The notes beneath the pieces were generated by a model that made no database searches, was not told the DNA's origin, and saw only the letters and a list, made by a program, of their open reading frames with translations. Position numbers and translations under genes: made by a program. From Hyalella azteca (Eukaryota > Arthropoda > Malacostraca > Amphipoda > Hyalellidae), in NCBI RefSeq assembly GCF_000764305.2, contig NW_025947367.1, forward strand, positions 146,086-210,085: a DNA stretch of 64,000 nt, given 5' to 3'. Of the stretch, positions 1 to 64,000 are shown one piece after another. The number at the start of each line of letters is the position of its first letter. Position 1 is the stretch's first letter.

Positions 1-1195
1 GAATGACTAAAATGTCCTTTGAAAATCCTAACTTGGGACTTTCAAATACAACTAAGTTTAATTTGTAAATTACAAAAAAAAAAATGCAAATAAAACTCAC
101 TATGTGGTCTTCAAAACAAGCTACATTAGAGGTTGAACTATGTTTCCACGAATAAAAAAATTATGTCTCAATTACTTGTGGCAAAGTTTAAGAAAATATA
201 AAAAGGAGGTTATTACATCTATTTCATCCATTTAAATAATTGACAATTACCCTGGTTCATATTAATAAATATCTTTCAATTTAAGGAATATATGTGTAGA
301 AAAAGGCAAGCTTATGAAATGAAACATCCTACAATTCCTAACATTTAATTAAATGAATAAATAAGTTATCACAGTAGTGTGCTGCCAGAAGGATTTGCTT
401 CTTATTATTATTATTACATACGGTACTCAGCAAATTAGGGATTCTAATGCTAAATAGGAGATACCGAATAATTTTGCAGTAACTCAAGTCATATTATTTG
501 AGAAACAATGTATTAGAATACAGAATATTAGAATTGTAACTAAAATGCTCAACACTGACGGGTTAAATTAGGCATTTACCTGAACTACATACTTTATTAA
601 TCTTCGAGTGCCTACTCCTTGGGCATTGGGCACAAGAAATGAGAGTTTTCAAATTATCATACACAATAATCAATCAAATTGACCGCAATATGAGTTGAAT
701 ATGTGAGGCTGAATAATTAAGATATATTTTGATAACATGTCCTTAGCATGCATTCTGTGCTAATTAAATTATTTGCTCAACAAATTACACCATTGGGGAA
801 CACCAGAATTATAATCATGAGGACTTAACAAGAGCTGGCTATATACCTATATTAAGAATGCCTTTGAATTCTAATAAAATTCAGAAAATGTATTTCTAAA
901 TTTATATACAAAACCTCACAGTGGTATATAAATAATGCTTGAATGAACACAAAGTCATGACCAGTAGAGTGTCTGGCATATAAAATATAGTTATAATTTT
1001 TACAAACACACAGAAATTTTCCACATAATTTTATAATAAAGTAGGTAGGTACACAGGAACAAGCTTCACACTTTGCAGCTTACTTTTTCAGTATCAACAT
1101 TAAATTTTTCCTAATTATAAATCAAAGCAATAGTAATTTTTGGTACAAGGATCTATAAAGTAAGAAAATCACTCAAAAACTAAAAATCACCAAAA
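1..1195. other. AT-rich 3' flank of the PLA2G12-like gene
   Basis: No open reading frame of note on either strand. The sequence is AT-rich and holds a short ATT run near 403-415. It lies immediately 3' of the minus-strand phospholipase gene, so it probably contains that gene's 3' UTR and downstream intergenic DNA. I could not assign a poly(A) site with confidence. Confidence 0.6.
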
Positions 1196-1864
1196 TTAAA
1201 GTTCTCTGAAACCATAATGTCCACCTTGTGATTTATGCACTGGAACACAATTACATGCTTTCTTCTGGGCTTCCTTGTAAGACATGCACCCAAGTGAAAT
1301 TGTAGAAGTATACAACAATTTAGAGCTAGCTTTGCAGGTCTTTTCTTGCAGGATATCATTCTTTACAGTTTCCCTCTTGCAGATGTCATATAAACATTTC
1401 TTGAAATGCAGATCACATATTTCCTTGTCATTGTTGCAAGTATCATAACAGAGATCATGTTCATTGCAACAAGTTTCCATTTTTTCAAATGGTAAATTTT
1501 CTCCACTGATAGAGAAACCTAATGAACCACATCCATTGAAAGACGGCTGGTGTGTGTGATCAGGCACTGGCTTGTAACCTCTCTTGCACTCATACCTGCA
1601 TTCTTCTTCAATGTTTGAGTCCAGGAACTTGGCAGCAAAGGTGGCATAAGAAATCAGAGATGGGGCAAGAACAGCCATCTCATGGAATTTTTGGGAAATA
1701 GCATGAGAGATTGTTTTCATTCCTGAATGCAGGAAGCCAAAAAAAGAGTCTTCTTCATTTGCATTGTTTCCAGGGAAGAATGAATCTGAGGAACTCATGC
1801 CTACTAGGCAGAAGCTTGTTATTAAATAGCTTAGAAAAAAGTTGAGAATCATTGTCCTTGCCAT
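1196..1864 (-). CDS. PLA2G12: Group XII-like secreted phospholipase A2
   Basis: Predicted 222-residue secreted calcium-dependent phospholipase A2 family protein. A hydrophobic N-terminal segment (about residues 5-22) looks like a signal peptide. The family core follows: an Asn-Gly-Cys-Gly segment in the calcium-loop position, then the catalytic CCNEHDLC motif with His136 and Asp137, then Cys-rich helices (CDLHFKKC, CKRE, LGCMSYKEAQKKACNC) in the order of vertebrate PLA2G12A/B. Known family members hydrolyse the sn-2 ester of phospholipids, though XIIB is catalytically altered; here the His-Asp pair is intact. I start at the second Met of the open frame, because a pyrimidine tract and TTTACAG acceptor lie only a few bases 5' of it. 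The 17 upstream codons are therefore probably intron, and a 5' UTR exon lies at higher coordinates. The coding region has no intron, unlike vertebrate homologues. Length is slightly above the usual 190-200 residues because of an N-terminal spacer. Confidence 0.88.
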   Translation of the reverse strand: MARTMILNFFLSYLITSFCLVGMSSSDSFFPGNNANEEDSFFGFLHSGMKTISHAISQKFHEMAVLAPSLISYATFAAKFLDSNIEEECRYECKRGYKPVPDHTHQPSFNGCGSLGFSISGENLPFEKMETCCNEHDLCYDTCNNDKEICDLHFKKCLYDICKRETVKNDILQEKTCKASSKLLYTSTISLGCMSYKEAQKKACNCVPVHKSQGGHYGFREL

Positions 1865-2807
1865 TCTGTAAAAAAATGTGCTGAATGGTAGGTTACAAGT
1901 CAAGAGAATATTCACTGTGGTTTTTTGTAGTTAATTAATCAGCTTAAATAACAGAAGTTAGAAGGATAAAAATTAAGTAATAGAGGGCAGAACAACCAGT
2001 TCAGTTACAACCATTTAAATGTTTCCATAAACAATATTGAAAATAGCTGTCACAGTTTCACTACCTCTGTACTGAAATTCAGCAAGCAAAAGTACCTGAA
2101 AAGCTGCAAAAAAAAAAAAAACAGGTTATAATGCATTCAAAATTTCACTTTTAAATGTGTTCCTTTAGACTGCACAATAATCCATCTTCAGTATGTGTGT
2201 TCAGTAGATATATAAATTCTTTGTCCTTCTAAAATTAAATTTGAACACTACCGTATGTATAATAGCTAAACAAGAATTCAATCCTGTTAAGAACTATTAA
2301 TTTCATTTAAATACCATAACACATTGGAATATGGTGTTCTAAACCACAATTTTAAGATTAATTTCTTTTAACTTAAGCATCTTGTAGTGGGTCAAACAAT
2401 TCATTTTCATTACACCTTTTTTCAATATTATATATAACCAGTTTTCCATCTTTAGGAATTTTTAGTTTCTATACAAAAACCTGGCATATAGAAGGCTCTC
2501 TATCATTTTCATGCAGCTATGGTGCACATGGGGGAAAATTAAAACAAAACTTATAGTTTACTCTTTGATAGAAAATTTGATTTACATATGTGTTGTTTCC
2601 CCACTGAGGATTGGAGAACTGTTGAATGATATGCAAACACAAGATAACAATCAAATTGGTAATGAAATATGCAATGCATAGCTACCTACCACACACAAAA
2701 TTCTGTTCTTTATGTCTTGGTCTTCACTATGGCTAACTCTTACATAATTTGTGGGCTGATATATAAATAGGAAGTTAGATGGATTTTTCAATGCTAATAC
2801 GTACCTA
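1865..2807. other. 5' intron/promoter side of PLA2G12-like gene
   Basis: Non-coding, AT-rich. On the minus strand a pyrimidine-rich acceptor ends just before the PLA2 start codon. A second poly-T plus GCAG lies near 2103-2120. The upstream non-coding exon and promoter could not be located. Confidence 0.45.
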
Positions 2808-4001
2808 CCATCAAACGGGGTAAAAAGGGACGGTTTGAGCGTTTTTTGTTAATAACTTCTTACCATGAAACATTTCAGAAACGAGTTTAGGCTCATTTTA
2901 TAGCTCTTTGCGAGGGCTATCGAATGGCACCTTCAAAAAATTCCATATGCTATTTGTAAGGTGCCAGACGCAAAATAAAACCATCCCGATTTACCACTGG
3001 GAACGGGGTAATCCGGGACACTGATAATAAAAGTCAATTTAAAAACGTTTGAAGCATGCAGAGTATGCTCATCCATTACTAACAGTACTCTGAAGTAATC
3101 CTCTTTCATTGTAGATGATGTAGAGGTAAAATAAATGACACTTTCCATGATTTTTACTTGTTTTTCCTTTATTGATATGATATTAACATATTCATTAATT
3201 ACCGTATTATTAATGTGATATTACTGTATCCATGGACATGCCATTGAGCATTGACAATGACCTTGTCCACTGCAAGCTTCATATCAGCTGCCATGTAGCA
3301 TTTCTCCTGTATCTGTAAGCTTACAGGATGGTTTGTAATTTCGCACAATTTCAATCGAGTCGAGTGATTTCACTATAACAAAAAAGATTGTGAAACATAC
3401 CTGAAACAGAAAATAATATTTCAGTGACAACCATCATATGTTTTGGAGAAATAAATCATAGTTTAGGTCAATTACTTTTCATTCTATGATGCCCGGTGCA
3501 CAATTCTATATACCTATAGCATTCTATGTACAATTTTGGTACTAATGATGATACGATATGATACTAATACAAATGATGATACTAATGATGATGCGACCAA
3601 TGATATACTAATTTTTTGATAAGTGAATTTTTTTTGCATAACAAGGTAAATGTAATCAAAATTCTTTATTGTAAATCAATTTTTTTGTCAACTGGAGCCT
3701 TTGCTAACTGAGGTTCTACTGTAAATGCATTTTTAAGGGTGCCCCTTATTACCCGGGGGGTGTCCCTTTTTACCCTGTCATGCAGAAATAGCCGACTTTT
3801 TTTTCAATAATTTTTTAGTGATAGTAAATGTTTGATTTCTTGACTAGCTTTATACATAATAGATGGTAAAAATGTTGTAGTTTACGCCACTATTTTTAGT
3901 TTTGCAATATTTTGATTAGTTTAGCTGCTACAACATTTCTACGAAATGTGGGATGAACGTCCCGATTTACCCCGCCCGTCCCTTTTTACCCCATTTGACG
4001 G
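2808..4001. mobile_element. Non-autonomous inverted-repeat element, copy 1
   Basis: The ends are inverted repeats: CCATCAAACGGGGTAAAAAG at the left, and the reverse complement of CCCCATTTGACGG at the right. The flanks are TACCTA on both sides, containing a TA dinucleotide. Internal ORFs are short and I see no transposase, so this is a 1.2-kb MITE-like element. A TA target would suit the Tc1/mariner superfamily, but that class is inference. The second copy at 4210-9869 is inverted relative to this one. Confidence 0.8.
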
Positions 4002-4482
4002 TACCTAATATAAAGTAAAACCAATTTCAAGTTATGAATATCTTTTCATGAGCAATTTTCAAAATTTTTCTCAATATAAATTATATTTTAAAAATTTTAT
4101 TTAATGAATTTATCTAATTTATTTTAATTAAATTTTGTAAAATCTTATTTTTTTTTTAAATAAATATGCAAATATAACAAGAAAATATGGAGCTCTAATA
4201 ATTTACGTACCATAAAACGGGGTATTAAGGGATAGGTGGGGTAAATTGGGACAGTTGTCCCACATTTTGTAGAATTGCTGTAGCAGCTAAACCAGTGGTT
4301 CCCAAAGTGGGCGATATCGCCCCACTAGGGGCGGTGGAAAGATTTTGGGGGGTGGTAAAGAAGAAAAGGGCGATAAGGGGGCGGCAGTCTGAAGTCGAAG
4401 TTTTAACGTCTGTTTGACGATTTGTACACTACACATGCAGCTCATGACTCCCAGCAATGTTTTTTTACCTAGATCTCTTTTT

Positions 4483-5285
4483 AGCACATTTTCTCATTTA
4501 TGGAAAAAATGCACTATTGTGCTTGCCATGTCTGTCCGTCTGTCTGTCCGCCTGTGACTTCACGTTTTCGTCAACGAGAAAATGCGCTCTCTGTCACCCA
4601 CTACAGTGAGTACCGAGCTATATTTTTTAACCTCTCCTGGGTTTATGTTTCTGACAAATTAACGGCCGGACTCGCGGCCGGTCACACGACCAATTTCCAA
4701 ATTCAACGATCAAGGAATATCTCTCAAACTAATAAACTTAACTTGAAACTTGGTACACATATTCATTAGGACCTAACGGTAATGTAAAGCTTGTGAAAAT
4801 TTTTTAAATTTTGCCATCAATTGTTTTTGCCATAGTTATATGGAAATATGGGCCAAAATTCACAGTGATCAAAGAATTTCTTCCAAGCTACTGAACAGAT
4901 TTGAACAAAATTTAGAATTTACAGTCCTAACTACCAAACAGTGATGTTTAGCTTGTGAAATTTTTTCAACTGTGCCTTTGTTCGCGAGTGTCATTCGTGA
5001 TTTAAGCAGCAAATACGTGCTTAAATTTGCAGTAATCCAGAAATTTCTTCCAAACTACTGTACTGAACAGACTTGAACAAAATTTAGTATTTTAATACCT
5101 AACCTCAGCAACGGTGATGTTTAGCTCATTACAAATTTTAGCGCATTTTCTCATTTATGGAATAAATGCACTATTGTGCTTGCCATGTCCGTCTGTCTGT
5201 CTGTCCATCCGTGACCTCAAGTTTTTGTCGACGAGAAAATGTGCTCTCTGTCACTCACTGCAGTGAGTACTGAGTTACATTTTTT
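4483..5285. repeat. Diverged internal direct repeats inside the hAT element
   Basis: Segments near 4483-4640 and 5132-5285 share the sequence around CATTTTCTCATTTATGG, a GTCTGTC-rich stretch and an ACGAGAAAATG block. A short third match lies at about 38806-38830 in a trio intron, so this is a dispersed family and not unique to the hAT element. Confidence 0.6.
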
Positions 5286-5728
5286 CGATTCGCCTTTGTT
5301 TGCGAGTTTTACGGCTATATGTAAACGGCTCTTAGTTAAACCAGCTGGTAGAAAAACCGGTTTTTCCTCCTATATCTGTATAACTTGCAAACAAAAGCGA
5401 ATAAGGAAGTGTGAAATCAAGAATGACGGTGAAATGAAAAAAAGAACTTGCAAACGAAGGTAAAATCAAGAAATTTTTTAGAATCTAAAAACACCATTTG
5501 GTAGTTAGAAATGTTTATTTGAAATTTTGTTCAAATCTGTTTGGTAGTTTGGAAGAAATTCTTTGATCACGGCGAATTTTGGCCTGCATCGCAATATAAC
5601 TCACGAATGGAGGTGATATTTAAAATTTTTTTGCATGCTAAACATCACCGTTGTGTTCTGATGAATACATGTTCCAAGTTTTATTGAGCTGCATTCATTA
5701 GTTTGGGAGATATTACTTGATGATTGAA

Positions 5729-5798
5729 TTTGGAGATTGGTCATGAGACCAGCCATGAGTCTGGGCCGTAAGTTTGCCCAAGACGTGCTAGGTTTCTA
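5729..5798. repeat. 70-bp dispersed repeat, copy 1
   Basis: Nearly identical to 9645-9714: both run from TTGGAGATTGGTCATGAGAC to GTGCTAGGTTTCTA. Both lie at the 3' side of an insertion in the nested stack, which suggests the conserved end of an element whose class I cannot determine. Confidence 0.7.
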
Positions 5799-6029
5799 GT
5801 ACTGAAACAGTTACAACAGCTTAAAAAACATATTGGTTCACTAAAAGGGGTTTTATTTGTAAAATAGGTACACATTTGTGTTTAACCATTATCTTTTAAA
5901 ATTGCAGCATACTAAATTTTATAGAAAGAGGTGCATGATTTTATTTGTGTCTGTGGGGGGCGCTAGAAATTCACTAGGGAGCCAAAGGGGGTGCCAGCCT
6001 GAAAAAGTTTGGGAACCACTGAGCTAAAC

Positions 6030-7205
6030 TAATCACAATGTTGAAAAACTAAAAATTGTGGTGTAAAGTTCAATTTTTTTACCATCTATATAGCATAAAG
6101 CAAGTTAAGAAATCATACATCATCAGCTCCAAAAAATCATTGAAAAAATTTTATATTATATTTTGGAAAATTACTTCTGCTAAGGTTTGTAGTAAATATA
6201 ATATTCACTGTATTCAAAAATGTTGCTAAAAAAACTTGCAGACAGGTACCATTGGCTTCAAACTTTATTGATGGAATTTGCATACCGGTACCTACCTCAA
6301 TCCAAAACAAAATGGCAGAGATTTTCACAAAATGGGGCATTGAGGAAATCTCCTCAATGAGTTTGATCACTGAATTTGACCATAGGGTAATCATGAGTTT
6401 GATCATAGGGTAACGGTAAACGCACCATATTCTGACACTGGATAATTCCCATACCCCTCAACTTTTTCATTTATATTAAGCTTGGTCTTAGTTCCACACA
6501 TGCGTAGATGGTTGAAATAGTGACGTCACATACTATTGCGCATCAGATTTCTGCAAAACACTAGGTCTAGTGGGAAAATGTTAAGATCCGCAGAGCAAAT
6601 GTTCAAGTCAACTAGTGAGAACATCAAAACACGTATGAAAGTTGATAGTTGACCTTGCTTTACTAAATAGTGCTTTACTAAACTGCTTGTTTAGAAAGAA
6701 TATTATGGTTTGAGACTTTTATATAAGTCTGTGAATATGTTACTATAATGTTAGGAATCCTTTAAGTATACTTGCATTTGCTAATTTTAAGTGGTAAATA
6801 AATTAATAGATGATCGATTTAATCTTTTAAGAGACAATTTTAGACACATTAAAACTAATTCCAACACACAGCCTGACACAGGGTATCATTTACTGTCATA
6901 TTCCAACACAGCTGCTCACACAGGATGTTGGAATTCCAACACAGGGTGTCGGAATTATGATCTGCGATTTTGAAGAGCTGTCAGAATTAGTTTTACAATA
7001 TGCCGCATTTAGTCACACACAGTGTCAGAATTCAGCGATTTTGTAGATTTTAATTCTAAAGGCTTTTAAATAAATATGGCAACAGTTTGTGATGTTTCAT
7101 CATTTTTGGCGGACAGTGTGGGGTTTTGAGAGTGACATAAACCAATCAGAACTAGAGTTGCGCATACAGTGATCTATTTATAGCCATTTATTTCTTGCTA
7201 CGTCC
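6030..7205. other. Remnant of TA element plus unassigned insertion
   Basis: The first part (to about 6120) continues the TA-flanked element interrupted by the hAT insertion. The rest is unassigned; around 6860-7030 it holds several imperfect repeats of an AACACAGGGTGTCGGAATT type. No gene is visible. Confidence 0.5.
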
Positions 7206-7209
7206 TTAA

Positions 7210-8982
7210 GGGGGAGGTATACCCTCCAAAAAAACTTTTTTGTTTACGACCGGATCTTCCTGAAACTTCACACATATGTGTAAAACTGCAAAAGAATCAC
7301 ATTTTGTTTATGTGATTTTTTCGAATAAATACATAGAAAACGTGAAATTCATAGAAAACGGAAAAAAGGGGTACTACGGAAAAGCCTACTCCTCCTAGAG
7401 TTTTAAAGCTACAGCGATGGGACACATACCATTTCATTTGTAAAGACCATACCAATTGATTAACAAAGTCAGATTTTTGATTTTTGCCTTAGTTTTTTTT
7501 ACACACATTTAAATTTTTTCCATTTTTTCTCATTTTCCCCCCTCTTCCCCCCCATTTTGAATCCCAACTATGCACAAATCTAAAAAAGGGCTTCGTTAAT
7601 TGATAGGCATGGTCTTTACAAATAGAATGGTATATGTCTCATTGCTGTAGCTTCAAAACTCTAGGAGGAGTAGGCTTTTCCGTGACAAAGTTGAACTTTT
7701 CAGGACAGCGCAATAAAGTTCCATGCGCCTTGAAATAGACACTCAATGTAGCATAGAGACCAAACTACAGGCTTCTGTAGCCTAATTCCACTCAAGGAAG
7801 CTAGCAGCGTCTTGCAGAACATGTCTCCGTATGAAGCAAGCAGGGTAACTGAGCTTTGATGCCAGATACACCAATATATGTAGTCTTAGCAAGTGAATTA
7901 AGTCCTATCTATTTTTTGAAGGAAATCCACCCCCACCCCCTATTAGAACCCCGCTGTGTGCGTTAAAATTCACTCACAGCTATCGCAGTAGTATCGTTGA
8001 AAAGCTCAGAATGTCAGCTTTAAGATGAGACTAAGCATGTAACTGCAGCACCACACTCAGGATGATGTATGTTTTCGGTGAATTTTCCCGTGCATTTTCA
8101 CTTTTTTCAAGGTATTGCTGTGCACAGTTGGCGTAATGTGATGAAAATTGATTATCTTCGCGCACGTGTTCGCGCAATCCTGGCCATCTTTATTTTAGAA
8201 GAAATTTTCTGCAAAGTCATATGGCAACACTGAACACCGTCTGTTTACATTTCGTATGTATAACAGCCGCAGTTTACAATTACCGTACATTCCGTAGCCG
8301 ACAAGGCGGACAACCGGAAGAGTCAGAAGTAACCTGGACTGGCCGGACATGTCTTATATTTTATTATTGTCGACTTGCGTAGTCAATATACTCGCGTATA
8401 TTGTTGACTAAAATAGTAAAACTATTTTAGCTTTCTAAAGTACGGCGCACGGCGCATTTTTTTACCAACGTAGTACGGCGCAACGCGCAGGTCGTTAAAT
8501 GACAAAATAAATTCCCGCGCACCTGGCACATCTTCCTGACCATGGCTGCAGCACAACTCAAGTAGAAATTATATTTAAAATGCTCAGCAGCTAATTACTT
8601 GTATGTAATTAGTGAAGGAACTCCCTTACCCGCCCCCCTTTGAAGAGCCGTCATGCATAGTGGCAAACCAGAGCTTTTTTAGAATCAGTTCATTTTTAAT
8701 TCTCTCATTTACTCAAGATTTAAACCAATTTCTCAAGTATGATAATGCTGGTATCCAGGATACTTTACTGGTCTACATATAGGACTCAAAAATGAACTTG
8801 AGGGAGAGTCTAAAAAACTCTCTGCTTTGCCACTATGCCGTCATGTAAGTAAAAATTCACGTAGAGGGATCGCAGTGCGGCAGTGGTATCATTGGATAGG
8901 GCAGAATGTCAGCTCTAACTTTCTAAGACAATACTAAATACCAGAAAAGCCGAATCCAAAAATTTTAGGGTATACCTCCCCC
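7210..8982. mobile_element. TTAA-flanked inverted-repeat element, member 1
   Basis: TTAA lies at 7206-7209 and 8983-8986. Terminal inverted repeats are GGGGGAGGTATACCCT at the left and AGGGTATACCTCCCCC at the right. No transposase ORF is present. An internal long inverted repeat pairs about 7375-7500 with 7580-7690. Internal motifs match the element at 21539-22417. TTAA target use is typical of piggyBac-type transposons, but the termini do not obviously begin with the usual CCY, so the superfamily is uncertain. Confidence 0.82.
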
Positions 8983-9644
8983 TTAAGGTGTCGGAATATG
9001 ATGTGTTTACCACCGGACTTTACCCTACCTAGGCCTGTCCATAATTCCACAATGAAATTGCCATAGCCTATGCCTTACTACCTAGCCTGGAAAAGTCCTA
9101 TTTTTGTCTGAAATATCGTGGCTCTAATATCATATAATTTCAGTAGGTATGAAATCTCGCAGCTCGAATGTCATAAATTTTTGTTTGATTAAAAAATCGT
9201 GGTTTGCACTTCGCAAACATGTCATTTCATAAAATTTTCAACTTCCGCAATCCGCATTGCTTTACCATTTCCGCCAAAAATATCTTGCAGAAAAAACATA
9301 AACATCGTAATGTAAACAAATAAACAAAACGTTTGTTGAAGATCGCGCATAGTTGCGGAGCGGTCATGTCAAAGCGGTCAGACTGTATATTAACACGTGC
9401 TGAACTTACAGTAGAGACAAATTTTATTGTTGCCGTTTGACTGTTTAAGGGTAAAATTAGAGATTTGGGGTGACACGTGCATAAACTTTGTAAATAAATT
9501 CGCATTCGCACCTCGTAAATGGCTTTTCATGGCCGAGATATGGAATTCACGGCTCGGTGAAAGGCTCGTAGAAATGGAATCACGGCTGGCAAATCCATAA
9601 AACCACGGCTCAAAAAATTCAGTCGCGGCTCGCCAAGTAGCCTA

Positions 9645-9714
9645 ATTGGAGATTGGTCATGAGACCAGCCATGAGTCTGGGCCGTAAGTTTGCCCAAGAC
9701 GTGCTAGGTTTCTA
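9645..9714. repeat. 70-bp dispersed repeat, copy 2
   Basis: Second copy of the repeat at 5729-5798. It is followed directly by sequence homologous to the end of the TA-flanked element, so it marks the right edge of an insertion. Confidence 0.7.
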
Positions 9715-9869
9715 ATATTCCATACTAACTTACTACAATAGCCCTTGCAAAGCCCTTAACAAGACCAAGAGCGAAGAGCCCATACTTGTTGATGATATGT
9801 TTCATGGAGAAGTTTTTAGCAAAAAAATGCTCAAAACCATCTCTTATTAGTTATTACCCCATTTGACGG

Positions 9870-10862
9870 TAATAATTTTCTGCAAGTGCAAGGTAGGCTA
9901 AATAGGCTAGCTAAGCAAATTCAATGCTGAAGAGTGAAGACAATAAAATTATAAAACCATAGTAAATTATTAAAGCTGATGCTGTATGAATCTAATAGGT
10001 AGATACAGCATCAGCTTTATTAATTATTAATATTTAATAAAATAACAGACTAAATAGAGGCAGAGCAGAGAGTTTTTGATTCGACTCTTTCTCAAGTCTC
10101 AAGCCTCTCAACTCGAGTTCATTTTTGAGTCCTATTTGTTGACCAGTATTATTCATGGCTATCAATCATATCAGCATTATCTGATTATCATACATAATTG
10201 ATTCAAATCACGATTAATTTAGGAAATTATAAATGAACCGATTCCCAAAAATTAAATTAGTTCATGCACACCACTTCTTTTGCAATTAAATCGTCTTACG
10301 TACGCCGATTCGACGCAAACTCTACCGAATTCAATGAACCACTGACTGGACTCAATATTTGAGTCTGACTTTATCATGCCTAATTGACGGATTTTCCTCA
10401 TGCAGCAGATGCAGTTGATAGAAAAGCCTTTGAACAATTTAAAGACTGTTCCAGAATCCAGTCAATGATTGAAATTGAGTTCTCGCTGCTAAGAAATTAG
10501 CTCAATTTATTTTCATTAGATTATATAGTTTGCCTAATGCGCTAGATGTATCGGAGCAAAATTTAAAACATGCTATCCATGCTTATTTAAATATATATAT
10601 GTTGGCTCCAATTCAAATAATATCCGTGAAAAAATTTCCAGATACGGACGATAAAAAATTTTTTGCGCTTACATTCAAAGATCAATATTATTATGGATAA
10701 AATTACGTATTTGAGCTAGAATGCTTTAAAAAGTTCCCATTGTGAACTCTGGAGCCATTGATGTCAACAAACACAAGCTCTTCAGTTGCGGAAGACGTTT
10801 GAAGATGGTGGGGTGTTGTCATTTCGCTCGCTGTTTCTAATTATTGCTAAAAATATGACGAA
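9870..10862. other. Upstream region and 5' UTR of trio
   Basis: Lies between the transposon stack and the first recognised trio coding exon. It contains a strong hairpin at 9971-10019 and otherwise AT-rich unique sequence. The 5' UTR must occupy the last part. An upstream out-of-frame ATG at 10855 overlaps the main start. I could not place a transcription start. Confidence 0.5.
9971..10019. repeat. 17-bp perfect-stem hairpin
   Basis: The arm TAAAGCTGATGCTGTAT and its exact reverse complement are separated by 15 bases. It lies about 0.85 kb upstream of the trio start codon. Function unknown; it may be a miniature palindromic element. Confidence 0.8.
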
Positions 10863-10920
10863 ATGGATTATCACAGCGATGATTCATCAGACCCAGAAAC
10901 ACCAGAAGGATTTAAATCCG
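10863..10920 (+). CDS. trio: trio exon 1 (start codon)
   Basis: The ATG has G at -3 and G at +4. It encodes 19 residues (MDYHSDD...GFKS) and ends in phase 1 before GTATGA. Joined to exon 2 it gives GFKSGCGKRVESLRAVDV, which lines up with the residues preceding the SEC14 domain in vertebrate Trio (FRSGFRKN...). Alternative upstream starts are possible. Confidence 0.85.
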
Positions 10921-13900
10921 GTATGAACAAGGAAACAAACATGAATTGTTGCTAAAATGCCTCGAATTTAGGTGTATATGTATTCATTTATAGTGGTGTT
11001 ATTTATTTACCGAGTCAACAAGAATCAACTTCAAACTATAAACAAGAAGAACTGCCAGGTCGAATTAATATTAATGGATATTTTACCCAGAGTTATCTAG
11101 TATCTAAAAATAGAAACGCATTAGCCTTGGCCAGTTGGCATATATTTAGGAATCAGGATTCAGGATGGCCTATTTGCTGTATTAGTGTATTTCATCTATG
11201 TATGGAATTGGGCTTGGGCTTCAAGTTTCCCTAACTGGAAAATTGGGCACAAACTAACTGTGGATAAGACAAAAATCAGTTCAAATCTGGCAAATTTGAT
11301 CAGTTTCTATGATAATTTTCTGATTTCTTTTGTGAAAAATAAGAAAAATGGCCTAATTTTTTCATACATGACTTTAGAGAATTACAATTGTTTTTTGCCC
11401 AAGTGGAAAGTTTGGCAGGAACCACCAGTGAATCAGACATAGAAAACCTTTGTATCTGGTAAATTTTACCCCTTTTCATGTCATGGTTTATCCCAATTTA
11501 TTCAGTGAAAAGGAAAACAGCCTACCTAGGTATATCCACCTTAGATTTTTGAAAATTACTGCAAAACAATAGTTTCTGCCTGCCATTTAAAAACACTTAT
11601 TATTTTATATCTATAAAAACTGCCATTTAAATAACTTATTTTCAAATTGAATGATTTTAGCAACAAGTAGTGAAATTCTCAACTTGCTTTACTACAAAGC
11701 AAATTTAGCCCACACATACAAACTACAAAGCACATTAATGTTTATGATGTTATGACAAATGTATAATATAGTATCTTTGGCATTGAAGAATATGCCATGA
11801 TAGGCCTGTAGCCAATTCTTGTACTTTTCTTGACTAGACTGGCCTTTCAATCAAATCTTTTCAACAGACAGTAGGTTTGATATTGTTTCTAGATTTTAGT
11901 TGTTCCATAGGTCATAGGATGATAGGATATGAGCTTGTCAAGACTAAGCATATGCTCCTGCATAGCCTTGTCTTGAACGCATTCATACTTGTGCATCAAC
12001 AATATCTTCAGGGAGGCTGTTGCACATGTCGGTGACTCAAAGCAAGAAGAAGTGTTGTTGCATGGATGAGTTGCACTGCAGTTTTCTTAGTTTATAGCTG
12101 TGGTCCCTTGTGTTGGTTCTTGTTTCAAATTCTAGTAATCCTTCTGGGACTTGAAACAAGAAACTACATATATTCTCAATCAAGTTTAAAATAGTTTCTT
12201 TAAAAATTTAACCCCCCTGACAATATGATTTGGACTAACATTATATCCATGAAAGAAGTAAATATACATGATGCCATAGACATTTAATTATATGTTTGTT
12301 TTTCATACAGGTTGCGGAAAGCGTGTGGAGAGCTTGCGTGCAGTGGATGTGATGGCCATACTCCATGAAAAAGTTGCTTTCTTGTCTGGGGGTAGAGACC
12401 CGCGAGGTGGACCGCTTCTTACGTTCCCTGCGTGTGATAAAAGAGAGAAGTTAAAGCACACAGACTACCGTCCACTCTTGCATTACCTCACTAGAATTCC
12501 CAGGTGAAACATCAATTTTCATAGAAAGTAATAATAACAGAATTTGTAGACTATCAATGAAATGTATGATATACTTGTCCAAAACTTTTTTGGTACCTCC
12601 AACGGTCCAACCTCAACTGAATGCCATTTTTCCAACTTATTATATGAGGTTATATAAAGAAAAGAAGTACCTACTCAAATGAAATATTTTTATGATACAG
12701 GAATGCTTTGTAATTTCCTACTTGAATTTTCTTGCTACCTAACACAAGCCAAGTCATTCTTTTTGTACTTTTGTATATTATCTAATCATAATTTTGAATG
12801 TTATAAATGCAGTTTTAAAGTTGATTTCATTGTCTTAATTTAATTTGATGTAACAGTGAAGAAGTATGCGAGCTTGGCTTCACTGTGATAGTTGACATGC
12901 GAGGGAGCACCTGGGGCACTGTGAAGCCTGTGCTGAAGGAACTGCACCTCACTTTTGCCCACACTGTACACATTGTTTACATCATCAAACCTGACAACTT
13001 CTGGCAAAAACAGCGCACTAGCATTGGCAGCCAGAAATATAAATTTGAGGTAAGCACTGATTTTCACTCATTTACTGAACAAATCTTACTGAAATATTAC
13101 ATTCTTATCTTGTGTTAATGTCATTTGTCAACTGAATATAACTTCCTAAAACATTGAATTAAAAATTGGGCTAATCAGTATTGCTTGTCAGTTTATTTTT
13201 ACTTAATATATATATATATATATATAAATACCTAATGTACTGGTATATAGGTACCTATATTAAGTGACTTAATATATAGAACTTATAGTATTATTCATTA
13301 CTTTATTATACAGTTGGATAATGTATTTCATATTCAACATTGATTAGTAAATGTGAATTAATATATCATGAACTATGCAATTCTTTCTCGGCAATTTTTT
13401 CATCGTATTATTCATTGAATAGATTAATTTTTTCAAAAAATACTGTACAAGAATAGTCTTTAGGTAAAACTGTTTTCTATTTCAAAATATCTTACCTTCA
13501 TATTTATTGGTGAATTGCAATTGAACATATTTGAATACTGCCACTGGCACTTGTTTTTAAAAAGTAAAATATTAGTCAAGATTTTACAGCCTGTCCTTAT
13601 ATTGTAAAGATTTTTGTGTCAACATGAAATATATTTTTTCAGACCTCATTGATGTCAGTTGGTGCTCTGTGCAAAAGCGTTGATCCCACTCAGCTGACTG
13701 TTGATTTTGATGGCTCACTGCCTTATGATCACAACACATGGATTGAACTAAGGCTGGCCATTGAAGAGTTTACTGCCTGTTCAAACAGCACCTTGGATCA
13801 GGTTTGTGATTTTCATGATCAACATTGGTTCATTTTTTTAAGATATCAAAGTAAACCAATAATACCATAGTTTTTCACTTTGTTTTTGAGATTGTGACTT

Positions 13901-16900
13901 ATTTTTGTCATTTGTAAGAGTTTTCTCATTTTAAATTTATTTCTGGTTAAAAAAGTCCTCATGTATGATTTTTCCTCATGAAATTTATATTTTCTTAGCT
14001 TACCGTATTAGGTATTTGAGAGCAAATGGCTTCAAACCTTTTAGTTATTGTTAATTTCTTGCTTCAAACATTTTACTTATTAATTATTTCTTGCTTTCTG
14101 AAGTTTGATTTAGGAGAGCCTGACTTTTCAAGTGTTTTTACGAGTTTTTACCCCATATTGTTTAGAAATAAAAAATGTAAAAAATAATTAGATTCATTAT
14201 TTGGACCAAAGGGAAAACAACACATCAGCAAGCTTCAAAAAGTGTATATGTTTACATAAACCATTCTCTTTTTAAAATTCGTTTCAATTATGAACCCCTT
14301 ATTGGCATTAACATTATAATTAATTCATTAATTAATTATAATGTTAAATAATTAATTAATTATAATAATTATAATTAATTAATTAATTAAATATAGTAAT
14401 AAATTTCTCTGAGCAGCTGGAGAGTGTGCGGCATGAGGTGGTCAACACGGACCTGGCAGAAGATGTTAGTTTAGCCAAGGCAGCCGTGGAGAAACACAAG
14501 CAGCTGCAGCTGCGGCTCACTAGTCCTGCCATTCGGGACCTCCACACTATGGGACATAGGCTTTTGCAGAGGTAAGTCTGCATTGAAAGCTTATTCGGTT
14601 TTGAAGCGGTAAATTTGTATTGAAAGGTTATTCGGTTTTACAGAGGTAAATTTGTATTGAAAGGGTATTTGGTTTTGCAAAGGTAAATCTGTATTTAATG
14701 TAGTATTTGAATAAATGAATGCCTGGTCTAGAGTCTGACCTGAGGTCGCCACGCACTCCAATTCTAAATATTTGTATTATCTTAGGACAAAATATTTTTA
14801 TGATATTTTATCTCTATCTTTAATATCTTGAAGATATATTTGAATAAATCAAGGAAGTCATCGTGTATGACCAGTCTATAGCTTCAACAGGTCTTTAGGT
14901 TTGACATGCAGTAGGTGCGCACACCAATTCTAAATATTCCTATTGTCTAAGAACAGGATATGTTTAAGAAAGTAAAATTAAAGCTATCAATTAGAGTCCT
15001 AAAAATTTTGTTATAAGACCTATTACAGCTCAGCTTTTGTAGTCCATAATATCCAGTGGTCCTTTCTTATGTTGTTGTGTGTGATGAGCTGTCACATGAA
15101 CAAAATTTTTATAGATGTTGATATTTTGCAGAGTTTGTGTGATGAATAAGTTTGCCTGTTATTGTGGAGTCTGCAAGAAATATCTTTGAAGAAAATTCAA
15201 GTAGAAAATCATTCAGCCTGATTTGTTTCTTATTGAAGTCTAAATAATTTTTTGAAAAACTGATTTTTTTCAAAACATTGAAGTGGTCACTTCCTCTTCA
15301 TCTTCGACAAGTAGCCATTCAAATGATGAATTTAAAATAATCACGCTCAATATTACGAGATTCAAAGAAGTTTTTTCTATGCAGGCATACTTGGAGTCAC
15401 ATAATTCATCATATATTGAATAACTATTGATTGTATTGAACAGGCTGCAGTGCGATGAGAGTGTCAGCAGCAGTGGCGGCTACGATAGTGGCTACTCGGG
15501 CCGAGACAGCTCATCGTCTCTCATTCTGGCCAATCCTGATCTGCAGGCCTGCGTGCCCAGTGTGAGTTGCACTCTCTTTGTATAGCAAAAACTTGCAGAC
15601 CTTGCCTGATCTGCAGGCCTGCGTGCCCAGTGTGAGTTGCACTCTCTTTGTATAGCAATAACTTGCAGACCTTGCCTGATATGCAGGCCTGCGTGCCCAG
15701 TGTGAGTGTTGCCCACATTGTATAGGAAAGACTCGTGCAGATTTGGCCTGATCTGCAGGCCGGCGTGCCCAGTGTGAGTTGCTCTCTCTTTGTATAACTA
15801 AGACTCCTGCAGACCTCTGCAGCACAGACTTCTATAGCACAGACTTCTGCAGACCTATAAACTCATGTGATGTCAATGTAAGATTATTTCTCTTCTTGCC
15901 CCTGAGAGTCACCATGCTAATTGCGTTTATATTGCAGATCATGAGGAGCCTATCGAGCGTGGAGACGTGCGTGGCTCGCGTGCAACAGTCCTGGATGAGC
16001 AAGAAACATCGCCTCGAGCAGTGCCTGCAGCTTAGGATGCTCGAGCAGGACGTCGAGAAGGTTTGGGGCTGTTCTGTCATAAATGTTTAAGAGTTCGTAA
16101 CTCTTTAAGGTCAATCACTGATGGTTTTTCAAGCTTAACCAATTAATGACGGACAAGAAATGTGCCAATACGTGTAGTACTTAGGCTGCTACTTGTACTT
16201 AAACAAGTTTTCTGAGTCCAGCCTCTAGTCTCTACAGACAGTTGGTCTCCATAAAACCCTTCAAGTAACACGTTATGACGTTCACTATAGAACAATACTT
16301 ATCGTGAGAACGCAATCGTCCATGTTTTGTCTAATTGCTACTAATTGGCTCATGCATATTTGCTTCTCCTTGCATCAGAAATACAATTTTTGTGCGATTA
16401 TATTCATTTTACTGTTCCCCTAAGGAGTGTTTATGAGCGGTTTTGAGCTTATATTATATACCTATTTCAATCTCCATTGAAAAAATATTTATGTAAAATC
16501 CTGACCGGCTGTATCTCTTAAGCTTTGTGTGTCAAATTTCTGGCACACCAATGCATCGGAATGGCTGTGCTTACCTACAAATAATTACGATTGCATTACT
16601 GATAACTTGCTTGGTGAATAACTGTTCTCTAGCAGGTGTTGATTGTCTGAACGACATAAATGCCAACTTTCATCATTAATTATCCTACTGATGAACGACA
16701 TTAATACCAACTCATTAATTATCCTACTGACGCAGATGTTTGACTGGCTCTACCACAATGCTTCAGACTGGCTGGGCTTACAAATAATTACAATTGCATT
16801 ACTGATAACTTGCTTGGTGAATAACTGTTCTCTAGCAGGTGTTGATTGTCCGAACGACATTAATACCAACGCATTAATTATCCCACTGACGCAGATGTTT

Positions 16901-19900
16901 GACTGGCTCTACCACAATAGAGAAGAATTCCTCGTGAGCTACGTCGAGATCGGCCACACCTGCCACATGGCCAAGCATCTCCAGGAGTCACACTCGCAGT
17001 TCACTGTCGCGTGTCAGGTGAATATTACCGCCTGCCTGGTAACTAATACCGCCTGCCAGGCCAGGATTACTGCCTGCCAGGTAACTAATACCACCTGCCA
17101 GGCCAGGATTACTGCCTGCCAGGTAACTAATACCGCCTGCCAGGCCAGGATTACTGCCTGCCAGGTAACTAATGCCGCCTTCCTGGCTAGGTAGTATTGC
17201 CACCTTGCAGGTAATTATTACCGCCTGCCAGGCAAGTGTTACTGCCTGCCTGGCAAGTATTACCGTCTTTCAAGCAACTACCGGTATTAGTACCACCTTT
17301 CATGTAAGTATTACCACCTTCCGGCAAGCATTACCGCCTTGCAGGCAATTATCACGATTAGCCTTATGTAGGTACCCAAATTATCAATAACTTATTTTTC
17401 TGATTGCTTGATTTGTTTTAAGTGTTCATGATTTTGTGCAGAAAGTGTACCTGAATCTGAACAAGATCCTAAGTGTTGCACATCACCTCATCGAGTCTAA
17501 CCACTACGCTGCCCAACACATAGCAACGCTGGCCACTAAACTTGATCAGGTGAGCATTACAGTCAAATAAACATTCCAATTTTGCATATTGTATGCCATG
17601 GTACAGGGAAAATTTTAATATACGTTGGTTTACTCCCACAATTTTTACTGGCACATAAAGCACAATTATTAAGTTCATATAAATAAAAGTAAATAGGAGT
17701 TGAAGTTAAAATTTAGGTTTAAATAAGGACTAAGTTACTCAATTTAAGTAGGGACTCTTATTCACTTTAGTAATGCTTATGTATTTCTGTATGGCAGGTG
17801 TGGAAGGAGTTTGCTGCTGGTCTTGATGAACGGTCTTCAGTGTTGGCTCTCAGCGTCATGTTCCATCAGAAGGCTGAACAGGTGCGGGTCAAGACAAATA
17901 TTTACCTTCAATCATCGACGCAGTCTTTATAGTTTTGAGGGAAAATTGTGAATTTATGCTTTCAAACTACAATACTTTTTTGTCTATTAACTAGGTGATT
18001 TCTTCCAAATTGTGGCTTATTTATGGATGAATCTTTTGAACTACCAATCTATCAAGTAAAGAAATATGGTTTAACTCTGTTCTAACTATGTTCTACCTCT
18101 GTTCTACCTCAATTCTAACTATGTTCTACCTCTGTTCTACCTCAATTCTAACTATGTTCTACCTCTGTTCTATCTCAATTCTACCTCTTGAGTCCTCATG
18201 GTTGTTCTGCCCCGACAGTACATTGAGTCGGTGTCGGGCTGGCTGGAGTCTTGTTCTGTGTCGGGTCTCAGCAACGACATCCGCACACTTGAAACCAACA
18301 TACATCTGCACCAGCAGCTGTATGAGACCATGTGTCAGGCGTACACTGAGGTGAGACCCCAGCAGCTGNCAGCTGTACCATAATGTACCACATACCGTGC
18401 AGGTGCACAGCACCAGCTGTACCATAATGTACCACATACCGTGCAGGTGCACAGCACCAGCTGTACCATAATGTATAATATACCGTGCAGGTGCACATCA
18501 CCAGCTGTACCGTAATGTTCCCCATACCGTGCAGGTGCACAGCACCAGCTGTACCATAATGTATAATATACCGTGCAGGTGCACAGCACCAGCTGTACCG
18601 TAATGTTCCCCATACCGTGCAGGTGCACAGCACCAGCTGTACCATAATGTACCCCATACCGTGCAGGTGCACAGCACCAGCAAGAAGCTGCTGTACCAGC
18701 TGGATCACCTGGTCCAGATATGCAGCCAGCTGCGGCGTGACACGCCACTGCGCGCCAAACACGTGAGTTATGTTACTATTTGTGACCAGTGTTATACAAC
18801 ACTTTATTTTACATTGAAATAAATGATAAAAATATTCCGTGACCAGTTTTATCCAATGCTTTATATTACATTAGAATAAATGATAAAAATATTCAGTGAC
18901 CAGTGTTATACAACACTTTATTTTACATTGAAATAAATGATAAAAATATTTCGTGACCAGTGTTATCCAATACTTTATATTACATTAAAATAAATGATAA
19001 AAATATTCCGTGACCAGTGATATACAATAACTCATATTACATTAAAATAAATGATAAAAATATTCCGTGACCAGTGATATCCAATAATTCATATTACATT
19101 AAAATAAATGAAAAAAATATGGGTCATCTCGACACTTTTCGTGTTGTTGTGAACAATGTTATCTGATAATTGATATGAATGTTATTTAAAAATCGGCATT
19201 TAATCACGACAGTTTGCGTCATGTAATCAGTGTTATCCGATAACATATAGCAATAAAGGATAAACCTCAGTGTCGTCATGACAGTTTTACTGTTCATCGT
19301 TGTTATCTGATCGTGGATAGCAATAAAATTTTAACTATATAAATCGCCATGATATTTTGGATATTGTCATGAAAAGTGTTACCTGAAAACAGATAACAAG
19401 CATTATTACTATTATTATTACCTGATAACAGATAACAATACAAATACAGGCGATAATATGAGAAAAAAATTTATAAATTTTCGATGTGGCATCTCAAAAA
19501 TTCCGATGGGTGATAGTGCCAAAGTCTTCGGCTCCTTTGTTCTGTATAAAAATCCAGATATGTAAAGTTATTCATGTGTATTTACTCATAAACATTTGTA
19601 CCTTCATTAATGCTGTTAATTTTTTCCCATCTGTGCCTCTTGTTTCTCTTAATAATTTTGATTTTTAAAATTTTTCAGAAGAAACCTCGTGGCAAGCCAT
19701 CAGCTTATTCGGTAAGATACAAAACAATAAAAAAATATTGGAATTTAATTATTTATGAAATAAATTTCTGCATTTCAGTCCAGGCAATTTTGACTAGAAA
19801 GAGAAGTGATTCATTTTTTCCTGCTCCTCATTTATCTGTGTAAGTACTTATTGAGGTTACATATTTATCTCTTCATGAATATATATAGCTTTTATTGCCA

Positions 19901-22900
19901 GTATTGTGTATAAATTCTAGAAAAACTGTTCACTAGCCCTCGCAATTTATACATGAATATCAAGAAAATTCTATATTACTTAATGCTTTCAAGTTGAATA
20001 ATTTTTCTGTTGGTTATTTTAGGAGTTTGAATGAACCTCCTGTGGTGTTTACGAGCTTGACACCAATTATTTTTTAATAAGGTTAACATTAGACAAGCAA
20101 GTCGCCATTGTAAGCCTAACGTTGACGTTAGACAAGCATGTCACTATTTTTAATTATTACATAACGTAATCAGTTTACAAGATTGTCCCCATGACAATTT
20201 ACCCCGACGCTACGGTAGATTCCTTCGACCATTTTTTCACAACGTTAACATTTGACAAGCTCGTCATCATATTTAGTACCACGTTAACATTTGACAAGCT
20301 CGTCTTCATATTTAGTACCACGTTAACATTTGACAAGCTCGTCTTCATATTTAGTATAACGTTAACATATGACAAGCTCGTCATCATATTTAGTATATGG
20401 TTAATATTTGACAAGCTCGTCATCATATTTTAGTATAAGGTTAACATTTGACAAGTTTATCACTATGGCAGGTGACCCCGGACGGTAAGGTGGTCTACAG
20501 AGGGTCTCAGCAACAGCCCCAGCCTGGCAGCGGCTCAGGGTCTTCCTCAGCGTCCACGTCAACGAGCTCCACCCCGCAGCCTGGTGGGCATTTGCTCTAA
20601 TTATGCTGCTCATAACTAGCTATTATGAGGCTTACTTTATTTAGAAATCATTATTAAGCATGGATTATTTGCAAGAAAATCAAATTAAAAGACCGTTTTT
20701 TATCATTCATCTTTTTATAATTAAGTATAATCACAAACAAAATATTGACAGGTAAAGGGAAGGGCGGCGTGGCTGTGGGGAGCCCTGCGAGCGACTACAG
20801 CGAGGGCGCGTCTCACGTGTTGGCCGTGATACACGAGATACTGGCGCACCACCGCGCCGTGGAGCAGCGCTGGACTGACAAGAAGCACCAGCTGCACCAG
20901 CGCCTGGCACTCAGACTCTTCCAGGAGGACGTCAAGCAGGTGCGTGATACGTAGGATACGTGCCGTGATACACGAGATACTGGCGCACCACCGCGCCGTA
21001 GAGCAGCGCTGGACTGACAAGAAGCACCAGCTGCACCAGCGCCTGGCACTCAGGCTCTTCCAGGAGGACGTCAAGCAGGTGCGTGATACGTAGGATACGT
21101 GCCGTGATACACGAGATACTGGCGCACCACCGCGCCGTCGAGCAGCGCTGGACTGACAAGAAGCACCAGCTGCACCAGCGCCTGGCACTCAGGCTCTTCC
21201 AGGAGGATGTCAAGCAGGTGCGTGATACGTAGGATACGTGCCGTGACACACGAGATACGTGGCATGTGGGATACGCGGCATATGTAGGATACGTGGCATG
21301 ACACGTAGGATATGTGGCATGTGGGATACACGGCATACGTAGGATACGTGGCATGACACGTAGGATACGAGGATGCCAAACAGGTGCGTAACACGTGGAC
21401 TGCTGATGTTCACTGTTCGCAGTGATGAAGATAGCATACAAGAAATTTATGTGTGCAAGTAATGGACTGTAGTGCAGGTAATGGCCAGACTGTAGTGCAG
21501 GTAATGGCCTGGACTGTAGTGGAGATATTGGATATTAAGAGGACCTTATCGGTCCAAAATCGACAGATTTGGCTTTTCCGGTTTTTAGTCTCATCTTAAA
21601 GCTGACATTCTGAGCTATCCAACGGTACCAAAACCATCTCTGTACGTTGATTTATGCTTTCAGGACAGATCCCGCAAGGGAGGGGGTTGGGGGAGTTCTT
21701 TCATATATAACATGGGGAATAATTCCCGTAGTGCACTATAAATAGCTAGTCTACAGACACACAGATCCAGTAACCTTGCTGCAGTCGTACGGGGTGGGTC
21801 TCGCGCCGTCGCTCGCACCATCCTTGACAGAACTTGAGCTCCTGTAACGTCAAGTCTCGCATCCCTGCCATCTTGAATGCCGATTTTAAGGCGCCCGGGA
21901 CTTTGTTGCGCTGTCCTGAACATTCACACTTCTTGTGATGAGATATACACCACTACATTCACACTACAGCGATGAGATATACACCATTCGATCCGCTTTT
22001 AAAATATCTAGAGATTGTCGGGCCACTTTTTTAGATTTCGTTATAGTTTTGAAAATATTTTGAAAAGGGGGGGGGGAAATATTGGTATATTTCGAAAAAT
22101 TATTTTTTTCAGAAAAATCGTCATAAAAAGAGAACCAAGAAAAAAATTGAAAAAGTGGCCCGAGAATCGCTAGATATGGTCTTTACGCATCGAATGACAC
22201 GTGTCTCGATGTTGTAGCATGTGATTTGCAACAGTTAAAACTTTTTTTGAGTACCCCCTTTTTTGGCCGTTTTCTATGAATTTCACGTTTTCTTTCAATT
22301 TTTCGAATATTTTACACAAACAAAATAGTCTTAGAATTCTTTTATACATATGTATACCAAGTTTGGAGACGATCCTTCCATAAATATAGAAAATAGATTT
22401 TGACCGATAAGGTCCCCTTAATGGACTGTGCAGGTAATGGCCTGGACTGTAGTGCAGGTAATGGCCTGGACTGTAGTGCAGATAATGGATATTAATGGAC
22501 TGTGCAGGTAATGGACTGGCTGGCGACGCACGGCGAAGTCTTCCTCTGCAAGAACCCCGGCGTGGGCCGCTGCCTTGCCAAGGCGCGCATGTACCAGAAG
22601 AGCCACGAGCACTTCGAGATGGTCGCGCAGGTGGGACATCAGCATGAACATTAGCGTGAACATGTCCACTAACACCAGCACTAGTACTAGCACCAACGTA
22701 CGCTGGCACAATAGCACTATCTTGACAAACACTAGCACCAAGACTATCTATAGCACCAACGTATGCTGACACAAAAGCACTACCATATCGTGACCAGCAC
22801 AAGAACTGCAATGCTCTCATTATGTTAATTAGCATTAATTTTCCGTTAGTTCATAGCATGTGAACAAATGCAAATTCAACGCAGGACCGCGTACTATTTA

Positions 22901-25900
22901 ATAGAATTATTTAAAACGCTATTTTTTAAACGTAATATTTGGGTGAAATTATTTAAACCTATACTCTGTGTGAACTGTATTATTAATTGAAAATTTTCAA
23001 CGTTTATATCAAGTAGAACCATACTTTTTGATTAAAGTTATGTAAACCTTTATTTCAGGTTGAACTCTTAACATTTATCGTAATTAAGACAATATGTAGT
23101 ATTTATTTCACGTTGAACCTTCAACCTAAGTTTCTCCATAATTTCATACAGAATACGCGCGCAAAACTTTATTTACATTTGAACTTTTGCTCCTAAACAC
23201 CATAATTGCATGAAATTATTTTAACATTTATTATTATAATTAAGATATAACCGACAACCTAAATGCTTTGTAATCTTGTGAAAATATTTCAATGTTTATT
23301 TCAAGTTGAACCATCAACCTAAGTCCATAATGTCATACTGAACACGCAAGCTAACTATTTATTTCAATTTTAACTTTTGTCCTAAACATCATAATCGCGT
23401 GAAATTTTACCATTTATTTGATGTTTACTTAAATGCTTTGTAATCTCGTGTGATTATTTCAATGTTTATTACAAGTTAAACCTTCAACCTAAGTCCACCA
23501 TGATGTCATACAGAACACGCACGCTAACTAATTATTTCCAGTTGCAATTTTGGTGCTAAACACCACAATGCCGTGAAATTATTTCACCATTCATTTGACG
23601 TTTAACTGGCACCCTAAATGCATTGTAATCTTGTGTGATTATTTCAATGTTTATTTCACGTTGAACTTTAAACCCAAGTCCATCGTAATGTCATACAGAA
23701 CATGTACACAAACGCGGAGAAGCTGCTACATTTATTTGACGTTTAACCGGCAACCTAAATGCTTTGTAATCTCGTGTGGTTATTTCAATGTTTATTTCAA
23801 ATTAATATAATTAATGTAATTAATCACCGTAATGTCATACAGAACACGTACACCAACGCGGAGAAGCTGCTGCAGGCGGCGGAGGAGCTGGCCCACACTG
23901 GGGAGTGTAACCCGCAGGAGATCTACAACGTGGCCCAGCAGCTCGACAGCCACATCAGCTCCTTCGTCGCCAGGGTGCACCAACGTCGCCAGCTCCTCCA
24001 ACTCGCCGTCTTCTTTTATAACCATGAGGCCGAGGTGATGCTTTCATTTATATGAGTGTTATAACCATGAGGCCGAGGTCACGCTAATTATTTTTGTTAT
24101 AACCATAAGGCCGAGGTCACGCTAATTATTTTTGTTATAACCATAAGGCCGAGGTCACGCTAATTATTTTTGTTATAACCATGAGGCCGAGGTCAGCAGC
24201 TTAGGTATCCTGCAGCAGCTTAGGTATCCTGCAGCAGCTTAGGTATCCTTCAACATCTTGACAGAGTTAGGACGAACTCGTAACTATTTTTGAAAGCAAT
24301 GTTCTATGTACAAAAGTTTTGAACGGTTTGGTCATTCCCTGCCTAGTTTGCTCATGTTTTTCTAGCACTCAATTGTTAGGCTTTTATGAGAACTTTAATG
24401 ACGACGCGATGGATTGCTCTTCTCGTTGAATATTCATATTTGCTAAAATTTCTTTTACTTCACTCCCTGTATTAACATCAATTGCCCCTCAGAGCGATGA
24501 TTGTATCAATGTTGACTCGTTACTATCATAGTAATGTTGCCCTCAGAGCAATGGGTGTAACGGAAGACAGCGGGTGCGGTTCGGACTTCAGTGGCAGGGG
24601 TGGAGGATTTATTATTTTAATTTAATATTATTAATCTTTACCTGTTAATATTATATACCTGCTAATAATGTTGCCCCTCAGAGCGATGGGTGTAACGGAG
24701 GACAGCGGGTGCGGCTCAGTGGCAGGGGTGGAGGAGGCGCTGGACAGGCTCGCCAAAGAACAGGTCGCCATCCAGAACGTCTGGACCGCCCGCAGGATAA
24801 AGCTGGATCTCCTGCACCAGCTCAGGCTCTTCCAGCGGCATGCTCATCAGGTGGGTGCTAATTAACCCATTAGTGTGTACTGTTTAATCCATTGCCAGTT
24901 AACGGTCCCTTAATTCACCCGTTATCTCCTAATCACTTAATCTGCCCACTATCTTCTATAAGACCATTAATCACTCGTCTCCCGGAATTTTCTGACCTCC
25001 AGTTAATCCTGTAACCCCATTAATCCCTTTACCCCCTGTAATGCATTAATCCCCCATCATTAATCTCTTTATCCACAGTAATCCCTTTACCCCCATTAAT
25101 CCCTTTACCCCCATTAATCCCTGTACCCCCTGTAATCCATTAATCTCTCATCATTGATCCCTTTATCCATAGTAATACAGTAATCCCTTTACCCCCATTA
25201 ATCCCTGTACCCCCAGTAATCCATTAATCTCCCATCATTGATACCTTTATCCATAGTAATACAGTAATCCCGTTACCCCCATTAATTAATCCCTGTACCC
25301 CCAGTAATCCATTAATCCTCCGTGCAGGTGCTGGAGTCTGTGGAGGAATGGACGCGCGACGCTGCGGTGTGCAGCGGCGGCAACAGCAGCAGCAGCAGCG
25401 GCAGCGGTGCAGCTGCTGCTGCTGCAGATGTGTTGGATGGACTGCAGCAGCACGAAGCTGAGCAGCTGCTGCTGCTGCACAACGAGAACATGGCGGCTGT
25501 GCAGCAGGAGGCGCTGCAGGCTCTCAGACGAGGGCACGAGATCATGCAGGTGCTGTTGACAATACATTTTTTCTCATGTAAAATGTATTCTGTGTATTTT
25601 TTTCTCATTTTTTCATGTTGAGCGTCAAATGTGTTAACATGAAGTGTCAACATAAACTAAATGTGTCGACAAGAACCAAATTACATTGTCGAATATAAAT
25701 AAAATTGTGCATATAATGCTCAAATGCACATTTTTTATGTTCAGTGTCAAATGTGTTGACATGAAGATAAATGTCAAAATAAACTAACTAATGTGTCCAC
25801 AAGAACCAAATTAAATTGTCGACATAAAATAAAATTGTGCATATGATGCTCAAATATGTACACTTTATATGTTGAGCGTCAAATGCGTTAACATGAGGAT

Positions 25901-28900
25901 AAATGTCAACATAAACTAATGTGTCGACGTGATTCAAATTACATTGTCGACATTAATTAAATTGTGTGCTTATGATGCTCAAATGCACATTTTTTATGTT
26001 GTGCGTAAAATGTTTTGACACAAACGAAAATGTCAACATTAATATAACTTATGCAGGTTGGGCACAAAATGCATTTTTCTATGTTGAACATCGAATTTGG
26101 AACCAAAATTTCAACATTAAACCATGCATATCCCACACGAACATTTATATCTCACCTAATCTGGAAAAATACATAAAAACATTTTTTTTAACAATAGACA
26201 ATAAATAAAATATATTTTTAAACTTTTTAAAAGAATTTCTGAAGCAATCAATAAATAAAATAATATTTCGAAGTATTTTTGAAACATTATAATGTATGGA
26301 AATATGTTACGTTGCAGCTACTGAAGACATCAGGCCTGGAGCTTGAGTGTGATGATAGCAGCGATGGTGAGGATGATGAGGCTGGTGATGACACCACCAC
26401 CGCCGCCACCATCAGTTGTGGTGGTGGTCCCGCCACCATCACCGCCAGCATCGCCAGTGGCGGCAGTGGCGGGAGCGACACTCCCACCAACAGCGGCGGA
26501 GAAGACTCCAGTGGCAGCGGCGGTCCTGGTACGATCAATTTTAATATAAAGCTTTTAATGGCAAATTTTATTATTAATATGAAAATTCAATGTGAAATTG
26601 TATTTTCTAATATGAATAATATCAACAATAAAAGCAATACCAATAATTAATAACTATAATTACCGCTGTCATTTTTCGGTAAAAACAAGAAATTGAAGAA
26701 ATTTTTTCCCCTATTTTGTTTTCTTTAAAAATCGTATTTGTCGCAGTTTGCGGGCCGGACTCGAGCAGCCGGCACAGCTACTGCAGCGGCGGTGGCGGCG
26801 ATGGCGGCAGCAGCGGCGGTAGCAGCGTTGGCGGTGGAGGTGGCGGCGGTAACACGGTCACCGCCACCACCATCAGCAGTGGTGGACGGCGGACGACAAG
26901 GGACGGGTTGCCGTCCTCATCGGTGGGCGGCAGCGACAAGGTCTCGACGCTCGTGGAGCTGCTGCACGCCGCCCAGCTCAGGCTTGATGCCGTCGCTCTC
27001 GAGAAGCAGAACAAGCTTGAGCAGGTGCTTATATTGTTATATATTATATTGTTATGTATTATATATTATGTTGTCACGCAACATTTACACATAACAAGCT
27101 CGAGCAGGTCCACTTATATATTGTATTATGTATTATATATTATGTTGTCACGCAACATTTACTCATAACAAGGTCGTGCTGGTCCAGAAATTATTACCTA
27201 GGTAATATTGACTTTATTATTATATTACATTGTCATTGATTATATTTTATTGTCATTCCCTCAAGAAAATTTCTGTGAGACAAACGAAATTTAATCCAAA
27301 AAAATAATGCCAATTCTAAATCCGCATGAAGTTTTAATTTGAATTCAGTAATTTTTGTCAATACCCCGAACCCAATTTTATTTGTGCTGTTATCATTATT
27401 TTGTTCACAATATCCTTTTGTAATATCATCAGCTATTTATATCGACTGATGATATTGACTGATATTGACTGATATCGACTGATGATATCTTCAACTGACT
27501 AGATTATTAACTGATATTATCTACTGTTAATATCATCAAGGAATGATGGTACTAAAGCCTTTGATATGTGCAGGTGATCCAGCTGGGGCACTTCATGGAC
27601 CAGGCTGGACAGGTGCAGCGCTGGATCCACTCAGGGGACGCTATGCTCCTCGCCAGCTTCAGCGTCCCCAACTGCCTGACGGAGGCCCACGCCATGTCCC
27701 AGGACCATCAGCAGTTCCAGGTCACTTATATTATTTTATTTTTAATTACGATTATTTAATATTTAGGATAATTCAATTACCACGCCATGTCCTGGCGTAT
27801 AGTAAAAATTCCAAGTCAGCTTAATTGCCTCAGTTTTCGATTACAATTATAATACAATATTGACTGTTACCGCACCAGTTTCAGGTCAGGCAACCTCCCT
27901 CACTCTTTTGTTGTAGTTTAAAAACAATTACTGCTCAAGCACCACCAGCAGTTCGTATCTACGGCAAGTAGACAAAGGGTTAATGAGTTTAGTCTCGGAT
28001 CTTATGGAGCTTTTGCCTTCTCAAGTTAAATCGTTACAGTGCTTTTAATATGATTTATATTAACGTGAACTCAGGTATCCGTGAGCTGAGGATTAAATAA
28101 TACACGAGACTGACTCTTCAAGGTGTCCGATCATGTAGCGAATTGAGCGTTTTTATTTATTTTTATTTTATTTTTATTTTGTGTTTTTTATGTAAAATAG
28201 AAAGTCGAGGTTTTCTTCTAGTAAAAATTGACATACTTGTGTTCCGAGCAGGCAGGGAGTGGAGCGGTCTTCTATTGGTGTGTCCTTTATTTATTTATTT
28301 TTATTTGTGTTCGGGGCTGGTAGCAAATGGAACAATTTTTCTTGGTGTGTTGTTTATTTATTTATTTTTATTAGCGTTCGCAGCTGGTAAATAATAATAA
28401 ATTGAATAAATTTTTTTCCGTTCAGGTGGCTATCGAGAAGACGCACGCGGCGGTGGTGCAGCTGAGGGAGCGAGCGGCTCAGCTGCAACACTGCAACTCC
28501 CAGCAGCTCATGGAAGTTAAGAACTCCGTCGCCAAGAACTGGGAGAACCTGGTCACCTGTGCTGAGGACAGGTGTGGTCAGGATGGTGATGATGGTGATG
28601 ATAATAGTGATGAGTCATTGATAAGAACTGGGAGAATCTGGTCACCTGCGCCGAGGACAGGTGTGGTCAGGATGGTGATGATGGTGATGATAATAGTGAT
28701 GAGTCATTGATAAGAACTGGGAGAACCTGGTCACCTGTGCCGAGGACAGGTGTGGTCATGATGGTCATAGTGATGAATCATAGCCAAGAGCTGGCAGAAT
28801 CTGATTTTGAACTAATTCCTCCGCAGACATAAACTAGTGCAAAAACTAATTTCTTGGCTAACACCTAATAGTGAAAAAATCGAAGTCCTTACGAATTGCT

Positions 28901-31900
28901 CCACAGACACAAACTTGTGCAAAAACTAATTTCTTAGCAAACACCAACTAATGAAATAATCTAATTCCTTTCTCATTCCTCCGCAGACACAAACTAGTGC
29001 AGGCCTCGATCGCGTTCTACAAGACGGCCGAGCAAGTGTGTTCAGTGCTGGAGAGCTTAGAGCGCGACTACCGACGTGACGACGACTGGTGTCAGAAAGA
29101 CGTCAGTGTTGAAGCAGGAATTTGTGATAAAGCTGCTGCCTTGCATCTCAGGATCGAGAAACATCAAGAGCAGAAAGAAAGCTTCCTAAGAGCGTGCACT
29201 CTGGCTCGCAAAACTGCCCAGACGTTTCTGAAGTACGCAAATCGTTCCCTTATGTACTATGGAGTTGAAGAAGAGGTTTACGGGCCTGAGAACAAAGTGC
29301 GTGCTATTCTTGATGATCTGATGGTGAAAGAAAACAATGTTTTGGAGTGTTGGACGGAAAAGAAACGTACTTTAGATCAGTGCGCTCAGTACGTGGAACT
29401 CGAGAACAACGGTAAAGTCGCCCTGGACTGGATCACACAAACGGGCGAAAAATATCTAGAGAGCCATACTAGTCTCGGAGAAACCAAAGAAGAGACGGAG
29501 CAGCTACTAAGGGAACACAATATGTTTAAAGTCACTGCCAAAGATACTAGGGAACACGTTAAGATGATTTTACAGCTCGCTGATAAGTTGGTAGAGAATG
29601 GCCACAAGCACGCTAGTGCTATCAGGGAATGGGTAGCGCGGGTGGATTTGTCTTATAAAAACTTCTCCGCGCGTATGGATAAGTACAGGATGCAGCTAGA
29701 AGGACGCTTGGGGATCTGCAGTGAGGAAAGCAAAGCTTCGTTGTCGTTGGATCGTCACAGCGATCCTTCTCTTGAACATAAGATGCAAGTGGCCGCTGTC
29801 GCCGACGCTAAAATGGAGATGAGTGAAGAAAAACGCCGGTCGGCGCGAAAGAAGGAGCTTATCATGAAGGAGCTTCTTGACACCGAAAGAACTTACGTCA
29901 AAGATCTGGAAATTTGCATCAGCTGTTATATGTATGAAACGCGGCAACCAACTGCGCCTAAAGCCCTGCAGGGCAAGGAACATATTATTTTCTGTAACAT
30001 GGAAGAGATATTGCAATTCCATAAGAATACGTTTCTTCAGGAGCTCGAAAAATACAAAGCCATGCCTGAAGACGCCGGCCATTGTTTTGTGACGTACGCT
30101 CATAAGTTCGATATTTACGTTACGTATTGCAAGGCTCAGCCTGAGTCTAATAAACTTCTGGTTAACGATGCTGGTAATTTTTATGAAGAAGTTCAACGCA
30201 AGCACAACGTCGAACATCCTATACCTGCTTACTTAATCAAACCCGTACAGCGAATCACGAAATACCAACTCCTGCTTCGAGAGCTGCTTGCTTGCTGCGA
30301 GGAAGATACTCCCGGGGAAATAAGGGAGGGTCTCGAAGTCATGCAAAACGTTCCGAAGAAGGCAAACGATGCACTTCATTTGTCCATGCTGGAAGGATGT
30401 GATATTCCTATCGACAAACTCGGCGACGTCATCCTCCAGGATTCCTTCCAGGTGTGGGATCCGCGGCAACTGCTGCGTAAACATCGCGAACGCCACGTCT
30501 TCCTCTTCGAACATCACGTGGTCTTCTGCAAGGAGGTCAAGGAGCAGACCAACTCAGGGTCTGGGTCTTCTGGAGGACCACAGTCTGGCGCCTCGACCAA
30601 GTATCAATACAAGCAACGTTTGGTCACGGCTGAACTGGGACTTTCAGAGCACAGCGAGGGAGATGAATGTAAATTTGCATTGTGGGGCGGCTCCCGGACT
30701 GGTACTCACGACTCCAAGATGATTCTAAGGGCGAATTCTGTGGAGAGTAAACAGATTTGGGTTCGGAAGTTACGTCAAGTCCAGCAAGATTCATACCTGA
30801 GCAATCACCTCGCCAAGACCACGGCCGCTGTGTCCTCATCGTCTATCAAGTCCTCGTCATCGAGCCTCGCAAGCCAGTCTAGCAAGACCACGTCACTCAA
30901 GTCGAGCTCTGCTAAGACCGCCTCAAGTGGCAGCGTCGTGGCCAGTCCAAGTGGCGGCCGCAAGAATGTGGCTAACGCCACAGTGGCGGTAATGGCCGCC
31001 ACTGCCACTGCTGGCGGTGGCAAGTTAGAGGCCACTCGCCACAGCGCCTCTATACGGTCAGCGCCTCCCAATTCCTCCAAGAACAAGAATAACTACAGAG
31101 CCGCGGAGGACCTCGAGCCGCCGGCCGTCGCAGCTGATCGGGTGTCGCTCATGTCCTTCGCTTCCGACTCCTCCAGCGGGGTGAGTACATAGACTATAGT
31201 GGTACCTCTACACTACAGTGGTACCTCTACACTACAGTGGTACCTCTACACTACAGTGGTACCTCTACACTACAGTGGTACCTCTACACTACAGTGGTAT
31301 CTCTGCACTACAGTGGTACCTCGACTTAAGAACGCCTCAACTTGCAAACTTTCTCATACACTAATCGGAAATTCGAGTTCTTTTTTGCCCCACGTACGAA
31401 CATGTCTGCTTGCGAACCGAATTTCAGAACCGATTCTGTGCTACATTTCATTTACCAATTGTGTTAATTCACATTAAATACTAATATTGCTTACAGATAC
31501 GAACTCTTTTCACACGTAAAAACTCAGTCACGGAACAAATTAAACTCGTAAGTCGAGGTATCACAGTAAACTTAATTTACCTATTTACTACTACGTTTAT
31601 TAATACATAATGTATTTATCACTTCGTTTATGAACAACAGAATTTATGTAATGTTTTATTTCGTGTTATAAATTATCTTGAAGTCTTCTATGTTCTAAAA
31701 GGGAAAGAATTTCTTAGTTTTTAGATAATAAGTATCGATCGATCAACTAGGACTTGCATTATATTATTGAAAGAGGAAATCTGGAAAACATAAGTGTTGT
31801 GTTATTTGAGAGTTTCAAATTCTTGGTTTAGACCCGCGGAAAGCAAAATATTTATAAAATGTTAACAATTTATTAAAAATTAAGTTGAATGAATTCATTG

Positions 31901-34900
31901 ATATTAATGATTAAAAATGTTTCACATGAATGACTTGGTATTGGGCGATCAATTCAATGCAAAGAGTTCCGCTGTTTCAAACCAAAAGCGATTAAAAGAT
32001 AGATGGTGAAAATTTGGATTTTGCGTTCATTTGTTTTAAGAGAAGATACAAGTTTTCTTTATATATATCTGCCTGCCTTAAACCAAAAGTAAGTAAAAAA
32101 ATATCTATTAGAATTTTTTTATGATAAGTAACATTTTTCTATATTGTATCTATCTGCCCTAATTTAGAAAAGAGGGGTTTTCACGCGGCAGTATTGATCA
32201 TATTTGACTAGGACGAATTTCCTAAAAAAAATCCGGATGTTCGTCAAAAGTTTATTATTGATGAAAAAAGAATAAGACCTTGGCGGATATTTTTCTTCCA
32301 GTTATTCGAAGACCTCATTCGGGTCTTGATGTGCTCAGGTCATGTAATGAAAGCAGTGAATCCCAATGTTTTTACTTTTTACTTTTTACTTACTTTTTTT
32401 TTACTTACTTTTTACTTACTTTTTACTTTTTCATTACTTTTCTGTAGCGCATAACTTCGTAATTACTCTTAATTTCTAACCATGCATAAAAATTCTCAAT
32501 TTTTTAAGGAAAATGGTTTTTCAAAATATAATTTGCAAAACTTCAGTGCAAATAAAAATTTTTGGCATTGAGACAAACATACGCTGCTGGTGACACGCGT
32601 CACTGCTTGAGACAAACATACGCTGCTGGTGACACGCGTCACTGCTTGTGACAAACATACGCTGCTGGTGACACGCGTCTCTGCTTGAGACAAACATACG
32701 CTGCTGGTGTAATGCCGTACCGGTGACATGCTAGTGATGGTTTAGCCAAGGCAGTTGGTGCAGATGACGTAGCCGTTCTTTGTGCCACAGCAGCAGCGCC
32801 ACAGCAGCAGTGCCTAGCTCAGCAGCAATGCCTTGCTCAGCTGCAGTGCCACAGCAGCAGTGCCCCGGTTGCAGTGCGACGCGTGCTGTGGTGTCGGCAG
32901 TGTAGCTTCATCTGGTGATGCTCTGTCACTTCAGATGGAAGAGAGGCTGCAGTTCTCGTATTGCTTCTAAACTGTGATTTAACGCCTTGTTTTTGTTGGG
33001 TGCTTCGTGGAGAGAGAAGTCATATACATATATACCTCTTCTATATCATATATACATCTCCTATATCATATACCTATATATACCTCTTCTATATCATAAC
33101 TATTTACCTTCTATATAACTTCTATGTCATACCTCTTTCTAGTTTCATTCAATTTCGTAATCCTTTTTTGTGTTTCGTCAATTCTCCACGTGATTTATTT
33201 TTTAATTTTCGTTCTTTGACCGTATTTAAAAGTTTGAGCATATGACATCTTATTCATACTTTTTAAGGGTTATCAATCCGAAGATCATATTCTTTCTTTT
33301 TACGACATCATCCCGTTTGTTGATCATCAAGCAATTCTGCAGAATTGAGTATTGTTATCTTCATTGTTTTTTTGTTTTTATTCTGATGTTTTTTCACATT
33401 TCTTGAACTAAAGTTAATTTTATCTATGGTGTTCTTACAATGTCAAGATCCATTTCATATTACGTGCATTAAACGTCTTCACTCCACTTTTTTCTTGCGA
33501 TATTATCTTATCTCAAGTTTTCTCTTTTTCTACTATTTTTATCATTACCCATCACTGCTCATGTCATTTAGTTTTACTTATTACATGCTAAGTTATAACT
33601 TGAATAAGTTATAACTTGCTTTCTTCATCTTTTTCCTGTTGTTTATTACCTACCGTTCATTACTTATGTCAAGTTATTATAGTCACTTTCTTCACCATCC
33701 GCCAGGTCTCTCAGTAGCAGCGTGAGATTTATAAGTGATTGCTAGGCTTGAGTCCATTGTAGCGGCGTGTCAAAATTAGCAGCCAATGTTAGCTAGACAA
33801 ACATGTTTGCTCTGGCCGAGCTCTGTTGGACACACAAGGAAGCTCAGCTCCTTGTCCCTAATATTATTTTTTCTCCCTTGCAACTGATCTATAAAAAGGC
33901 TTCATGTAAACGCGCCGTGAACCTGCCCCCTTAGTTTGCCAGGACTGGGCGTCGTTTGTCGCTTGCTTCTCTCTAGATGCGAGAGAGTAGTGCTAGTTAG
34001 GAGTGTTATATTTTTTATTATTAATTATTTACAATTAAGAATTATTTACATAAAATCTAGCCTGAATTCTATCACAGTTATGGATTTTTCATGCTCTTTT
34101 AGAGTAACTTTGTGCGGCTACTGATATCACTCTTTGTGTGTATTTGAAAATAGTTCTTAGTTAATTAGCATTTTGAAAACTATTTTTTTTTTCGGTGAAA
34201 AGATTCGAAAAAAAATGCATGGTAACTATTCTCTATCGCTATTTACCGTATCAGACTCGATTGAATTTTTTCAAGTCTTTATTTTTTAGAATTAGCTTGC
34301 TTTCTACTCTGTTTCTCCTTTTTGATCTCGATCATGTTTATGAAAAATTATATACGTTATTCTAGACATTTCGCCAGAAGTTTTTATCATTCATGCATTC
34401 ATTCAGTTTTGCCTTTCAATTTTCAGTTTTATGTCATTCATGTAGTTTTGTCATTCGCATTATATTCTCTTACACTTAGTCTTTTTGAGAATGTTTATTT
34501 ATTTACGCAGGCGTTTTTTAACAATTTCAATTTTATTTGCCGATATTCACTCTATTATAATTAGATAGATAGTTTCATTACTTCTCTACTACTCGTCACT
34601 TGTTACTAGTCACACGTTACTAGTCACTTGTCACTCGTCACTTGTCACACGTCACGTGTCATATGTCACTCGTCACACCTCACTCGCCATTCGTCACTCG
34701 CCATTCGTCACACGTCATTCGTCACACGTCACTTGTCACTCGTCAAGACGACGCAGCTTGACGCCGGCACGTCTTGACGACCTGCCAACACCGCGGGACT
34801 CGCGCGTGTGACTTAGAAGCCTGTAACATATGTCATGTATATTTTGTCTGGCATACTGGCCGTAATATCTGCCGTATTGTCTCTGGCATGACTGCCGCAA

Positions 34901-37900
34901 TATCTGCCGTATTGTCTCTGGCATGACGGCCGCAATATCTGCCATATTGTCTCTGGCATGACTGCCGCAATATCTGCCATATTGTCTCTGGCATGACGGC
35001 CGCAATATCTGCCATATTGTCTCTGGCATGACGACCGTAACATTCGTCCTCTTGTCTCTGTCACAATCATGTTTCCAGCTCCACGTTGACCAGAAAATTT
35101 CTGATAAAATGTTATTATTATTAATATCGGCTATTTCGTTTACTGAAGAGATAATAAAAACGAATGCGTAATAACTCGAGATGCCAGCAGCAACTTCTGT
35201 CAGACGATATAACAAAAATGATTTGTTTCGAATGATGGGGATTACCTTAACAAGTATAAATATACGGAACCTTTTTTTCAGAGATTTCCATTCATATAAA
35301 TATCTGTTTGATCAATGTCAGCGATTCTTTTGGTACTTATTTATTGTGATTCAGTTTATGAGTATGATTTTTCGTAAAGTGACGCGTTGTTTCAGTGTGG
35401 TGCAAAGAAAACTGCGTTTAATTTAAATATCCAGCTCAGTGAAGCACTCTGTCCTGAAGGCTCGTTGCTTGGTGAACAAGTGCTCCCTGATGTGCTTCAA
35501 AATTTACCCAAAATGCTAACTGCAATCTTACCCTAAACGTGAGCCCAAATCTAACCGTAAAAGTGTGATTCAATTGTTACCCTGAGCGAGCTTAAATCTT
35601 ACCCTAAATGCGTACCTAAATCTTACTCTAAACGCCGGACTGCCAATGTAGGATCGTCTAGATACCTGGAAAATAAAATTATAAAATTAAGGCTGGCTGT
35701 GAGAAAATATCATTGACATAGAAAATAACTTGAAGAAAAGGCTGGAAGGAAATGTAATTGAAATCTGAGGCAAATAAGAGCTTGAGGGAGAATCACTCTC
35801 AAGTGTAACCTATTATGAACCTAATGACGATGGAATTCAATGCAAATAAAAAGTCGAAATCGACCGTGAGTAGGACGTCGAAATTTACTGCAAAAAGTGA
35901 TTCAGAAACGATGATATCTGTAAATGTGAACGAAATTAATGAAAAACATTGCGCGATTCGCTCTAATAGTTGTCCACCTCCCGCTGGTGTAGTTACGAAA
36001 GCCTTGCATGGTTTATTGTTAAGGCAGACGAACCTAGAAACCAATGCTTGGACTGGAGTCAAAACGTGCAGTTATTCAGCGATGAATCATGACGAATGTT
36101 TGGATCCACCGCAATACCTCTCACCCGTCCAGCCGGAATCGTCCATACTTACCAGAGCCGAATCTTCCTTGTCTGCAAATTTGAAATTACTTGCGGGTGA
36201 AAAGAAAGAATCCAAGAGCCTTATAAGGACTTTAAGCCTTCGGGTTTTACGAACGATAAATAATGAAAAGCCAAACGCTTCTGTTGATAACAAAACTCTT
36301 ACATTTTTTCCGCCTAAGATTGGCGTAAGTCATAGTATCCAAGTGGATACCAAACCTGGCTTTTCCAAATTATTTCTTCGTAGAATGGCATCCAAAAATA
36401 TCAATGGCAGTTCCACTGCGTGTGAAAGTAGAAATAAATTGCTTGTTTCTTCGGCTTCGTCATGCTATTCAACGAAAACAAATTCAGAATGTTGTCCACT
36501 TGCCTGCGATATCAGCCCGTCTGACTGCATTACTACTGGTTCTTGTAAATTGGATGTCGAAGAAGTACCGTTCCAAAATTTTCTGGATGTTTTGAGATTT
36601 CCTCCTTTTCAGTATCCATTTCATACATGCGAAAATTCCGAAATGCATTTGAGCTCCTGGACACGTCATTCGTCTGAAAAATTTTCAAGTAAAGCAGTAG
36701 CAACTTCCAAAGTTAGTGAAGCTAAGAAAATAGACACAATGAAGAGCATTATTTTCAATCTTAACGATTCTGAAGTTGTGATTGAGGCATCTGTAAACGA
36801 AGGGTTGGATCTAGAGTGCACAGGAAGTAAGCGTGCCGAATGCTTATCTGAAATACGAAGCGTCTTTCCTAACAAAGAAGATAAAAACTGCCATGCAAAT
36901 AACGAAGATGTACATAGAAATGATATCCTTGTACTAGGAAACAATGGTTCTTGTGTTTCGGCGGCGAATTCCAGACATTCACTAATTCACACGCTTTGCC
37001 AATCTGCTGATGTGACCACCAGTTTGGTGAGACGTGGCTATAGTGCTCTCTGTATTATAATTCATAATACCTATTATTATTTATCTTATTAATAATACCT
37101 GTTATTATTATCGTCCATATTATTAATCATAACACACCAAATCATACCAAATGCGGTCGACTAGCAATTATTCAATTACGGTCACTGACATGTCGTTTGA
37201 ATTTCGCCAGCTGTTTCTCACTTCATATGTTTGTGTTAGGAAATTCAGTAAATTTCATATATCTCTCATGGACATGAGGCCATCCCGCAACTGTGGCTCA
37301 TAATTTCAAAGATGTTCTTGCTTTTTAGTCGCATTCGAAATTGGTGGTACAAATAGTGCAACAAGCATTTTATTTCCAATCATTAAATAAAATCCAAACA
37401 TTAAATTTCCATTCGAAAATCGCACTAAATTTTTAAATCTCATTCGTCAACGTCTAGAAATTGTTTTGAACGATGCGCATGCCACGCGATGTAGGAGATG
37501 GACAAGAAGAAAACTCCAATAGGTGTTGGATAAAAAGTCTACGTCAAGCTTGTCATTTATTTAAACAGGTTCTGGTGTACTGTCGATGTCGATTCTTTAA
37601 ATTGGATGCAGGTCATGTTACACTGATTTCTGTAAATTTTTCACATTATAATTATACTGTCGACGTCAAATGAGCCCAGGTTTAAAACCTACGAGTTTAT
37701 ATGACGCGAAAATTTCCAGATTTACGAACGGCGGCGCCTAGATTTGAATTGAATTTTTATGTACGAACACATTTTATCACTTGAAAAATTTTCTTCGTCT
37801 CTTGATGGCGCAATATCTGCATCATTTAATTTAAAACCTGTTTTCTTGGATAACAAGAAATAGTTGCTTTTGTTGATTTGTCAGAGGTATAATCAAGTTC

Positions 37901-40900
37901 GCATGTCTTTTTGATATCAATTTGTTCTATTCTATTAATTTCAATCACATTTATTAGACAAACGCTCTGGAATTTCACTCTAAGCTAATTGAATTTATTT
38001 TTTCGATGTGCAGGGGATCTCTGGTGTCCTGGATTGCGCTATTGTGGTGGAAGATTTCACCGCTGCATCCACGGGAGAGTTGTCAGTTTCTCGCGGCCAA
38101 TACCTCGAACTTTTGGACCATCCTTCTTCATCCACGGGGCCTACATCCATATCACAGTTCTCTAAGTCCACGTCTTCATCCAACATATCTTCCAAATCAA
38201 CTTCATCGAACATATCATCGAAATCCTCAACGTCTAACATATCTGCCAAATCTGGGTTCTCGCACAACTCATCATCAAACTCTTCAACGGACAATTCAAG
38301 CAAATCATCGGGAATATCATCTATGTGTAGTTCATCTTCACTCATTCACTGCCTCGCGCCCAGAGATCCTACTGAATGGGCGTTCGCTCGTCTAACCCTA
38401 ACGTCATCTTCAACACCACAAAGCAACGGGGCTACCAACGCTGCCAAGAACAACAGTGATGTCGATCAGACGACAGAGGCTGCGAGTCTTGGCAAAAGTG
38501 AGGCTACCCCCGCGGGTGGGAATGCTGCGGTGAACCGTTATGTCATCGAAGAGGGATATGTTCCGCTGTCGGTGCTCAGACTCACGCGCTCTATGCTCGA
38601 CATGCCCGTGACTGGTGAGTACATTTCCTTGTGTTCTTTTGACTAATATTCAGTATGAGGTCTATTGTAATATAAAGGTCTATTGTAATAAAAGGTCTAT
38701 TATATATTATGTATATAATAAATGTCTATTATATATAATATAAAGTATGAGGTCTATTGTAATCTGCCTAAAACTGTGCTTTTAGGCAGATAATTAGTGC
38801 TTTTTAGCTCATTTTCTCATTTATGGAAAAAAGTGGATTCAATGTCGTTCATTTGTTTTTGTTATACTCAGTCGTTCATTTGTTTATTGATAATTATTGA
38901 GTATTTTGTAATTTTTTTATTTAGACCGTAAGACCTTTTGTTATGTGTAAGTAAATTTTTTCACCTTCGAGAATTTCATTAGTCTGAACCAGAATATTTC
39001 GTTTGCATGTTGTGTTCTCCGGCGATGCTTGAGTGGCCTATAGCAAAATTTCGATTCTGAAGGGGATTAAAAATTTCGATTCTGACTCTTTCTTGACTGA
39101 GTCATCAAGTTACTTACTTATTCTAATTCATTACTTATCCTTCACTTGGACGCAGTTTATCACTGCTGCACAGCTGTCACTGACAGCATTTTATTATTCC
39201 TCGAGTTTGGGGAGCCTGACCACGCTATTCAGCTGCCCGCCGAATTCGTTTAATTGCACACTAATCACATTGATTTCAGATAAACAATCTGGTAGAAATT
39301 AATTCTTACTGGGTTTCCCTGTTTATTATTGAAGTTTTGTTCATTTGCGTTGATTCGTGAATGAGATAAGTTAGAATATATTTAGAGGTACAATTTATGT
39401 ACCCTCGAATTAAACTGATTTTAAGATTAATCTTTCTTGGATCAATAATGGCATCGGTCGCAAATGTTCAGTTATAAATTTTTAATTAATTGAATTTGGA
39501 GAAGTAGCCGACCAATTAACGTCAAATTTTCCCAATTAACCATGATCGATTGTATGGTGATTGGCGCGAAAATAATTATGCGTTATTTATAATTTTAATT
39601 TCAGAAAACTTAGGATTAATAAATCTTTGTCGGACTGCACAGAAAAAATTAAACCTAAATCCTGCACGATTATTGCGTTGAAGCATTATGCTGTTTAACA
39701 AGGGTCAAGAAATTACATAATTTAAGTTACAAGTTGAATTTATAAAATTATGTGCCTGCTATCGTCAAGCAACAAGAATAACGGTTTCAAACGTCCTCTG
39801 TATTGTCTTTCAGTATACTTTTTCTTGGAGCAATTTAATTGTTTATGTGGCTCTGTTGGCATGAATTCAATTTTTTGTTTCAAGTGAAAGAAATATTCTC
39901 AAGTTTTTCGCGCGTTTAGAGTTGAGGGTTTAATTTTTTATTTGCTGCCGATAAATTGTGGTGAAATTTGAGCATTCATGCCAAGTTACAAATTCAGCAT
40001 TCAGGCCATGCTGAATATCGTGTAGTAGTTTTGAGTTCCCCAATTCTCAGCACATAACAACCTGGTAAATTTTTGATGCAACCAGGCCACGTTTCATCAC
40101 ACTCAATGAAATGAATGAGATTTGTCCAAATGTACTTTTTTACATTGTACTCCCTTTTGCGTACAAACGTCCTCAGGCTGCTACACTCCCCAGTTTACGT
40201 ATACGTAGTTTAAGTTGAAAGTTATGTTCCCGGAGAGTGACATTCGGCGGTAGAGGGTTAAGTATAAATATTCCATGAATATTCAGTAATATTTATTTCA
40301 CTTGAGGTTAAATTAGATTTCTCGCATCCTTTTTGCACATTTTAATTTTTTTCTTCTAGACCAATTATCCATTTGAGGGCGTGGCTGCCGTGAATGTTTG
40401 GCGTTTGCGTGCTAGCGAAGTCTCGTGTCGAGTCCCATTAATATTAATTCGCTATTTAATAACTACTGGCTTTCTAAAAGAATTTTCCCGATTAACTTTT
40501 AATATTAAGGCCTCAGCTATTTAATTATTGATATCGAAAAATCAGCCCAAATAAAAAACAGTTTCGTCTTAACTACGAATTCTACACACGAAATCTATGC
40601 AAAGATTGTGCTTTTCGCTTGAACTAATTTTGATGGCCATTATATTCCTTCTGTACCGTTTCTTCAATCTAGATCTTACTGCCATAGATTGTGAAGAGAC
40701 ATTGTCTGTTGCCTAAGTTACCCAACTCCAATTTACTTGCTTTTAGCACCTTTTTAAAAATTTGTTGTCAATAGAATTAAACGTTTTCGAACTTGACCGT
40801 ATTGGTTCTGAATTTTCGTATCGATCTATTGTTAAGCATTGTTGAATTTTGTTAAAATTGCTTGCGGGAGCACCAGCTACTGGGCCTGCAGAATTATGTA

Positions 40901-43900
40901 CCAGCTGCTGGGCCTGCAGAATTATTTATACACCAGCAGCTAAGCCTGCGGAATTAAACACCAGCTACTGGGCCTGCAGAATTATGTACCAGCTGCTGGG
41001 CCTGCAGAATGATTTATACACCAGCAGCTAAGCCTGCGGAATTAGGAACCAGCTGTTGCGTTGGCACCGTCATGCACCAGCTGGCACCATCACGCACCAG
41101 CTGGCACCATCATGCACCAGCTGGCACTTAATTTGCTGACTCATCATCTTTATTGCCCACAAAAAAAGTTCGGCGCGCCGACTGTCAGGAAACGACCTTG
41201 CGGTCACCGACTCGTTTGCTTGTTTGATTGCTGCGCTCTGACCATCCAATTGATCTTGTATTATCTTATTCCTGATCTCCCATCTTTTCTTGTAACGTTA
41301 TTTATTGTCTACATTTCAATACCTACTGCGGCTGTTCAAAGGTTATTTATGTCATTGCCTAAATTCAATAGTGCGATAGTTTGAACGACATTTACGTTAA
41401 TTATTATCTACATATAACTTGTGCTACAGTTTCCAGTATGTTTCCAACACTATTGATGAGTGAAGTTCTCTTTCATTTAAGATTTATTGAGGAAAGTCTA
41501 CGGTATTTGTGTGTAATGGACAACTTGTCTATGGGAGAATTTTTTATAGAAGTCTACGGACTTTGACCCGATGATTTAGTTTACTTTCAACGCTATAATT
41601 ATGCCTAAAACAGTGAACAATTTTTCTTCTTGCTAAAAGCTACTACGTCACTGGTTTCTGCGAACTTTTGGGGGTTGGAAAATTCAAAACTTTCTGGATA
41701 TTCATTACTTTTTATGGCAATTTGATAAAATTTAATTTACATCAGGTTTCGTTGTATGATATACCGGTACTCTAACATGGCTATATATACTGTGTTTCAC
41801 GGTCAAAAAGCTACTTGGTCTGTGGCATCTGCGAGCTTGTTGAGTCGAACAATTCTGGCTTTCAGGATATTAAATAGTACGTTTAAATGGAAATCTGGTT
41901 ACAATGAACTTCAAAGTGACCGTACTTGTACCACCAAGTGACCATACCCAATTATACTCCAAAGTGGTTGTATTTGCATGTATTAAAATGTGACCGCACT
42001 TACTTATATCACAAAAAATGTCCGTACTTCTACTTCTAAGTGACCTTAACACGTTCACAACGCTACATTATTTGTGGCATTTGCGAGCTTGTCAAATCGA
42101 AAAATTGCGTATTTCTGGAAAAACAGTACGTTCCATATCGAAATCTGATGAATATTTCATTGCTTGTTCCGTTCTATGGTTTACTAAAAAGTTAAAATTT
42201 CACGGTCACAAAGCTACTTTGCCGTGGCATCTGCGAGCTTGTCGAGGAAGAAAATTGTGTATTTTTGGATAAACATTAGTACGTTTCTTATAGAAATCTG
42301 ACTATAAATATTTTATAGCTTGTTTCGTTCTATGGTTTACTATTAAGTTAACATTTTCACGGTCACAAAGCTGCTTAGCCGTGGCTTCTGCAAGTTTGTG
42401 GATTCAGTGCCACAGCTGCCTCTGCCGATGCAGGGTGTTTGCGACGCTTTCTCTCTCTACATCGTTCCAAACTATCCATGTCGTTTCTTCTACCAAAGCC
42501 TTAATTTGTAATAATCTTACTGTCTCCTGTATTGACCTCTTGATATTCAACCCCGCTCTGTGTTGTTGCTCGGTGTCCATGTGTAGAAACACAGAGAGCC
42601 TGTGTTTGTTGTTAAAGTATTTTAGCGGCGTTTCTTTTACTGGAGAAGCTCTTGCATTCAGAAACTTCCTCTCTTCGCAGTGCCCTGTTACGAATTCGGC
42701 TCCATGCCAAAGGCGTTCACGATATCTACCGTATTTGTGATTCTTTATTCCTCCATTCATTTAGTGTAAACCACTCCATTCATTGTAAAGTACCCCAATT
42801 CTTCACCATGTAGCTCTCTATTTCATCGGTGTAAAGTACCTCAGTTTTACACTGTATAGCCTTCTATTCCGTCAGTGTAAAGTATCCCAGTTCTCCACTG
42901 TATAGAACTACTTTTTATATTCCTCCGTTAGCATCACCATCTCTCTATTGCATCACACTCTACCTTTGTATCTCATCACACTACTCTATTGCATCACGCT
43001 CTACCCTACCATCACATCACACTATTCCCCTATTGCATCACACTCTACCTTTGTATCTCATCACACTACTCCTCTATTGCATCACGCTCTACCCTTCCAT
43101 TACATCACACTATTCCCCTATTGCATCACACTCTACCCTTCCATCTCATCACACTATTCCCCTATTGCATCACACCCTACCCCTCCATTACATCACACTA
43201 TTCCCCTATTGCATCACACTCTACCCTTCCATCTCATCACACTACTCCTCTATTGCATCACACCCTACCCTTCCATTACATCACACTTTTCCTATATTGC
43301 GTCACACTCTACCCTTTCATTACATCACGCTATTCTTCTATTGCATCACACTCTACCCTTCCATATAATCACACTATTCCTCTATTAGATCACATTCTAC
43401 CCTTCCATCTCATCACATTATTCCTCTATTGCATCACACTCTACCCTTCCATTACATCACACTTTTCCTGTATTGCGTCACACTCTACCCTTTCATTACA
43501 TCACGCTATTCTTCTATTGCATCACACTCTACCCTTCCATTACATCACACTTTTCCTCTATTGCGTCACACTCTACCCTTTCATTACATCACGCTATTCT
43601 TCTATTACATCACACTCTACCCTTCCATATCATCACACTATTCCTCTATTAGATCACATTCTACCCTTCCATTACATCACTCTATTCCTTTATTGCATCA
43701 CACTCTACTCTTCCATCTCATCACACTATTCCTCTATTGCATCACACTATTCCTCTATTGCATCACACTATTCCTCTATTGCATCACGCTATTCTTCTAT
43801 TACATCACACTCTACCCTTCCATCTCATTACACTATTCCTCTATTAGATCACATTCTACCCTTCCATCTCATCACACTCAAATTTCTCATCGTCCTGCTG

Positions 43901-46900
43901 TACATTTTTCGCATAACACCGATTTAAATAGTAATATATTATTTTCTATGGTAATTAATGTTTTTACTTCTTACCTTCCATCGCTATTGTTGCTTTGTCT
44001 GTGTTTTATCCCGAACGTTTTGTCTGTGCTCCGGCCTTGGATATAAATATAGAACTTGATTATAATTTTATACGTATTGATTATAATGCCCGTAATTCCC
44101 TAGTGCTCCTTTTAGTTTAGTTGCTTCATCATACGTGGCTTATTTTTCTGCCTTATGCCGTTGTCTTCTTAGCATTTGACTGCTAGTTCTTACTTACGAA
44201 AAGCTTAAAAATGTCAATATCTCTGTGTGTTTACATGGCTCTATATTCACCACATCGACTTCTAATTGTACTATTACGTTGAATTGCAAATTATTTGCTG
44301 TTTCTTCTCATTGCATATTGGTTTCTGACTCATCAAGTTGCATGTTGGTTCTTCGAACCCATCAAATATCAGAGCTTCTGACAAATGGACTCGATCTGGC
44401 ATGTATGAAAACTTGAATAAAATATAAATTAGTAATCATTAATTTAGCGTTACGACTTATAAACCGTAGTAACATTAGAAAAACGGAACATTAGAATGTT
44501 GAGGCTCACATATCGTTTACGTTTGCAGATCATAGAAGTTATACGCACCAGAATCGTAGATCTTTTGAAATAATGGTTACTAAACATTTTTGTGGATTAT
44601 TTCAGATAAGCAGGAAATATTTGTAGGATTATGAGAAGACTTCATCGCTAGATGGATGAGGTTTAGACGGACAAAATATAATTTTGAGGCATAAGTTATA
44701 AATGAACTTTAATTTCTAGACCGGCACTAGTAATTAGTTGATTATTAAGGGAAGGAGACTTCGTAATTGATGACACTTTTTTATGCCTAGTTTCAATATA
44801 CATCTAAAAAATGTAGCGTTATCCGTGTCATTTTCTCGTGATACATTGTGGATTTACAAACTAGTTGAGTTGGAAAAGATGAATGTGATCCTGCATCTTC
44901 TATGTATTCGAAAATCAATCGATTCAAACTCTATTTTTTTTTTTATTGAAAGGATGCCTTCTCAAGAATATCATTGTTGCGCTGTAAGATTCGAATTGTT
45001 ATGAGAAGTTGGAGTTGTGCGTGGCACTTAAAAATAAACATTGATATATGTCGTGCAATTTTCCTACATACAAAAATCTTTTGTTGTTATTTGTGAATAT
45101 TCTGTCGATGCGGTGTGAAATACATTCTTTTCATCCAAAAAATGCCTCCAATTTGAAAATTAAATGCATGAAAAACTCGCGTTTCGTCGAGTGAAAAATT
45201 CTCGGTAATTTTGATTGACTGTCGCTGTGGCCGGACGTTGAATTGCCATGCATTTGACACAATGAGAAATAATTGTTGGCAAGTGCAGTGTTTTCTCCGT
45301 AATTCTTCCTCTTGTTCTTGCCAACATCATCGCTACTCTTCTTCCTTCTTCACACTTCATTTCTCTTTAGATCATCTTAACTCGTATTCTTCATTTTGCG
45401 ACTGCTGGAAGAAACGATACAAGTTCGACACCTGAAAACAACAGCGCACAATTTTTTGGCTCCTATTTTTCGCTCCTTCAAAGGAAAAAAATTTCTGAAA
45501 TTTTAAAAGATATTGCGCACCTACCAGTTACAGAAAGGTTAGTATATTCTCGTGTTTGTATAACATGAAAAACTGTTGTACGTATCCTGATTTTGATATG
45601 ACTACATCTTTTAAACCGAAATACGTGAAATAGAACCATCGTTATAGATATGATGACTCACATTAGTTTAATTGAGTGTCAGCTTGCTGTAAAAAAACAC
45701 TCATGAATGCATCGGGTTATACAACGAATCAACGAGCTTCATCATTGTACGCATTTTAACCCTCTACTGACGTACGTTACTCTCCGGGAACATGCAATTA
45801 TACGTAAACTATTTAGTTGAGTGTAGCAACCTGAGGACGTTTGTACACAACAGAGAACATTTTAAAGTTGTACGTGGCGGCAACCATCAGTGCTAGTCAT
45901 TTTGCGCTCACTAGAACGTATCCTTTTTGGGAAGAAGGTTGTGACAATATTGCTCCGGTTACTATTATTATCAAGAATACTAATATTATATTATATTAGT
46001 AATATTAAAATACTACTAATATTGCTCTGGTTACTCATTTCAGGCGGTAGAGGTTAAGAAAAATCTCGCGTTGCGTAAATCGAGATATTGTAATCGAGGC
46101 AGATCAACAAAGCTACTTCAAATTCCTTTTTTAACTATGCTTAGTTTATACATGAGCCTTGTTTTTACAGGCACTGAAAGATGTTTGAACCTAAAAACAA
46201 AGATTATCAAGCTCCATATATCATGTTATTCTATGCACCAAGAAAATCTATGTATTATTCTACTCATATACATTAAAAAATATGTTGAGCTTCTCCACGC
46301 TGTAGCTTCCTCTACAATATAACATCTAGCTAACTGAACAAATAGAATATATTCAACGCGGTGTCATTTGCATGACTTTGTTTGTACTTGAATACCGCAG
46401 CGTCCACAGCCCCGAGTTGACTGACAATACCGCAGCGTCCACAGCCCCGAGTTGACTGACAATACCGCAGCGTCCACAGCCCCGAGTTGACTGACAATAC
46501 CGCAGCGCCCACAGCCCCCGAGTTAAAATAATGAAGCAGGGTTGAATTGAAGTCGGGCCGCCGCCGCTGCTCAGAGCAGGATAGAGGCAGCGGGGGCGCA
46601 GGACAGGGGCAGGCATGTCCCTTTTTGTTGCATTAATACATAATGAATGTAATCCATGCAGCAAATCGGCCGCTTCTGGGCTTGTAATTTCAAATATTGC
46701 TTCAAACCTGCTGTCTTTTGCGTAGCCATGTCTGCTCCTGCTCGAGCCCTACTCTTCTGCTTAAATCGGCACACTCCTGCTTCGTATTTTAACTTGGAAT
46801 AAATGTTTTGTATTATAAGTTTATATGGTGCGTTTATCATTAAACTATTGCCTATTTCAGATTGCGGTGCAGGCGCCGCGGGCTCCTCTTCTCCTGTCGC

Positions 46901-49900
46901 CAAACGCAAGCCCTTCAACAGGTCAGAATAAAATATTTTTAGCATTTAACAATATTGTAAACCTGAACAATATTGCAAATCTAGACAATATTGTAAACCT
47001 TAATATTGTAAGCCTGAACAATATTTTGAAACAATATCAAACTCAAATGCTACAGCAGCTACACGCTACAGCTGCTACACGCTACCAGTACAGCTGCTAC
47101 ACGCTACAGCTGCTACACACTACCGGTACAGCTGCTACACGCTACAGCTGCTACACGCTACAGCTGCTACACGCTACAGCTGCTACACGCTACCGGTACA
47201 GCTGCTACACGCTACCGGTACAGCTGCTACACGCTACCGGTACAGCTGCTACACGCTACAGCTGCTACACGCTACAGCTGCTACACGCTACAGCTGCTAC
47301 ACGCTACAGCTGCTACACAGCTCGCCACAACCGCCGCCTAAAGCTGAGGGGCCGGCGGTGTTGCAGCGTCCGCGACTATCGGCCCCTGCCAATGTCTTGC
47401 TCAACCCTCAACCCTTCCTCCAGCCCTCAACCCTTCCTTCAACCCTGAGCCTTTCTTCTAATTTTCAACTCTTCCTCTAACCCTCAACCCTTCCTCTAAC
47501 CCTTAATTCTGTCTCTAACTGATAACCCTTCCTTTAATCCTAACTATTCTCTCTAACTCTGTGCCCTGTCTTTAACCAAGAACCGTTCATTTAACCAGGA
47601 ACCCTTCCTCTAACCAAGAACCCTTCCTCTAACCAAGAACCCTTATGCTAACCCTGATTATTATCTTTAACTCTGAACCTTAAATTACTCAAATTATTAC
47701 TAACAAACCCTTCCTCTAACCATGAATCCTCTATTCAAACCTGATTCCTTCATTCATTTTTGAACCCATATTTTAACCCTGAAACCTATCTTGAACCCCG
47801 AGCCTTTCTTCAAACCCATATAAGCTTTCCATTCAACCCCAAGCCTTTCATTTAACCTTGAACTCTCCATTCGACCTCGAACACTCCATTTAATCCGGAA
47901 CTCTTCCTATAACCCTGAACGCTTCAGCTTACTTTCAACCGATGACTTAGCAGCCTTAAACCATAATTCTGACTTTTAGCCACGTGATCAGTTAATGCTT
48001 AAATTTAAACTTACTCTTCTTATATACCAAAACCGAACCCCAAATTTAACCCCTAGGTACTTTCTTATAAATCAGCAAACAGCATTCCCTCAATTTACCT
48101 TAAACTGCGTCACGACGCAACACAACGCAATTTCCAACGTCACGACGTAACACAATTTACATGCGTTGTAAATAAAATATCATAATCGTTGTCATTGATT
48201 AAGTCTTGTGTACTGAAGTTCACTTGAACTATTTTGTAATCTTTTTATTTAAACATTTTGCTCAAACATTCTCTTAATTTTATCAACAATTTTGCACGCG
48301 CGGTCAAATCCCTCCGACGCCACCCGTATGTAGGATACGTAGGGAGCATCTGGGCGTTAAAACGCTTTAGACGCCACAAGTGAGTCATACTTGAAATTCA
48401 AAGGGCCAGTTATAGGTCACTGTATGACACAAAAATGGACAAGTGAGTCAAAAGAGTGCATAGCTATTAAGACGCGGTTGACTCATCTAAATGGATCATC
48501 GAGACCCACCTATTTCTCTCATCATTGGGAAATTCGTCGTATGGGCCGTGAGGCCTGCGATGCTCTTCTATCATGTACCTCCATTTGTGTTATAGCTACG
48601 GAATATTCGTGAGTCTATATTCGTGAGTCTATATCCGTTAAGCGTATAATGCTTATTCAATATAAGCGTATTCAATATAATTACACGGCCAATGCTTTCA
48701 CTTCCGACGAATCGCGTCTGTGAAGTGAATTGTCGATACCCGACAACGTTGATACCTGCACAACTGCAGGTATCAACGTTGGCAGGTTCCAGCGTTGACA
48801 TGCGCGTCAACTTTTTTTATTGACACACGATAAGTGCGCCGATATATATTGACGTAATGTATAAAAACGACCACCTGGTAGCGCAAATGTACAAAAGGTA
48901 GGTACCGTGTTTGGGAATAATGTACAAAAGTTACTAGGTTTGGACATGATGTACAAAAGTTACCGAATAGGGACGTAGGTAATGTACAAAAGTTACCCTG
49001 TTTGGACGTAATGTACGAAAAACTACCGTGTTTGGATGAACAGCCCGTGAATATGACTGTGTGTGCCACTGCTATTAGTGCTAGTTTTTACGAGATAATT
49101 TTACTTCTAGTGTGGTGCTGCTGTTTTCAAGTTATGGTTCAAGGTGAATGTGTTTTATGTAAGAATTGCTACTGCGGTATCATATCGCGAACTTCATTAA
49201 AGGTTCAAAAACGAGTTGTCGACTATATAAGAGACGTCGCTTTTATATATGTTCATAATCAGAGAAATAGGTGAAACTTTGTCTAAATAGCGATGCACCT
49301 CTTGCTCTTGTGTTTGCCATACTGAAACAGTTTTTCCCGGAATAATGGCGTATCGGGGATACGAGCAGAAATACCGTCAATATTAGGGGTGTACAAAACT
49401 GTTTGAGTGCATGTTCGAAAACGATGATGTAGTTTTTCAGCGTCAGCTATCGCACTTCATGAAGTGAACTGCTCTTCGTCTGTAGTCTAAGGCTTTATAC
49501 GTTCTGGGGCGTTCTGTTTGTTGCTTAGTGTACTCGTTTATCGCCGGGAGTATCTCATCCCTCTGTCTATTTCGGTATTTATTGTTACTAGGACGTAAGA
49601 CAGTAATACGAATCGCATTAACGAATGCCAATTTATCCGTTTATCTGCAGGCGTTAGGGTTATATGAAAATATATAGGGATACTGTCAAAAAGACAGCAT
49701 CGTATGCTACGAAAAGACAAAAAACATTCAGTTCTTGTGAGCGGTTTATAAATAGCTTAAAATATATAGCAAGTTCAACAAGAATTTAAAAGGAAAGAGA
49801 TCGCTAAAAGGCTTCTGAAGCTGGCCTCCGGAACGTTTTCGACGAACGTTTGAATTTACATAAGTTTCCGTTTAAATTCTTTGTGACTGGTTTTAAATAA

Positions 49901-52900
49901 TTGCGCTGTTTTGCTCTTCATTGTCCTTGTTGGCCAGTATCGGAACACTTGCAATTGTATCTTGAAGCAATCTTGTATTATGTGGAGTTATTTTGAGTCC
50001 GAATGGAATATATGCTAATACTGAATAAATAAGGTATGACAATCGATTAAAATTAAGACTTTTCATGAGCAAATTATTTTGAATTTGCTGTGACATAAAG
50101 TAGGGTTATTAAGTATTAGTTAACATTCAGACTATTCTAGAGCAATTTTTTTAAATTATAGGAAAATTCTAACTCTGGATGAGGAGGAACTGTGGGGAAT
50201 GGAACCCACGCGTTTCATTTCACAAATCCGGGTCACAAGCACGTTAGCAGTACTTACTAATTTTTTTTATTTCATTCATAATAAGTAGTATGAATTCTCC
50301 GTGAAAATTTTATCAGAAGTTGGTATTAGTATTGCATTATAATGTGAATAAGGTATGTTTAAATTACATCAGAGACTGTTTGTTTCTATTTATTTGAAAA
50401 ATTTTTCTGATAAGAAGTGTCTCGTCTTCAAATAGTCATTTATTTATATGCACGAAATTTCATTAAAGGTCGTTCCATATTCCGTCGGTAGGAACACGAG
50501 TAGAGTATCTTGAACTGGACGAAATTTCATTACTTTTTTACTGATAATGGAATAATTATATTATTGAATTTTGATTTCTAACACAGCCTAGCGCTCGTTT
50601 CGCGCTCATCGTCGGCCTCCCCGCCTATTCGCTGGCGCCACGACGTCTGGATTCTTGACCGTTTATTACTGTTGTATTTGATGTCGGTTTTACTGGAATT
50701 GATGGTGTGTTTTTTCAAAATAATTTATGAGTGCTTATTCGTCCCGAATATAGTAGTTGTCGGGCAATCATGTTCCAAATTATACTGAGCGGTAATTTCT
50801 ATCTACAATACGACTGCGTTACCTCGAAAAAGTAGAATTCCGGTATGGTTAACCTATATAGTAGTAATATACGATCTCTGTCTTCGTCTCTCGTAATGAC
50901 GTTATTATTATTTTGTGTGATGTTTACATCAGGAAGTTTGCCGTGATTTAAATATTATATTTGTTTTTACCTTTATATTTAAGTTAGAACTGCTGTGACC
51001 AGTTACAAATTTATTCCTTTATTACTGTTCTTGAACGTAAATCTCTAATATCGTACGCATAAGATACATTCGCGTTACGGTTTCTTGTTACGTTTTGTTA
51101 TAGTTTCATGTACGTTAGTGTTGCGAATTTCCAGCCTCAAACAGCCTCTACAGGAATTGAAGAGGTCAAATCTTTCTTGAGCGACCCCATTCAATCGCCA
51201 AGTCTAAGTAATTGCACTGGATCATTTACTAACGACCCTCATCCATTAGCGTCGAGCTGGTCTGAGTGCGGTCGTTTTGTCCATAAGAGCCATCGTGTCC
51301 ATCAATATTTTACTTCAGTCCTCACATCGATCCAATGTTGGTGATAAAAAGTCGTGCGGTTAAGAAATAACTGGTCCATTCGACGTCGCAAGGGTCGAAT
51401 CTTGATGATTGTAAATATTTTTAGCGAACTTTTTGTTAGCATAGTTTTTAATTTTCTATTTCTTATGCGCGCTCCTATGGTTTACTTGTTTATCCGACTT
51501 TTAGAATGTAAAGATAATCGATAACGTATGATTATCAAATAGTTTCATGCTAGCTCAGTTGTTCGTAGCCCGCGTTAAAGCTGCCCACAATATTTCGATA
51601 CAATTTTTTCATTCAGCAAATTTGCAAGAAAATTTGCTGTCGTAACTGTGGTTATCCTAAAACCTGCACGCGGACTCAAGTCAACTCAAACTCAACAAAA
51701 CAGAAAGCCTTTTACAAAGATGATGATCTTTAGCGCCTGAAAATCGCTTGCCCAGTCGACCTCTTGCGGTCGAATTTTATAAACCAAAATGTCTTATATC
51801 TTTGGGATATTTATCAGATATCTCGAGAATAGCATGCCTATCGATATTTTTTATTCGACGTCATATTGAATGTTAGTGAAATTAAATTGTGCTGCTTCTG
51901 GGAAATGACTTGGTCGTGTAGAAAATCAAAGGGGTCACATGCAAAAGTTGAGTCGGAAGTTGCGTTTTATGAAACATTATTTTTCCTTCGTCATTCGTTT
52001 AGGAAATGTTACGAGAACACTTACGGCGATTTTTTTAATCGAAATTCATTAAAAATTCTGTTTTTAATTATTTTCAAAAGTTTGGTTGAAAATTCAGTTC
52101 GATGAACTTGAGCACCTCTCACGGTTCCTCTGCTGAATATGTGTGAAAATTATTGATCCCATTTTCAACTCATTTTGTATTTTTTTCGCAATAGTTAATA
52201 AATCTTAAATTTGCTGCATTCAGTGATAGCTCAATTCTGTGAAAATTGAGTATTTCTGCAGGTTTTTCTGCGTCAAGAAACTGGTAATTGTAATTTGCGT
52301 TTGCCCGAGATACGAGCGGCACCTAGAAATGATGAGACTTGGACGCGTCACATCGTCACTGGCGCTCGCTTATCGTAATTGAAAAGTCAGTTCGTAGGTG
52401 CAGTGCATTTGGCTAGCGCTTCACTTCGCCGCGTGCTGTTTGTATTTAACCCTTAAATTCACGCATTTATAGGCAAAAATTTTGAAAAATTGTTTCTGTA
52501 ATTAATGATGCTACAGGTGAGATTGAAGGTTAAGTTAGTGCTCGAATGTGAGAAGTATATTTGAGTTAGTGTTCGTGTGTATTAATTCTATATGAGTTCG
52601 AATATACATACCATATATGAGCTAATGCTCGAATGTGTGAATAATATGCGAGTTAGTGCTCGAATGTGTGAATAATTTATAAGTTAGTGCTCGAATATGT
52701 GAGTTGCTCGTTCTAATTTCTGGTCCAACGCCAACTGAATTGATGTGTCGTGCCCAAATCGCGGAATTGCCGATTCTATGGAATCGGCAGCCAGTTAACC
52801 GAATGTGTAGAATCAGCATTTTTTGGCGCTGATTCTGAAAACCGGACGTTATAGTTAGAACATAAATCGACAGTTAGAGTTAGAAATGGTGAGTTCAAGT

Positions 52901-54032
52901 TCGGTCAAGTTCATTTATATTTAAATATTTTAAAAAATGAACTTCGCTCACTGAGATTACCCCTATTTCCTGTTGTATAAAAAAGCTGATTCCGTGCACT
53001 GATTCGGCAAACTGACTGCCGATTCCAAATAGAATCATAAATTCAGCGATTTCGGCACGACTTAAGCATCAAATAATTTCAGCAAAATTTGTAGGTTTTT
53101 TCAATATGAAGTCGTTTATTAGAAGATGTATTTCAAGTGCTCAAAATTGTATTTAGTAAATTATTTACAATTTATGAATTAGAATGTTTTAATCATATTG
53201 ACTATAGGAAAGTTTGCTGCTGTGCAGATTTTCTCGAATGAAGCCTGCGTTCCAAAGGCTCGTAGATATAAAACGAATAAATTTACATTTATCATCAAAA
53301 TAACTCTATTTGTGATTTTTGCCTTCAATTTTGCCGAGCGATGTTTACGCGAGAATTGTTGAATTATTTTTTATTCAGATTTTGTTCCTTTCATGGCTCG
53401 TGCCTTACACCTTATCATGTTTCATGCACAATATTGATCGTTATCCTTCTTCTATATTTATTATCGATGAAATCTTATTTCATCATCGTAATTCCACCTC
53501 TAGTTATCGTGAACATCGTAGCTCCTCTAAACATGTTGAACGTTTCTGGTGCATGTAGGCTATTTAGCGTTACTCCATATTATTTTTGATGTATAATATT
53601 AAATTTTTATGTATATTATTCTATTTTTATGTAAAATGTTATATTTTTATGTATAATATATACAATTTTCATGTAGAATATTTTATTAATAATGTAAAAT
53701 ATTATATTTGTATGTATAATGGACAATTTTCATGTATAATATTCTATGTTTAATGTATAATTTTTAGTTTTAATGCATAAAATTCTATTTTTTATGTATA
53801 ATATTCCATTTTTAAGGTAAAATATTTAATTTTTGTGTATTATATTCTATTTTTTGTATAATATATTATTTTTAATGTATAATATTGTGTATATTGCAGA
53901 TGGCTGCCGCCGCAGCTGCGCAAGCTAAGTCACCCCGGCCGCAGCAGCAGCAGCGCTGGCCCCACACAGCAGCAGCAGCAGCAGCGACCGCAGCAACAAG
54001 GATACTCGCACGCATCCCGCTCTCTGTCTAAG
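10863..54032 (+). CDS. trio: Trio/Kalirin-family Rho guanine-nucleotide exchange factor (partial, 27 exons)
   Basis: Orthologue of Trio/Kalirin/UNC-73, a large cytoplasmic scaffold whose GEF1 (DH-PH) unit loads Rac/RhoG with GTP and steers axon guidance, cell migration and actin remodelling. Domain order as read from the exons: short N-terminus, SEC14/CRAL-TRIO (about residues 25-185), spectrin repeats (about 190 onward through exon 24), DH then PH (29858-30790), SH3 (exon 25) and the basic linker motif found before GEF2 in vertebrate homologues (exons 26-27). All donors are GT and acceptors AG. Phases join throughout, except between exons 17 (ends phase 0) and 18 (needs two preceding bases), where an exon is absent. 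The resolved coding length is 6352 nt, about 2117 residues. The GEF2, Ig and kinase parts would lie 3' of the window. Insertions relative to vertebrates: a Gly/Ser linker in the rod (exons 20-21) and two insertions inside the SH3. Similarity is recalled, not computed. Confidence 0.96.
10921..12310 (+). other. Intron 1
   Basis: About 1.4 kb with no recognised element. It contains an 85-codon ORF at 11185-11442 without recognisable similarity, judged spurious. Confidence 0.6.
12311..12503 (+). CDS. trio: trio exon 2 (SEC14 domain, first part)
   Basis: Enters phase 1, exits phase 2. Encodes the LSGGRDPRGGPLLTFPA segment, the hallmark start of the Trio SEC14/CRAL-TRIO lipid-binding domain. Acceptor TTTCATACAG, donor GTGAAA. 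Confidence 0.95.
12857..13049 (+). CDS. trio: trio exon 3 (SEC14 core)
   Basis: Enters phase 2, exits phase 0 at GAG before GTAAGC. Encodes GFTVIVDMRGSTW and IIKPDNFWQKQRT, both almost invariant in Trio and Kalirin. Confidence 0.97.
13643..13801 (+). CDS. trio: trio exon 4 (SEC14 end)
   Basis: 159 nt, phase 0 to 0. Encodes the VDPTQLTVDFDGSLPYDHN segment and the start of the first spectrin-like helix. Donor GTTTGT. Confidence 0.95.
13802..14416 (+). other. Intron 4 with palindromic AT tract
   Basis: 615 bp. The last 80 bp (14310-14395) is an ATTAATTA-rich, partly palindromic low-complexity tract. An imperfect (TA)n tract lies in intron 3 near 13207-13226. Confidence 0.6.
14417..14571 (+). 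CDS. trio: trio exon 5 (spectrin repeat 1)
   Basis: Phase 0 to 2. Encodes a heptad-like helix (LESVRHEVV...HRLLQR) matching the first spectrin repeat. The strong donor GTAAGT is followed by degenerate repeats of a TTCGGTTTTGCAGAGGTAAA-like motif (14593-14690), small copies of the exon tail plus donor. Confidence 0.92.
14572..15443 (+). other. Intron 5
   Basis: 872 bp. The first 120 bp holds degenerate copies of the donor motif. The rest is unique AT-rich sequence, with a diffuse duplicate around 14708-14960 (a GCGC/CACACCAATTCTAAATATT motif appears twice). Confidence 0.55.
15444..15561 (+). CDS. trio: trio exon 6
   Basis: Phase 2 to 0. Encodes a Ser/Gly/Tyr-rich loop (SSSGGYDSGYSGRDSSSS) then LILANPDLQACVPS. 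The donor GTGAGT follows CCCAGT. The last 25 coding bases and the donor are repeated three more times downstream. Confidence 0.9.
15537..15830 (+). repeat. 70-bp tandem repeat of exon 6 tail plus donor, four copies
   Basis: The GCGTGCCCAG block recurs at 15551, 15621, 15691 and 15763, each followed by TGTGAGT. Each copy therefore carries an intact GT donor. Copy 1 is the functional exon end. Use of a later donor would add intronic sequence to the mRNA. Confidence 0.9.
15938..16060 (+). CDS. trio: trio exon 7 (spectrin repeat)
   Basis: 123 nt, phase 0 to 0. Encodes SWMSKKHRLEQCLQLRMLEQ, matching the conserved WHVRKLKLDQCFQLRLFEQ helix of vertebrate Trio. Donor GTTTGG. Confidence 0.96.
16548..16918 (+). 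repeat. About 205-bp duplication of intron end plus head of exon 8
   Basis: The segment from about 16562 to 16760 recurs at about 16769-16918, including TTACTGATAACTTGCTTGG, a CTGACGCAG acceptor and the first 24 coding bases of exon 8 (ATGTTTGACTGGCTCTACCA). The upstream copy is a truncated pseudo-exon. Confidence 0.88.
16895..17017 (+). CDS. trio: trio exon 8 (spectrin repeat)
   Basis: 123 nt, phase 0 to 0. Encodes MFDWLYHNREEFLVSYVEIG, matching MFDWITHNKGLFLNSYTEIG of vertebrate Trio. It is the downstream of two copies of the acceptor region. Donor GTGAAT. Confidence 0.96.
17018..17350 (+). repeat. 42-bp minisatellite after the exon 8 donor
   Basis: Units of the form CAGGTAACTAATACCGCCTG followed by CCAGGCCAGGATTACTGCCT, about four regular copies then decayed ones. 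Each unit contains a CAG/GTAACT donor-like motif. ORFs on both strands here are by-products of the repeat. Confidence 0.88.
17442..17549 (+). CDS. trio: trio exon 9 (spectrin repeat)
   Basis: 108 nt, phase 0 to 0. Encodes VYLNLNKILSVAHHLIESNH, matching VYVNINRIMSVANRLVESGH. Donor GTGAGC. Confidence 0.96.
17798..17881 (+). CDS. trio: trio exon 10 (spectrin repeat)
   Basis: 84 nt, phase 0 to 0. Encodes VWKEFAAGLDERSSVLALSV then MFHQKAEQ, matching EWKAFAAALDERSTLL...FHQKAE. Donor GTGCGG. Confidence 0.96.
18060..18190 (+). repeat. 33-bp minisatellite just upstream of exon 11
   Basis: About four copies of a unit containing TCTGTTCTACCTCAATTCTA. It forms much of the pyrimidine-rich region before the exon 11 acceptor. 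Confidence 0.85.
18219..18350 (+). CDS. trio: trio exon 11 (spectrin repeat)
   Basis: 132 nt, phase 0 to 0. Encodes YIESVSGWLESCSVSGLSND and IHLHQQLYETMCQAYTE, matching the HHHQ-IYEHITLAYSE helix. Donor GTGAGA. Confidence 0.95.
18366..18682 (+). repeat. Tandem copies of the exon 12 acceptor and exon head
   Basis: A unit of about 57-58 bp containing ACCGTGCAGGTGCACAGCAC and CAGCTGTACCATAATGT occurs six times in the intron, followed by the functional copy, whose AG is at 18665-18666. Every copy preserves GTGCAG/GTGCACA. An N at 18369 marks an assembly join inside the array. The overlapping ORFs of 97-164 codons on the minus strand are artefacts of the repeat. Confidence 0.92.
18667..18762 (+). 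CDS. trio: trio exon 12
   Basis: 96 nt, phase 0 to 0. Encodes VHSTSKKLLYQLDHLVQICS and QLRRDTPLRAKH, the position of the SQDGKSLLDKLQRPL segment in vertebrates. Donor GTGAGT. Confidence 0.92.
18782..19118 (+). repeat. 58-bp minisatellite after exon 12
   Basis: Six copies of a unit starting GTGACCAGTGTTATACAACA and ending AAATGATAAAAATATTC, beginning about 20 bp after the donor. Confidence 0.9.
19119..19678 (+). other. Rest of intron 12
   Basis: Continues with degenerate GTTATCTGATAAC-type repeats to about 19450. The rest is AT-rich, ending in the pyrimidine tract of exon 13. Confidence 0.55.
19679..19711 (+). CDS. trio: trio micro-exon 13
   Basis: 33 nt, phase 0 to 0, encoding KKPRGKPSAYS between a strong TTTTTCAG acceptor and GTAAGA donor. 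It can be skipped without changing frame, so it may be alternatively spliced. No homologous segment is recalled in vertebrates. Confidence 0.65.
20220..20455 (+). repeat. 49-bp minisatellite just upstream of exon 14
   Basis: About five to six copies containing GTTAACATTTGACAAGCTCG and TCATCATATTTAGTA, running almost into the exon 14 acceptor. ORFs on both strands come from the array. Confidence 0.9.
20472..20583 (+). CDS. trio: trio exon 14 (Ser/Gln linker)
   Basis: 112 nt, phase 0 to 1. Encodes VTPDGKVVYRGSQQQPQPGS then a Ser/Thr/Gly run. Probably a flexible insert between spectrin repeats. Donor GTGGGC. Confidence 0.85.
20752..20939 (+). CDS. trio: trio exon 15 (spectrin repeat)
   Basis: 188 nt, phase 1 to 0. 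Encodes ASHVLAVIHEILAHHRAVEQ and KKHQLHQRLALRLFQEDVKQ, matching VHHVLDVIHEVLHHQRQLE and RKVRLHQRLQLCVFQQDVQQ. Donor GTGCGT. The 3' 117 coding bases are tandemly triplicated downstream. Confidence 0.97.
20823..21230 (+). repeat. 139-bp tandem triplication of exon 15 3' part plus donor
   Basis: GCCGTGATACACGAGATACT recurs at 20823, 20962 and 21101, a spacing of exactly 139 bp. Copies differ by only a few bases. Reading through the first donor meets an in-frame TAG within 15 bases (GTGCGTGATACGTAG), so only the first donor keeps the frame. Confidence 0.95.
21231..21375 (+). repeat. Short GATACGTGGCAT minisatellite
   Basis: Imperfect repeats of ACGTAGGATACGTGGCATGA, seeded from the intron part of the 139-bp unit. 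Minus-strand ORFs here are repeat artefacts. Confidence 0.8.
21460..22510 (+). repeat. Array of exon 16 acceptor copies, interrupted by a transposon
   Basis: GTAGTGCAGGTAATGG-type units occur at 21470-21510 and again at 22425-22510. The last unit carries the functional acceptor of exon 16. The two halves are separated by the TTAA-flanked element. Confidence 0.87.
21539..22417. mobile_element. TTAA-flanked inverted-repeat element, member 2
   Basis: TTAA lies at 21535-21538 and 22418-22421. Terminal repeats are GAGGACCTTATCGGTCCAAA at the left and the reverse complement of GATTTTGACCGATAAGGTCC at the right. The element is 879 bp without a transposase ORF. It shares TTTTCTATGAATTTCACG and a GGTCTTTACGCATCGAATG-type motif with the element at 7210-8982. 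Confidence 0.88.
22508..22630 (+). CDS. trio: trio exon 16 (spectrin repeat)
   Basis: 123 nt, phase 0 to 0. Encodes VMDWLATHGEVFLCKNPGVG and KSHEHFEMVAQ, matching VLDWIENHGEAFLSKHTGVG and RHEDFEEVAQ. Donor GTGGGA. Confidence 0.97.
22640..22790 (+). repeat. Low-complexity ACTAGCACCAAC repeats
   Basis: Degenerate repeats of AACACTAGCACCAA type just after the exon 16 donor. Confidence 0.7.
22960..23842 (+). repeat. Degenerate tandem copies of the exon 17 acceptor region
   Basis: Units of about 150-200 bp contain TATTTCAATGTTTATTTCAAG, then CCTAAGTCCA, then a GTCATACAG acceptor followed by an AACACG-like exon head. They occur near 23145, 23335, 23505, 23690 and at the functional site 23843. The 23690 copy still reads GAACATGTACACAAACGCGG and GAGAAGCTGCT. 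Older copies have lost the coding head. Confidence 0.85.
23843..24034 (+). CDS. trio: trio exon 17 (spectrin repeat)
   Basis: 192 nt, phase 0 to 0. Encodes NTYTNAEKLLQAAEELAHTG and ECNPQEIYNVAQQL, almost identical to the vertebrate NTYTNADKLLEAAEQLAQTG and ECDPEEIY. Donor GTGATG. Confidence 0.98.
24016..24250 (+). repeat. Tandem copies of exon 17 tail plus donor
   Basis: TATAACCATGAGGCCGAGGT recurs at about 24016, 24060, 24096, 24135 and 24174 (the middle copies with ATAAGG), each with GAG/GT. A short CAGCAGCTTAGGTATCCTG repeat follows (24195-24250). Confidence 0.92.
24251..24681 (+). other. Intron 17 with pseudo-acceptors; expected spectrin exon absent
   Basis: It holds two decayed copies of the exon 18 acceptor and head: CCCCTCAGAGCGATG near 24485, and a longer one at 24538-24607 including GTGTAACGGAAGACAGCGGG. 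No exon for the VKELWTWLEEL-type half repeat expected here is visible in any plus frame. Confidence 0.75.
24682..24850 (+). CDS. trio: trio exon 18 (spectrin repeat)
   Basis: 169 nt, entering in phase 2 and ending phase 0. Encodes VEEALDRLAKEQVAIQNVWT and ARRIKLDLLHQLRLFQRHAH, matching IETVLQQLDEAQSQMEELFQ and ERKIKLELFLQLRIFERDA. Its phase does not match exon 17. Donor GTGGGT. Confidence 0.93.
24920..25325 (+). repeat. Degenerate TAATCCCTTTACCCCC array upstream of exon 19
   Basis: Units of about 18 bp (CATTAATCCCTTTACCCC), sometimes in higher-order groups, run into the exon 19 acceptor (AATCCTCCGTGCAG). The array supplies the pyrimidine tract. Confidence 0.88.
25328..25549 (+). CDS. trio: trio exon 19 (spectrin repeat with Ser/Ala insert)
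   Basis: 222 nt, phase 0 to 0. Encodes VLESVEEWTRDAAVCSGG, then a Ser/Gly/Ala run of about 20 residues, then LQQHEAEQLLLLHNENMAAV and LRRGHEIMQ. It corresponds to the repeat with RLQHHADKALTMNNLTFDVI. The low-complexity run falls in the inter-helix loop. Confidence 0.93.
25610..26070 (+). repeat. About 125-bp tandem repeat after exon 19
   Basis: Four diverged units containing TTGAGCGTCAAATGTGTTAA, AACATAAACTAA, ATGTGTCGACAAGAACC and AATTGTGCATATGATGCTCA. Confidence 0.88.
26318..26528 (+). CDS. trio: trio exon 20 (acidic and Gly/Ser linker)
   Basis: 211 nt, phase 0 to 1. Starts LLKTSGLELECDDSSDGEDD (vertebrate: VQASGVELLCDRD), then becomes Thr/Ala/Gly/Ser-rich. Donor GTACGA. The insert has no vertebrate counterpart that I recall. 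Confidence 0.88.
26747..27024 (+). CDS. trio: trio exon 21 (Gly-rich linker then spectrin helix)
   Basis: 278 nt, phase 1 to 0. A Gly/Ser/Thr-rich stretch of about 60 residues is followed by LVELLHAAQLRLDAVALEKQ, matching LLEFLHEKQQELDLAAEQHR. Donor GTGCTT. Confidence 0.9.
27005..27190 (+). repeat. Two to three copies of exon 21 tail plus donor region
   Basis: AACAAGCTTGAGCAGGT is followed about 80 bp later by AACAAGCTCGAGCAGGT, then by a decayed AACAAGGTCGTGCTGGT. They are separated by a TATTATATATTATGTTGTCA spacer. Confidence 0.87.
27191..27573 (+). other. Rest of intron 21
   Basis: AT-rich. A short GACTGATATCGACTGATGAT repeat lies at 27440-27490. No other element recognised. Confidence 0.55.
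27574..27720 (+). CDS. trio: trio exon 22 (spectrin repeat)
   Basis: 147 nt, phase 0 to 0. Encodes VQRWIHSGDAMLLASFSVPN and EAHAMSQDHQQFQ, matching VLGWIRNGESMLNAGLITAS and EQLQREHEQFQ. Donor GTCACT. Confidence 0.95.
27721..28425 (+). other. Intron 22
   Basis: 705 bp. The last 250 bp holds about three imperfect units of TTTATTTATTTATTTTTATT followed by a GTGTTCGGGGCTGG-like block. Nothing coding recognised. Confidence 0.6.
28426..28571 (+). CDS. trio: trio exon 23 (spectrin repeat)
   Basis: 146 nt, phase 0 to 2. Encodes VAIEKTHAAVVQLRERAAQL and VAKNWENLVTCAEDR, matching HAIEKTHQSALQVQQKAEAM and VASHWQQLMLKMEDR. Donor GTGTGG. Confidence 0.96.
28534..28795 (+). repeat. 89-bp tandem repeat of exon 23 tail plus donor, three copies
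   Basis: AAGAACTGGGAGAAYCTGGT starts at 28534, 28623 and 28712, exactly 89 bp apart. Each copy continues through GAGGACAGGTGTGGTCA (donor) and a GATGGTGATGATAATAGTGA spacer. Confidence 0.95.
28805..29003 (+). repeat. About 80-bp tandem repeat of exon 24 acceptor plus head, three copies
   Basis: CTCCGCAGACATAAACTAGT, CTCCACAGACACAAACTTGT and CTCCGCAGACACAAACTAGT occur at about 28819, 28900 and 28980, with an AAAAACTAATTTCTTRGC spacer. The last copy is the functional splice site. Confidence 0.94.
28987..31180 (+). CDS. trio: trio exon 24 (last spectrin repeats, DH and PH of GEF1)
   Basis: A 2194-nt exon, phase 2 to 0. Counting from the GTG codon at 28997: spectrin helices at 1-235 (ASIAFYKTAEQVCSVLESLE, TLDQCAQYVELE, GEKYLESHTS), then the DH domain at about 288-462 (KKELIMKELLDTERTYVKDL, YLIKPVQRITKYQLLLREL), then PH at about 475-597 (LILQ-like start, RERHVFLFEHHVVFCKEVKE, CKFALWGG, KQIWVRKLRQV). 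A Ser/Ala/Lys-rich tail follows. All recalled GEF1 contact motifs of the DH fold look intact, so exchange activity on Rac/RhoG is expected. The PH beta-strand loop has a Ser/Gly insert (about 517-533). Donor GTGAGT. The alternative reading to the TAG a few codons past the donor is intronic. Confidence 0.98.
31198..31325 (+). repeat. 19-bp minisatellite immediately after exon 24
   Basis: About six to seven copies of GTGGTACCTCTACACTACA, starting 17 bp past the donor. Confidence 0.93.
32570..32725 (+). repeat. 39-bp minisatellite, four copies
   Basis: Units start GAGACAAACATACGCTGCTG at 32570, 32609, 32648 and 32687. Confidence 0.93.
34590..34745 (+). repeat. CACTCGTCACTTGT-type short tandem repeats
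   Basis: Imperfect 10-11-bp units of GTCACTCGTCAC with many variants (TTGT, ACGT, CCAT). Confidence 0.85.
34842..35045 (+). repeat. 35-bp minisatellite, about six copies
   Basis: Units contain AATATCTGCCATATTGTCTC and TGGCATGACTGCCGC (period 35; for example 34864 and 34899). Minus-strand ORFs of 60-159 codons here are repeat artefacts. Confidence 0.93.
35815..37092 (+). CDS. 425-codon ORF, candidate alternative first exon of trio
   Basis: The ORF starts with three closely spaced ATGs after an in-frame TAA at 35806-35808 and has no recognised domain. It is Ser/Asn-rich, with basic stretches (SLIRTLSLRVLRTI, FSKLFLRRMASKN), and is probably largely disordered. A good donor (TTG/GTGAGA) at 37026/37027 ends codon 404 in phase 0. 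Exon 25 starts in phase 0, so splicing would fuse this N-terminus to the SH3 and later GEF2 part. Vertebrate Kalirin and Trio are known to use internal promoters for short isoforms, which makes this reading natural. Alternatives: an unrelated nested gene ending at the stop 37090-37092, or a recently dead coding copy. A chance ORF of this length is very unlikely in 60% AT DNA. Confidence 0.55.
   Translation: MNLMTMEFNANKKSKSTVSRTSKFTAKSDSETMISVNVNEINEKHCAIRSNSCPPPAGVVTKALHGLLLRQTNLETNAWTGVKTCSYSAMNHDECLDPPQYLSPVQPESSILTRAESSLSANLKLLAGEKKESKSLIRTLSLRVLRTINNEKPNASVDNKTLTFFPPKIGVSHSIQVDTKPGFSKLFLRRMASKNINGSSTACESRNKLLVSSASSCYSTKTNSECCPLACDISPSDCITTGSCKLDVEEVPFQNFLDVLRFPPFQYPFHTCENSEMHLSSWTRHSSEKFSSKAVATSKVSEAKKIDTMKSIIFNLNDSEVVIEASVNEGLDLECTGSKRAECLSEIRSVFPNKEDKNCHANNEDVHRNDILVLGNNGSCVSAANSRHSLIHTLCQSADVTTSLVRRGYSALCIIIHNTYYYLSY
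37093..38013 (+). other. Intron 24, last part
   Basis: AT-rich, no repeats of note. Ends in TTTTTTCGATGTGCAG, the acceptor of exon 25. Confidence 0.6.
38014..38614 (+). CDS. trio: trio exon 25 (SH3 domain with two large insertions)
   Basis: 601 nt, phase 0 to 1. Residues 7-35 give the first SH3 strands and RT loop (CAIVVEDFTA, GELSVSRGQYLELLD). Residues 118-126 (DPTEWAFAR) give the Trp-containing strand. Residues 179-188 (EEGYVPLSVL) give the Gly-x-x-Pro end. Between them lie a Ser/Asn/Lys insertion of about 80 residues (n-Src loop) and one of about 50 (distal loop). In vertebrate Trio these strands are nearly adjacent. The frame is open throughout and I see no good intron boundaries inside, so the inserts are probably translated. 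Donor GTGAGT. Confidence 0.9.
38122..38345 (+). repeat. Coding Ser-codon minisatellite within the SH3 exon
   Basis: Imperfect 12- to 24-bp repeats of AACATATCTTCCAAATCAAC type encode SNISSKS units. The minus strand carries a mirror acidic ORF (37995-38345), which I regard as a shadow. Confidence 0.8.
40166..40262. mobile_element. Piggy-like terminal fragment (TTAA end)
   Basis: Ends GGCGGTAGAGGGTTAA. The reverse complement reads TTAACCCTCTACCGCCG and continues through TCTCCGGGAACAT to CCTGAGGACGTTTGTAC, shared with 45757-45850. Termini of TTAA-CCCT form resemble piggyBac-type elements. The other end was not found. Confidence 0.65.
40857..41135 (+). repeat. CACCAGCTACTGGGCCTGCAG array
   Basis: Two higher-order units of about 120 bp, made of CAGCTGCTGGGCCTGCAGAA and ACACCAGCAGCTAAGCCTGC subunits, followed by GCACCAGCTGGCACCATCA short repeats. 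Confidence 0.88.
41630..42420 (+). repeat. About 170-bp degenerate tandem repeat, four to five copies
   Basis: Units share CACGGTCACAAAGCTACTT, GTGGCATCTGCGAGCTTGT, AAATTGTGTATTTTTGGA and CGTTCTATGGTTTACT. Confidence 0.85.
42935..43878 (+). repeat. 44-bp minisatellite, about 21 copies
   Basis: The period-44 unit contains TATTGCATCACACTCTACCC then TTCCATYWCATCACACTATT. ORFs up to 312 codons on the plus strand are open only because the unit lacks stops. The protein is a tandem HHTLPFHYITLFLYC-type repeat without features of a real protein. Confidence 0.95.
45757..46054. mobile_element. Short TTAA-flanked piggyBac-like MITE
   Basis: The left end is TTAACCCTCTACTGACGTAC; the right end is GGCGGTAGAGGTTAA near 46040-46054. 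It shares its left 95 bp with 40166-40262 in inverse orientation. No ORF, so non-autonomous. The right boundary is inferred. Confidence 0.62.
46394..46525 (+). repeat. 35-bp minisatellite, four copies
   Basis: The unit contains ACCGCAGCGTCCACAGCCCC and GAGTTGACTGACAAT. It ends 340 bp before exon 26. Confidence 0.93.
46861..46921 (+). CDS. trio: trio exon 26 (linker)
   Basis: 61 nt, phase 1 to 2. Encodes CGAGAAGSSSPVAKRKPFN, matching the conserved SSPGPKR...NTL motif after the first SH3 of Trio/Kalirin. Acceptor CCTATTTCAG, donor GTCAGA. The phase agrees with exon 25 and exon 27. Confidence 0.85.
47047..47320 (+). repeat. 16-bp CAGCTGCTACACGCTA minisatellite
   Basis: About 16 copies, some lengthened by CCGGTA. 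It ends in CTACACAG followed by GC-rich, open sequence (47321-47395). Confidence 0.94.
47395..47960 (+). repeat. Decayed AACCCTTCCTCT array
   Basis: Units such as CTCTAACCCTCAACCCTTCC decay gradually downstream. It is not the telomeric hexamer. Confidence 0.85.
48744..48781. repeat. 17-bp perfect hairpin with 4-base loop
   Basis: CAACGTTGATACCTGCA, loop CAAC, then the exact reverse complement. It could form a cruciform or mark a miniature palindromic element. Confidence 0.88.
48880..49040 (+). repeat. About 36-bp GTACAAAAGTTACC repeats
   Basis: Four diverged units containing AATGTACAAAAGTTAC and GTTTGGACGT. Confidence 0.85.
52530..52700 (+). repeat. GAGTTAGTGCTCGAATGTGTGA repeats
   Basis: Four to five imperfect units of about 30-35 bp, ending in GAATATGTGAG. 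Confidence 0.82.
53585..53890 (+). repeat. TTTTTATGTATAATATTC array abutting exon 27
   Basis: About 16 imperfect units of 18-20 bp run up to 10 bp before the exon 27 acceptor. Confidence 0.88.
53900..54032 (+). CDS. trio: trio exon 27 (basic linker, poly-Gln)
   Basis: 133 nt, phase 2 to 0. After exon 26 it reads RWLPPQLRKLSHPGRSSSSA, matching the KWLTSPVRRLSSGKA motif of Trio/Kalirin, then a Gln run and YSHASRSLSK. Acceptor ATATTGCAG, donor GTAATA. The poly-Gln is CAG-encoded and may vary in length. Confidence 0.9.
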
Positions 54033-54345
54033 GTAATACAGGGTATTCACTATTCATTCATTTATTTTAAAAGCATGGGTATAATTCACTTATGTTGCTG
54101 TGTTTTTTTAGCAGTAATGATACAGTGTTATGACCTTATATTTCTGTAGGTTCTCTTATTAGTAAAAGATGCGTATCGCGTATCTTATATTACTGTGTGT
54201 TCTCCTATCAGTAATATCGGAGTGCTATGACCTTAAATTTTGTTATTTTATTTCGTATATAAATACCCTTTAATTCGTCTACTTATGATTGGTTTCTTTC
54301 GAACTATAACGTTCTCTGTCTAAGGTATTAACGGGGTATTATTCA
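54021..54345 (+). repeat. Decayed duplicate of exon 27 tail plus donor
   Basis: TCTCTGTCTAAGGTAATACAG at the donor is echoed at about 54312 by TTCTCTGTCTAAGGTATTAA, with similar following sequence (GGGTATTCACTATTCAT against GGGTATTATTCATATTA). Confidence 0.7.
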
Positions 54346-54912
54346 TATTACTTTCTCACCAACACCTCCAGATTATTACTTTATATTACTGTGTATTCTC
54401 TGCTCAGTAATATCTGCATGTTACTACCTTACTTAATACCTTACTCAAGCGTACTTTATCGACTTGAAGCTACAATATTTTAATCCTCGCTTTCATCACC
54501 TTTTTATTGATTTCCTTTCCAAATATTACCCAGAGTTTCATGTATTTTTATTGTTATCGTATTAGTACGGTTATTAGTATTACTATCATATTAAATTCAA
54601 CTTGATCAATATTTTTTTGCCTTCATCGTCTAAGCAATATGCTCAAGTTATAACACTAAATTTCATATCATCCTTAATTCAAAAAGTTCCTGTCAGTATG
54701 TTTTGAAATTTAATATGAAATTAACTTCTTTCAAAATAATATCTCTGTATTGTGATCCATTAAATGGTTTCAGTTACTCGAATACCATTGGTGAAGACGT
54801 TAGTTAACATTTTCTCTGACGTCTCACTATATTTCCATTCATTCCTGAAGATAACCTTCGTCAATTGGAATTTATAAAATATTTTTGCTTATACATACTT
54901 CTTTTCTTTTAG

Positions 54913-54956
54913 GTACGTACGAATATTGTCTTGTTCTCGTTACCACCTTCTTCGTG
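54913..54956 (+). CDS. Candidate trio micro-exon (weak)
   Basis: 44 nt between a strong CTTCTTTTCTTTTAG acceptor and a strong donor GTGAGTAC. In phase 0 after exon 27 it reads VRTNIVLFSLPPSS. No recalled homology. It is supported only by splice-site quality. Confidence 0.2.
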
Positions 54957-55211
54957 GTGAGTACTTTTTTGTTCAAACTAAGCAGTTACATCAATAAAAA
55001 ATAAATTAATTTATAAGGTAATTTAATTAATTAATGTTTGATTAGGCCAAATCGTATAAATCCTCAACATCGACAGTGGTTCTTATTTTCACAGAGTCGA
55101 AACCAAACCAGGATTTTACGCTTCACAATACGTAAAATCCGCACCATAAACCAGTTATTTCATATATACCATAAACCATATATTTCATATCGCTATTTCT
55201 TCTTTGAACTA

Positions 55212-55238
55212 TTTTCCCCATATGTTATATGGGGAAAA
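55212..55238. repeat. 12-bp perfect hairpin
   Basis: TTTTCCCCATAT, loop GTT, then ATATGGGGAAAA. A further GTTTTCCCCATG follows at about 55250, so there is also a direct repeat. Confidence 0.85.
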
Positions 55239-55444
55239 ACGTTTGAAACGTTTTCCCCATGAACGTAAGTCAATGTTGTTAGTTATTCCTTAATTGAGCT
55301 CTAAATTTTCCAGTCGAGTGTAGCTGCTTGGAAACTTCTGGTAAGATAACTAGAAAATACGTATCAGATTTTTGCGTCAAGGCTCCACGAACGTTATTAT
55401 TTATGCGCAAAGAACATAAACTGCAGAAATTTTCATCGTAATGT

Positions 55445-55968
55445 CGATCCGCACAAACTACCGAAATTGTCGCCATATTACCGGGACGCACAAATTGTAG
55501 AAATTGTCACCGTATTACCAGGCCGCACAAACTGCATAAATTGTCTCCGTATTACCGATCCGCACAAACTGCAGAAGTTATCGCCGTATTACCGAGCCGC
55601 ACAAACTGCAGAAATTGTCACCGTATTACCAGGCCGCACAAACTGCCGAAATTGTCACCGTATTACCGGGCCGCACAAATTGTAGGAATTGTTGCCGTAT
55701 TACCGGGCCGCACAAATTGTAGGAATTGTCGCCGTATTACCAGGCCGCAACTGCCGAAATTGCCACCGTATTACCGGGCCGCACAAACTGCAGAAATTGT
55801 CACCGTATTACCAGGCCGCACAAACTGCCGAAATTGCCACCGTATTACCGGGCCGTACAAACTGCAGAAATTGTCACCGTTTTACCGATCCGCACAAACT
55901 GCCGAAATTGCCACCGTATTACCGGGCCGCACAAACTGCAGAAATTGCCACCGTATTACCGAGCCTAA
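55445..55968 (+). repeat. 37-bp minisatellite, about 14 copies
   Basis: The unit contains CCGCACAAACTGCAGAAATT and GTCACCGTATTACCAGG. Variants alternate between CTGCAGAAATT and CTGCCGAAATT. Plus-strand ORFs (65-155 codons) come from the repeat, because 37 is not a multiple of 3 and every frame is visited. Confidence 0.95.
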
Positions 55969-56339
55969 CAGAAGCTCTATTGTGATCGGTCCCTTTAGCT
56001 GCGCTTGATCCCACCGTCCCAGCGTAGCGTTTAAATCTCGATTTTAAGGCATCGGAATTTAGGAACTTCATTGCTTCGTCTTTTGAACATTGCTTCGTCT
56101 TTTGCTTCGTCTTTTTTATCTACATTTGAAAAATTGTTTCTATATAATGGCTTGGTATTCTTGTATTATAATAATTAACTATAATGGTTTAGCTCTATTT
56201 TTGTGACTTAAATTCGAGAATTGACCTGAGCAGATGGACTGCCTTTCAGCCTCACAAGTGCTGCGTTTAAAAGCAAGCGCTAATTTTTTTTGTTGCTCCT
56301 GCGAGTTGAAATTTTGAGCCGCAGACTGAAGCTTTTTCT

Positions 56340-56451
56340 GTGTCTCAGCTGGTGCATGCCCTGTGTCTCAGCTGGTGCATGCCCTGTGTCTCAGCTGGTG
56401 CATGCTCTGTGTCTCAGCTGGTGCATGCCCTGTGTCTCAGCTGGTGCATGC
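56340..56451 (+). repeat. 23-bp minisatellite, five copies
   Basis: Unit GTGTCTCAGCTGGTGCATGC plus CCT. It abuts the N at 56452 and the 19-bp satellite. Confidence 0.94.
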
Positions 56452-56452
56452 N

Positions 56453-57572
56453 TATCTCGCGTCGCAGTGAATATCTCGCGTCGCAGTGAATATCTCGCGT
56501 CGCAGTGAATATCTCGCGTCGCAGTGAATATCTCGCGTCGCAGTGAATATCTCGCGTCGCAGTGAATATCTCGCGTCGCAGTGAATATCTCGCGTCGCAG
56601 TGAATATCTCGCGTCGCAGTGAATATCTCGCGTCGCAGTGAATATCTCGCGTCGCAGTGAATATCTCGCGTCGCAGTGAATATCTCGCGTCGCAGTGAAT
56701 ATCTCGCGTCGCAGTGAATATCTCGCGTCGCAGTGAATATCTCGCGTCGCAGTGAATATCTCGCGTCGCAGTGAATATCTCGCGTCGCAGTGAATATCTC
56801 GCGTCGCAGTGAATATCTCGCGTCGCAGTGAATATCTCGCGTCGCAGTGAATATCTCGCGTCGCAGTGAATATCTCGCGTCGCAGTGAATATCTCGCGTC
56901 GCAGTGAATATCTCGCGTCGCAGTGAATATCTCGCGTCGCAGTGAATATCTCGCGTCGCAGTGAATATCTCGCGTCGCAGTGAATATCTCGCGTCGCAGT
57001 GAATATCTCGCGTCGCAGTGAATATCTCGCGTCGCAGTGAATATCTCGCGTCGCAGTGAATATCTCGCGTCGCAGTGAATATCTCGCGTCGCAGTGAATA
57101 TCTCGCGTCGCAGTGAATATCTCGCGTCGCAGTGAATATCTCGCGTCGCAGTGAATATCTCGCGTCGCAGTGAATATCTCGCGTCGCAGTGAATATCTCG
57201 CGTCGCAGTGAATATCTCGCGTCGCAGTGAATATCTCGCGTCGCAGTGAATATCTCGCGTCGCAGTGAATATCTCGCGTCGCAGTGAATATCTCGCGTCG
57301 CAGTGAATATCTCGCGTCGCAGTGAATATCTCGCGTCGCAGTGAATATCTCGCGTCGCAGTGAATATCTCGCGTCGCAGTGAATATCTCGCGGCGCAGTG
57401 AATATCTCGCACGGCGCAGTGAATATCTCGCGGCGCAGTGAATATCTCGCGCGTCGCAGTGAATATCTCGCGGCGCAGTGAATATCTCGCGGCGCAGTGA
57501 ATATCTCGCGTCGCAGTGAATATCTCGCGGCGCAGTGAATATCTCGCGGCGCAGTCAATATCTCGCGCCGTG
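56453..57572. repeat. 19-bp satellite array, about 59 copies
   Basis: Unit TATCTCGCGTCGCAGTGAA, nearly invariant for over 900 bp. Variants accumulate at the right edge (CGGCGCAG, CGCACGGCG). Minus-strand ORFs of 332 and 412 codons translate it as a 19-residue repeat and are not genes. Confidence 0.97.
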
Positions 57573-58489
57573 AATAATGCAACGACGCCTCAGCTTGGGA
57601 TACAGTCTCTCGAGTTTTGTTATTTCCTTCAACACTCCATATTATATTTTTCCGCGTATGAACTTTGGTGTGCATTTTTAAAATCTCTAGAATTTACGGC
57701 AAGTAACTGTCATCTTAGTAAGAGATATACATAATTTTTATATGATTTTAATGTTTCATATTGGAGTTTCGTTAAATAATTCAAATTTGCCATCTTCTCC
57801 TAAATTTTCGAATGAGAATGAGAATTCGATATAAGGATTCTATCAAAATCCCAAGTGATCGAATACGACTGCGATCGATACTCAGCAGTGACTTTTCTTG
57901 AGCGATCAAATCTTAATGCTAAAGTAACAGATAGGATATCTGTCCTGAACGTTTGGGATGTGCTACGACCTGTACGTTGAAAATAATGTAGTGAAACGAA
58001 CATTCGAAATATGCTCCGACCTGAACGTTTAAAACATGCAGCAACCGGAACGTTTTCAACTTGCTATACAATATGCGCTACGGTTGCGCAGCTGGTTATA
58101 AACAGTTCGTTCTGGCCTGTTTTTCGTTGTTGTAACTAAATCTTATCCCTTTACAAACGTTGTGATGATGTTTTCACTCGGAAGGACTTTGTCCCTTTCA
58201 CTGCGTCCCAAGTTCTATAATATTGTTATTTTTTTAAACTTTTCACCATGAAACTCAACATTAAACGCAACGAGTTTTTCGTTCCTTTTAATCATAATGA
58301 GATTCCTGCTCCAGTTATAATTATCACCTCTCGTTTGCGCATTCCAGTCTTATATATATAGGCTGGTTTCTTCGCTGATTTATTCGCCAGTTTTTAATTG
58401 AAGTTCTCGGCAAGGCGCAAGCTTTGTATAGTTTCCGCGTTCCGTTGAATGTGACGAGCACGGCGCCAGACACTCAGGCGGGGAATGCG

Positions 58490-58605
58490 TTTTGCTTTAC
58501 ACTTATGCTTCCTTACATTACACTTATCTGTCGTTACTTCCTTACATTACACTTAATTATCTGTCGTTACTTCCTTACATTACACTTATCTGTCGTTACT
58601 TCCGT
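58490..58605 (+). repeat. About 30-bp CTTACATTACACTTATCTGTC repeats
   Basis: Four units of TTACATTACACTTATCTGTC followed by GTTACTTCC. Confidence 0.88.
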
Positions 58606-59682
58606 CAAGTTCTGCATAAAGAAATGCACACTAAAAAAATTAATGGTTCATATGCAAATAGTGACACACTTAATACACGTAGCAATGGTACGTCCATCTG
58701 CAGAGCAATAAACTAGGTTAGAATGACCCACCACAAGCACGAAAAGTGCATCGCAATTTGGTCGAAGTTTCACTCAATTCTCTGAGTGAATGTTGCGATG
58801 ACTAGAGTATCCATGTAGCAGATGTTACACTTTCATTATATATTGTACATCAAATTTTTCTTACACATCAACGTTTTCATTAAGAAGATTTTTAAAAGCG
58901 TATTCACCTTTCATCAGGTAAAAATGCTAATCTGATGGTAGCTGTTCATCAAAGCGATATTTTTATTACATGTTCAACGCCTTGTATATTGATTAATTAA
59001 CCGACATCAATGCTATTCCTACGTAACAAGTTTATACAGTCCGTTAACGAAGAGCTAATTTTTCAAGGTCATTTTAATGCTCATCGTTGTTTCAGATTTC
59101 CGCGGTGTCGGCTCTAAAACAAACCTTGACTGCCTCATAGATTGCTCAGAATTTTATTTCTGATCATTTATTTAGGTCTTCTGTAAACAAATTCTTTATA
59201 TAATTATTAAATATTCATTTTATTTGCCGGTTTTAGTTTGAGATAAATGTTATCTTTATTTAAATTTTCTAATGATTTCTGCTTTTTTAACTTATTCTTC
59301 ACTTGGTGTGGCTTTATGAAGCCGTATTTAACTAATTAGAGTTAGAAGATATTTATTATGGCAAATTTAATTTTAATCAAATAATTCTCTGAGTGTTAAA
59401 TATCAAAATCTTGTTTTTAAAGTAGATTAAGGTCAAGTAAGATATGTTTTGTTATCGTCTTCGAATTCATTGGGAAATCAATTTAATTACTTGATAATCA
59501 GGCCTAACCTGCAAATTACTTAATAAGTTGGAATGTATATTATAGTTTTTACATCATGTATTTATTAATGATTATATAGATGAGCTACTGGATTTCTAGC
59601 TGATTTTTTTTGTGTTGACATTGAACTTGTTTTCTGTTTACCGCACCGCTTGATATACGTGAACTACAGAGCAGTCTTCCTG

Positions 59683-59818
59683 TTGACATACTTTACTGTT
59701 GACATGCTTTACTGTTGACATGCTTTACTGTTGACATGCTTTACTGTTGACATGCTTTACTGTTGACATGCTTTACTGTTGACATACATTACTGTTGACA
59801 TACATTAATGTCAACACA
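59683..59818 (+). repeat. 16-bp TGTTGACATGCTTTAC array
   Basis: About eight copies of TGTTGACATGCTTTAC, with TACATTAC variants at the right. Confidence 0.93.
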
Positions 59819-60391
59819 TGACATGAACAGTACAAAAACTGGTCTCAATGCAACTTCCTCGTTGTGGTTACGATATCATTATAATTATTGCGGCATTCCC
59901 TCATTTTCTGCACAATTGCTTCTTGTTCTGTGAAGACTTGAAATCCAATACGTCGAGCTACAGGCTCCATAAATATGCTTTATAAAGCCGCCGCCGCCGC
60001 AAATTATTCATCAAAACTCTTGATTATATTTATAATTGACAGAATGTGAGATCTCTTCTCCATTCCCCGAGACTATAGTTGTGCAACGCTAATTGTGCAA
60101 TCAGTTGGGACTTGATTAATTACTTGAGTATAATATTAATTAAATTAATCGTGTTTAAGCTGTTAAAGGAAAAATACACAAACTCGTCCATTTGCATACG
60201 AACGATTCGTGCCTTCGTATTGATAAATTAAGCAAATAAATAAATAAATACTAATAATACGAATAAAAATTGATAAGTTTATGCTTCGTTGATGAGTTTT
60301 TGAGCGACATTCACGTCGTTCCGTTGATGTCGGTCAGCATTTTGCAGGCCCGCAGCCTGACGAGCTCTGCAGGCGGCAGCTGTTGTATATA

Positions 60392-60474
60392 TACGTCCCC
60401 TCACCTCGTCCCCCCTCACCTCGTCCCCTCACCTCGTCCCCTCACCTCGTCCCCCCTCACCTCGTCCCCTCATC
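60392..60474 (+). repeat. CCTCACCTCGTCCCC short tandem repeat
   Basis: About six copies of CACCTCGTCCCCT. It ends directly at CATCAG, so it would form the pyrimidine tract of the candidate exon next to it. Confidence 0.9.
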
Positions 60475-60476
60475 AG

Positions 60477-60513
60477 GCACAGATCATCAAGCGCCGCCTG
60501 GACGTCGGCCAAG
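60477..60513 (+). CDS. Candidate trio exon 28 (weak)
   Basis: 37 nt, phase 0 entry, reading AQIIKRRLDVGQ, GC-rich and basic as expected of the linker before GEF2. Good acceptor, weak donor GTCGCT. The arrays on both sides resemble those around confirmed exons. Confidence 0.33.
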
Positions 60514-60537
60514 GTCGCTCTTATTAATTGCAGTGAA

Positions 60538-60850
60538 ATTGTGCTCACTGCACCGCTGCACTGATATTGTGTGCTCACTGCACCGCTGCACTGATATTGT
60601 GTGCTCACTGCACCGCTGCAGTGATATTGTGTGCTCACTGCACCGCTGCACTGATATTGTGTGCTCACTGCACCGCTGCAGTGATATTGTGTGCTCACTG
60701 CACCGCTGCAGTGATATTGTGTGCTCACTGCACCGCTGCACTGATATTGTGTGCTCACTGCACCGCTGCAGTGACATTGTGTGCTCACTGCACCGCTGCA
60801 CTGATATTGTGTGCTCACTGCACCGCTGCACTGATATTGTGCGATCACTG
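60538..60850 (+). repeat. 30-bp minisatellite, ten copies, two alternating variants
   Basis: Unit GTGCTCACTGCACCGCTGCA followed by STGATATTGT, where the last C or G creates or removes CTGCAG. ORFs on both strands are repeat artefacts (30 is a multiple of 3). Confidence 0.96.
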
Positions 60851-63720
60851 CTCCGTCACACCTCCGCTGCAGTGATATGCACTATGCAGTGTGTACCACG
60901 TTCACGTGTATACAATATTGATGCAATGACACACGCACACGCACTTAACACAACTCACACTCACACACATAACACAAGGCACACGCACGAGTCCCGGTAA
61001 TGACCCGCACAGCGTGACACGCACTGCGTGTGTAGTGCCACACAAAGCTGTCATTGAGCTGTGGCTGTGTGAGGGAATGCGTGAGCTGTGGCTGTTGTGG
61101 TGGCCATGTGGCTGCTGCGCGCTTTGTTGCCTTTTGTATTATCGTTATAATATTGGAGTTATTATTATGTTATATTATCGTTATGTTAAGTCATCGTTAT
61201 GTTATATTATTGTTGCGTTCCAAGTTTTAGACGTTTGACCGCGTTTTGATATATCTTGCCGTGTGCCGTGTTTGAGTGTTGAAAGACACATTCATGTTAA
61301 ATTCCTTGACTTTTTATTTTACTACCATTAAGGGCGCACTTGCAGCGGCCGTCTTTAAAAAGCTCCTGCGCTGCCGCTGCTTCCCCTTTAATTCCCCCTT
61401 CTTTTAATTCCCCTTTGGTTCCCCTTCCCCAGACCTTGGGGACTTATTCGTCGATGCCATTTATTATTGAGCATTAAACGCTACACTTCCAAAATCATAA
61501 CTACGAAACCTCTTATCTAGTTCAAGCCAATACGCATTTTCCTAATGCATATGATTTCTTTGGAGTATTGTTAACGAAATATAAGTTTACCTTCCCAGCT
61601 GGCATCTGCTGTTGAAATACCGTTGAATAAATGTTGTTAAATCATCGTTTAACTTGTAATCGACGTTGTTTAAACGAAATCAACTCGTAATCAACGTAGT
61701 TTCAAAGAAGTCAATTCGCATTCAACTTCGGCCTTCAACCTCGCTCGTAATTGATTGTTCGTTCTGTAGTGGACCAGAAAAAAAATTGTTCATACATGGC
61801 GATTGTAATCTTGCTTAAAAATCTCATCGTTGTAACGAAGCGGGAAATTAGGTAAATAATTCAGTAGTAATTATCTATTGCCTATCGTTGTATATGACTT
61901 TGAAATTATCTAAAGCGTAAACGTATTTCAATACTTAAGACATGATATGAAATTTTTGCCCAGAATAGTTACTACTGAAATATGTTTAAAACATATGCTT
62001 TCAATTGAGCTCTTTAATTTTAAGTCTGCTTAGCGTTGGCATAATACGAGTATATTAGTTAAAGATAAAGATTTTTCTCAAAATATTTTGCCAAGGTAAA
62101 AGACTGCCTCTGTGTATTAGTTTCTTTCATTTTATTTGTAAGCTTTTTTTTTTTGCAGCACAACAGAATATTACCATCAAATTTCTTCTCTTATTCATTT
62201 TTTATGTGGTAAAAATGGAATATTCATCAGTTTATCATGCCAAAATGGACCACTTTCTATATTTTTTTCTCGCAGCAAGCCTTAAATTGCACATTTGCTG
62301 TGTGTGGTTGAGCGCTGGCCTGTCGTGGACTGTGATGGATGTGCTAGCAAGACCGTGTCGAATCTTACTGAGCCTGCACTCGGGGAATTTTATGCGTCAA
62401 TTTGTCCATATAGTGACTGACTTTCTTATCCACAGCATGAGCAGAGAGCGGATGTAACACCGATACACTCTTTTGTCAGGTCAAACTGGGTCAGGACGAT
62501 CCACAAATGCGCAGAAATTGCATCGCTATTTGGACAAAGTCTTCTTATTTTCTTGAGTGTATTTGGTTGTTCTGATTCACAGCTTGTTCGTTTTTTTAAT
62601 TAAATTTAGCGAGAAATGTTGCTTCGATTATTATTTTCTAATCAGGCATATGAGGCAGGTATGTGATGAATATGAAACTTAATGTTTGATAAAAAATGTT
62701 CCGGCTTTTAATCCACGTCACTGGAAATTGCTGCTAAAATCTAGCAGCTTTAACGTTCATTATTCTTCTTGGTGAATGTTATCAATTGAACACCATATCA
62801 ACCTATACCAGTAATCGTATGCTGTTTTCGTGTTTGAAATTCAGTAACATCTATTCCTTGGATGGTGAACCAATAGCGTATATAAGTATTTTTCTCTCCT
62901 TGTAGGTATTTATTGGCCCAGGGATTCTCAATGAACAATATTAATATTAAAAAACAATGACGTTATCCTATAAGATATTTAAATAATTGATTTTCTACTT
63001 GAAGAATCCATAGTCAAAATTAATGACCATGTATCTTGAAATGCCGCGCGATGTTTCGCGCAATTTACAGGCGTCGAAAGCGTCCCTTGAGACGTTATTT
63101 TAGAGCACGCTTCACTGGCGATATTTATAGGCCATTCCTTCGTCAATGAATGCATCTTTTGATGGATGATATTTGGTGCTCGCTACCTCTGGGTCTCGCT
63201 TTGCCCTCAAGATTCCTGTGCATGCTTGCTTATTTACGTTGCCAGCCTGATCACTTGAATGCAAACCCTTTAACCTTTGGGCTTAGTTTTAATTTAAGTA
63301 AGGGTAACATTTTATTACGTTTTGAAGTTCAAAGACGTTAAAGTAATATTAAATTATTCTTCTTGAATTTTACAGAATGTTTTTCCTAACCAATTAGTGG
63401 CGTGCATTGGGGTGTCAAATTTTCCTGTTCACCAGAGTCGATTATATCGCAGATGCTTGAACCCCATCACCACCGAAGAGTTAATTCCCAACTGGCAAAG
63501 GACGTTAAAATTACGTTTATTACGAGTTTAATTAGTTGAAACAACGTTCAATCAATGTTAATTCAACGTCATTCGCGCGGTAGGAACGGAAATGCTATAT
63601 TCCTAAGCTCACACATGTGTCTGCACTCAGAGTGACGTGTAAAACAAAGTGCTGTTCTTGACACAGGAAAATTTGCATTTAATGCTTAATTTTAACGCAT
63701 AAATCTTGAAGGCTACGAAT
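60851..63720. other. Intronic or intergenic, nothing recognised
   Basis: Contains a CA-rich stretch (60930-60985), TTATGTTATATTATCGT repeats (61140-61210), pyrimidine-rich TTCCCCTTTAATTCCCC (61382-61430) and otherwise AT-rich unique DNA. A segment at 62490-62570 weakly resembles 58728-58790. ORFs of 60-83 codons have no support. Confidence 0.5.
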
Positions 63721-63721
63721 A

Positions 63722-63815
63722 GCAAAAAATAAAGGCAGATGCTAGATGCTAAAGGCAGATGCTAGATGCTAAAGGCTGATGCTAGATTATTAAAAAATAA
63801 AGGCAGATGCTAGCT
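63722..63815 (+). repeat. AAAGGCAGATGCTAGATGCT repeats
   Basis: About four imperfect units of 20-25 bp. Confidence 0.9.
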
Positions 63816-63827
63816 TACATTATTTGA

Positions 63828-64000
63828 TGATGACAATTATGTGCCATCAACTTGCGTGGTGGATGACAATTATGTGCCATCAACTTGCGTGGTGGATGAC
63901 AATTATGCACCATCAACTTGCGTGGTGGATGACAATTATGCACCATCAACTTGCGTGGTGGATGACAATTATGTGCCATCAACTTGCGTGGTGGATGACA
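63828..64000 (+). repeat. 33-bp minisatellite running off the window
   Basis: Unit GATGACAATTATGTGCCATC plus AACTTGCGTGGTG, at least five copies, still perfect at the window end. Confidence 0.96.

Follow-up and report, generated by a model that had tools for sequence, protein, structure and literature searches.

Mirage-like tandem arrays at exon–intron junctions of a trio gene in the amphipod Hyalella azteca

Repeats at exon–intron boundaries in other genomes

Minisatellite-like duplications of exon–intron boundaries have been named 'mirages' in amphioxus, where they are described for Adh3, the globins BflGb6 and BflGb9, troponin C and PGBD5 (PMC3087553, PMC3902484). According to these accounts, mirages lie on the donor or the acceptor side, have units of 10 to ~160 bp, and carry AG/GT signals in many copies; one of them additionally reports that both sides are affected, that haplotypes differ in copy number, and that splicing is undisturbed by RT-PCR (PMC3087553). 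Related phenomena are on record elsewhere. Rogers 1989 and Gao and Lynch 2009 presented introns gained through tandem duplications that bring splice signals with them, and a 2016 report on potato RdRp describes a tandem duplication crossing an exon–intron boundary that gave an intron (PMC4974935). For human genes, minisatellite units at exon–intron boundaries, on average 30-bp units repeated 4 times (PMC2812944), and introns arising from tandem arrays (Zhuo et al. 2007) are described, with such repeats reported to alter splicing or to form new introns in recent paralogs. The polyubiquitin gene UBC is described as having tandem dual-specific AG|GT sites in its repeats (PMC10809524).

The trio gene of H. 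azteca resembles the amphioxus cases in that its units combine an exon part, a splice site and an intron part (12 arrays plus that at E22) and in that arrays occur on both intron boundaries. In contrast to amphioxus, the host is a crustacean and 10 of the 22 introns of one gene are hit; moreover, splicing and copy-number polymorphism are reported in amphioxus, and for trio the sequence shows an open frame with exon-adjacent sites. The trio units are likewise situated at boundaries when compared with the human repeats. Duplications carrying splice signals are common to trio and to the intron-gain cases, but the trio introns were probably pre-existing and lengthened. UBC has coding repeats, with an intron that is a multiple of their unit; in trio, most units lie largely within introns, and AG|GT is lacking at 5 of the 13 duplicated junctions. 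No crustacean mirage report was among the matches listed from the boundary-repeat and crustacean/amphipod literature, mostly open access. The preliminary description of the locus knew of no named mechanism for such arrays, although the amphioxus mirages already carry a name; what is new here is a dense crustacean case of a phenomenon named only in amphioxus within the literature found. Its density would make several open questions testable: whether junctions attract duplications, how the spliceosome chooses among near-identical sites, and whether arrays are a step toward new introns.

The trio gene and its arrays

The window, a stretch of 64,000 nucleotides from contig NW_025947367.1 (positions 146,086 to 210,085), bears 23 mapped trio exons (E3-E25) with 22 introns and 44 junction sides (Table 1). 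Exon calls were based on tblastn with Trio/kalirin proteins, splice motifs, open frame, a PDB Trio match, and the Pfam families RhoGEF, PH and Spectrin; E14 and E15 were called from splice motifs and frame alone, without homology support. One part of the gene is taken to be SEC14-like. The frame was open from E3 to E18 (710 codons, 0 stops) and from E19 to E25 (1122 codons, 0 stops), and joining all exons in a single reading gave 20 stops, which stemmed from the start phase and the E18/E19 break. In the spectrin region, about 50 residues (182-231 of the protein P0004) are unmatched between E18 and E19, where the frame also breaks, which indicates that an exon is missing there. A PLA2G12 gene neighbours trio in the window.

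Table 1. Features of the trio locus, in positions of the window
Feature	Position	Strand	Characteristics	Detected by
trio E3-E25 body	12311-31180	+	part presumably SEC14-like, spectrin repeats, RhoGEF-PH	
trio E3-E8	12311-12503, 12857-13049, 13643-13801, 14417-14571, 15444-15561, 15938-16060	+		
trio E9-E14	16895-17017, 17442-17549, 17798-17881, 18219-18350, 18667-18762, 19679-19711	+		
trio E15-E20	20472-20583, 20752-20939, 22508-22630, 23843-24034, 24682-24850, 25328-25549	+		
trio E21-E25	26318-26528, 26747-27024, 27574-27720, 28426-28571, 28987-31180	+		
E6 donor array	14562..14698	+	37-bp unit, 10 exonic bases, 3 decoy donors	TRF, uniform detection, gapped alignment
E7 donor array	15535..15813	+	70-bp unit, 27 exonic bases, 3 decoy donors	TRF, uniform detection
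E9 acceptor duplication	16576..16918	+	junction copy 159 bp upstream, 24 exonic bases	splice motifs, uniform detection, gapped alignment
E9 donor array	17008..17355	+	21/42-bp unit, degenerate, 7 copies, short exonic part	TRF, uniform detection, gapped alignment
E13 acceptor array	18370..18681	+	44-bp unit, 6 decoy acceptors	TRF, uniform detection, gapped alignment
E16 donor array	20823..21396	+	139-bp unit including 117 exonic bases	TRF, uniform detection
E17 acceptor array	22418..22519	+	24-bp unit	TRF, uniform detection, gapped alignment
E18 acceptor array	22995..23874	+	copy spacing 144-189 bp, decay upstream	word test, uniform detection, gapped alignment; absent from TRF list
E18 donor array	24016..24195	+	38-bp unit, 4 decoy donors	TRF, uniform detection, gapped alignment
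E19 acceptor copies	24482..24735	+	at -135 and -189	word test, uniform detection, gapped alignment
E22 donor duplication	27010..27186	+	74-bp unit with indels, 15 exonic bases	TRF, gapped alignment
E24 donor array	28534..28803	+	89-bp unit including 38 exonic bases	TRF, uniform detection
E25 acceptor array	28811..29001	+	80-bp unit, 15 exonic bases	TRF, uniform detection, gapped alignment
Possible donor-edge copy of putative exon 53900-54033	54020..54345	+		

Repeat units holding an exon edge and its splice site had been claimed for at least ten introns, and this count was borne out within E3-E25, with nine introns found by uniform detection and E22-E23 by gapped alignment. The affected sides comprised 7 donors and 6 acceptors among the 44; uniform detection recovered 12 of these 13 and gapped alignment the remaining one. 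The arrays contributed ~38 decoy splice sites, in line with the dozens announced for this gene. Exon coordinates are absent from the preliminary description; when its cases are matched to ours by position and side, its exon numbers equal ours minus one. Its donor arrays at exons 6, 15, 17, 21 and 23, its acceptor arrays at exons 12, 16, 17, 18 and 24, and its duplicated acceptor and exon head at exon 8 (the E9 acceptor) were all present, whereas the donor array of its exon 27 was weak: this putative exon, which would be 53900-54033, has a single edge copy 292 bp away that agrees at 23 of 34 bases, the top match over 640 scanned positions. Its start coordinate, 14561, fits the E6 donor array, and the E9 donor array is a further case.

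Repeat pairs exceeded chance, any pair being found in 0 of 132 dinucleotide-preserving shuffles at the threshold used. In the E7 array, the nonamer of all three decoy donors was that of the real donor, and the E13 array occupied nearly all of the 316-bp E12-E13 intron. Three copies in the E16 array encoded the identical 39 residues and differed at 3 sites, all synonymous. Arrays were general in the introns of trio: 31 were identified in the 22 introns, 19 of them not scored as straddling a junction, including that at E22, which straddles on gapped alignment. TRF repeats covered 30% of intronic versus 5% of exonic bases, and the sole place with a wholly exonic array in E3-E25 (26783-26846) had units of 9 and 27 bp, both multiples of three.

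Placement of duplications relative to junctions

At cut-offs of 17, 18, 19 and 20 of 24 bases, 24-base words centred on junctions had copies in 13, 11, 10 and 10 of 44 cases, compared with 43.5, 38.4, 34.2 and 30.0% of the words inside introns; words inside exons had copies in 3%. Junction words thus had copies less often than intron-interior words (11/44, or 25%, vs 38%), measured within this one gene against the refuting condition that the preliminary description had set. Because copy-number expansion inflates the intron-interior rate, this was not used as the sole measure, and a per-unit test was added in which single duplication units were placed at random under three nulls, plus variants. 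Here, 12 of the 31 arrays straddled a junction against 5.1, 7.0 or 7.9 expected (P 0.001, 0.019 or 0.049 by null), a modest 1.5- to 2.4-fold excess that depends on the null chosen and concerns one gene only. The ungapped placement test does not score E22 as straddling; counting it gave P 0.0003-0.018, and restricting the test to arrays with a score of at least 25, of which there are 22, gave P 0.0001-0.0075. With intron E18-E19 left out, the excess dropped to P 0.004, 0.05 or 0.10 by null. Across all variants, P ranged from 0.0001 to 0.10 on these exon calls, with one variant omitting E14, E15 and E18-E19.

The per-unit excess would fit a process in which R-loops, stalled transcription or AG|GT microhomology, for example, make junctions start tandem duplications more than other intronic sites. 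We consider such anchoring unlikely, given the word test, the effect of leaving out E18-E19, and the exonic overhang of the units, which ranged from 10 to 117 bp with no fixed breakpoint distance. Additionally, AG|GT was found at 8 of 13 duplicated junctions versus 25 of 44 of all junctions by the exon table count, and it therefore does not mark the duplicated ones. The modest excess that remains still leaves room for some preference of duplications for junctions. As to the earlier proposal of junction-anchored slippage or replication, the growth of introns by tandem duplication and the inclusion of the junction in many units stand, but the anchoring is not needed.

The trio arrays are instead best explained, with a probability of about 0.72, as 'mirage'-type intronic minisatellites of ordinary birth, tolerated at junctions and subject to selection on the exon-adjacent copy. 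Any stretch of ~20-200 bp in this repeat-rich gene would be open to tandem duplication, with replication slippage or unequal exchange as the probable cause, and the duplicated segments would then expand. Such a duplication would often begin or end in the flanking exon because many original introns were short relative to the unit, so that straddling is mostly what is expected when random duplications strike short introns of a repeat-rich gene. It would be tolerated at a junction because the extra copies fall within the intron and the exon-joined copy keeps a working splice site, whereas duplications within exons would survive only when the frame is kept. Purifying selection would act on whichever copy adjoins the exon, and turnover of copies through this position may leave exon parts that differ mostly by synonymous changes, with most copies retaining GT/AG; decoy donors would meanwhile drift weaker, mainly at +3 and +5. 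It is conceivable, if improbable, that junctions in this lineage act as genuine hotspots at which minisatellites arise and that every copy passes the exon-adjacent slot by unequal exchange, selection in the slot keeping the whole array working. The arrays would then form a self-renewing reserve of splice sites, and introns could lengthen fast with the gene unbroken.

Decay, selection and use of the copies

Distant copies had been said to decay from a functional copy always nearest the exon. The exon-adjacent copy would indeed be the functional site, to judge from frame and homology, but decay held for part of the arrays only. By ungapped words, similarity dropped with distance in four of the six arrays with at least three copies (E6, E7, E16 and E18 donor) and not in E9 donor or E13; when truncated ends were trimmed by local alignment, the nearest copy ranked first in similarity in 5 of the 10 arrays holding at least two copies, tied in one, and ranked lower in four. 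GT or AG was intact in 36 of 38 decoys from the fixed set given by the word tests (null mean 29-30, P 0.02-0.04; copies within one array are not independent), and in 35 of 37 when copies were picked by threshold. Three matches lie outside this set: 21458 (E17) has lost its AG, 21383 (E16) is partial but retains GT, and 28940 (E25) lacks AG and is a chance match within the unit. Adding them gave 37 of 41 intact. On scores built from this gene's own donors, 15 of 22 decoy donors were weaker than the real donor, 7 equal and 0 stronger; by array, they were weaker in 4 of 7 and equal in 3 of 7.

The intact cores, together with human AG|GT sites reported as able to work both ways (PMC10809524), could suggest that the copies are used, with alternative or stepwise dual-specific splicing yielding isoforms or recursive removal. 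We regard this as very improbable, since an open in-frame extension was possible from only 5 of 38 decoys, all five at E9, and amphioxus mirages are reported to leave splicing undisturbed (PMC3087553). Stepwise use of AG|GT was rejected as a general explanation, the junctions without this motif being the E7 donor and the E9, E18, E19 and E25 acceptors. The decoy sites and near-identical exon tails can mislead gene models during annotation.

Exonic sites differing from the authentic copy were at third codon positions in 18 of 28 cases (P 0.0007), and those differing among decoys in 10 of 18 (P 0.04), in a test of 13 arrays that was conceived after E16 had been seen and omitted poorly aligned far copies of E18 (3/4) and E19 (1/2). 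This bias points to selection on the copy next to the exon, possibly together with turnover of copies, as a force shaping the arrays, although it could partly reflect synonymous change of the authentic copy alone. It could alternatively result from the assembler placing haplotypes one after another. An assembly artefact of this kind, with haplotypes or repeat reads wrongly placed in tandem in some arrays, would agree with the few, synonymous differences in E16, the single N with which the E13 array and one further array each begin, the missing exon between E18 and E19, and the report that the draft genome contained an aberrant assembly of one amphioxus mirage (PMC3087553). We nevertheless hold it to be distinctly improbable: copies have diverged in most arrays (whole-unit similarity 0.70-0.99), unit lengths from 21 to ~200 bp are not the product of a haplotype misjoin, and two amphioxus mirages of the same kind are described as backed by trace or re-sequencing data (PMC3087553, PMC3902484).

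Slightly less probable again is that some introns are new and the arrays are remains of their origin by tandem duplication, as reported for potato RdRp (PMC4974935) and proposed for amphioxus globins (PMC3087553); the E12-E13 intron, almost entirely array, would suit such a birth. At E24/E25, the one intron position compared, the intron looks old, with the acceptor shared by frames of four other contigs. Among 11 proteins compared, P0001, P0002, P0008 and P0012, which are probably unspliced frames, had Trio sequence joined at this acceptor after an unrelated leader.

The trio gene and its exon map

The stretch 12311-31180 is the gene trio, in which 23 exons (E3-E25) were placed. One exon (the DH-PH exon in the table) matched experimentally determined DH-PH structures of Trio (triple functional domain protein) and the Pfam RhoGEF, PH, and spectrin models, and the exons upstream of it matched insect, tick, and vertebrate Trio/kalirin proteins. 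Among the best 120 of 956 proteins, that of Armadillidium vulgare, the only named crustacean, was 68% identical across 62% of the query, above the named insects (46-59%), and two further contigs reached 83-86%; this indicates an arthropod source, in all likelihood a malacostracan crustacean. Exons were located through homology and splice motifs, E14 and E15 being placed by motifs and frame only, and the frame was open in two blocks of 710 and 1122 codons with no stops. Between these blocks the frame breaks, between E18 and E19, and about 50 spectrin residues lack a match; the exon is either absent from the assembly or not recognisable. The DH-PH exon continues beyond the DH domain end, where P0001, P0002, P0008, and P0012, open frames of other contigs, diverge from Trio or stop; the difference is an intron lost here or gained in those frames.

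Features located in the window
Positions	Strand	Feature
1196-1864	minus	222-residue open frame, group XII secretory phospholipase A2 (Pfam PLA2G12)
12311-31180	plus	trio exons E3-E25
18369		Single N opening a tandem array
24035-24681		No match to spectrin residues 182-231 of comparison protein P0004
28987-31180	plus	DH-PH exon
35809-37092		427-residue open frame, no Pfam match
37993-38646		Frame with weak tblastn match to kalirin just beyond the DH-PH part, no Pfam match
38174-38252		27-bp in-frame array within the preceding frame
56452		Single N opening a tandem array
56453-57567		1.1-kb array, 19-bp unit, 98% alike

Arrays at splice junctions and the state of their copies

Junction arrays were visible with Tandem Repeats Finder and by direct reading. 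Uniform detection, which compared the sequence with itself without gaps at offsets from 9 to 499 and gave no match in 132 shuffles, found 31 arrays across the 22 introns of this one gene in the 64-kb window; 12 straddled a junction, the repeated unit including the splice site and at least six exonic bases. The E22 donor array, whose straddling is evident in alignment, was missed by ungapped scoring because of indels. With E22 included, seven donor and six acceptor sides out of 44 were duplicated, in 10 of the 22 introns, bearing out the preliminary description of junction-containing repeats in at least ten introns, on the donor or the acceptor side; its exon-27 case (numbered one lower than ours) was weak. 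Exonic overhangs measured 10 to 117 bp, skewed toward short values (KS P 0.02), with no fixed distance. The single N bases point to joins made at repeats during assembly and, together with the missing exon, mean that copy numbers may be wrong.

The proposed decay of distant copies held only in part. In ungapped words, similarity dropped with distance in four of six arrays of at least three copies (E6, E7, E16, E18 donor; rho -0.5 to -1), but not in E9 donor or E13. By local alignment with array ends trimmed, the nearest copy was the most similar in five of ten arrays (E7, E16, E24, E25, and E18 acceptor, the last falling steadily through 0.79, 0.76, 0.73, and 0.71), tied in E19, and was not the most similar in E6, E9 donor, E18 donor, or E13, where the two farthest copies were. 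GT or AG was intact in 36 of 38 junction copies, against 29-30 when dinucleotide columns were drawn at random from these arrays (P 0.02-0.04). Under a matrix derived from trio's own donors, which favours authentic sites, decoy donors (extra junction copies inside the intron) were weaker than authentic ones in four of seven arrays (15 of 22 copies), equal in three (7 copies), and never stronger. An in-frame, stop-free exon extension was possible from only 5 of 38 decoys.

When considering codon positions across 13 arrays, third positions accounted for 18 of 28 exonic sites differing from the authentic copy (P 0.0007) and 10 of 18 differing among decoys (P 0.04). For instance, the three 139-bp copies of E16 encode 39 identical residues and differ at three sites, all third positions, a sign that haplotype misassembly would also produce. 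On the contrary, the differing sites of E7, E13, E17, and E18 donor all fell at first or second positions. Synonymous-only change in the authentic copy must supply part of the bias; the rest hints that copies alternate beside the exon under selection, as unequal exchange would allow.

Random placement and proposed origin

Copies in the adjoining intron (at least 18 of 24 bases alike) were found for 11 of 44 junction-centred 24-base words, 38% of 11589 intron-interior positions, and 3% of 3433 exon-interior ones, a ranking unchanged at cut-offs 17, 19, and 20. By the criterion that the preliminary description set for its own refutation, this counts against the suggested anchoring of duplications at junctions, but the intron figure is inflated because copies expand. 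When one duplication unit was placed at random, 5.1 straddling arrays among 31 were expected at present intron lengths (12 observed, P 0.001), 7.0 after removing each array's own extra copies (P 0.019), and 7.9 after removing all extra copies (P 0.049). Variants gave P 0.0001 to 0.10, the excess being stronger with E22 counted or high-scoring arrays only and weaker without the E18-E19 intron. The excess is modest and comes from one gene.

Tandem duplications most likely arise throughout trio, probably by slippage or unequal exchange. Tandem Repeats Finder marked 30% of bases in introns and 5% of those in exons as repeats, and the sole place with wholly exonic arrays had 9- and 27-bp units. Many introns were probably short before growth, for example E12-E13 (about 60 bp after collapsing), so units often overlap an exon edge; such duplications are probably tolerated because the exon-adjacent copy, the one presumably chosen in splicing, still splices, and copies may turn over through that slot.

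Comparable duplications in amphioxus are called mirages, with PGBD5 added as a gene and troponin C cited (PMC3902484). Repeats that span boundaries have also been tied to altered introns, in paralogous human genes (PMC2812944) and in potato RdRp (PMC4974935), and to dual-specific splice sites (PMC10809524). No crustacean mirage was found among the literature matches listed, whose coverage mostly left out subscription papers. Unlike the array-rich trio introns, those of the crustacean Daphnia are reported in a survey to be far less dense in units above 8 bp than other regions (PMC3152781); trio is therefore not simply typical of crustaceans.

Elsewhere in the window, we read the frame with the weak kalirin match as SH3. 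Tandem-repeat coverage was 1% at 1-14000 versus 23% over trio and 22% downstream.
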